NCBI GenBank assembly: GCA_023145515.1
Contig: JAGLDP010000038.1
Location: forward strand, 1 to 42,584
Direction of reading: 5' to 3'
Source of the DNA: Bacteroidales bacterium
Lineage (GTDB): Bacteria > Bacteroidota > Bacteroidia > Bacteroidales > UBA12481
DNA length: 42,584 bases
Shown: piece after piece, positions 1 through 42,584 of the stretch
How the letters are laid out: every line of letters begins with the position of its first letter
Numbering within the stretch: position 1 is the stretch's first letter
The notes under the pieces: generated by a model
Databases searched by the model: none
What the model was told of the DNA's origin: nothing
What the model saw: the letters and a program-made list of their open reading frames with translations, nothing else
Made by a program: the position numbers and the translations under genes

Positions 1-2018
1 AATTAGCTTATGTGAGTGCCAGGTCCTTTTCTGTTGAAGAAACTGAACGGGTGCCTGTGGCCTTAAATGACGTATCCAAGATGGCACAATCCTATCCTGG
101 AACACAGCAAGGAAGGCGGGATATTGAAAATGATATTATTGTAAGGGGCAATTCATCTTTCGGGATGATATGGCGATTGGAGGGATTAGACGTTCCGGCT
201 CCAAACCATTATGCACGACCGGGTACATCCGGAGGAGGTATCTCAATACTGAGTGCTCAGCTAATGAGTCGGTCAGACTTTTACACAGGGGGTATGCCGG
301 CTGAATTCGGAAATACAATTTCGGCTGCTTTTGACATTCGCCTTAAAAATGGAAATACGAAAAAATATGAAAATCGCTTCAGGTTAAATCTGGTAGGTAT
401 TGATTATTCACTTGAGGGACCCATCAAAAAAGATCGATCCTCCTTCATCTTCAATGCCAGATATTCAATGCTGGGTGTAATGAACAGAATTGGTTTTTAT
501 CCAGCAGGCGAAAATGCTTTTAACGAGTTCTATGATTTTTCATTTAACCTATTCTTTGATAACCCTGAGAATAATTCGAGATGGAATGTTTTTGGAATGG
601 CTGGAAACAGTCTGGAGATATATAATCCCTATTATCCGGCAGAAGACAGAAGTTTCAACACATACTGGCATTGGGAATATGTGCATTTTGACTCAAAAAT
701 GGCCACTATTGGCGCCATTTACACAAAAACACATGATTCAAACACCTTTTCGAAGTTTGCCATTGCCAGTACAGCAAGCAACATTTACCGATTCAACGAT
801 ACTCTTGACTACCAGGATATTAACTATAGATATCGTGAAGATCGAACCATTGAAAACCGCATTTACGCAACCTATGTATTCAGTAAACGCTACAGCCCCA
901 TGTTCAGATTGAAGGCGGGTGTTATTGGAAACCTGATTAATTACGATTTTTTCCAGATGAGATTACCCCGAAGAACTACTGTTGACAACACAATCAGTCG
1001 GTTCTGGGGAACAGAAGCCGAGGGAAGCGGATTAACACAAACCGCTCAGGCCTATGCTCAGGGAATTTATAATATCTCTGAGAAATTTACCATCTCAGGA
1101 GGTTTTCATTTTTTAACATTAATGCATAATATGACTGCCTCAGTTGATCCCCGTTTATCTGCAAAATACCAGATTAATCGCAATCATCGCTTAAGTATAG
1201 CTTTGGGGAAATACAGTCAGCATTTGCCTCTACCGGCATTCTCCTACGTGCAAATGGATTCACTTCCTGATGGTACAATAAGCACCAGCTATCCGAACAA
1301 GAATCTCAAAATGATGTACAGCAATCATGCAATTCTGTCTTATCAATACTCTACAGATAAGCTTTTAAAGGTTTCAGCCGAGGTTTATCTTCAGGATTTG
1401 CACAATGTACCAGTATCGCCTGATGAGGAAAGTGTTTATTGTTTCATGAATACCAACTCTGAATTTCCTGTTTTTACGGTTGTTAGTGAAGGTCGGGGAT
1501 TGAATTATGGCATTGATCTGGCTGTTGAGAAAATGACAGCCAAGAGTTTCTATTTCCTGGTAACCGCATCGCTATATGCTGCAAAATATAAGCCCTTAAA
1601 CAATCAGTGGTACCACAGTCGATATTCGAGTCTTTGGGTATCTGCATTCACTGCTGGTAAGGAAATTGATTTTGGTAAGGGAAGAGTTTTACAGTTTGGG
1701 GCACGATTGCTCCACAATGGAGGATACCGCTACACGACTCTGGATGAAGTAAAATCTAAAGAAAAAGGCTATTACGTTGGGGTTGAAGGTGCATATAATG
1801 AAAGTCGTATGCTCGCCTACTGGCGAATCGACACTCGCATTGCCTATCGTTTTAGTCGTCCGAAATGGGCAATGAACATTTCGCTTGATGTACAAAATGT
1901 CACCAATCATAGAAATGCTAACGGGGTTTGGTACAATGGCAGCCTGAATGAAATTGCTTATCATTACCATCCGGGGAATGCGCTGATTCCTATGATTAAT
2001 TTTGCGGTGGACTTTTAG
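1..2018 (+). CDS. TonB-dependent receptor, N-terminus cut by the window edge
   Basis: Frame stays open upstream of the listed GTG (LAYVSARSFSVEET...). Plug-like segment VPVALNDVSKMAQSYPG..DIIVRGNS, beta-barrel-like repeats and a terminal aromatic strand (MINFAVDF). Confidence 0.85.
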   Translation, partial: LAYVSARSFSVEETERVPVALNDVSKMAQSYPGTQQGRRDIENDIIVRGNSSFGMIWRLEGLDVPAPNHYARPGTSGGGISILSAQLMSRSDFYTGGMPAEFGNTISAAFDIRLKNGNTKKYENRFRLNLVGIDYSLEGPIKKDRSSFIFNARYSMLGVMNRIGFYPAGENAFNEFYDFSFNLFFDNPENNSRWNVFGMAGNSLEIYNPYYPAEDRSFNTYWHWEYVHFDSKMATIGAIYTKTHDSNTFSKFAIASTASNIYRFNDTLDYQDINYRYREDRTIENRIYATYVFSKRYSPMFRLKAGVIGNLINYDFFQMRLPRRTTVDNTISRFWGTEAEGSGLTQTAQAYAQGIYNISEKFTISGGFHFLTLMHNMTASVDPRLSAKYQINRNHRLSIALGKYSQHLPLPAFSYVQMDSLPDGTISTSYPNKNLKMMYSNHAILSYQYSTDKLLKVSAEVYLQDLHNVPVSPDEESVYCFMNTNSEFPVFTVVSEGRGLNYGIDLAVEKMTAKSFYFLVTASLYAAKYKPLNNQWYHSRYSSLWVSAFTAGKEIDFGKGRVLQFGARLLHNGGYRYTTLDEVKSKEKGYYVGVEGAYNESRMLAYWRIDTRIAYRFSRPKWAMNISLDVQNVTNHRNANGVWYNGSLNEIAYHYHPGNALIPMINFAVDF

Positions 2019-2050
2019 GGGAGTGACACGAGTCGAAAAATCGAAAGTAT

Positions 2051-3190
2051 ATGGGTTTATCTGTACGACAAATTGGGGAAGAATACAATAAAGAGATGCT
2101 TGCTATTTTGCTTGAGTCTCCTATGGAATCTGATGGTTTGAGTTTGTGTTTAGATCGTTCTCCAAATATATATGCTGTTCCACAACTCTTTTTTGATGGC
2201 TTTAAGGCTTATGGATTCTTCATGGATGAGGAGCTTGTTGGATATGGAATGATTTGTCATAAGGAGTTATATGTGAATGGCGAGAAAACCTTGGTTGGGT
2301 ATTTTGCCAATTTATATGTTAAAAAAGAGGCTCGAAAGTTAGGTTGGCTATATAAGGCCTCGAAGCCTCTTTTTGAAGAAATAAGCAAGATCGCAGAGAT
2401 TGGTTTTGCTAGCACTGTAAAAGGAAACAAAGCTACTGAAAGTATGATTGGGCGCAGAATTGCTAAGTTCCCCTTAATGCCTCACTCAGAGCTTGTTAGC
2501 ATGCAAGTAGTTCATAACTTACTCATTACTTTCAAGAAAAGGCTCAAGGCGAACACAAGGCTCAAGGCTCAGGGCTCAAGGCTCAAGTTGGTTATAAGGA
2601 GGGGAAAGGGTGAGGATATAAGTAAGATTGCTGCTTTGCTGGATGGGGAGTACCGTACTCGTTTGTTTGGGGCTGTTATGAATGAGAAGAATCTTCGTAA
2701 GCTTATTGATACGCGTCCTGGCTTCGGGATTGAGGATTATTGGCTTGCTGAGATGGATGGTCGCGTTGTTGGAGTTTGTTCGGCCTGGGATATCAGGGAA
2801 ATCAGACAAGTGCGAGTTATGTCTTATCGAAAAAAATTCAAATGGGTTTATCGGATATATTCCTTACTTGCACCCTTTCTTAGCTTCCCAAAATTACCAC
2901 AATCCGGCGAATCATTCAGAGAAATTATTGTTAATGATTTTGCTACGGAAAACAGTGATCCGGTCATTTTTGAAGCATTGTTAAGAAATGTGTATAATGA
3001 TGCCCGTAATCGTGGGTATAATATGATTGAGGTAGGCAGTTATGTTGGTGATCCTATGCTTGCTGCCGTAAAACCATTTTTCACACAAGAAGTATATTCC
3101 CACACCATTGTCGGAACCATTTCTGCTGATTATATTGACAAAGGCCAAATCGATGTAAGTCGACCATTTGTAGATATTGCTTTGACTTAG
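2051..3190 (+). CDS. Protein with two GNAT-like acyltransferase domains joined by a repeat-encoded linker
   Basis: GNAT-like segments GYFANLYVKKEARKLGW and IEDYWLAEMDGRVVGVCSAWDIR; linker KRLKANTRLKAQGSRLK encoded by heptamer repeats. Confidence 0.65.
   Translation: MGLSVRQIGEEYNKEMLAILLESPMESDGLSLCLDRSPNIYAVPQLFFDGFKAYGFFMDEELVGYGMICHKELYVNGEKTLVGYFANLYVKKEARKLGWLYKASKPLFEEISKIAEIGFASTVKGNKATESMIGRRIAKFPLMPHSELVSMQVVHNLLITFKKRLKANTRLKAQGSRLKLVIRRGKGEDISKIAALLDGEYRTRLFGAVMNEKNLRKLIDTRPGFGIEDYWLAEMDGRVVGVCSAWDIREIRQVRVMSYRKKFKWVYRIYSLLAPFLSFPKLPQSGESFREIIVNDFATENSDPVIFEALLRNVYNDARNRGYNMIEVGSYVGDPMLAAVKPFFTQEVYSHTIVGTISADYIDKGQIDVSRPFVDIALT
2541..2587 (+). repeat. GGCTCAA heptamer array
   Basis: ggctcaa at 2541-2547, then four contiguous units at 2559-2586 (one is ggctcag). 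Confidence 0.9.
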
Positions 3191-3257
3191 CAGATTCCTT
3201 TTGGGGTTATCATGAATTTTCGTTTGCTTTATAGCCCCAGGAAATTAGCGGGAAATA

Positions 3258-3845
3258 ATGGAGGCTAAAAACAGAAGTAAGCAGGAAAAACAATTCGAAA
3301 AGATTTTTAAAAATCTGTTTGAAATATACTTTCTGCCCTTAAAGTTTCATGCCAAACACTTCGTCGGTTCTGATGAAGTTTCAGAAGACATTGTTCAGGA
3401 TACTTTTGCTCATCTATGGGAGATTAGGTTTTCATTTGATTTTAGCGGCTCTGTTAAATCCTACTTGTTTCAAGCCATTCAAAACAAGTGCATCAATTAC
3501 CTAAAACACAATCAAGTTAAAGAAAAATATAAGAGTTTTGCCAGCATTAAAATCCGTGAAGCAGAACTTTTTACAAGTGATTTTATCTCGCAACAAGTAG
3601 CTATTCTAATCGAGAAAGAGCTAAGTGCAAGCATTAATAAAGCCATTGCAAAACTGCCTGATCGCTGCAAAGCAACCTTCCTTCTTAGTCGCGAAGAAGG
3701 TTTATCAAATAAAGAAATCTCAAAGGAATTGGGAATATCCGTAAAAGCGGTTGAAAGGAATATGACAAGGGCTTTATCAAGTCTTCGCCAAGCTCTTCAA
3801 GACTACACATCGATTGTCTTGATTATCTTCACTTTAATGAAATAG
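3258..3845 (+). CDS. ECF-type RNA polymerase sigma factor
   Basis: Region 2 (DEVSEDIVQDTFAHLWE) and region 4 (LPDRCKATFLLSREEGLSNKEISKELGISVKAVERNMTRALSSLR). Confidence 0.93.
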   Translation: MEAKNRSKQEKQFEKIFKNLFEIYFLPLKFHAKHFVGSDEVSEDIVQDTFAHLWEIRFSFDFSGSVKSYLFQAIQNKCINYLKHNQVKEKYKSFASIKIREAELFTSDFISQQVAILIEKELSASINKAIAKLPDRCKATFLLSREEGLSNKEISKELGISVKAVERNMTRALSSLRQALQDYTSIVLIIFTLMK

Positions 3846-3925
3846 TTGTGCTAAATAATCAATCATGGAGTTAATCCTATGTGGGGTTATGCCATGGTAT
3901 CTTGTTTATGTTAAGTAAGGAAGTT

Positions 3926-5092
3926 ATGAAAAAACAAAAAATCAATAAGGAGTATTTGCTTAAATGCCTAAGCAGAAAGGCATCAGATCTTGAATTGGAG
4001 GCACTTCTTGTGTGGCTGGAAAGTGACCGGGCAAATCTGATTGAATACAATAAGTTAAAGGAGGAATTGGAGGCTCATGAAATCAGGAGTCAAAGTGCGC
4101 AGAACAGTCTCAATACATCATGGAGCATATTTAAAAACCAGATCATTAACAAGAGCTTTTCAGGAAATATACGACGCCTGAGAAATCTACGAGTAGCCGC
4201 TTCTGTAGTGATACTTTTAGGACTAGGAGCTTCTCTGCTTTTACTTACACCAAGCATAAGACCAACTAAGAAACCAGATATTACGGCAGAGCTCGAAAAG
4301 CCATATATCATTTCTTCTTTTGGCCATAAACACTTTCTCAACCCTGAGAAACAATCAATCCGTTATGATGAGATTCTTCATGATTCTGCTTCTGCACAGC
4401 AGGAAAATAAGAAACCCAGAAAGAAGCAGGAAATACATGAACTCGTTGTACCAAGAGGCTACAGAATAAATTTGGAATTAGAAGATGGCACGATTGTTTG
4501 GCTAAATTCAGAGTCACGGCTCAAGTATCCAGTACATTTCACCGAAGAAACCAGACACATAAGTCTGAGTGGTGAAGGCTATTTTCAAGTTAAACATTCT
4601 GATTCACATCCTTTTATTGTTGAAACAACAAATGTTACTGTAGAGGTTATGGGAACGTCTTTCAACATATCTGCATTCGAAAACGAAGATCATATCACAA
4701 CTACTCTGGTTGAAGGCTCTGTAAAACTTCATACAACTGGCAATCAAGAAGATATCATATTACTACCAAATCAATGTGGGGTTTACTTATTGTCTTGTCA
4801 TAAAATTCACGTTCAAAACATTGACCCTGAGATATACACCTCCTGGATTAATGGGTATTATGCATTTCACAGTGAACCACTTGAGGTTGTGATCCAAAAG
4901 CTTATACGAAGTTATGGCATCCCAATTAGTATTAATAATCAAGCACTTAAGAAGTATAAGTTCTCCGGCAAATTAGAGCTGAAAAAAACCTTAACGGAAG
5001 TACTCGATATAATAAAATTAGTAGCTCCGTTAGAATATTGTGCCATAGATGGCAAAATAATAATTCAAAACCTTAACGATGAATCTTTGTAA
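3926..5092 (+). CDS. FecR-family anti-sigma factor
   Basis: Single TM helix, FecR core (VPRGYRINLELEDGTIVWLNSESRLKYPVHF...GEGYFQVKH...PFIVETTNVTVEVMGTSFNISAF); follows the ECF gene. ATG at 3926 preferred over the listed 3881. Confidence 0.92.
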   Translation: MKKQKINKEYLLKCLSRKASDLELEALLVWLESDRANLIEYNKLKEELEAHEIRSQSAQNSLNTSWSIFKNQIINKSFSGNIRRLRNLRVAASVVILLGLGASLLLLTPSIRPTKKPDITAELEKPYIISSFGHKHFLNPEKQSIRYDEILHDSASAQQENKKPRKKQEIHELVVPRGYRINLELEDGTIVWLNSESRLKYPVHFTEETRHISLSGEGYFQVKHSDSHPFIVETTNVTVEVMGTSFNISAFENEDHITTTLVEGSVKLHTTGNQEDIILLPNQCGVYLLSCHKIHVQNIDPEIYTSWINGYYAFHSEPLEVVIQKLIRSYGIPISINNQALKKYKFSGKLELKKTLTEVLDIIKLVAPLEYCAIDGKIIIQNLNDESL

Positions 5093-8000
5093 AACCCTCA
5101 CTGTCATGAAATTTACTGCCATATTATTTTTTGTTGGTGCATTTCAGGTGATAGCAGGAATAAGTACTTACTCACAAGAGACAAAGCTGAACCTGGATCT
5201 CCAAAAAGTAGCTATAAAACAAGTGTTTGAGGCTATTGAAGAACAAAGTGAATTCATTATTTTTTATAATGATAAAGACATTGACAAAAAGCACAGGGTC
5301 AATATCAATTTGACAGATGTTACAGTTGGAACTATTCTTGACAGTTTGTTCTATCAAACTTCTCTTTCATACAACATTATAGAAAGGCAAATTGTCATTA
5401 TTCCAAAAAAAGAAGCTGACAATAAAGAGCCTATTAGACAAGCTAACAAGCATATTGTCATGGGCTTGGTAAGCGATGCAAGAGACCAGAATCCATTACC
5501 AGGAGTAAATATCTCAATTCAAGGTACTACATCAGGAACCTCTACAGGAGGAGATGGGAAATATGCTCTTGAAGTTGAGAATCCAAATGCTATCCTGATT
5601 TTTTCTTTTCTTGGGTACCATAGCCAGGAAATTGCACTCAATGGTAAAGTCATACTCAATGTTGCTCTTCAAGAAGACACAAGACAGCTGAATGAAGTTG
5701 TGGTTATGGGTTATTCAGAAAAAACCCTAAATGAAATCTCAAGCTCAGTGCAGGTCCTTGACAGTGACGAACTATTGGACGTCACATCCTCAAATATCGG
5801 CACAATGCTCCAAGGGAAAATCAGTGGGGTTCAGGTAGTAAACAATGGAGGAAACCCGGGAGCAGCTGCAGAAATCAGAATTCGGGGTACAGGCTCTATC
5901 TCAGCTTCCGCAGCCCCATTGTACGTAGTGGATGGAATTATCGGAGGAGATTTTAGTCCTAATGATGTAGCAACAATTACAGTTTTGAAGGATGCCGGAG
6001 CAACTGGCCTATATGGATCAAGAGCAGCTGGAGGAGTAATTATTGTTACTACTAAAAAAGGATCTGCAGATAAAATGCATGTAAATCTGAAAACGTCAAC
6101 CGGACTCAGGCAAATCTCAAATGGAAACTTTCAACTCATGAACGGTCCTGAGTTGTACGATATGCAAAGAAATTTATTTTCTCCTTCCACTCTGCCACTA
6201 ATACGACCATTGAAATTAAAAGAAATGGATTTTGACTGGATTGATGAATCTTTTCACAGTGGACTCATTCAGGACTACTATCTCTCAATTTCGGGAAAAA
6301 ACAACAAGGTTTCGTATTATTTTGGAGCAGATGTATATGATGAAGAAGGTACTTTACTCAATACAGATTTCAGACGGTTCAGTTTCCGTAGCAACTTGAA
6401 ATATGAAATCTCAAAACGCATCAATTTGTCCACAAACCTGAATATCAGCAAGTCTACGAACACTACATATCAATACAATTCTCTGTACGATGCATATTTA
6501 TACCTCCCTTGGGATAATCCATATGATGCAGAAGGAAACCCAAGGTTCATTGATGCCACCTCATCAGATTGGTATAGTAGAGATAAAAGGAATTACATTC
6601 ATTCTAACACTTATAATTCCGATTCTGGAAAAGGCTTGGCCATTAATGGGGATGTTGTTCTAAATATCCGCATGACAGATTGGATATCTTTTTCATCTTC
6701 CAATAGGCTTGCCATAGGTACGGGTTGGTTTCAGTCATTAGTTGATCCGAGGGTAAAAGAGGGAATAGCCATAGGTGGAAGCTTATATAACAGTAATGAT
6801 TATTCCTCATATGCAATTTCCTCTAACATGTTTAAGTTGAAAAAGAACTTTGGCGAACACAGTGTTAACGGCATAATTGGATTTGAAGCAGAAAAGAATT
6901 ACTACGAATTTATGGGAGCAACTGGTCAGGGAATCCCAGTAGGCTTAACCATCCTAAATGCGGCATCAGTACCATTTACGGTTACTGGAACACGCACCGA
7001 AAGTGCTTTTACTTCGGGTTTCTCACAGCTCAATTATAAATTCCGATCTCGCTATTTTCTTACGCTATCCTATCGAATGGACGGATCTTCAAAATTTGGC
7101 GAAAACAATCGCTGGGGAAGTTTCCCTTCCGCCGCAGCTTCATGGCTAATCAGCGAGGAAGACTTCATGTCCAATTTTGCCAATCTTGATCAGTTGAAAG
7201 TAAGAGCCAGCTACGGAATAACCGGGAATGCCAACATTGGCGACTTTCAACATTTGGCAAAATATGCTTTCACTACGCAGTATGCTGCCATGCCCGCTGG
7301 GTTTCCGCAGAATCTCCCAAACCCTTCCCTGGGCTGGGAAAAAGCTCATACAATGAATATGGGTTTGGATATAAGTCTTTATAAAAGACTTGGCATTTCA
7401 CTTGATATTTATGATATTCAAAATAAGAACCTGCTGCTAAATGTACCTTTATCTCCATCTTCAGGATTTGAATATCAGACCCGAAATTCCGGGACTGTTC
7501 AAAACCGTGGAATTGAGCTACAAGTAAACTCCACAAATATCCAACGGGGTGATTTCACCTGGGAAAGTTCAGTCAACTTCTCTCATAATCGGAATAAAGT
7601 CATTTCACTTTCAGATGGAATTGATAACATTATCACTGGTGTTGAAGCCAAACAAATAATTCAGGAAGGGAAAGACATCTATACCTGGTATATGCCCAAA
7701 TGGTTGGGAGTTGATCCACTAAATGGAGATCCCCTTTGGGAAAGAATTATTTACGATGAAAACGGTGTCGAAACCTCAAGAGAAGCAACCAACAATTATA
7801 ATGAAGCTCAGTTTCAGGAAGTAGGTTCAGCAACCCCTAAATTCCTTGGTGGATTCATGAGTAACATGAAATATAAAAGTTTTAGTCTCAATATGGCCTT
7901 TAATTATGTCGTTGGTAATCAGATCTATCATCGATCAAGACAGTTCTTCGATAATGACGGAGCCTATATTTCCTACAACATTATGAAGTTACAGGATGGT

Positions 8001-8348
8001 TGGTCGCGATGGGAAAAAGAAGGCGACATTGCCACACACCCTAAGGCCATTGCCAATGGTAACAAACTATCAAATAATGTTTCGTCGCGATACATAGAAG
8101 ATGGAAGCTATTTGAAGTTACGTAATATCACTTTTTCTTATGCACTACCTCAAAGAATCGTTAGGAAACTTAATCTCGGATCAGCAAGGATATTTATCTC
8201 AGGAGATAACCTTTGGACATGGACAAAATTCTCAGGGATGGATCCTGAGGTTTCTATTGTAGGAGATACCTGGACCCGACCTGGCACCGGTGATTTCAAA
8301 TATCCCATTAGTAAACAGATCCTATTTGGAGTAGACGTTACCTTTTAA
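5079..8348 (+). CDS. SusC/RagA-type TonB-dependent transporter with N-terminal STN domain
   Basis: STN domain, CarboxypepD_reg-like segment (GLVSDARDQNPLPGVNISIQGTTSGTSTGGDGKYAL), plug (MLQGKISGVQVVNNGGNPGAAAEIRIRGTGSIS), barrel. Start could be 5079 or 5106. Confidence 0.96.
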   Translation: MNLCKTLTVMKFTAILFFVGAFQVIAGISTYSQETKLNLDLQKVAIKQVFEAIEEQSEFIIFYNDKDIDKKHRVNINLTDVTVGTILDSLFYQTSLSYNIIERQIVIIPKKEADNKEPIRQANKHIVMGLVSDARDQNPLPGVNISIQGTTSGTSTGGDGKYALEVENPNAILIFSFLGYHSQEIALNGKVILNVALQEDTRQLNEVVVMGYSEKTLNEISSSVQVLDSDELLDVTSSNIGTMLQGKISGVQVVNNGGNPGAAAEIRIRGTGSISASAAPLYVVDGIIGGDFSPNDVATITVLKDAGATGLYGSRAAGGVIIVTTKKGSADKMHVNLKTSTGLRQISNGNFQLMNGPELYDMQRNLFSPSTLPLIRPLKLKEMDFDWIDESFHSGLIQDYYLSISGKNNKVSYYFGADVYDEEGTLLNTDFRRFSFRSNLKYEISKRINLSTNLNISKSTNTTYQYNSLYDAYLYLPWDNPYDAEGNPRFIDATSSDWYSRDKRNYIHSNTYNSDSGKGLAINGDVVLNIRMTDWISFSSSNRLAIGTGWFQSLVDPRVKEGIAIGGSLYNSNDYSSYAISSNMFKLKKNFGEHSVNGIIGFEAEKNYYEFMGATGQGIPVGLTILNAASVPFTVTGTRTESAFTSGFSQLNYKFRSRYFLTLSYRMDGSSKFGENNRWGSFPSAAASWLISEEDFMSNFANLDQLKVRASYGITGNANIGDFQHLAKYAFTTQYAAMPAGFPQNLPNPSLGWEKAHTMNMGLDISLYKRLGISLDIYDIQNKNLLLNVPLSPSSGFEYQTRNSGTVQNRGIELQVNSTNIQRGDFTWESSVNFSHNRNKVISLSDGIDNIITGVEAKQIIQEGKDIYTWYMPKWLGVDPLNGDPLWERIIYDENGVETSREATNNYNEAQFQEVGSATPKFLGGFMSNMKYKSFSLNMAFNYVVGNQIYHRSRQFFDNDGAYISYNIMKLQDGWSRWEKEGDIATHPKAIANGNKLSNNVSSRYIEDGSYLKLRNITFSYALPQRIVRKLNLGSARIFISGDNLWTWTKFSGMDPEVSIVGDTWTRPGTGDFKYPISKQILFGVDVTF

Positions 8349-8359
8349 TTCCTTATCCA

Positions 8360-9865
8360 ATGAAAAAACTATCTATATACATAATTCTTACATTATCTCT
8401 GCTTGTCTCTGCATGTGAACTGTCTCTTACACCTCATGACGGAATGACCAAGGAACAACTTTCAGAATATCCAGAAGGAGCGGGTTATGCCACAAATGGC
8501 AACTATGCAATGATTAAGGATATCCTTGAATACAAGGGAGTTGAAGACCTGAGGAACACTTATGTTCGTCATTACTTTCAGCTGGCAGAGTTCCCAGGTG
8601 ATAATATTAGTCTAAGCGGATCTACTACTGATCACTTGTTTTATGCATGCACATACCGGCATTTTGCCACCATGATGAATACAACATATTTCTGGTTCAG
8701 TGGATACAAAATTATTAATGGTGCATGCCAGATTATTGAATCCGTTGAAGAAGGTACATCAGCAGATTTAGATCAACTAATTGGAGAAAACTACTTTTTA
8801 CGTGCTATGGCCCACTTTGATCTGGTCAGAATATTTGCCACACCATTTACTCAGGGATCAGATAATCCGGGAATCATTGTACGCACTTCATCTGAAGGTC
8901 AGGGCGGACCTCGCAACACGGTGGGTGAAGTATATCATCAGATTATTGAAGATTTACTCAAGGGAAGTGAGTTAATGAATACACCAAGAGGAAACAGTTT
9001 CGCATCTAAAGAAGCTGCCTGGGCTTTATTATCCCGGGTCTATTTATACATGGAGGAAAACCAATTAGCAGTCGATTATGCCAGTATGGTTATTGAATCA
9101 GGCCGTTTCCAATTGGAAAGCTCAGGAGCGTATCCAGATTATTTTAAAAATGCTTTGATTTCTTCTGAAACCATTTTGTGTGTTGAACACACTCTCCAAG
9201 ACGATAAGGTCTCTGGTGCCATTGGGTCAATGTATTTATCAGACCAAGGACTGGGATGGGGTGAGATTTATGCTTCTCTGCCTTTGCGTAATCTTCTCAA
9301 TAAAAATCCTGAGGATAAGCGCCTTACCTTTATCAAACCTGAGTATAAAGCTGATCCGGATGGAAATATCCTGACTGATGCACAAGATAAACCCATTGTT
9401 GCTGAAAGAAATGGTTATCCAAAATATTATATGACCAAATTTTCTTATCAGGATGGTATGGTCACCCTCAGTTCTCCGGTTCTTCTTCGCCTGGCCGAGG
9501 TTTACCTCAACCGTGCCGAGGCTTATGCAAAATTAGGAGATGATGCACAGGCTATTGATGATGTAAATACCATTAGGAGCAGAGCTGACATTCCGGATGA
9601 AGCCTTATTTTCGACATCAAATCTCCTTGGTTATACTTCAGTTCTGGATATCGTTTTAGATGAACGCCGCCTGGAATTATTTACTGAAGGACACCGGACT
9701 TTTGATATTTTCAGGAATAACATGATAATGAATCGAAGCTATCCGGGTGTTCATCTGCCAGAAGGAGAAACCTCACAATTCATTGATCCTTCTGACCCTC
9801 GCATCATCTACTTTATCCCGCAGGATGAAATATTAGCAAACCCAGAAATGATTCAAAATAAATAA
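8360..9865 (+). CDS. SusD/RagB-type nutrient-binding lipoprotein
   Basis: Lipobox (LLVSACELS), SusD-like RAMAHFDLVRIFATP and LNRAEAYAKLGD...DERRLELFTEGHRTFDIFR; directly follows SusC. Confidence 0.95.
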   Translation: MKKLSIYIILTLSLLVSACELSLTPHDGMTKEQLSEYPEGAGYATNGNYAMIKDILEYKGVEDLRNTYVRHYFQLAEFPGDNISLSGSTTDHLFYACTYRHFATMMNTTYFWFSGYKIINGACQIIESVEEGTSADLDQLIGENYFLRAMAHFDLVRIFATPFTQGSDNPGIIVRTSSEGQGGPRNTVGEVYHQIIEDLLKGSELMNTPRGNSFASKEAAWALLSRVYLYMEENQLAVDYASMVIESGRFQLESSGAYPDYFKNALISSETILCVEHTLQDDKVSGAIGSMYLSDQGLGWGEIYASLPLRNLLNKNPEDKRLTFIKPEYKADPDGNILTDAQDKPIVAERNGYPKYYMTKFSYQDGMVTLSSPVLLRLAEVYLNRAEAYAKLGDDAQAIDDVNTIRSRADIPDEALFSTSNLLGYTSVLDIVLDERRLELFTEGHRTFDIFRNNMIMNRSYPGVHLPEGETSQFIDPSDPRIIYFIPQDEILANPEMIQNK

Positions 9866-9895
9866 TCTAAATCGTAACATTTAAAAAAAAGAAGT

Positions 9896-10741
9896 ATGAA
9901 AAAAACAAATTATTTTTCGAGTCTGGCAATGGTCATCATTATAGCTTTGACCTTTAGCTCATGTAAAAAAACACCTGAACCAGTAGCTTTATTTAGCTCT
10001 GCTGTGGATGGCTTGGTTGTAACCTTCACAAACTCATCAACAGATGCTGACACCTACGCATGGAATTTTGGTGATGGTAATACATCTACTGAAATGTCTC
10101 CGGTTCACACTTATGTAGATTTTGGTTTGTATAGCGTTACTTTAACTGTTACTGGTGAAGGTGGCGAAGCAATTGAAACTAAGGATATTGAATTAGTTTT
10201 CGCCCCTTTAATGACCATTGACGGTGATTTCTCAAAATGGGATAACATTGATGATTTTGTTGCCGGAGATGGTGGTAGCATTACAAAGGTGAAAATGGCA
10301 AATGATTCTAAGTACTGGTACATTTATATTGAAGGTACTGATGCATTAAGAGGATTCTTTGACATCTATATTAATACAGATGATGACGCCTTGACAGGTG
10401 CAAGTACATGGGTATACCCTGCCGGAGCTGGTGCAGAATATTTATTAGAGGGATTCATTGCTGATACTGGTGATGCAGATCTTTTCCTTGACAATCCTGA
10501 AACTGAAGACTGGGCATGGGATGTAGCTCTTCCAGTGGGCTCAGGTCTGATAACAGCTTCTTCTCTTAAGGCAGTTACTGGTGGTAAGGCTATTGAAATC
10601 TCTATCCTACGAGAGCTTGCAACTGAACTTGGTGATGTTATCTCCGTTGGTTTTGTTGATGTTGCTGAAGATTGGAGCATGCAAGGCGGATTACCAATTA
10701 TTGGTGATGAAAACTCAGCTTTGCTTAAATATACATTTTAG
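9896..10741 (+). CDS. PKD-domain lipoprotein, probable surface glycan-binding protein
   Basis: Lipobox (LTFSSCKK), PKD motif (TYAWNFGDGNTSTEMSPVHTY), C-terminal domain with DGDFSKWD / DIYINTDDDALTG; downstream of SusD. Confidence 0.8.
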   Translation: MKKTNYFSSLAMVIIIALTFSSCKKTPEPVALFSSAVDGLVVTFTNSSTDADTYAWNFGDGNTSTEMSPVHTYVDFGLYSVTLTVTGEGGEAIETKDIELVFAPLMTIDGDFSKWDNIDDFVAGDGGSITKVKMANDSKYWYIYIEGTDALRGFFDIYINTDDDALTGASTWVYPAGAGAEYLLEGFIADTGDADLFLDNPETEDWAWDVALPVGSGLITASSLKAVTGGKAIEISILRELATELGDVISVGFVDVAEDWSMQGGLPIIGDENSALLKYTF

Positions 10742-10766
10742 GAGTAGTTTTTTAGGTTGATTATTT

Positions 10767-10804
10767 GCAAGTCCAGTGGTTATAGTATAATCACATGGAC
10801 TTGC
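10767..10804 (+). terminator. Intergenic hairpin, possible terminator
   Basis: gcaagtcca-gtggttat-agt-ataatcac-a-tggacttgc; two stacked stems of about 9 and 8 bp, followed by attttaaaa. Confidence 0.65.
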
Positions 10805-10822
10805 ATTTTAAAACACAATAGC

Positions 10823-12532
10823 ATGAAGATCTTATATTCCTTATTATTTTTATTAAGCTTCGGTGGATTAACCAGAGCTCAGCAGTTGGTTACCTATACT
10901 CCATCTGAAGATATCATAATCAATCCGGAAAGAGGATTTTATGCTCATAAACAGTCAACCAATGCGGCTACTTTATTGAAAATAGATGACCTGATAAATT
11001 TGAGAGAAAACGAAGGGATCAGTTTGATCCTAATGATCTATTATCTGCCTGATTTTATTGAAGGTCAGATTAGCGAGACGGCACTTCTAAATATTGAAAC
11101 TAATTTCAATACCATGCGGGAAGCCGGTGTAAAGTGTGTACTTCGATTTGCATACAGATGGAATCAAAACACCCGACCATATGAACCCACAGTTGAAATA
11201 GTTGAAACTCATATTTCTCAGCTTACACCTGTTCTGAAAACCGGCAGTGATGTTATTGCTGTAATGCAGGCAGGGTTTATAGGCGTTTGGGGTGAATGGT
11301 ATTATACAACAAATTTTGGGTTTCCTCAACCTGATTTTGAAAAAAGGAATAAGGTAGTAGATGGCTTGTTAAATGCCCTGCCTGAAAGGCGAATGATTCA
11401 GTTAAGAACTCCCACTCTAAAATACGGAATTTGTGATATCACCAGCGATGACGCTATAAACTCAGTGTCGGCTTTTTCAGGCACAAAAGCTTCTAGAATA
11501 GGACATCACAATGATTGCTTTTTAGCCAGTTCAACTGACTATGGTACCTATAATAATATCGAAGAGGATAAAGCATTTTTAGAAGATGATACCCGCTACC
11601 TTACAATGGGAGGAGAAACATGTAATCCCAGTACATACTCTGGATGCACCAATGCAGTAGCACAAATGAACAAATTCCATTGGTCGTACCTGAATTCTGG
11701 CTACCACCATACCGTGCTTAGTGGCTGGGAAACTGGCGGTTGCATGACTGAGGTGAAAAAGAAATTGGGGTACAGATTTACCTTAACTGAAGGCATATAT
11801 ACGCAAGAAGCAGAGCCAGGTGGTTGTTTCTCCCTTGATCTAAAGTTGACCAATCTGGGATGGGCTGCACCATACAATCGCAGGGATGTAGAGATTATAT
11901 TAAAAAAAGTGGGTAGTACAGAGAACTATTGGATCAGGCTGCCAGAAAACCCCCAATGGTGGCTCTCAAGAATGTCAATACAGATGACTCATAAAATCGA
12001 ACTCCCTCCAGATATTAGTGAGGGAACCTACCAAATTTTCCTTAACCTTCCTGATCCGGAACCTGAATTGTTTGACCGACCAGAATACAGCATTCAGGTG
12101 GCCAATCTCAATACCTGGGATTCAGAAACAGGATTCAACAGTTTGAATACTACATTGGAAGTTAAATCATCTGCAACTACTGAAGAATGCAATACCTCAC
12201 TGAGCTTTAAACCTTTCCCAAGGGTTCCTCATCTTGAAAGAATTACTTCAGTAAATAAATACAATATTTCTGATCGCGTCAGACTGTATCCAAATCCATT
12301 GGGTCTCTCGCAAGATCTAAGAATGGAGTTTACGGCAAATCATTCTGAGACAGCAAGATTACGAGTAATCTCATTTTCCGGACAAATAATGGTGGAAGAA
12401 GCTGTTGAAATACACCCCGGATCCAACCGATTAGAATTGCTTTCTGCCAGGAAACTTAGCAATGGGCCATACATTCTTTCCATAACTGGCTCTCGTAGTT
12501 ATTTTATCAAGAGATTTTCAATTCAGAAATAG
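10823..12532 (+). CDS. Secreted DUF4874/DUF4832-like protein with T9SS type A sorting domain
   Basis: Signal peptide MKILYSLLFLLSFGGLTRAQ; YTPSEDIIINPERGFYAHK; C-terminal RLYPNPLG...GPYILSITGSRSYFIKRFSIQK. ATG at 10823 preferred over 10757. Confidence 0.8.
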   Translation: MKILYSLLFLLSFGGLTRAQQLVTYTPSEDIIINPERGFYAHKQSTNAATLLKIDDLINLRENEGISLILMIYYLPDFIEGQISETALLNIETNFNTMREAGVKCVLRFAYRWNQNTRPYEPTVEIVETHISQLTPVLKTGSDVIAVMQAGFIGVWGEWYYTTNFGFPQPDFEKRNKVVDGLLNALPERRMIQLRTPTLKYGICDITSDDAINSVSAFSGTKASRIGHHNDCFLASSTDYGTYNNIEEDKAFLEDDTRYLTMGGETCNPSTYSGCTNAVAQMNKFHWSYLNSGYHHTVLSGWETGGCMTEVKKKLGYRFTLTEGIYTQEAEPGGCFSLDLKLTNLGWAAPYNRRDVEIILKKVGSTENYWIRLPENPQWWLSRMSIQMTHKIELPPDISEGTYQIFLNLPDPEPELFDRPEYSIQVANLNTWDSETGFNSLNTTLEVKSSATTEECNTSLSFKPFPRVPHLERITSVNKYNISDRVRLYPNPLGLSQDLRMEFTANHSETARLRVISFSGQIMVEEAVEIHPGSNRLELLSARKLSNGPYILSITGSRSYFIKRFSIQK

Positions 12533-12544
12533 TAATTTCATAGC

Positions 12545-13633
12545 ATGAAAACGGATGAACGATTACTCTCTCTTGATTTTTTCAGGGGATTGACGATGTT
12601 TTTGTTGATTGCGGAATTTGCTCATATATTCCCGTATCTGGTTGTTCCTGAGTTTGAGGGAAATCTTATTTATGGACTTGGTCAGCAATTGCATCATTGT
12701 GAATGGGAAGGTCTTCATTTCTGGGATCTCATTCAACCCTTCTTTATGTTTATTGTTGGTGTGGCGATGCCTCTGTCTTTTGCCAAACGATCGGCAAAAG
12801 GTGATTCCAGAAGCTCCATTATAAGCCATGTATTAAAACGATCTGCTCTTCTTCTTCTTTTAGGGTGGGCTTTATATTGTATTGATCCAGGAAAAATAGT
12901 CTTTCGCTTCCAGAACGTTCTAGCTCAGCTCTCTGTGACATACCTGCTCGCTTTTCTGGTTATGAAGAAGCCGGTATGGTTTCAGATTTCATTCTCTATT
13001 GCTTTGCTAATTCTGACTGAAGCCTTATATCGCTTCTTCTCGGTTGGAGGTTTTGACCAGCCTTTCGTAGCCGGACATAATTTTGGAGCTTGGGTTAACC
13101 TGCAAATATCTGGTGAAACCGGAGCTGGTAACTGGGCTATGTTCAATGCTATTCCTACAACAGCTCATACTATTTGGGGCGTATTAGCCGGACAATTACT
13201 GATGAGCAGCCGATCGGGGAAGCAAAAATTATTACGCCTTATTGCATTCGGGCTCGCAGCTCTTGTACTGGGATATGCTTTGAGTCCGCTTACTCCGATA
13301 ATTAAAAGAATTAGCACCAGTACTTTTGTTTTGGTTAGTGGCGGTTGGACTCTGCTGGTTTTAGCGTTTAGCTATTGGCTTATTGATATCCTTAAATATC
13401 GCAAAATGGTTTTGTTCTTCTCAGTTGTTGGAATGAACCCTCTATTCATTTACTTATTTGCCCATGTAGGTGGAGCTGCGCTAATCCGCAAAGTAATCTA
13501 TCCCTTTTCGCAGGGATTGTTTTCCTGGACTAGTAGCTGGACAGCAGATTTCATCACCGGACTGCTTACGCTGTCTGTATTATGGTTTATTTGTTATTGG
13601 CTTTATAAACGGCGGATATTTTTTCGGATATAA
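12545..13633 (+). CDS. Multi-pass membrane acyltransferase-like protein (DUF5009/HGSNAT-like)
   Basis: RLLSLDFFRGLTMFLLIAEF...FWDLIQPFFMFIVGVAMPLSF and about ten hydrophobic segments. Confidence 0.8.
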   Translation: MKTDERLLSLDFFRGLTMFLLIAEFAHIFPYLVVPEFEGNLIYGLGQQLHHCEWEGLHFWDLIQPFFMFIVGVAMPLSFAKRSAKGDSRSSIISHVLKRSALLLLLGWALYCIDPGKIVFRFQNVLAQLSVTYLLAFLVMKKPVWFQISFSIALLILTEALYRFFSVGGFDQPFVAGHNFGAWVNLQISGETGAGNWAMFNAIPTTAHTIWGVLAGQLLMSSRSGKQKLLRLIAFGLAALVLGYALSPLTPIIKRISTSTFVLVSGGWTLLVLAFSYWLIDILKYRKMVLFFSVVGMNPLFIYLFAHVGGAALIRKVIYPFSQGLFSWTSSWTADFITGLLTLSVLWFICYWLYKRRIFFRI

Positions 13634-13637
13634 TTTT

Positions 13638-14951
13638 TTATCCCTTGATTATGTATTTAATCATTGTTCCTATTTTTGGGCGTTTTCCTACCATTATTAT
13701 GCATGATCTGAATAATCGTCCTCCTGCCCAAACTGACATTGCTGTGAAAAGGAATACTCCTATTAATCCAACGATTGGCTGCCACATGGGTATGGTTACC
13801 GGAGTAGCCTGACGAACAAGCATTAGCATGGGTGTAAACGGTGGGAATAAAGACATCCATGTAGCCAGATCACCAAGTGGATCTTTTATCACTGGCAAGA
13901 GAACAAACATGGGTATCATGATAGGGATCATAGCAGGAAACTGTATAGCCTGTGCATCTTTTGAATCATTACATGATGAGCCTAATGCGGCCATGATAGT
14001 ACCATATAAGACTACTGCCAGAATCAGGTATACAAAGAACCATGGAAGAATATAATAAGGAATTAATTCGCCATAATCTAGTTTACTAATGGTAAACACT
14101 GCTCCTAAAACATATATTGATGCTGTTGTTAAAGCAACAGCTAATCCACCCAGAACCTTTCCAAGCATAAACTGAGTTGGAGTTACAGAGCCCAATAAAA
14201 CTTCAGCAATGCGTTCACTTTTCTCTTCCATTACAGCTGTCAGCAGAGGAATAGCAGACATCATAATCATCATAAAAATCAGCATTAGCATCACATAAGG
14301 AATCAGAACAGATTCTAGTTCACTACTCTTCTTTGCATCCTTAACACCACCAGTTTTTGAATCAATGGAAAGCAGGCCCATACCTTCCGCATTAATCCTT
14401 TGAAAAAGGTTTTGCACACTAGCCTCATCGATGCCCAGAGCCTTCACTCTCACCTGACGAATATAGGAATTAGCATTTCCTGACACCCAATTCTTAATAG
14501 GGTCCATGGTAGAGTTCTCAGCATAATAAAGGATTCGTGATCCTTCCGGATCATCTCCCTGATGGATTACATCAGGACCAATATGAACAAAGGCATGAAT
14601 CTCTCTATCTCTTACTTTATCAGACAGTGTCAATTTCTGTGCATCAAAATCAGTTTCCTTATCAACAAGAGTAAAGAAGTATTCAGGTTGAATCTTCTCT
14701 CCAGTTTCCTTGTCGGTAATGAAGTTTTGATTTCTGTCTTTAGCCGTATTAACCAAAAACTGGCCTACAGATCCTGATTCATCAACAACCAGAACAGTTT
14801 TGCTCTTCAAATCAACATTATCCTCTGTTAATAAGATGATTGCAAAGGTACCACCCATCATAATAGGCAACAATACAAGGCCAATAATAAAGCCTTTTGT
14901 TTTAACAGCAGCACGATATTCGCGCTTAATTAATGTCCATACTTTATTCAT
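13638..14951 (-). CDS. ABC-2 type exporter permease (NatB-like)
   Basis: MNKVWTLIKREYRAAVKTKGFIIGLVLLPIMMGG; EEKSERIAEVLLGSVTPTQFMLGKVLGG. ATG at 14951 preferred. Confidence 0.88.
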   Translation of the reverse strand: MNKVWTLIKREYRAAVKTKGFIIGLVLLPIMMGGTFAIILLTEDNVDLKSKTVLVVDESGSVGQFLVNTAKDRNQNFITDKETGEKIQPEYFFTLVDKETDFDAQKLTLSDKVRDREIHAFVHIGPDVIHQGDDPEGSRILYYAENSTMDPIKNWVSGNANSYIRQVRVKALGIDEASVQNLFQRINAEGMGLLSIDSKTGGVKDAKKSSELESVLIPYVMLMLIFMMIMMSAIPLLTAVMEEKSERIAEVLLGSVTPTQFMLGKVLGGLAVALTTASIYVLGAVFTISKLDYGELIPYYILPWFFVYLILAVVLYGTIMAALGSSCNDSKDAQAIQFPAMIPIMIPMFVLLPVIKDPLGDLATWMSLFPPFTPMLMLVRQATPVTIPMWQPIVGLIGVFLFTAMSVWAGGRLFRSCIIMVGKRPKIGTMIKYIIKG

Positions 14952-15852
14952 GATCTTCGTTGTTTTCAGGTCTTGCAATACGTATAAAAATATCATTCAA
15001 TGAAGGAGAAGTAAGTTCAAATTTCAGAACTCTTGTCTTGGCCATCACAGCTTTGAGCACTTCCTGAGAATCGGTTTGTGGCATCATCTTCACTTCCTGC
15101 AGCTGTCCGAAATCATTCACTCTTTCTATTCCCTGAATTCCGTCAAAAGCCTTCACTCCCATCTCAGATTGAACCCGAATAGTATCACTACCAAATTTTT
15201 CCTGTATTGACTGTAGGGTTCCATCAAGAACCTTCTTTCCCTTATAAATCATAAAAATATAGTCGCACATCTTTTCAGCCACCGACATATCGTGGGTACT
15301 GAAAATGATAGTTGAACCTTGATCGCGTAGTTTCAAGATCACCTCCTTAATAATCTCAGCATTAACAGGATCCAGTCCACTGAAAGGCTCATCCAGAATA
15401 ATAATTTCTGGCATGTCGATGATAGTAACAATAAACTGAACTTTTTGGCTCATTCCTTTACTCAGGGCTTCAACTTTTTTATCGGCCCATCTGGTAAGAT
15501 CGAATTTTTCCAGCCACTCATCTGCCAAACGATCAAGGTCTGCTACTCCTTTAAGCTCACCATGAAACTTGATCAGCTCCTTAACCTTCATCTTTTTATA
15601 CAGTCCCCTTTCCTCAGGCAAATATCCAACCTTCTCCAGGCGAGAACCTATCAGTTCTTGTCCGAATAACTTAATGTTGCCATTGTCAGGATACAAAATG
15701 TTCATGATCATCCGGATGGTAGTTGTTTTACCTGATCCGTTTGGTCCTATAAACCCATAAATACTTCCTTTTGGAACATGCAAGGTCAGATCATCCACTG
15801 CCTTATGAGAGCCATAAGTTTTAGTGATATTATCCAGTTCAATAATGTTCAT
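14944..15852 (-). CDS. ABC transporter ATP-binding protein (NatA-like)
   Basis: Walker A GPNGSGKTT, Walker B IIILDEPFSGLDP; overlaps the permease start. Confidence 0.95.
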   Translation of the reverse strand: MNIIELDNITKTYGSHKAVDDLTLHVPKGSIYGFIGPNGSGKTTTIRMIMNILYPDNGNIKLFGQELIGSRLEKVGYLPEERGLYKKMKVKELIKFHGELKGVADLDRLADEWLEKFDLTRWADKKVEALSKGMSQKVQFIVTIIDMPEIIILDEPFSGLDPVNAEIIKEVILKLRDQGSTIIFSTHDMSVAEKMCDYIFMIYKGKKVLDGTLQSIQEKFGSDTIRVQSEMGVKAFDGIQGIERVNDFGQLQEVKMMPQTDSQEVLKAVMAKTRVLKFELTSPSLNDIFIRIARPENNEDHE

Positions 15853-15906
15853 TTGGTGTAATTTAGCGTTATGATATTAACTTGCAAGATAAAAGAATTA
15901 TTTGCT

Positions 15907-17394
15907 ATGAAAAATAAATACTTTTCTGTCGTCATTATCTGTATTGTTATCATTATTTCTTCCTGTCAAACATCATCTCCTCCCAATCTGGTATTTGTTT
16001 TTCCTGATCAGATGCGTGCAAGTACTTTGGGCTTTTTAGATAAGGAGCCGGTTTTGACTCCAAATCTCGATAGGTTTGCAACGGAAGGTCTTGTTATTGC
16101 AAATGCCGTTTCAAATGCTCCGGTTTGTAGTCCTTACCGAGCTCAATTTATGACCGGTAAATATCCAATCTCAAACGGTGTAGTTAGCAATACCACAAGT
16201 CATATGGCCAAGCTGGATATGCAATTGCAAGAAAATGAGATCTGTTGGTCAGACATCCTGAAAACAAAGGGATACAGTTTAGGATATATTGGAAAATGGC
16301 ATTTAGATTATCCTCACGAGCCCTACATCGATTGCGCAAACAACCGGGGTGACACCAAATGGAATGAATGGTGTCCGCCTGAACGTCGACACAGTTTTGA
16401 CTTCTGGTATTCATACGACACTTATGATCACCACATGAGGCCGCTCTATTGGGATACAGATGCCGGCAGGGATGAATTTCACTATGTTGATCAATGGGGT
16501 CCTGAGCATGAAGCAGATATGGCCCTGAAATATTTGGCCAATGAAAATGGTGAGTATCGTACGGAAGGTGAGCCATTTGCTTTGGTTGTTTCCATGAATC
16601 CACCTCACATGCCGTATAATCAATTGCCAGAGAGATATGTCAGGATGTATGATGGTTATGAGTCTGAAATCCAGGTATTGATTAACACCCCAAGTGTTCC
16701 AGATAGTACAGACAGATGGGGAAAATACTACAGGAAGCATATTAAAAACCAGCTGGCCATGGTAACAGGGGTTGATGAGCAATTTGGCCGGATAATGCAG
16801 GGATTAAAAGACTATGGATTGTATGATAACACCATAGTAGTTTTCACTTCAGATCACGGGGATAATCTTGGGAAGCACGGAAAAATCTCCAAAACCAATC
16901 CATATGAGGAATCTATGAATATTCCTTTCATTATTCGTTGGCCTGAAAAGATACAACCGCGACATGATAGCGAGTTATTGCTTTCTGTTCCAGACATTTA
17001 CCCCACCCTGCTTGATCTGATGGGTTTCTCAGAAGATATTCCTTCAGTTGTTGAAGGAAGCAGTTTTGCTTCATATTTTCAGGGACAAGAGCAAGATCTT
17101 CCCAGCTCTCAATTATACATGATTATTCGGGGTAGTAATCTCAACAAAGTTGAACCAGCAGATTACAAAAGCATGCTGGGTTATGATGAGCGAGGGATCA
17201 GGACAGAGCAATATACTCTCATGATTGATCGTAAGGCTGGAGGAACAACAGATATTTATCTATGGGACCGGCTTGCTGATCCATATCAGATGCATAATCT
17301 TGCTGATGAGCAAGCTGAATTAGTTCAGAAGCTTTATCAAGAAGAATTATTGCCATGGTTGGAGAAGACTGGGGATCCTTGGAGGTGGGAATAG
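15907..17394 (+). CDS. Lipoprotein sulfatase, Cys-type formylglycine site
   Basis: Lipobox IIISSCQ; signature CSPYRAQFMTGKYP; TSDHGDNLGKHGK. Confidence 0.93.
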   Translation: MKNKYFSVVIICIVIIISSCQTSSPPNLVFVFPDQMRASTLGFLDKEPVLTPNLDRFATEGLVIANAVSNAPVCSPYRAQFMTGKYPISNGVVSNTTSHMAKLDMQLQENEICWSDILKTKGYSLGYIGKWHLDYPHEPYIDCANNRGDTKWNEWCPPERRHSFDFWYSYDTYDHHMRPLYWDTDAGRDEFHYVDQWGPEHEADMALKYLANENGEYRTEGEPFALVVSMNPPHMPYNQLPERYVRMYDGYESEIQVLINTPSVPDSTDRWGKYYRKHIKNQLAMVTGVDEQFGRIMQGLKDYGLYDNTIVVFTSDHGDNLGKHGKISKTNPYEESMNIPFIIRWPEKIQPRHDSELLLSVPDIYPTLLDLMGFSEDIPSVVEGSSFASYFQGQEQDLPSSQLYMIIRGSNLNKVEPADYKSMLGYDERGIRTEQYTLMIDRKAGGTTDIYLWDRLADPYQMHNLADEQAELVQKLYQEELLPWLEKTGDPWRWE

Positions 17395-17412
17395 ATATCT
17401 CCTTATCCTCCC

Positions 17413-19053
17413 TTAGTTTCTATCTTTAACACAACGAACAGACTTCTGTAAAGAACGATAGCCTGGTGTACGATCTACCCCATCATGACTTTTATAAATA
17501 CCCCGGTAATAATAGTATTCATCATAAGTCTCTGACTCTGTAGCAGTCCAAAAATGTGTGGATATTCCCATATCAACAATATCACTAGAATGATTAGCAT
17601 AGGCATTTGCATGTCCTGTTGGCAAGGCTTTAAATCCAACCTGATCAGTTGCTGATCCGTAAGGCCAGTAGGTACCTGTAGCTTTCAATTTTTTAGCCAC
17701 ATCACCTGTTTCGCTATGGACATTTCTATTCACCTCACTTTGATTCATTCCCAGGCTAACCTCCAATTCACCCCATTCAACGTCAGTAGGCAGATGCCAG
17801 CCATCGGGACATAAAAATGCAGCATAATCCCAACGGTAGAGCAAGCCATATTCTGCACCTTGAGGATCATCGGATCGATATAATTCTTCTCCCGAATATG
17901 AATAATTCAAGTTCTGAGCAAACCACCAATCTGCACCAATCTTTACGACATCATATAGTCTGCCATCCCGTGTATCCAGAACTGTTTCATGCTCACCGCC
18001 ACCGCCACCCTGTCTTTCACCTTGAATACACCTGATACTGATATAATCGAATTTATTGACGGAGACAAACTCGACCTCATCATTTGTGAAATTAGCGGCA
18101 TAAGCAAATTCAGGTTCATGATAATCAAGTTCAGAAGTCCAATAATAACCCTGAGATCCTAATCTGCTAAAACCTCCATTGGTTTCATAATACCCACCGG
18201 GTAATGCATTAAAACCATATGTATTTACACCATTCCAATACTTTTTTGATTTCAAGTAGTGGGCAGAATAGCTTTCGCCAACTTCCTCGATTAATATCGA
18301 CCATTCATTTCTGTCGGGCACATGGAAACCTTCGGGGCAAATGGTCCACTCGCCTTCTCCAAAGGCATACAGTCTGCCATAAATATTTGCATTTACTTTT
18401 TTATCTTTATAAATATAAGAACCTGGAAATTCGGTAACAGCAAAATTTAGATTATCTGCCATCCAAATTTGCTCTCCAATCTCAATTGTCCTTACGATAC
18501 CTCCTGTTTTTTTATCCTGCAAAGCTTTATAATACATCATTTGCTGAAGCTGGGCTCTTTGCCTTAATGCAAAATAATAGGAGAAATGATCTGTGGCTAC
18601 AAACACAAGACCATTTGCGAGATCAGTCTCAACAACAGGCATTTCCGTTACGGAGTTTGATTCCGGGTCATAAAATAAAATCCCGGCATCATCGGCAGTT
18701 GCCGGATCATATGGTAATCCTATAATAATTGGCTTTTCGAAATACAATCCATCTGGTTCAAATTTAACAACGGTAGCAGAAGGATCACCTGGAATTACAA
18801 CATTTGTTGCCTCAGTTATTTTTATTCTTTCAGGAGCGTCTACGGCTCCAGCCTCCATGATACATGAAGCCCCATAAATAGGTGAATCCTGATCGCCAAC
18901 CATCACTACCCCACCAAGGGTTCCAACAATTCCCTCTCCATTCTCATGAAACGGAGCTTCAGATGGGTCTTCAATATTATAATCAGGGCTGCAAGCAAAA
19001 AGAATAGTAGCTAAAACGCCAACCATAAGGCCAGCTTTTCCTGTATTTTTCAT
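17413..19053 (-). CDS. Lipoprotein with two FISUMP-type domains
   Basis: Lipobox LFACS; two copies of the pattern I-G-x-x-W-(M/F)-A-(D/Q)-N-L-N-(F/Y)...CP-(E/D)-G-(F/W)-H-(V/L)-P. Confidence 0.85.
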   Translation of the reverse strand: MKNTGKAGLMVGVLATILFACSPDYNIEDPSEAPFHENGEGIVGTLGGVVMVGDQDSPIYGASCIMEAGAVDAPERIKITEATNVVIPGDPSATVVKFEPDGLYFEKPIIIGLPYDPATADDAGILFYDPESNSVTEMPVVETDLANGLVFVATDHFSYYFALRQRAQLQQMMYYKALQDKKTGGIVRTIEIGEQIWMADNLNFAVTEFPGSYIYKDKKVNANIYGRLYAFGEGEWTICPEGFHVPDRNEWSILIEEVGESYSAHYLKSKKYWNGVNTYGFNALPGGYYETNGGFSRLGSQGYYWTSELDYHEPEFAYAANFTNDEVEFVSVNKFDYISIRCIQGERQGGGGGEHETVLDTRDGRLYDVVKIGADWWFAQNLNYSYSGEELYRSDDPQGAEYGLLYRWDYAAFLCPDGWHLPTDVEWGELEVSLGMNQSEVNRNVHSETGDVAKKLKATGTYWPYGSATDQVGFKALPTGHANAYANHSSDIVDMGISTHFWTATESETYDEYYYYRGIYKSHDGVDRTPGYRSLQKSVRCVKDRN

Positions 19054-19379
19054 TGTAGTTCCAGGTTATGACTCAATGAGAGAGTCTGATTTGCTTAAAG
19101 TTAGGAATTGTTTACGAAAAAACAAAAACTATATCTGCTCCGGGTTGATGTTTAAAAATATTGTACCTTAGGTGATAATACCTCCTGCCACTGATACCAA
19201 AACTGCTAAAGAAAGACTTGAAAAAGCAAAAGCAGGAGAATTTGAATGCTACGACTGGTGGATGTGTCATAGGGAACTGTAATTATGTGATGTACTGTGG
19301 GGAGAGCAGTTTAGATTGAATTATCTTTTCGTCAAATAGTTAGGTATATCAATACTGACACTGATTAGTATCTTGTATC

Positions 19380-20642
19380 TTGCAAAAAGTGAAAAACGGA
19401 GCAAATAATAATTCGATGTCTTTTGGGCATGCCTTGGAGGAACCTGTACTTAAGTATACTTCGTTAGTACTATTTATTGGCAGTTTGATAGCTTTTTTTG
19501 TGAATAATCTTATTGGTTTAAGAGGTGAGTTAAGTTATGTTGCCGGTATTGGTGCGGCAGTTTTTGGAGTGATATTCTTTGCTGCTGGACGGATGAAAAA
19601 CTTTTCTCTTTTAAAAACTATTATTACCGGAGCTACCCTATTGTACGTAAATCTTGCATGGTTCTATAATTATGGATTATGTGCTGCCATTAGTGTGTTA
19701 TTTATCCTTTGGTTCTCTTTTATGGTGCTTATGAAAGCAAAGAAGAGTCTTGTATTCTGGAGTACTTTGCTTATTATGAATCTGATTTTTCTTTTCATTG
19801 TGGAGATGAAAATACCAGAGCTGCTTGGTGAATATCCTAGCCCAAAAGCAAGGACTATCGATTCATTTTATTCACTTATTTTTGCTTTGATTGTAATACT
19901 TTTTTATTTCGGATTTATAAAAAAGAGTTACTTGAAAGAATACTTAAAAGCAAAAAAATCAGACCAGCTAAAAACTTCCTTTCTCGCCAATATGTCTCAC
20001 GAAATAAGAACGCCACTAAATTCAATAATTGGATTTTCTGATCTATTGCTTGATCCGGAAGAACGCGATAATTTGGAAGAACGACTTCAACTGATTAATA
20101 AAAATTCAGAATATTTACTGAGGTTAATTGAGGATATTCTTGATTTGGCAAGAATTGAATCTGGACAGTTATCTGTTAACTTTCAGGAGCATAATCTTAG
20201 AGATTTTCTGTTAAGGCTGGCCAGAGAGTATGAAACTCTGGTCAACATAAGATTGCAAGGCAAGGTTCAAATGAAATATAGTATTCCTGAGGAGGACATG
20301 ATTATTCATACTGATATTGGAAGAATTGAGCAGATTATCAGAAATCTTCTAGAGAACTCGATGAAATTTACAGAAGAGGGCAGCATTATCTTACTTGCCT
20401 CGATTAATGCTGAGGATGTTGTGGTATCTATTAAAGATACTGGCATTGGAATAAAAGAGGAATACCTACCTGAGGTTTTTCAGCGATTTGTCAAAATTGA
20501 ACAAGATCGAACAAGAAACAACAGAGGTGTTGGGATTGGTTTATACTTAAATCAACAGTTGATAGAAGCTCTGGGGGGGAGGATATTCGTTTCTTCCAGG
20601 TTTGGTAAAGGAACAACCTTCAGCTTTTCGATTCCAAAGTAA
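19380..20642 (+). CDS. Membrane sensor histidine kinase
   Basis: N-terminal TM helices; HisKA ([23 protein letters not shown]); HATPase ([29 protein letters not shown]). ATG at 19416 is an alternative start. Confidence 0.95.
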
Positions 20643-20671
20643 CAGCTTGCCGTCATATTCAGTATCCAGCT

Positions 20672-20702
20672 GGGCTTGAACCAGCGACCACCTGATTATG
20701 AG
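20672..20702 (-). pseudogene. tRNA-Met(CAT)-like 3'-half remnant
   Basis: Reverse complement ctcataatcaggtggtcgctggttcaagccc: CTCATAA anticodon loop, GCTGG-TTCAAGC-CCAGC T arm; no D arm or 5' acceptor. Confidence 0.8.
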
Positions 20703-20781
20703 GTACAGGGTATTGGATTCCAATTCGTGGTAAGGTGTTGTATACCTTGTCATTCTGTGGATAGCGGGATTCCAAGATTTG

Positions 20782-20913
20782 TCATCTTTTTTCCCTTTTT
20801 CTTTCACTATTCCAGTTGTCTAGTGAAAAAGCTACGATAATACCAAGCACAATTACAACAAAATCTGCCAGATATGACCAATGTTTAAGTACGGGGAGTT
20901 TGAATAGTTTCAT
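20782..20913 (-). CDS. Small 43-aa single-TM protein (absent from ORF track)
   Basis: Manual translation MKLFKLPVLKHWSYLADFVVIVLGIIVAFSLDNWNSERKREKR*; ATG lies about 10 nt after the upstream ATPase stop. Confidence 0.6.
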   Translation of the reverse strand: MKLFKLPVLKHWSYLADFVVIVLGIIVAFSLDNWNSERKREKR

Positions 20914-20923
20914 GGTTAGGTTT

Positions 20924-22177
20924 TCATTTCCCTAAAGATGCCAGCGAAATAACATTGATTCCGTCGGCACGGGTGTAACTGATTCCGGTTCCGGTGATAA
21001 TGTTGAGTGATGTTGGCGGTTTCACTTTATTTGTATCCAAAGCAGATACAAATTTAGTCAGGACTGCCGCTGCCTCATTGATTTGACCTGTACCAAGTTT
21101 GATTTCAAAAGCACACCAGTCACCATTGTATTTTTGGACGATACTATCCACTTCTAAACCACTCGAATCGCGGTAATGATAAACTTTGGCATCATTAGCC
21201 TGCCCATATACACGCAGTTCGTGAGTAACAAGAGATTCAAACAAAAAACCGGTAAAATTCAAATCGTTTATCAAAGAATTTGCATCCGCTCCCAATGCGG
21301 CAACAGCCAAAGAAACATCCGTAAAATGCCGTTTTGGTGATTTTCGCAACGCGTGGGATGAACGAATATGTGTGTTCCAGGCAGGTTGTTCTTCTGTGAT
21401 CATCAATCGGTTAAGGGCATCAAGATAATCGTAAACAGTTGGACGGGTTATGCCAGCATTTTCTTTTGCAAGAATATCTCTTTCCAAAGAGGTAATATCC
21501 ACTATTGTTGCTGTATTTCGAGCCAGCGACCGTAACAAACTTCTAACTTTTATGGGGTCGCGGTTGATGTTCGATACCCGGCTCATGTCCACTTCGGCAA
21601 GTAATTGTACATAAGCCCGGTTCAAGTCGGTTGCCTGGTCAATGGTTTTATTTAAAAGGGTCGGAAAACCTCCAATGATTAATCTCTCGATGATGAAGTC
21701 CAAGTCTGTTGGTTGGTCAACGACATCAATTTTTTCACCCTTAAAGAGATTAGCCAGGCTTATCTTCCCGGATGAAATGCCTAATTCTTGCCAAGACATG
21801 GTACGCATCTCTAGGATGGTAAACCTGCCTGCGCCTGAGTGCATTTTGGCTGATTCTTCGGGATTCGACGAGCCTGTGAGGATGAATTGGGCATTTTTTT
21901 GCCGGGCGTCTATTTCGTGGCGAATGTAGTCCCAAAGTACGGGTTGCACTTGCCATTCGTCAATCAGGCGAGGAGTTTCACCAACCAACAATCGTTTTGG
22001 TGCTGTATTGATGAGAGCTGGAACATTTTCATCTCTGTCTACATTCAACACGCTTTTGGCTATTTGCTTAGCCGATTCAGTTTTTCCGCAAGCTTTGGGG
22101 CCTCGAATCAGTACTGCTCCTGAAGCGTTGAGTTTCCTTTTTAACTCGGTGTCTGATATACGTTCCTTGTAAATCAT
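20924..22177 (-). CDS. AAA ATPase with DUF4143-like C-terminus (copy 1)
   Basis: Walker A-like RGPKACGKTESA, PRLIDEWQ, FILTGSSNP, C-terminal LEVDSIVQKYNGDWCAFEIKLG. Confidence 0.9.
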   Translation of the reverse strand: MIYKERISDTELKRKLNASGAVLIRGPKACGKTESAKQIAKSVLNVDRDENVPALINTAPKRLLVGETPRLIDEWQVQPVLWDYIRHEIDARQKNAQFILTGSSNPEESAKMHSGAGRFTILEMRTMSWQELGISSGKISLANLFKGEKIDVVDQPTDLDFIIERLIIGGFPTLLNKTIDQATDLNRAYVQLLAEVDMSRVSNINRDPIKVRSLLRSLARNTATIVDITSLERDILAKENAGITRPTVYDYLDALNRLMITEEQPAWNTHIRSSHALRKSPKRHFTDVSLAVAALGADANSLINDLNFTGFLFESLVTHELRVYGQANDAKVYHYRDSSGLEVDSIVQKYNGDWCAFEIKLGTGQINEAAAVLTKFVSALDTNKVKPPTSLNIITGTGISYTRADGINVISLASLGK

Positions 22178-22193
22178 GGATTTTACTTACATG

Positions 22194-22246
22194 CAAATGT
22201 AGTTTTATTTTACATTATTTAAGCACTTTACTTTACATAATTTAAG
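22194..22246 (-). promoter_or_regulatory. Putative promoter (TACATTTG box) plus 15-bp direct repeats upstream of ATPase copy 1
   Basis: Minus-strand TACATTTG at 22201-22194 fits the Bacteroidota TAnnTTTG -7 element; tttacattatttaag (22209-22223) and tttacataatttaag (22232-22246) are 23 bp apart. Confidence 0.5.
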
Positions 22247-22500
22247 TAATTCAGTTTACACTTATTGAAACACTATTGGTGGTTTTCGGCTCGGTTGTTA
22301 GACATTCTGGGTTTACTTGCTATGTAGACAATCCGGTCAATCGTGAGCACCTCATGCTGATGACTGGAGCAATGCTTTGATAACTCAAGTACACAGGATA
22401 TTAATATCTGGAAACTACTGCTCACTGATTTCCAGTATTGATTGCTTTTTGTTCCGGATTATCTACTTTATAGTTATCTTAGGTTTTTACATCTCAAATA

Positions 22501-23753
22501 TGGCAGAAACCATGAAAAACATTAGTAAAATTAAACTGTTTTTGATTTTCTTAATATTATTTTCATCAGGTCAGCAAATCAAAATAAACAGCTCCTCAAA
22601 TAGTGATAATCCTATAAAAATTGATCTGGCCGGATTAATAGATAAAGAAATAAAAAGTACACTAAGTGAAATTGCAAATGACATTGAATACATTAAACTG
22701 GAAACCACTACCAAATGTTATGTAGGCAGAGTTTCTAAAATTTACTTCTCAGAGCAAAATATTTTCATTATTTCAGGTGGCCGGTTATTTGGTGAGAATA
22801 TTTATATGTTTGATAAATCTGGCAAGTTTATTAGAAAAATAGGAGTAAAAGGTAAAGGGCCGGGAGAATATACCAATGCTTTAGATATTCAGGTTGATTC
22901 TGAAAACCAAATTATTTTTATTCTGAATAATAGCCCCAGCGAACTTTTATTATACTCGTTGAATGGTAAATATATCAGAAAAATTTCACTCTTTGATTTT
23001 GATCTTGTAGATAGGTTCATGCTTTTAGAACAAAATAATATCATGATCTATCAGCCCATGAAATATTCATCTAGCAAAAATGACTTTCAATTTAACATTA
23101 TAGATTATGATGGGAAACTTAACTATGATATTCCAATTGTAAATCTTAAGAATGTAAGACCAGTTACTGGAATAGCTGATAAAGCATTCTTTCATATAGG
23201 AAATGATTCTAACGAGTTTTCATCAGCAAATAGTGACACTATTTACAGGTTGCTTTCCCCAAGAAATTATAAGGCAGTATATTATTATTATTTTGGCAAG
23301 CACAGATGCCCCGATGATATATTTCATAATGTTGTGAAATGGAACGATGAAAGAAGTAATTATTTATTAAAAAGCTGGGAAACTATTTCTCGAAATTATT
23401 TATTTAATCATTTTACAATACATGATGAATTCTATTTATCAATATTTAGCATAAAAGATTCTAAATTTATTTTTAATTATAAATTTGAATTCCCGAGAGT
23501 CCCTAATCCTGACGGTTTGATCAATGATATTGATGGAGGGCACGGAATTACCTTTTTGTTTTTTATGAATGCAACTAATGATAACAAATTGGTAAAATCA
23601 ATTCAAGCAATTGATTTTATTGATATGCTAGAAAAAGACTACTTCAAAAGTAAAAAAACAAAATTTCCTGAAAAACAGAAGATGCTGATTGAACTAGCAA
23701 AAGGTATGGATGAAAATGACAATCCTGTATTACAGGTAATACATTTAAAATAG
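22501..23753 (+). CDS. 6-bladed beta-propeller (NHL-like) protein
   Basis: IDLAGLIDKEIKSTLSEIANDIEYIKLET...KIGVKGKGPGEYTNALDIQVD. The listed 22377 start is probably too early. Confidence 0.82.
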
Positions 23754-23808
23754 AATGATTTTGAGGATATGATGACCAAATTCCACCCCAACCTGGCAAC
23801 CCATAAAA

Positions 23809-23840
23809 AAACACCTACCCTGTATTATGGGTAAGTGTTT
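23809..23840 (-). terminator. Rho-independent terminator on the minus strand
   Basis: aaacacctaccc-tgtattat-gggtaagtgttt, 12-bp stem with one mismatch; the A run on its left is a U run for minus-strand RNA. Confidence 0.75.
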
Positions 23841-23854
23841 GATTGTTAGTAGTG

Positions 23855-23897
23855 GGCCCACCAGGGCTTGAACCAGCGATCACCTGATTATGAGTCA
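23855..23897 (-). pseudogene. Second tRNA-Met(CAT)-like 3'-half remnant
   Basis: Reverse complement tgactcataatcaggtgatcgctggttcaagccctggtgggccca: anticodon loop, T arm (with mismatches) and 3' acceptor-like end. Shares 30/31 bp with the 20672-20702 copy. Confidence 0.82.
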
Positions 23898-23915
23898 CGG
23901 AGTCACCGAATCACT
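23892..23915 (+). repeat. Octamer array of 3 units
   Basis: gagtcacg gagtcacc gaatcact; joins the tRNA remnant to the sulfatase stop codon. Confidence 0.85.
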
Positions 23916-25329
23916 TAACCCAATCCGGTATCCCCCCATTTTTCTCCTGCGAATAATACTTCTCGTGAAAGGGCCATGTCTTGCTCATGATTGCTCCTTC
24001 GTTGACCATGAGCGGACGGGCTTCTGACCACCATTGATCGTAGAATTCAAGCATGGCTTTGACTACCTCCGGATGCTGGTCGATCACATTTGTTGTTTGT
24101 CCCGGATCGGCCTGAACATCATATAGCTGATCTAAACCAACCAATCTGAAACGTTCATTCCTAATGGCAAAATTCTTGTATTGATAATCATTTGGTTCAT
24201 CCCCAACTGGCCAGCGACCGGTATGAAAGACCCTGTAGCGGTCAGTCCATTCCACATTCAGATCATTGAGTAGAGGCAAGAGGCTTCGTCCTTCAACCTG
24301 CTCAGACACAGGCAATTCAATACCGGCAATTTCTGCAAGAGTAGGATAAATATCGATATGAGAGGCAAGAGTCTCAACATCTCTTCCTCCTTCCCATTTA
24401 GCCGGCCAGCGTACAAAGAATGGTACTCTTGTGCCTCCTTCGTGGACAGTTCCTTTATAACCCTTCATACCTGCATTATACGAACTGTGCAAAGCTTTAC
24501 CATTGTCTGACATGAAAATTAAAAGCGTATTCTCAGCAAGGTTCCATTCTTCCAGCTTTTGCATTAGTAAACCTACATTATCATCAATATTCTCAACCAT
24601 GCCGTAAAAACCCTGGGCACTACCTCCGTATCCGGCTTCAGCAAATTTCTTTGTATACTTCTCAGGTGCAATAAATGGGGCATGCGGTGCATTGGTAGAT
24701 ATACGAGCATAAAAAGGTTTTCCTCTCTCTCCGTTCAAGCGGATAAATTTCAAGGCCTCATTGAAAAAAACATCTGTACAAAAGCCATCTGTCTTAACAA
24801 AAATACTCTGATCTTTTATCACAGGACTGAAATAGGAATTACCCGGAGCATCGGCACAGGAACAGGGATATTTCTGTCCTATCCCACCACCCCCATGGAT
24901 GAATACACGATCATATCCTCTGTTCTCCGGTTGGTGCTCATCCTCATCACCCAGATGCCACTTACCAAAAATGGCAGTAAGGTAACCGGCATCATGCAGC
25001 ATTTGTGGGAGTGTAAGCGCATCCACCGTCATCCGTTCTCTTTCATAGATGGTATGTGTAATCCCATTTTTGAAAGGACTACGTCCGGTCTCCAGGGCAG
25101 AACGTGTTGGGGAACAAGTAGGACTAACCTGAAAATCCGTAAACCGTATGCTTTGCTCATGCAATTTATCAAGATTTGGAGTATGGACATCAGGACTCCC
25201 GTACACAGAGAGATCTCCGTAGCCCTGATCATCGGTGATTACTATGATGATGTTGGGGAGGGGAGTTTTTGGGGTGCATGCGATTAGGAGGAAGAGGAGT
25301 GCTGGGATTAGGGCTTTTGTTAGTTTCAT
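23911..25329 (-). CDS. Lipoprotein sulfatase, Cys-type formylglycine site
   Basis: Lipobox LLIACTP; IIIVITDDQGYGDLSVYGSPDVHTPNLDKL; signature CSPTRSALETGRSP. Confidence 0.95.
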   Translation of the reverse strand: MKLTKALIPALLFLLIACTPKTPLPNIIIVITDDQGYGDLSVYGSPDVHTPNLDKLHEQSIRFTDFQVSPTCSPTRSALETGRSPFKNGITHTIYERERMTVDALTLPQMLHDAGYLTAIFGKWHLGDEDEHQPENRGYDRVFIHGGGGIGQKYPCSCADAPGNSYFSPVIKDQSIFVKTDGFCTDVFFNEALKFIRLNGERGKPFYARISTNAPHAPFIAPEKYTKKFAEAGYGGSAQGFYGMVENIDDNVGLLMQKLEEWNLAENTLLIFMSDNGKALHSSYNAGMKGYKGTVHEGGTRVPFFVRWPAKWEGGRDVETLASHIDIYPTLAEIAGIELPVSEQVEGRSLLPLLNDLNVEWTDRYRVFHTGRWPVGDEPNDYQYKNFAIRNERFRLVGLDQLYDVQADPGQTTNVIDQHPEVVKAMLEFYDQWWSEARPLMVNEGAIMSKTWPFHEKYYSQEKNGGIPDWVK

Positions 25330-25382
25330 GGGATTCGGTTAATTCGGGTTAATTCAGGTAATTCTCGCTCACTTTGTTCCTG

Positions 25383-25438
25383 GGGATTCGGGGACTCGGG
25401 GATTCGGGGACTCGGGGATTCGGTTATTCAGTTATTCG
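25383..25438 (+). repeat. Octamer array of 7 contiguous units
   Basis: gggattcg gggactcg gggattcg gggactcg gggattcg gttattca gttattcg. Confidence 0.95.
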
Positions 25439-25444
25439 GGGACC

Positions 25445-25467
25445 GGTGGCTGAGCGGAGTCGAAGCC
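25445..25467 (+). repeat. GGTGGCTGAGCGGAGTCGAAGCC element
   Basis: Resembles a short dispersed intergenic repeat I recall from Bacteroidota genomes; only one copy here. Confidence 0.35.
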
Positions 25468-25502
25468 CTGAAAACTGAGCTCTTCCGAATGACGAATGAC
25501 GT

Positions 25503-25640
25503 CTTCTATTCATTCTTTAAAACTAATGCCAATTTTTCTATTCTCATTGATAAACTGGCAAAAGTTGAGATTCATATTAATCCATGCACAACTATTATCT
25601 CAAATTATCCGATAAGGGATCCAAATTGTTACCCGGCAAA
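25503..25640 (-). pseudogene. C-terminal fragment copy of the FtsX-type permease at 28622-31897
   Basis: cttctattcattctttaaaactaatgccaatttttctattctcattgataaactggcaaaagttgagattcatattaatcc aligns without gaps to the permease 3' end (cttctattcactttttaaaaccaatgccaaattctcttttctcatggagaaactggcaaaaattgaaatccagattaatcc) and shares its TAG stop. Confidence 0.85.
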
Positions 25641-25667
25641 GTCGAAGATTGAAGGCCCCTGCATCCC

Positions 25668-25715
25668 GAGTCACGGAGTCACTGAATAACGGAATAACGG
25701 AATAACCGAATAACC
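25668..25715 (+). repeat. Octamer array of 6 contiguous units
   Basis: gagtcacg gagtcact gaataacg gaataacg gaataacc gaataacc; inverted relative to 25383-25438 (GTTATTCG versus CGAATAAC). Confidence 0.95.
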
Positions 25716-25729
25716 GCATTTACCTTTCC

Positions 25730-25786
25730 GCTGATTTTTGCCTTGTATTTTATTCATTCTTTGCTGATTTTAGCCTTGTATTTTAT
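25730..25786 (+). repeat. 24-bp direct repeat, 33-bp period, just upstream of ATPase copy 2
   Basis: gctgatttttgccttgtattttat (25730-25753) and gctgattttagccttgtattttat (25763-25786), one mismatch. Confidence 0.9.
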
Positions 25787-27173
25787 GCTAATTATCAGTA
25801 AACTTGTCTTAATAAAGAAAAACAAAGTGAAAAGAGATATTGACGAAGTTTTCAGAAGCTGGAAAAAAGAAGCAAATAGGTATCCTCTTCTGGTACGTGG
25901 TGCCAGACAGGTTGGAAAATCATATTCCATAAAAAAGTTCGGTGAAAATGAGTTTGACAATATGGTGGAGGTAAATTTTGAACAGAAACCACAATACAAT
26001 ACCTGTTTTGATACGCTGGAGCCAAAAATAATAATTGAAAACCTCTCTGTTCTTTCCAAATCAAATATTATTCCTGGAAAAACACTCCTGTTTTTTGACG
26101 AAATACAAGATTGTCCGAATGCAATTAGTGCTTTGCGATATTTCTATGAACAGATGCCAGAGCTGCATGTTATTGGTGCAGGCTCATTATTAGAATTTGC
26201 GATATCTCAAGAAGATTTCAGGATGCCTGTAGGCAGGGTTCAGTACCTGTATATGAAACCACTTTCCTTTTTAGAGTTTCTTGATTCTATTGGAGAGAAC
26301 AGAAGCAGAAAAATAATTGAAACATCTACATGGGATAATCTTCCGTCTCCTGTTATCCACAAACATCTTATTTCACTTATTAGAAAATATTCCATAATTG
26401 GCGGAATGCCGGCAGTTGTTTCAGAATATGCATCTACTTCCAATCTGGATAAATGCTTTCGAATCCAAACGATTATTATTCAAACTTACCGTGATGATTT
26501 TGGTAAATACGCCAGTAAAGTGAAGCACAAATATCTTGAAAAGATTTTCTTTGCTGTTCCTAAAATGATTGGAAGGAAGTTTAAATACTCTCACGTTGAT
26601 GCCAGCATGCAATCTCGTGACTTAAAAGGGGCGTTAGAACTTTTGGAAAAGGCAGGAGTGGTTTTGAGGATTAAACAGACAAGTGGTGAAGGTTTGCCCC
26701 TTGAAGCTAATGCCAAAGAGAGGCACTTTAAAACAATTTTTCTTGATATTGGCTTAATGCAAAATATGTGCGGACTAAGTAGTGAAATACTATTTTCTAC
26801 TGATGAAAGTTTTATAAAAGTAAATGAAGGGGCTATTGCTGAACAACTTACAGCTCAGGAGTTATTAGCATATCGTGATTATTATCTGTCCCCGGCACTA
26901 TTTTACTGGGCTCGCGAAGCACGGAATAGTAGTGCCGAAATCGACTATATCATTCCAAGTGGCTCATATGCTTTACCAATTGAAGTAAAAGCAGGAAAAA
27001 CCGGCTCTTTTCGAAGCATGCATATCTATCTTGAGAAATATCATTTGCCTGCTGGTATTAGAATCTCGCAGCTTGAGTTTAATAAAATTCTGCCAATTAT
27101 ATCAATACCATTCTATGCAATAAAAAGGATAGCTCACTTAACCCAATCCGGAATCCCACCATTTTTCTCCTGA
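25785..27173 (+). CDS. AAA_14/DUF4143-type ATPase (copy 2)
   Basis: KRDIDEVFRSWKKEANRYPLLVRGARQVGKSYSIKKFG; LLFFDEIQDCPNAISALRYFYE; C-terminal EIDYIIPSGSYALPIEVKAG. ATG at 25785 preferred because 25743 lies inside the direct repeat. Confidence 0.92.
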   Translation: MLIISKLVLIKKNKVKRDIDEVFRSWKKEANRYPLLVRGARQVGKSYSIKKFGENEFDNMVEVNFEQKPQYNTCFDTLEPKIIIENLSVLSKSNIIPGKTLLFFDEIQDCPNAISALRYFYEQMPELHVIGAGSLLEFAISQEDFRMPVGRVQYLYMKPLSFLEFLDSIGENRSRKIIETSTWDNLPSPVIHKHLISLIRKYSIIGGMPAVVSEYASTSNLDKCFRIQTIIIQTYRDDFGKYASKVKHKYLEKIFFAVPKMIGRKFKYSHVDASMQSRDLKGALELLEKAGVVLRIKQTSGEGLPLEANAKERHFKTIFLDIGLMQNMCGLSSEILFSTDESFIKVNEGAIAEQLTAQELLAYRDYYLSPALFYWAREARNSSAEIDYIIPSGSYALPIEVKAGKTGSFRSMHIYLEKYHLPAGIRISQLEFNKILPIISIPFYAIKRIAHLTQSGIPPFFS

Positions 27174-27310
27174 GCATAATACTTCTCGTGGAATGGCCAG
27201 GTCTTACTCATAGATGCTCCTTCGTTGACCATTAGCGGACGGGCATAGAAAGGATTCCCTTTCTCTCCGTTTATCCAGAGAAATTTCAAGGCCTCATTGA
27301 AAAAAGGAGA
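27134..27310 (-). pseudogene. Internally deleted sulfatase remnant
   Basis: FFNEALKFLWINGEKGNPFYAR / PLMVNEGASMSKTWPFHEKYYAQEKNGGIPDWVK matches two separated segments of the 23911-25329 sulfatase (FFNEALKFIRLNGERGKPFYAR and ARPLMVNEGAIMSKTWPFHEKYYSQEKNGGIPDWVK). Confidence 0.93.
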
Positions 27311-27375
27311 GTTCTCACAAATCATCAGGAGACCAGGAGGGATTATAACAAGCCTGGTAATACGAAACTGAATGT

Positions 27376-28497
27376 TTACTTTAATATTTCTTCAATATTT
27401 GCAGGATGTATAGTCATAAACTTGTTAACCGGGTAGGCTTTTGAAAACGTAAGGGGAATTTTTGATGTTTTTCGAGGATTCACTTTAAATTCATAAACAT
27501 TAAAAGCACCATCCTTCTCCTCAATCAGATCAATTTCCTGTTGCTGACTTGTTCTCCAAAAGTATGTTTGACCGTAAAAATTCTGGTATGACAGATGCTT
27601 CATTCGTTCACCTATGATGAAGTTTTCCCAAAGAGCCCCCTGGTCAGTTCTGTTCTCCCAGGGTAAAAAGTTTCCAATAATCGCATTTCTTATCCCATTA
27701 TCCCAGAAATAAACCTTTTTTCCCTTTTTGATTTCGTTCCTGACGTTCCTGCTTAAGGAATTCAACTTGTATATAATGAATGCCTTTTCGAGCAAATCTA
27801 TATACCTTTCCACTGTTTCCTTATCCACTCCTACAAGTTGGGCCAGTTCATTGTATGAAACCTCACACCCTAACTGCAAGGCCAGAACCCTTAATAACTT
27901 ATCAAGTACAACTGGTTTTTTAATTATACCAAAAGATAAAATATCTTTATATAAATAGCTAGATGCCAACTCCTTCAGCAGTGCAACTTCTTGTCCAGCA
28001 CTAGTAACTACCTCCGGATAATATCCAAAAACAAGGCGCTGTGGGAGCAATCTTCTTTCCTTCAGGAGTCCGTTATGCTGAATCATTTCACCGAGCGACA
28101 ATGGATGTATATGGAATTCGAGCTTACGACCGGTTAGGGGCTCATTTATTGTGTTCGCCAATTCCAGAGAAGACGAACCGGTGACATATAGATGAATTCC
28201 CTGAATTCTGTCTGTTATTAACTTCAGGGTGATCCCGATATTGGGAATCATCTGAGCTTCGTCAATAATAATCAAAGTCTTCCCGGCAAAAATACTCTTT
28301 AACCTCTCAGAATTAGGATTAGACATTAACTCCCTTATGTCAGGTTCATCACCATTTAACACCAGCTTATCCTGTCTTTCTTTTGTAAGCTCCTGCAGTA
28401 GAGTGGTTTTCCCCACCTGTCTGGAGCCAAGAATAATTATTGCTTTATCCGACGGCCCCCTTTGCCTGATTGTTTCTAAGAGAATTCTTTCAATCAT
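27376..28497 (-). CDS. AAA_14/DUF4143-type ATPase (copy 3)
   Basis: IILGSRQVGKTTLLQEL; TLIIIDEAQMIPNIGITLKLI; YVTGSSSLELA; C-terminal EIDLIEEKDGAFNVYEFKVNP. ATG at 28497 preferred over the listed TTG at 28503. Confidence 0.93.
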   Translation of the reverse strand: MIERILLETIRQRGPSDKAIIILGSRQVGKTTLLQELTKERQDKLVLNGDEPDIRELMSNPNSERLKSIFAGKTLIIIDEAQMIPNIGITLKLITDRIQGIHLYVTGSSSLELANTINEPLTGRKLEFHIHPLSLGEMIQHNGLLKERRLLPQRLVFGYYPEVVTSAGQEVALLKELASSYLYKDILSFGIIKKPVVLDKLLRVLALQLGCEVSYNELAQLVGVDKETVERYIDLLEKAFIIYKLNSLSRNVRNEIKKGKKVYFWDNGIRNAIIGNFLPWENRTDQGALWENFIIGERMKHLSYQNFYGQTYFWRTSQQQEIDLIEEKDGAFNVYEFKVNPRKTSKIPLTFSKAYPVNKFMTIHPANIEEILK

Positions 28498-28500
28498 GCA

Positions 28501-28508
28501 CAAATATA
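28501..28508 (-). promoter_or_regulatory. TATATTTG -7-like box next to the ATPase copy 3 start
   Basis: Minus strand reads tatatttgtgcATG, fitting TAnnTTTG. Confidence 0.45.
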
Positions 28509-28621
28509 ATGATTTTATATCGTAACCGAATAATATTATGTTATTTTTCGTATCTCTTCGAGAATCATGTATTCATCAGCAATAAATATCTTCTTATAAG
28601 CATCCCGGTTTTTGACTACTT

Positions 28622-31600
28622 CTATTCACTTTTTAAAACCAATGCCAAATTCTCTTTTCTCATGGAGAAACTGGCAAAAATTGAAATCCAGATTAATCCG
28701 TTTAGTATGATTAAAGCAATTAATCCAATTAGTGAGGTGACTTGTACTTCGCTTCCCGGACTGATTAATCCCGGGAAAACTGCTGTTATTGCTGATATTG
28801 ATCCTATCAGAATTCCCAGAATCATTAAACCAGAGAATTCTATTAAAATTCCTGTGAAGATCTTATGCCGTGGTATCCCTATTGCTCTTTGCAAAGCAAT
28901 CTCCTGTTGGCGTTCCTGGACACTTCTGGCCAGTACTATCCCTAATCCGAGAGTGCCAATCAACAATCCCAATGCTCCCAATAACAAGAATATCGAGAGG
29001 TAGGTATTCTCAACTGAACTGAACTCTGCTAATCGTTCTGGTGTAAATTGCAGATTTAGTCCAAAATCTCTAAGTCCTGAATTTAGCTCTTCGGCTATTT
29101 CCCCCTGGATAGCAGGATCACCTTCGACCAGAAAAATACCGGAGCCGCTTGAGCTGGGGTAATGCTTAATAAAATTATCCTCTGATATTATTAGATTGCC
29201 CTGGAAAATTGAACTAACCAGACCTCCGATTAGTACAATACCATACTCCTCACCTAACTGATCAGTATACCATAATGTATCGCCAACAGACTTCATTAAA
29301 CTCCACTGAATTATGGTTTGATCAGCAATCCCCGGAATAATATTCCCTTCAAATTCCTGATCCAATGATCCCCAGGGATTCTCCTCATCCAGATATGGTG
29401 TTTTCGTTGCAAAACTGAACCTGCCCGATAAGAACTCAGGATCAACACCCAGCAAGCGGGGATGAGAAACTGCATGCAGGTTCAGGCAGCTGGCATCATC
29501 ACCATCAGCTACCCTGATCTGTACAAACTCGGTTGATTGATCCATAGAATAACTACTTTGGGTTTCCTGGTCATTTAAGTCCTGTAATACCGGGACTGTG
29601 GTCTCTGCAAAAAAGAGAAATCCACCGGTTCCGCTTTCCTTGCTTATTTCTGTACCAAAGGGATTCTTTCGATTGGCACCAACTGTAACTATCAAAAAGG
29701 TTCCCAGCGCCAGGAGTAATATAATGGAAAAGCTTCGTCCCCGGTTTCTTACGGCATTCTTCCATGCCAGTCTCCAATTGCTTGTCTTATTGGAAGCGGA
29801 TTTATCAAGATGGTAAAACAACAAGTCTGTTGAAAGACTTAATGAAAGCAGTAGCAATCCTCCTGCCATAAAAAAGCTGGTTGGATCATAGGATTTATTC
29901 TGCAATACCTGCCACATCAAGATCATAATTGCGATGATTCCTGAAAGAATAGCTACATAGGTTTCGAGGTTCTTGAATCCTTTTGTCCGGGATCCGAATC
30001 CACCCTTCTTTAACTGTGCAAGCTGTTTATTCAGAAGTGTGTTAACAGCAAAAAATAATCCTGTTATTCCGATAAGCACACTGATTCCATAGCCAGTTGC
30101 AAGAGTTCCAGGATTCAAACGCAGGCTAATCACATCAGTTCTGATAATACCCTGCCAGATCCCGTTTAATCCGGCAAAAATAAGCTCATTATAGGCCCAT
30201 GTCAACAGTAAACCCAGCAATCCTCCCACTATGGATATTAGTCCAATTTCCGCCAATAAACTACCTCTGATAAAACTTTTGGTCAACCCAATTGATCGCA
30301 TTACTCCAATTTGCTCTACCCTACTCTGGATCGTCAGATTATAGAGTAAAAGACTAAGAATTACTCCGGCCAGCAGAACAAAAAAGCTCAATCCGAGAAA
30401 TAACTCACCAAAATCCACTCCTTCCAGAGCTGCTCTCTGACCTGATTCACGGGCATCAAGCACCACAAATCCCAGCTTTCTGATCTGAAAATCTTTGCTG
30501 AATTGATCTTGAAATGTCTTCTCTGAAAAGTCAGGGCCTTTATATCGAACTGCTGTGAGGGAGCCAAAACGATTAGACCAAAGTTCGTTCGCAGTTGACA
30601 GGGCCACAAAAGCTTTAGGACTACCCTTCCATTCATCCCAGTAGTCTTCGTCTTTATCCCTGATAGATTCCAGATCGATTGGCACTCCGGTTTCCCAGTC
30701 GCGGCAATTCCCGGCATCAGATAAACCCGGTAAATCTGGTGTCAGGCTCGGGTCGGCAAAACGCCCTTTCATGGCTTCAATACTTTTTATACTGAAACTA
30801 ACATCCTTCACAGTAAGGCGCCGTAATGGTCCAACCTCATAGTAAGTAATTGTCAAACTATCTCCAACGTCAACCTTTAGATCATCTGCCAACCATTTGT
30901 TTATGACAAGCTCTTCCCGTCCGCATTCAGCATCCGGCAGGGTAGAAAGAAAAGAATACGGGGTGGTAACATTATTGGCCTCAATCTTATTGACAAAGTA
31001 AGACACAATAGGCTCTGCTGACCATTGAGTATTAAGCAATTGATCGACAAGAACATCATCAAGAAACACCCGATCTGAAGTTATTTCCCATTCTTGTTCA
31101 TTGAGTGTTTCTTTAATTTTCAGACCCAGATCTCCTAATTCCCATGTGTTCTGCAGGCTCTCTTCAATCTGTTCAGTTTCTATCCCTGATCCGGCGATGA
31201 GAAGAGTGTTCACCTGGCCGTTCAGTTCCATCAACCGATCCAGACGAGTTAAAGAAATGAATGCGTTGAAAGGAGCAGTTTGTGAATTGTGAAGACTAAA
31301 ACGTGCCATTTGGTTTTGGTCTGCAATTGCCTTAACCGTCAGCCGCAGAGACATGCTTATCTCCTCATCCGAAACAAAAGGGGCATTCAAAGGAATCAGG
31401 CTGGCTTTTCTTATTCTGAAAAGGACGGGTTCGCCTATCTTAAGATCAAGACGTTTAGCCAGATTTTCTGAAATAATAACTTCATCATCGCTTATGTCTG
31501 CAAACCAGTTTTCTAAACCAAAAACCTTATCGGTCTGATCATTCACCCCCAAAACCTGGACTTTGGGCAAACGTTTTTGTCCGCCATCTACAACAGCACT

Positions 31601-31897
31601 ACCCTCTAACAGTAAAACCGGAGCCACTGAAACATCAAGATCTTTCTCCATGCGAAAAGCCAGTTGGCGGGTAAAAAACCTGTCGCCGGCATTCAGGGTG
31701 TGAGTCATTTCACCCAAACGCAGATCAACTAATCGTTGCAGGCTGTATTGCATACTGTCTCCAACCACCAGAGCGCCGGTCAGGATAGCTGTGCTCACCG
31801 CCACGCCAATTCCAACGGCCAGGTTTTTGCGCCAGTAATAGACAAAGCTTTTAAGAATCAGTTTTATGCGACTCATTGATCTATTTACTTTCTTCAA
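28622..31897 (-). CDS. FtsX/MacB-like ABC permease, 1091 aa, duplicated FtsX architecture
   Basis: N-terminal TM plus large extracytoplasmic domain; two FtsX-like TM bundles (SRVEQIGVMRSIGLTKSFIRGSLLAEIGL and SVQERQQEIALQRAIGIPRHKIFTGILIEF). Confidence 0.9.
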   Translation of the reverse strand: MKKVNRSMSRIKLILKSFVYYWRKNLAVGIGVAVSTAILTGALVVGDSMQYSLQRLVDLRLGEMTHTLNAGDRFFTRQLAFRMEKDLDVSVAPVLLLEGSAVVDGGQKRLPKVQVLGVNDQTDKVFGLENWFADISDDEVIISENLAKRLDLKIGEPVLFRIRKASLIPLNAPFVSDEEISMSLRLTVKAIADQNQMARFSLHNSQTAPFNAFISLTRLDRLMELNGQVNTLLIAGSGIETEQIEESLQNTWELGDLGLKIKETLNEQEWEITSDRVFLDDVLVDQLLNTQWSAEPIVSYFVNKIEANNVTTPYSFLSTLPDAECGREELVINKWLADDLKVDVGDSLTITYYEVGPLRRLTVKDVSFSIKSIEAMKGRFADPSLTPDLPGLSDAGNCRDWETGVPIDLESIRDKDEDYWDEWKGSPKAFVALSTANELWSNRFGSLTAVRYKGPDFSEKTFQDQFSKDFQIRKLGFVVLDARESGQRAALEGVDFGELFLGLSFFVLLAGVILSLLLYNLTIQSRVEQIGVMRSIGLTKSFIRGSLLAEIGLISIVGGLLGLLLTWAYNELIFAGLNGIWQGIIRTDVISLRLNPGTLATGYGISVLIGITGLFFAVNTLLNKQLAQLKKGGFGSRTKGFKNLETYVAILSGIIAIMILMWQVLQNKSYDPTSFFMAGGLLLLSLSLSTDLLFYHLDKSASNKTSNWRLAWKNAVRNRGRSFSIILLLALGTFLIVTVGANRKNPFGTEISKESGTGGFLFFAETTVPVLQDLNDQETQSSYSMDQSTEFVQIRVADGDDASCLNLHAVSHPRLLGVDPEFLSGRFSFATKTPYLDEENPWGSLDQEFEGNIIPGIADQTIIQWSLMKSVGDTLWYTDQLGEEYGIVLIGGLVSSIFQGNLIISEDNFIKHYPSSSGSGIFLVEGDPAIQGEIAEELNSGLRDFGLNLQFTPERLAEFSSVENTYLSIFLLLGALGLLIGTLGLGIVLARSVQERQQEIALQRAIGIPRHKIFTGILIEFSGLMILGILIGSISAITAVFPGLISPGSEVQVTSLIGLIALIILNGLIWISIFASFSMRKENLALVLKSE

Positions 31898-32561
31898 GTT
31901 GTCCGTTTCTGAGAACCAATCTACGGTCCATTTTGGCAGCCAGTTCAGCAGAATGTGTAACCATGATCAAAGCAGTACCCTGCTCCTTGTGAATCTCTAA
32001 AAGCAAATCAGACAGTTTGCCAGCATTCTCCTCATCAAGGGCTCCGGTTGGCTCATCAGCCAAAAGAAGGTCTGGCTGGCTTATCAAAGCTCTGACTACT
32101 GCTGCACGTTGACACTCACCTCCTGACAATTCACCAGGCTTTTGATGTCGTTGATCCCAAACTCCAACGCGTTGCAATAATTCTTTGGCACGTGAAAGCT
32201 TATCAACATTTTTATTGCCAGCTCCCAAAGTTGGTAACAGAACATTTTCAAGAAGACTCAATTGTGGCATTAAATGATGCAGCTGAAAGACAATTCCTAT
32301 CGACTGATTACGATACTCATCAAGTTTTTTTCCGGATAATCCGGACAGGCTTACACCTGAAAAATTTATTTCACCTGCATCTGGTTTATCAAGCAAAGCG
32401 ATCAAATTGAGCAGAGTGGTTTTTCCTGATCCGGAGGGACCAACGATAGCCACGCTCTCACCTTCACTAACCTGCATACTCAAAGCATTAAGCACTTTTC
32501 GGGCCAATCTGCCATCCTTCAGGTAAAAGCTTTTATCAATATTATCAATTTGAAGCAGCAT
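31881..32561 (-). CDS. LolD/MacB-type ABC ATPase
   Basis: Walker A GPSGSGKTT, signature LSGGECQRAAVVRALI, Walker B LLLADEPTGALD; overlaps the permease start. Confidence 0.95.
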   Translation of the reverse strand: MLLQIDNIDKSFYLKDGRLARKVLNALSMQVSEGESVAIVGPSGSGKTTLLNLIALLDKPDAGEINFSGVSLSGLSGKKLDEYRNQSIGIVFQLHHLMPQLSLLENVLLPTLGAGNKNVDKLSRAKELLQRVGVWDQRHQKPGELSGGECQRAAVVRALISQPDLLLADEPTGALDEENAGKLSDLLLEIHKEQGTALIMVTHSAELAAKMDRRLVLRNGQLEESK

Positions 32562-32572
32562 TGATCTGAGTT

Positions 32573-33880
32573 TTAGTTAATCAGTTTTTTATAGATATCT
32601 ATCAATTGCTTACCCTGGTCATAAATATTGAAGTGTTTTGCCACTCCTGATCTGCCGGCTTCTCCCATTTTTTTTATTTCCTCGGGATGATTAAGCAGAT
32701 CTGCCCAGGTATCAGCAATTTTTTCTGGCGTGTTTGGCTCATAAGTCATCCCTCCTTTTGACAGTTCAATGATCTCAGGAAATGCACCCAGAGCCGGCTG
32801 GACAACAGGCACACCCGATGCCATTGACTCTAGTAAATACAATCCGAATGCCTCGCCGTTGCGAACAGGCACTGAAATAAATGAAACCGAATCGAAAAAC
32901 CGGGTACGACCTTCCTTCTCAAAGTCCTCTTCAAAAATCACCTGATCCTGTAAACCGGCCGCTTTTATGGTTTTCCTTATTGTTTTTAATATCTCCTTGT
33001 CATCTCCGGTAGATCCACCTGTCATGATCAGTTTCACATCATCGAAACCATCCATTTTTTTCAGCTTAACAAAAGCATCAATCATGATATCTACTCCGTT
33101 TCCGTGGCACATTCTGGAGATGAAGCCGATATTTCGGGACTCGGGGACTCGGGACTCGGGACTCGGGGATTCATTGGTGCTATATTCTTCGGGGTCTACT
33201 CCTAGGTGTAGAGTGTGGAGTTTTTCTTTTGGGATGTTCATCTTCTCCTGAACCAGTTTTGAATAATACTCGCTTACACTGATATAGGCATCGATAAATT
33301 CTGAATTCTCCTCCATTAGTCCCCAGCTCCGCTTTTGAAATTTCTCCTCCATAGGATCAATCCAAACATCTTCATCCTGCAGGGAGCATATTATTGGCAC
33401 ATTCAACACCTGTTTCAGCTTAGGAGCAATTCCATTCAGGAGGGCATTAGACATATGGATAACATCCGGATTACAATTATCACCAATCCAGTTGACCATC
33501 CTGTCAAGTTCTTCATTTTGCTTTCCCTCTTCTCCCAGCAACATAGAAATGGTCATATCTTCCAGTCCGGTTGCACGGGTTGAACCGGCCATTTTTGCCG
33601 CAAACTTCAGCATAGGTCCTGAATTCAAAAATCTGTCGAACCATTTCGGTGCCTTTCTAAAAAACGGCGACATCTGCTTCAGGTAAATACTGATGGCACC
33701 GTAAAAAACCGGCACCTCTTTGACCTGGTCATCAACATCATCAAAAAGCGGTAAATACATTGGTATTTTCACTACCTCATGGTTAAGCTTTTTCAAAGCC
33801 TCAACATATTTACTATCGCGCAGACAGTTTCCGCAATAAAAACTCCCTCCGGAGCCGGGTATTATTTGTAGTATCTTCAT
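32573..33880 (-). CDS. GT4-like glycosyltransferase with repeat-encoded insert
   Basis: MKILQIIPGSGGSFYCGNCLRDSKYVEAL; RNGEAFGLYLLESMASGVPVVQPALGAFPEII; insert ESPSPESRVPESR. ATG at 33880 overlaps the upstream stop. Confidence 0.9.
   Translation of the reverse strand: MKILQIIPGSGGSFYCGNCLRDSKYVEALKKLNHEVVKIPMYLPLFDDVDDQVKEVPVFYGAISIYLKQMSPFFRKAPKWFDRFLNSGPMLKFAAKMAGSTRATGLEDMTISMLLGEEGKQNEELDRMVNWIGDNCNPDVIHMSNALLNGIAPKLKQVLNVPIICSLQDEDVWIDPMEEKFQKRSWGLMEENSEFIDAYISVSEYYSKLVQEKMNIPKEKLHTLHLGVDPEEYSTNESPSPESRVPESRNIGFISRMCHGNGVDIMIDAFVKLKKMDGFDDVKLIMTGGSTGDDKEILKTIRKTIKAAGLQDQVIFEEDFEKEGRTRFFDSVSFISVPVRNGEAFGLYLLESMASGVPVVQPALGAFPEIIELSKGGMTYEPNTPEKIADTWADLLNHPEEIKKMGEAGRSGVAKHFNIYDQGKQLIDIYKKLIN
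33136..33172 (+). repeat. 7/8-bp array of 5 units inside the glycosyltransferase gene
   Basis: gggactc ggggactc gggactc gggactc ggggattc. Confidence 0.95.
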
Positions 33881-34980
33881 TTTCCAAAACAGTATATAAA
33901 TCCATCGCTTGCTGCCACCCATATTTTTCCGTTGCTAACAGCAGGATTACTAATTATTCCACTCCCAATTTCGTAATTCCATTCTATTTTTCCAGTTTCC
34001 AGGTCAAGAATCTGAAGGTCGCCCCTCATATTTGCTATAAGCACCTTATTTCCAATAATAACCGGTGATGCATCAACCCTGCTCCCTGAATTGGTTTTCC
34101 ACAACAGTCTGCCATCTATTCGGCTTAAGCAATATACATTCTTATCTCGATTACCGATGATCACCAAATCCTTACTCACAGATGGAGAACCTATGAACGG
34201 AAGATTCATGTCCTCCTCCTCAAACTTCCATTGTATTTTACCATTGATAAGGTCAACACAGGTAAAGCTTCCATCGTAATCGCCCAAATATGCCTCCCGT
34301 TCTGAAACAGCTACCGAGCTGGCAACGTAGGAAGCTACTTCAACCTTATTGTCTGGTTTTCCTGTAGCAATATCGATTACATGAAGGAAACCATCGCAAC
34401 CTCCGAAAACAGCCTTCCCATCAGAGCATCCGGCTGCTCCATTGATAAAATTATCTGATTCATATCTCCATAAACTATCCCCTGTTTCAGCATCTACACA
34501 ATGAAGATAATAATCATAGCTACCCACAACCAAGCTGGTCTTTCCATTCACAACCCAATAATTAGGAGAACCCATGATCTGATTTTCAGTAAGATATACC
34601 CATTTTTTTTGTCCGGTTTTCAAATCCAGAGCATATAAGGCTCCGTCGAGATTTCCAATAAAAACTACTCCGTCAAGAATCAAGGCCGATGCTTCGATGG
34701 CATTTTCTGTATCAAATTCCCATATCTTCTTTCCAGTCTCATCTATAGCATAAACCAATCCATCTTCAGAGCCTACCACCATAATGCCATTGCTCACCAC
34801 CGGTGAAGCCAGTATTCCTCCTCCGGGCTTCATGCTCCATAGTAGTTTCGGATTAGACGAGAATGTTTCGGTGCTAACACCCAGAAGCTGTTGATCTCCA
34901 CGGAATATTGGCCATGAGGATTGAGCCATCAGGGAGATGGTTAGGGTTAGGATGATTGCTGTTATTGTTATCTTTTTCAT
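33877..34980 (-). CDS. Secreted PQQ-like beta-propeller protein
   Basis: Signal peptide; repeated blades such as GKKIWEFDTENAIEASALILDGVVFIGNLDGALYALDLKTGQKKWVY. Confidence 0.9.
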   Translation of the reverse strand: MKKITITAIILTLTISLMAQSSWPIFRGDQQLLGVSTETFSSNPKLLWSMKPGGGILASPVVSNGIMVVGSEDGLVYAIDETGKKIWEFDTENAIEASALILDGVVFIGNLDGALYALDLKTGQKKWVYLTENQIMGSPNYWVVNGKTSLVVGSYDYYLHCVDAETGDSLWRYESDNFINGAAGCSDGKAVFGGCDGFLHVIDIATGKPDNKVEVASYVASSVAVSEREAYLGDYDGSFTCVDLINGKIQWKFEEEDMNLPFIGSPSVSKDLVIIGNRDKNVYCLSRIDGRLLWKTNSGSRVDASPVIIGNKVLIANMRGDLQILDLETGKIEWNYEIGSGIISNPAVSNGKIWVAASDGFIYCFGK

Positions 34981-36497
34981 TTTATTCTCGTTGGGTCCGA
35001 TATTGCACCTGTTGGGCAGGCTTTTGCTACCTCTTTGGCGGTTTTTTGCAGGCCCTTGGCGATTGATTCTCCGAACGGAATCTGTATTTGCACGTCGAAG
35101 CCTCTTCCTATGAAGGTAAATCCATATTTTTCTTTGTATTTACTTGTTATTCTCACGCATATCCCGCATTTAATACATTTGGCGGGTTCATAAATTACTA
35201 CATCCTGCTGGATATTTTTAGTCACTAATTGCCTGTCATGTATGGAGAAATATCTCCTTTGACTAGCGGCATATTCATCTGAATAATCTCTTAACTTACA
35301 ATTGTCGAGTTTGCGACAGTCGCAGTGCAGACATCGTGCTGCTTCGGCTTTTACCTGATCAGAAGAAAAACCATTGGCTAAAACTTCAGGCTCCAGTCTG
35401 TCTAAATCATTTGACTCTTTGAGATATTCGGCAAATTCAGGCTCAAGAAGTTTCCCAAATCGTGAGTTGAAGCGTTTGGGTTCACCAGTGACATTCTCCC
35501 CTTTCAAAAATTGGTCAACTTCAAATGCTGCATTTTTACCTCTTGCTACTGCCTGAATAGCGAGTTTTGCACTTTGAATTGGAAAAACTCTTATGTCTTG
35601 ATTCTTGAACTTCGAGCTTCGAACTTCGAATTTAGGCACTGAAGTAGCTACTACGACTGCTGCAAATTCGTCTTGGAGGCCTTCAATAAAAGCAAGGTCA
35701 GCATCGACCCCAAATTGAACCTGAATTCCCGTATTCAAAATAACATCAATCTCTCTATCAAGCACTTCTGCTGGTAACTTTTCATGCAAATCAGGGTGCC
35801 TTAGTTCTCCGCCAAGCCGGACTTCCTTCTCAAAGATTTTTACTTGATATCCTCTCTTTCGCAAGTAATAAGCAGCTGTCAGGCCTGCTGGACCTGAGCC
35901 GATGATGGCGATTTGGGGGATCGGTGATTCGGCGACTCGGTGATTCTGTGACTCGATTTTTCCAAAATCACCAGCATAACGCTTTAACAAACAAATCGAT
36001 ACTGCCGTATCAATTTCCTTTCTTTTGCAGGCTTTTTCGCAGGGGGCCGGGCAAATCCTGCCTAATACTGATGGCAATGGGATGTCTTGCATGACCACTT
36101 CATAGGCCTCCTGAGTTTTGCCTTCTGCCAGCAAACGGTTCATTCTTGGAATATTCATGTGGGCCGGGCAACTTAGCTGACAAGGTGCCTCGCAGTCTCC
36201 TACATGATCGCTGAGGAGTAATTCGAGAGCAGTTTTGCGGGCCTCTATGATCTCTTCATCCTTTGTAATAATATCCATCCCTTCTTCCGCAGGTTTACTA
36301 CATGAGGCAAATAGTGTTCCGGTTTTAGCATCCTTCACCATGCACATCATACAACTGGTGTGAGTTTCCAATCCTTCATAATAGCACATCGTAGGAATTT
36401 CTTTTCCCATTCTCAGGGCAGCCTGAAGAACTGTTTCTCCGGCTTCAAGCTGAATTTCCTTATGATCAATTATTATAGAAATCACTTTCTTCATCAT
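34977..36497 (-). CDS. Fe-S flavoprotein: NuoG-like 2Fe-2S N-terminus, GltD-like FAD domain, C-terminal 4Fe-4S
   Basis: N-terminal CYYEGLETHTSCMMCMV; CEAPCQLSCPAHMNIPRMNRLLAEG; AIIGSGPAGLTAAYYLRKRG; CIKCGICVR...CPTGAI. ATG at 36497 preferred. Confidence 0.85.
   Translation of the reverse strand: MMKKVISIIIDHKEIQLEAGETVLQAALRMGKEIPTMCYYEGLETHTSCMMCMVKDAKTGTLFASCSKPAEEGMDIITKDEEIIEARKTALELLLSDHVGDCEAPCQLSCPAHMNIPRMNRLLAEGKTQEAYEVVMQDIPLPSVLGRICPAPCEKACKRKEIDTAVSICLLKRYAGDFGKIESQNHRVAESPIPQIAIIGSGPAGLTAAYYLRKRGYQVKIFEKEVRLGGELRHPDLHEKLPAEVLDREIDVILNTGIQVQFGVDADLAFIEGLQDEFAAVVVATSVPKFEVRSSKFKNQDIRVFPIQSAKLAIQAVARGKNAAFEVDQFLKGENVTGEPKRFNSRFGKLLEPEFAEYLKESNDLDRLEPEVLANGFSSDQVKAEAARCLHCDCRKLDNCKLRDYSDEYAASQRRYFSIHDRQLVTKNIQQDVVIYEPAKCIKCGICVRITSKYKEKYGFTFIGRGFDVQIQIPFGESIAKGLQKTAKEVAKACPTGAISDPTRIK
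35607..35627 (+). repeat. Heptamer array of 3 units
   Basis: gaacttc gagcttc gaacttc; encodes KFEVRSSKF on the coding strand. Confidence 0.85.
35915..35954 (+). repeat. Octamer array of 5 units
   Basis: gggggatc ggtgattc ggcgactc ggtgattc tgtgactc; encodes ESQNHRVAESPIP on the coding strand. Confidence 0.93.
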
Positions 36498-38842
36498 CTT
36501 TTTATTATCGCCTCCTCCGGACAAACTATACGACAAGTATCACATTTGATACAGAGATCGGTATTAATAATATGCTTGTTATGGGGATCAAATGGGATGG
36601 CATTCACCGGACATTTCTGAGCGCACAAGGTACATCCGATACAATCGTCTGTAATGTGATACTCTATAAGTTCTGCACATTTACCGGTTGGACAATTTCC
36701 ATTTAGGTGGGCCTCATATTCTTCCCTGAAATAACGCAAGGTTGACAGGATTGGATTCGGAGCTGATTTTCCTAATCCACATAAACTGCCTTTCTTAGTC
36801 CAGTCAGCCAAATTCTCCAGTTCCTCAAGATCTCCTTTTTTTGCTTTGCCGCTTGTCAGTCTATCCAGAATATCCAGCATTCGTTTAGTTCCAACTCTAC
36901 AAAACGTACATTTCCCACAAGATTCGTTTTGAGTGAATGACAGAAAATAGTGGGCAATATCCACCATACAATCATCTTCATCCAGAACAACCATGCCACC
37001 TGATCCCATCATGGCGCCCAATTCCTTTAACGATTCAAAATCGATAGGAGCATCTGCCAATTCTGCGGGGATACACCCTCCTGATGGTCCGCCAATCTGA
37101 ACAGCCTTAAACTTTTTACCACCAGGAACACCTCCTCCAATCTCTTCTACAATTTCACGTATACTAATTCCCATCGGCACTTCAATCAATCCACCACGTG
37201 CCACTTTACCGGCCAGTGCGAACACCTTAGTTCCTTTACTGGTTTCTGTGCCTATAGAGTTAAATCTATCAGCACCACTACGGATAATGAAAGGTATTAC
37301 AGAGAAAGTTTCGACATTATTCACCAGGGTAGGATTTCCAAATAATCCTTTTTCAACAGGATAAGGGGGACGAGCCTTTGGGAACCCTCTTTTGCCTTCG
37401 ATCGAGGCCATCAGGGCAGTTTCTTCTCCACAAACAAAAGCACCGGCACCTTCATAAATACGAAGATCAAAACTAAACCCAGAGTCCAGAATATTATCAC
37501 CAATCAGTCCTTCCTCCTTCAGTATTTCAACTGCTTTTTTAATTCTTGTAACGGCCAGTGGGTATTCTGCTCTCAGATAGACATATCCCTGGTGAATCCC
37601 GGTTGCATAGGCAGCAATCAGAATCCCTTCCAGCATTCTGTATGGATAAGACTCCATCAGCATCCGATCCATAAAAGCTCCCGGATCTCCTTCGTCTCCG
37701 TTACAAATCAAATATTTTATTTCTCCCTCTGCCCGGGCAGCAAGCTCCCATTTTGTTCCTGTACTAAACCCAGCACCTCCTCGTCCACGTGTTCCGGAAT
37801 TCCTAACTTCATTAATCACTTCTTCCGGGGTCATTTCTTTCAATGCTTTCTTCAATGCCAGAAATCCACTTTTGCTTTTATATTCGGCTAAATCCAATGG
37901 ATTAATAACCCCTCTGTGTTCAGTTGCAATCGGAACTTGTTTTCCGAGAAAGGCTGATACTGGTTTATCGCGGTAATCTATTGAATATCTGTCAATTCCA
38001 TCCCAATTACTATCATCCTGTATCCATCCGGCAAGATTCATCAGTTTATCTCCCCATCGGTTTAATAATCCGGGAGGTGCAAAATGACGATTAACGATTT
38101 TCGATACGTCTTCTGGTTTTACTTTGGCATATAGAGTCACATCACCATTAACAGGAATCACCTCAACCAGTGGAACCTGATGACACATACCTACGCAGCC
38201 AACATGTTTTAATTTGACAGGCAGATGTTTTGTATCCACAACATCCTGAACAGCATCTCTGATTTCATCACTCCCACTAGCCACACAGCATGAACCTAGT
38301 CCGATTCTGATTTCGCCAGCAATTTCACTTCCATCTGCTTTTCTGAATAAGCCCTTTTTGTCTGACTTTTTATTCTCCTCAAAATCCTTAATAACTTTGC
38401 CTACCTGGTCTGGTGCAACATGGCCGTACGTCACCTGATCAATTTGCACTACCGGGGCAATTGTGCAACATCCCAGGCAGCTGACTTTTTCAAGAGTATA
38501 CATTCCACGCTCGTCGGTTAGTCGGGCACCTTCAAGATTTAATTCTCTGATAATAGCATCATGAATTAAGCCGGCTCCTTTCACGTGACAGGCGGTGCCA
38601 ACACAAACTTTAATAATGTGCTCACCTGCCGGCTCCATCCTGAATTGAGAATAAAAACTACCCACACCGGTAATCTGCTCCGCGGTGATATTGGTATTAT
38701 CGCAGATATATCGCAAAGCCTCTTCTGGGAGAAAATTATACTTAAGCTGTATAGCCTGAAGAATAGGTATTACCTGTTCAGTTCCTTTACCAAGGTCTGC
38801 AATAATATGATCCAAATCTCTCAGGTTCAACTCCATTCTCAA
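36494..38842 (-). CDS. NuoE-NuoF fusion oxidoreductase with extra thioredoxin-like 2Fe-2S domain and C-terminal 2[4Fe-4S]
   Basis: NuoE-like CVGTACHVKGAG...CLGCC; second ferredoxin CCVASG...CVGMC; NuoF GRGGAGFSTGTKWELAA...CNGDEGDPGAFMDR; ESCGKCTFCRVG; CIGCTLCAQKCP...CIKCDTCRIVCP. Confidence 0.94.
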   Translation of the reverse strand: MRMELNLRDLDHIIADLGKGTEQVIPILQAIQLKYNFLPEEALRYICDNTNITAEQITGVGSFYSQFRMEPAGEHIIKVCVGTACHVKGAGLIHDAIIRELNLEGARLTDERGMYTLEKVSCLGCCTIAPVVQIDQVTYGHVAPDQVGKVIKDFEENKKSDKKGLFRKADGSEIAGEIRIGLGSCCVASGSDEIRDAVQDVVDTKHLPVKLKHVGCVGMCHQVPLVEVIPVNGDVTLYAKVKPEDVSKIVNRHFAPPGLLNRWGDKLMNLAGWIQDDSNWDGIDRYSIDYRDKPVSAFLGKQVPIATEHRGVINPLDLAEYKSKSGFLALKKALKEMTPEEVINEVRNSGTRGRGGAGFSTGTKWELAARAEGEIKYLICNGDEGDPGAFMDRMLMESYPYRMLEGILIAAYATGIHQGYVYLRAEYPLAVTRIKKAVEILKEEGLIGDNILDSGFSFDLRIYEGAGAFVCGEETALMASIEGKRGFPKARPPYPVEKGLFGNPTLVNNVETFSVIPFIIRSGADRFNSIGTETSKGTKVFALAGKVARGGLIEVPMGISIREIVEEIGGGVPGGKKFKAVQIGGPSGGCIPAELADAPIDFESLKELGAMMGSGGMVVLDEDDCMVDIAHYFLSFTQNESCGKCTFCRVGTKRMLDILDRLTSGKAKKGDLEELENLADWTKKGSLCGLGKSAPNPILSTLRYFREEYEAHLNGNCPTGKCAELIEYHITDDCIGCTLCAQKCPVNAIPFDPHNKHIINTDLCIKCDTCRIVCPEEAIIKR

Positions 38843-40616
38843 TTACTTATTTCCTATACAAAACAGGCTTTTATCTCCCTTCAGGTAAATCATTCCGTCG
38901 GCAAAAGCCGGACTCGCAACCACTTTTTCGCCTAATTTAGGTTCGCCTATAACTCTCAGTTCCTTATTAACCTCAAAAATGTGCATTATCCCCCCCATAT
39001 CAACCGCATAGACTTTTCCATCAGCCACAATGGGTGAAGCATAATATCCTTCATATCCTTCATGTTCCCAGTACTTCTCTCCTGTGAGAGCATCATAACA
39101 AACAAATACTCCGTAACTGGTTCCAATAAACAAAAGGCCCTCTGATTCTACCGGACTAGCAACTTCAGGCAGATATTCGTCATTTTCCCAAACAATTTCA
39201 GGATTCTCACCTGGTCTTATAGCCACCAATCGGGCATATTCATTAGATCCAAAAACCAATCCTTGTCCGTATGAAGCAGAAGCACCTACTTCACCCATAA
39301 GACATTCAACAGACCATAGTTGCTCTCCTGATTCCAGATCATGACCAGCAATAAAAGGGTCAGTGGTAGTTAGTATCTGCATTTTTCCATCTATTTCAGC
39401 CAGTATTGGTGAAGACCATGAAATCTTATTCTTTCTTATTACTTCCCAGATAGTTACTCCATCAGCAGTATTGAGTGCAGAAATCTTCCCACCTCGATTG
39501 GTGTCATATAAGATGATTAGTTTATTTTCATGATAGATCAGTGATGAGCTATGTCCGTAGTGATTATCAGGCACTCCCATATTTCTGGCCCATATTCTGT
39601 TTCCCGAAAAATCAAATGCAATCAGGTCACCCGTTCCAAAAATTGCATAAACTGCCTCACCATCTGTTGTCATAGTCGGTGCAGACAGTCCTGTATCAGA
39701 GGTTGTTTTGGGCGGAGCAGCAGGTGATCCTTCAATATTATTCACTTCTTTTTGCCATAGCATTTCACCAGTATTTCGGTTGTAGCAATAGACCTCACGG
39801 GCATCATTATCTCCACCGGCTAAAAAGATTTTATCTCCCCAGATAATTGGTGAATTGAAGCCCGATCGCGGAACAGCAGCTTTCCAGATAATATTTTTTC
39901 CCGTTGATACATCCCATTCCGTTGGGATGTTTTTTACGAAGGCTACTCCGTTTGAGAATGGGCCACGGAAGGCGTTGAAGGGGAGGGTCGGGGGATCGGG
40001 GATCGGTGATTCTGTGATTCGGTGATTCGGTTGAGATTGGTGGATTGGTTTTGCTTAGGTTTATTATTTCGATTTCTTCGGTGATTGTTTCTTTTGCCTT
40101 TTCTTCTGCTTTTCGTTGAGCTAATTTGAATTCATCGTAGTTTGCTAATTGGTTGTTTGTTGAAAACGCGGCTCCTAGTGCTGCAATAAACATGATAGCT
40201 CCTATGCTCCAAACCCAATAGATAGATTTTTTTCGAGAATTCTGATTGTCATAATCAGGATTCAGGGGTTCTTCAATTTTGCTTTTTAGATCATGTTGCA
40301 TCTTCAATAACAGACCTAGAAAAATTCCGGCAAAGAGAAGGATAAATCCGCCGGTTTTTACCTGCCATTCACTGGTGAAATATGCTTTTCGTGCCAACAG
40401 ATCCAGTTGTCGGATTTCCAATTTCAGGGCTTCATTATCAGGAGCCTGATCAAGACGTTCAACTAAGGCGGCTATCACTGATGACTCGATCGGATCCTGC
40501 TTTTGCATCTGCAGGAAGTTCAATAATAATATGATGGCTACCAGTCCGGCAAAAAGTCCTGTACCAGTGATTAACTTTGACAGTAATAGTATTTTTTCTT
40601 GCTTCTCCATATTCAT
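38843..40616 (-). CDS. Membrane-anchored PQQ-like beta-propeller gene split across two reading frames
   Basis: ORF 39831-40652 gives the TM N-terminus and linker. Another frame read from the micro-repeat array continues FNAFRGPFSNGVAFVKNIPTEWDVSTGKNIIWKAAVPRSGFNSPIIWGDKIFLAGGDNDAREVYCYNRNTGEMLWQKEV directly into ORF 38843-39763. Confidence 0.8.
39992..40029 (+). repeat. 7/8-bp array at the frame change
   Basis: gggatcg gggatcg gtgattct gtgattcg gtgattcg. Confidence 0.94.
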
Positions 40617-40621
40617 TCTTA

Positions 40622-41887
40622 TCATTTTTCTACCGGGCAATAATCCATACACCGGCCACAGCTGTAGCAGTTACCTTTATCTGGTTTATAATCCTCATTT
40701 TTTCTGTAAGTAGTCTGACTCAGCAAACTGAAGGCAATTACCAGTCCCATAAAAGCTCCCAAAATCCAGCTTCCGGTTTTAAACTTCTCTCTGATCACTG
40801 TTGCTTCTTCCACAAGGGTGTCAAGGGATTTTCCGGAGGACATAAACTCCTGTATATCAAGATTATCAGAATCCTGTTTTAATTCCGGGTGGCTAATCAT
40901 CAATTCAGCCAGATAAACATCAGGATGAGCTTTTGAGAGAAAGATGTGGGATTTTAATCCGATAAAGGCGCCCGCTCCACCGAGGATTGGAATGAGTAGA
41001 AGATACACCATAAATCTTCTCAAGTCTCTGCTACGGGTTTGCACTTTTTCTGGCTCACGAGGAATATCGATGGCATCAAAAGGACAGGAGGTTTCACATA
41101 ATTTGCAAGAGATACATTCTGATGGTGTGATGGTCATATGCCACTTTGAAAAGCGGGAAGTCCAGTTAAGCAACACTCCGTACGGACACAAAAACCTGCA
41201 ATACGGACGAGCAACAAACATACCGATCAGTAGCATACCGATACCCAGTATCACCATAATAAATCTTGCATCCATCCTGAAGATTCCGACAAAAGGATCC
41301 CAACGACAGATGATAAAATCGGTTCCTGTGGCAGCATAGAGAACAGCCAATCCCAGATACAGGAATGGTAAAATCCCCAGTCCTTTTCTGAGCCAGACAG
41401 GAATAGAAATAGGCTTAAAAATCAGCAGGTCTTGTATTGCACCAAGCGGACAAGCACCCGCACAGAATACTCGTCCGAAAAAAAGCGAAAAAAGCAGAGG
41501 AATGAGAAAAAACAGTAGTGCTACCAGGGATATTGAGTACTCCGGATCGAAAAGCGCGAGAGCCACATTTTGGATAGCCCCCACAGAGCAGATGCAGCCA
41601 TTGCGATAAAAACCAAAATACGCCAGAGTAAAAATTGAGAGCAGAAGGATTCCACCTCTGGAGCGTCGTTTTAGAAGCAGAAAAGTTGCCAGAGACAGAA
41701 CAGCAATTAAAACGAACACATCAAAATATTCCATTGCCAAGGCACGAGGTTCCGGGCTTGTAGGAGAGGGCTGCACATACCCTGTTTCAAATTCTGGTTT
41801 AGGAAATCGTGCTTCCGACTGGCCCTGAGCCGGAACCACCATCCACATCAGAATCAGAATCAGGCATATTTTGATTAGTACTTTCAT
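40622..41887 (-). CDS. NapH/NosR-like membrane polyferredoxin
   Basis: Signal peptide and TM helices; FCAGACPLGAIQD, YCRFLCPYGVLLNW, CISCKLCETSCPFDAIDI, CYSCGRCMDYCPVEK. Confidence 0.92.
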   Translation of the reverse strand: MKVLIKICLILILMWMVVPAQGQSEARFPKPEFETGYVQPSPTSPEPRALAMEYFDVFVLIAVLSLATFLLLKRRSRGGILLLSIFTLAYFGFYRNGCICSVGAIQNVALALFDPEYSISLVALLFFLIPLLFSLFFGRVFCAGACPLGAIQDLLIFKPISIPVWLRKGLGILPFLYLGLAVLYAATGTDFIICRWDPFVGIFRMDARFIMVILGIGMLLIGMFVARPYCRFLCPYGVLLNWTSRFSKWHMTITPSECISCKLCETSCPFDAIDIPREPEKVQTRSRDLRRFMVYLLLIPILGGAGAFIGLKSHIFLSKAHPDVYLAELMISHPELKQDSDNLDIQEFMSSGKSLDTLVEEATVIREKFKTGSWILGAFMGLVIAFSLLSQTTYRKNEDYKPDKGNCYSCGRCMDYCPVEK

Positions 41888-41891
41888 TGGT

Positions 41892-42485
41892 TCATGGTCT
41901 TTGCGGTAATGCAGGAATCTCAGCTGATGGAATAGGAGAATACACTCCTTTGATCAGGTAAGGTGTTTCTATAGGAACTCTTTGGATGGCATCGGATGGG
42001 CAAGTTCTGGCGATGGCACACTGATTACAATCAACACATATATTATGACGGATCTGAAGATGGAATGAACCATTTCCAAAAGAGGAGCATCCCTTCACGC
42101 ATTTGGCACAGCCTATGCACAAATCCTCATCGATGACATATTCAAAATAAGGTTCTTCAATGAAATTCCGTGAGATGGCTGCTGTCGGACAAAGTTGGTT
42201 CTCTCCGCCGGTAGCGCGATCGTTTGCATCCGGTTTCAAATATCCTCCACATAAATCACAATAGCCACAAATATCGTAGGCATGAATACATTTTACTGCC
42301 GAGGGACTAAGAACACACTCGGTAGCACAACGTCCGCACTGAGTACATTTAAAAGGGTCAATCTGCCAAACCGTATGGCCGCGTGTGGCTTTGGTGGCCG
42401 AAAAAGCACCCAATCCGCCAAGGGCAATGAACAATCCTGCCCGGATGGAAGCATCAATAAAATCACGACGGCTTTTCTTTTTACT
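41892..42485 (-). CDS. Tat-exported multi-4Fe-4S ferredoxin (NapG/NapF-like)
   Basis: Twin-arginine SRRDFIDASIRAGLFIALGG; CTQCGRCATEC, CIGCAKCVKGC, CVDCNQCAIARTCPSDAI. Internal ATG preferred over the listed start. Confidence 0.88.
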   Translation of the reverse strand, partial: SKKKSRRDFIDASIRAGLFIALGGLGAFSATKATRGHTVWQIDPFKCTQCGRCATECVLSPSAVKCIHAYDICGYCDLCGGYLKPDANDRATGGENQLCPTAAISRNFIEEPYFEYVIDEDLCIGCAKCVKGCSSFGNGSFHLQIRHNICVDCNQCAIARTCPSDAIQRVPIETPYLIKGVYSPIPSAEIPALPQRP

Positions 42486-42584
42486 CATAACTTCTCGCAT
42501 GAATTACGTTTGCTGCAGCTATCGCAAAACTTCGGATCACATTCCGGATCAAGACTCAAGGCCTTGCGTTTTATGAATATCCCT
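42481..42584 (-). CDS. C-terminus of an upstream Cys-rich protein, cut by the window edge
   Basis: Minus-strand GIFIKRKALSLDPECDPKFCDSCSKRNSCEKL*, with its stop overlapping the next start (ATGA). Confidence 0.5.

Follow-up and report, generated by a model that had tools for sequence, protein, structure and literature searches.

Along one stretch of a Bacteroidales draft genome (42,584 nucleotides of assembly GCA_023145515.1, contig JAGLDP010000038.1, hereafter the window), short tandem arrays of 7- or 8-bp units lie at protein linkers and gene borders, raising the question of what these arrays are and how one short word came to occupy so many separate places. Arrays of heptamers and octamers are known from separate observations in Xanthomonas, Nostoc, Beggiatoaceae and Geobacter, and there is no agreement on their origin or function.

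Micro-arrays of the window and their abundance in the host genome

Tandem Repeats Finder (TRF), combined with reading of the sequence, recovered within a few bases all eight arrays listed in the initial annotation and two further ones, at 25333-25364 and 25486-25501 (Table 1). On the + strand, the array at 25382..25442 has five GGGG tracts 4 nt apart, a potential G-quadruplex. The array at 25668..25716 lies 28 bp upstream of an AAA_14/DUF4143 ORF (25743-27173), and that at 35915..35955 lies within the GltD-like ORF, in the linker that joins its Fer4_20 and NAD(P)-binding domains. Three-frame translation placed the array at 39991..40031 at a frame change between an N-terminal membrane part (ORF 39831-40652) and a PQQ-like propeller, the latter consisting of ORF 38843-39763 and its upstream extension. 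Also seen in the window were an A+T-rich 23-bp repeat, TTTACTTTACATTATTTAAGCAC, repeated three times in tandem at 22204-22274, upstream of a propeller gene at 22377, and the sequence TGAGCGGAGTCGAAG at 25451-25465, which adjoins an octamer array; L104 has a similar CTGAGCCTGTCGAAG near an array, and in L132 an array has the first part of it nearby.

Table 1 Tandem micro-arrays of the window.
Unit	Coordinates	Strand	TRF	Location	Translation
GGCTCAA heptamers (CAAGGCT/CAGGGCT)	2541..2587	+	2556-2587	tandem GNAT protein ORF 2051-3190	NTRLKAQGSRLK
Octamers GAGTCACG GAGTCACC GAATCAC	23892..23914	+	detected	3' end of sulfatase gene 23911-25329 (-)	
Imperfect period-9 array ATTCGGTTA	25333..25364	+	detected	upstream of sulfatase start	
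Octamers GAATAACT GAATAACC GAATCCCC GAGTCCCC GAATCCCC GAGTCCCC GAATCCCC	25382..25442	-	detected		
Short heptamers CGAATGA	25486..25501	+	detected		
Octamers GAGTCACG GAGTCACT GAATAACG GAATAACG GAATAACC GAATAACC	25668..25716	+	25673-25714		
GAGTCCC(C) heptamer/octamer	33134..33167	-	detected	linker of GT4 glycosyltransferase ORF 32573-33922	ESPSPESRVPESR
GAACTTC heptamers	35607..35630	-	detected	GltD-like oxidoreductase ORF 34977-36536	SVPKFEVRSSKF
Octamers GGTGATTC/GGCGACTC/GTGACTCG	35915..35955	-	35921-35955	GltD-like ORF 34977-36536	ESQNHRVAESPIP
Octamers GAATCACC GAATCACA GAATCACC then GATCCCCGATCCCCC	39991..40031	-	39988-40031	membrane-PQQ gene	

TRF, shuffles and a reversed-pattern control agreed that tandem micro-arrays of period 7 or 8 are real and far more numerous than chance predicts. 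At a score of at least 14, a lag-match detector found 2 period-7 and 3 period-8 segments in the window, where 20 second-order Markov shuffles gave 0.0 of either period, and 8 period-7 and 6 period-8 segments, against 0.0 expected, in a 277-kb sample composed of the window and of contig starts taken at regular contig numbers from the same assembly. The arrays of window and sample are head-to-tail repeats of units within the 5-11-nt range, longer and more frequent than expected by chance, as is the definition of long simple-sequence repeats (LSSRs). A total of 33 period-8 and 22 period-7 arrays was found in 484 kb of host sequence, the dominant unit being the octamer GAATCAC+N (reverse complement NGTGATTC) and the second the heptamer GGCTCAA; in general the host arrays are made up of a 7-letter word and one nearly free letter. 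In the whole assembly, a draft of 2.58 Mb in 213 contigs and 62.8% complete, the pattern (GGTGATTC)2 with at most one mismatch was matched 46 times, at about 27 separate loci by manual count of the list, against 0 times for the reversed control, which removes the possibility, raised in the initial annotation, that genome-wide counts are no higher than in randomized sequence. Contigs C42 (end) and C43 (start) break within octamer arrays, so the count of these arrays in the draft is probably too low.

One free base in a mostly fixed unit

Thirty octamer arrays comprising 130 units, a set that is partly selected because part of the 484 kb was chosen for carrying the octamer, gave the consensus GAATCAC+N. 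Positions 2, 4 and 7 were almost invariant and positions 3, 5 and 6 set the sub-families GAGTCAC, GAATAAC, GAATCCC and GAGTCCC, bearing out the earlier impression that the units form related families. At position 8, by comparison, 48% of the 130 units differed from the commonest base, and this position was polymorphic in 26 of the 30 arrays, the remaining positions in 0 to 12. The unselected one-mismatch matches to (GGTGATTC)2 had 27 of their 31 mismatches at position 8 (manual count, P about 8e-21). Adjacent units shared the position-8 base in 42% of pairs, against 35% expected from composition. Other words also had a free position: five GGGANTC arrays (22 units) of the closest genome, G296, varied at N (position 5) alone, and position 1 was variable in five of six host TTGAGCC arrays; looser unit matching also takes in degenerate flanking units altered at other positions. 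Some genomes that carry this octamer, such as the Gammaproteobacterium MO_133.B26, had no variation whatever. Higher-order alternation of GAATCACC and GATCCCCC, with several repeats, was observed at L272:564-1132 and L041:1002-1078.

Single copies of GAATCAC outside arrays were not enriched (39 found, 40.8 expected), and the arrays, not scattered motifs, are thus what multiplies; a dispersed regulatory motif consisting of the single-copy core was rejected for the same lack of enrichment. The flanks of the arrays contained no borders or target duplications, the RNA folding z-scores of the arrays were near 0 (-0.48 to +0.75) with no fold better than shuffled sequence, and no Rfam match was found. 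RNA structure and membership of a known RNA family were rejected on these grounds, as was a small mobile palindromic element (REP/MITE-like, or of the type of the Rickettsia palindromic elements), the arrays having no inverted-repeat fold, and the small mobile repeat that the initial annotation had considered found no support as a distinct element with a mechanism of its own. A link to a dispersed TGAGC..GTCGAAG motif was also discarded, since only one copy of the latter occurs in the 484 kb.

Placement relative to genes

ORFs take up about 95% of the DNA, yet 23 of the 30 octamer arrays were intergenic or overlapped a stop codon. Four were inside ORFs in sense, all with the stop-free GAATCAC orientation on the coding strand, as had been proposed from the window, and three antisense arrays overlapped gene edges. 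Arrays in general lay mostly at stop codons, in intergenic DNA and in protein linkers, in agreement with the initial annotation. The array at 35607 is inside the NAD(P)/FAD domain, not in a clean linker; here the protein of the window is shorter than several of its orthologues, which in the alignment carry additional protein sequence where the array at 35607..35630 sits. No rule related octamer orientation to the neighbouring genes (13, 12, 10 and 9 over four classes), and the array-bearing genes examined had no bias toward surface genes.

The idea that arrays mark synteny breaks was prompted by L041:15213 and 17412, which flank an apparently moved gene, by L280:5715 and by 25.3-28.6 kb of the window. 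Breaks were found in 14 of 16 intergenic intervals with arrays and in 19 of 54 without (p=0.0004), but in intervals of at least 40 bp the figures were 12 of 14 and 12 of 18 (p=0.41), and we do not claim the link because it vanished once intergenic length was controlled. At L041:15213-17443 the gene of a Por-tail protein lies between two direct GAATCAC arrays, where G296 has a 17-bp gap; G296 has a copy of this gene at another place, 84% identical against a background of about 72%, and the gene looks moved.

Word replacement at orthologous sites

G296 belongs to the same genus, and its orthologous stretches are mostly 65-77% identical to those of the host. An array of a different word was present at the orthologous G296 site of 6 of the 25 mapped arrays, and the same word was kept at none (0/25). 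Recurrence at 6 of 25 sites compares with 2.6% at random positions; it was not significantly above that in array-free intergenic intervals (2/18, p=0.43), on which basis a same-site hotspot was rejected. The dominant words of the two genomes differ, being GGGANTC, TGAARAC and GAGTAACC in G296 and GAATCAC+N and [T/C]TGAGCC in the host. At the 3' end of the sulfatase gene, the host GAGTCACC is matched in G296 by GGTTACTC octamers (=GAGTAACC; C58:54517-54542); the first linker of the GltD-like protein (35915..35955), with octamers in the host, has GGGAGTC/GGGAATC heptamers in G296 (L236:10135-10160) and TCACTCG heptamers in L246. Likewise, host octamers at L280:5715 face AAGACCA and AAGCCCT heptamers, and GAATCACA at L269:9292 faces GAGTAACC; at L266:15880, the looser one of the six, GATTAGTG faces T-rich and TGAAAAC-type heptamers. 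The membrane-PQQ fusion gene is a single intact ORF in 10 relatives, and in several the linker in question carries repeats of other kinds; in G296 it holds heptamers of the word GGGARTC (C58:41506-41538). In another genus (L241, L244, L247) this linker also contains other repeats, such as VVIPAEAGTPSLTTN and KTVDEKTVDEKTVDG.

Several arrays are insertions relative to orthologues, as the initial annotation had anticipated. The GNAT orthologue of G296 (L263) reads KRLRT------KGTGQNL, a clean in-frame difference of 18 nt, and the linker of the GT4 glycosyltransferase is 6 aa shorter and free of the array in 12 orthologues; conserved linkers with the same peptides, which would have counted against the initial annotation, were not found in the orthologues. 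Positions 25329-28625 of the window, with the arrays at 25382-25442 and 25668-25716, have no counterpart in G296, in which only 59 bp separate the flanks. The segment 25330-28620 holds two genes for AAA_14/DUF4143-type ATPases, with the arrays at its left border, and a further AAA_14/DUF4143 gene lies at 20924-22177. Also missing in G296 is a segment of about 10 kb (3190-13604) with genes for an ECF sigma factor, an anti-sigma-like protein, SusC/SusD-like and other proteins, the flanks of which are separated there by 843 bp. In two species of Paludibacteraceae with 79% identity (L065 and L075), the same array of three GGTGATTC and GGTGATTT is followed by four ATAACCGC octamers, from which it follows that arrays can be stable and that their turnover is not always fast.

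The congener pair thus indicates that array positions can persist while the word is replaced. This persistence and the single free base in a mostly fixed core are two regularities that any theory of origin must explain, and both can be tested from sequence data alone. To judge from the literature searched, two features appear to be new: the replacement of one word by another when congeners are compared at orthologous sites, and the one-free-base rule, which several different words follow.

Distribution in other genomes

None of 11 other genus or family genomes contained the exact pattern (GGTGATTC)2, nor did any of 48 genomes of the order; two genomes from a different class had it, with 26 matches in one of them. 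When 84,980 species genomes were scanned for (GGKGAYTC)3, carriers among the matches listed belonged to Paludibacteraceae, Lentimicrobiaceae, Sphingobacteriaceae, Saprospiraceae, Dolichospermum, Proteobacteria, Verrucomicrobia, Planctomycetes, Gemmatimonadetes and Streptomyces, and many loci were present in several of the genomes listed; four viral contigs also matched. A Dolichospermum strain carries a related word, GGTGACTC, L077 a homogeneous array of 17 identical units, and related octamers recur patchily across other phyla. Genomes of two other family genera (G297, G299) contain GGCTCAA heptamers in dozens of places, in agreement with the suggestion that the units are dispersed beyond this host.

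Origin of the arrays

We consider block copying, followed by slippage and by selection according to position, to be the best explanation of these lineage-specific arrays of the LSSR/STRR class, a judgment made with a little more confidence than doubt. An existing array would be the source of blocks of about 25-35 nt whose copies enter new sites, with microhomology-mediated template switching and illegitimate recombination as the most plausible routes. Strand slippage, classical for simple-sequence repeats, would then lengthen and shorten the arrays and make them mosaic, and purifying selection would clear them from protein cores; they are found at stop codons, in intergenic DNA, in linkers and in one broken gene. 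The dominant word would switch between lineages, and at six tolerant orthologous sites other words are indeed present. Because such arrays make linkers longer and are also found where a conserved gene is broken, they give rise to variation in proteins. The unlinked loci L041, L269 and L279 share the ordered block GAATCACA GAATCACA GAATCACC GATCC, identical over 29-34 nt, a composite block noticed post hoc. Two-unit blocks were shared 113 times, against a mean of 68.5 in pool shuffles, a value reached by 1 of 500; within-array permutation reached the observed two-unit sharing in 31 of 500 cases and the three-unit sharing in 37 of 500. The sharing of ordered 29-34-nt blocks suggests some copying between loci, and the evidence that it provides is modest. 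The array kept in Paludibacteraceae, the near independence of neighbouring position-8 bases and the non-significant recurrence at 6 of 25 sites weigh against the scheme. Block copying is favored because plain slippage leaves unexplained one word at dozens of loci, the unenriched single copies and the free eighth bases.

The main rival is that the arrays are binding sites, the 7-bp core being recognized in tandem by some abundant protein that binds DNA or RNA, such as a nucleoid, translational or termination factor, while the spacer base drifts; different species would use different factors and hence different words. Position-specific variability (position 8 in 26 of 30 arrays, position 5 alone in GGGANTC of G296) and placement at gene ends agree with this proposal, and the Geobacter GTTGCTYN octamers, which also end in N, are predicted sites of a global regulator (PMC2700814). 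We nevertheless regard it as unlikely, given the lack of consistent orientation to neighbouring genes, the unenriched single cores, the arrays within proteins and a broken gene, and the failure of any of the 25 sites to keep its word in the congener. A second rival, slippage alone during replication, starting from seeds that arise by chance, with no copying between loci and a polymerase footprint that favors period 7-8, would account for the preference for this period in many unrelated words and phyla and for the homogeneous arrays of several genomes, such as that of L077. In the form in which PMC4679880 and PMC4692102 cite it, the LSSR idea of Mrazek et al. is one of slippage with a period tied to the polymerase footprint. 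As the whole explanation it seems to us improbable: a sequence-independent process would give every locus its own word, whereas one word dominates per genome, and the octamer occupies about 27 loci of the host and none in 11 other members of its genus and family, with single copies unenriched. Ordered blocks common to unlinked loci also argue against it, as do the nearly independent position-8 bases of neighbouring units, which plain whole-unit slippage does not predict.

Phase variation, in which 8-bp changes in copy number switch reading frames on and off, was suggested by the PQQ fusion gene, which is in frame in 10 relatives and changes frame at the array of 39,991-40,031, a break that could be a local error of the draft assembly. 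The arrays are short, imperfect and mostly intergenic, those in the GNAT and GT4 genes are in frame, and the absence of surface-gene bias among the genes examined adds to making contingency loci very unlikely. Several coding arrays do lie in variable, low-complexity linkers, as they would if they were ordinary conserved linkers or chance; the shuffle and reversed-pattern controls refute this, orthologues lack the peptides or have other words, and most arrays are intergenic, leaving such an account hardly credible. A highly improbable alternative is that the arrays are patches made by a telomerase-like enzyme with a short internal template that adds 7-8-nt units, with one unfaithful position at the template boundary, and sealed into broken or tolerant sites. 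One DRT10 reverse transcriptase makes 9-nt repeats, and tandem-repeat synthesis of this type (PMC12632851) requires that a genome encode both this enzyme and a template RNA of the form A-B-A' whose sequence matches the unit. If true, templated synthesis would explain the per-genome words, word switching between congeners at the same sites, the one free base and the unenriched single copies.

Comparison with known repeat systems

Cyanobacterial STRRs are short tandemly repeated heptamers dispersed in one genome, and by analogy the host arrays resemble them in a different host phylum, making STRRs, already named in the initial annotation, a good analogue. The statement made there that no established mechanism is known was fair, but the class itself has been published (PMC4692102, PMC4679880, PMC2700814). 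Xanthomonas and Nostoc have GGGNATC / GGGGA(T/C)T heptamer repeats (Rehm et al. 2015, PMC4692102), likewise dispersed in tandem, mostly intergenic near gene ends and with one or two variable positions; the type is present in G296 as GGGANTC, and the array at 25382-25442 of the window is an octamer version, GGGGATTC/GGGGACTC. Unlike the G-quadruplex GGGNATC repeats, the main host word GGTGATTC has no GGG, hence not the four or more G3+ tracts of a quadruplex, which it cannot make; only 25382-25442 has such tracts. In Xanthomonas 83% of the repeats are at the same place in two species (PMC4692102), whereas none of the 25 host arrays keeps its word in G296.

The TAACTGA heptamer direct repeats of Beggiatoaceae, cyanobacteria and a few Bacteroidetes (MacGregor 2015, PMC4679880) are also dispersed tandem heptamers in which a single word dominates; they are distributed patchily among phyla, overlap stop codons and at times lie in ORFs in the stop-free orientation. 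Most of them lie within several nt upstream of start codons in forward orientation, whereas the host arrays follow no orientation rule, and single-base TAACTGA variants are rare as repeats in BOGUAY, whereas the host octamer has a free position. TRF and sequence reading found no TAACTGA unit in the window arrays; units of this type occur in a relative of the host (L240:9143-9176). Geobacter metallireducens has GGGACCG heptamers at 49 locations and GTTGCTYN octamers in 48 sequences (PMC2700814). The Geobacter octamers pair on opposite strands, a pairing rule not seen in the host, and the sequences are unrelated, but there too arrays of about four 7- or 8-mers are dispersed in and between genes, and the octamer ends in a free base. 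Because the GGGNATC, TAACTGA and Geobacter repeats are the same kind of thing, the host arrays are members of the known class of long simple-sequence or STRR-like repeats and no new kind.
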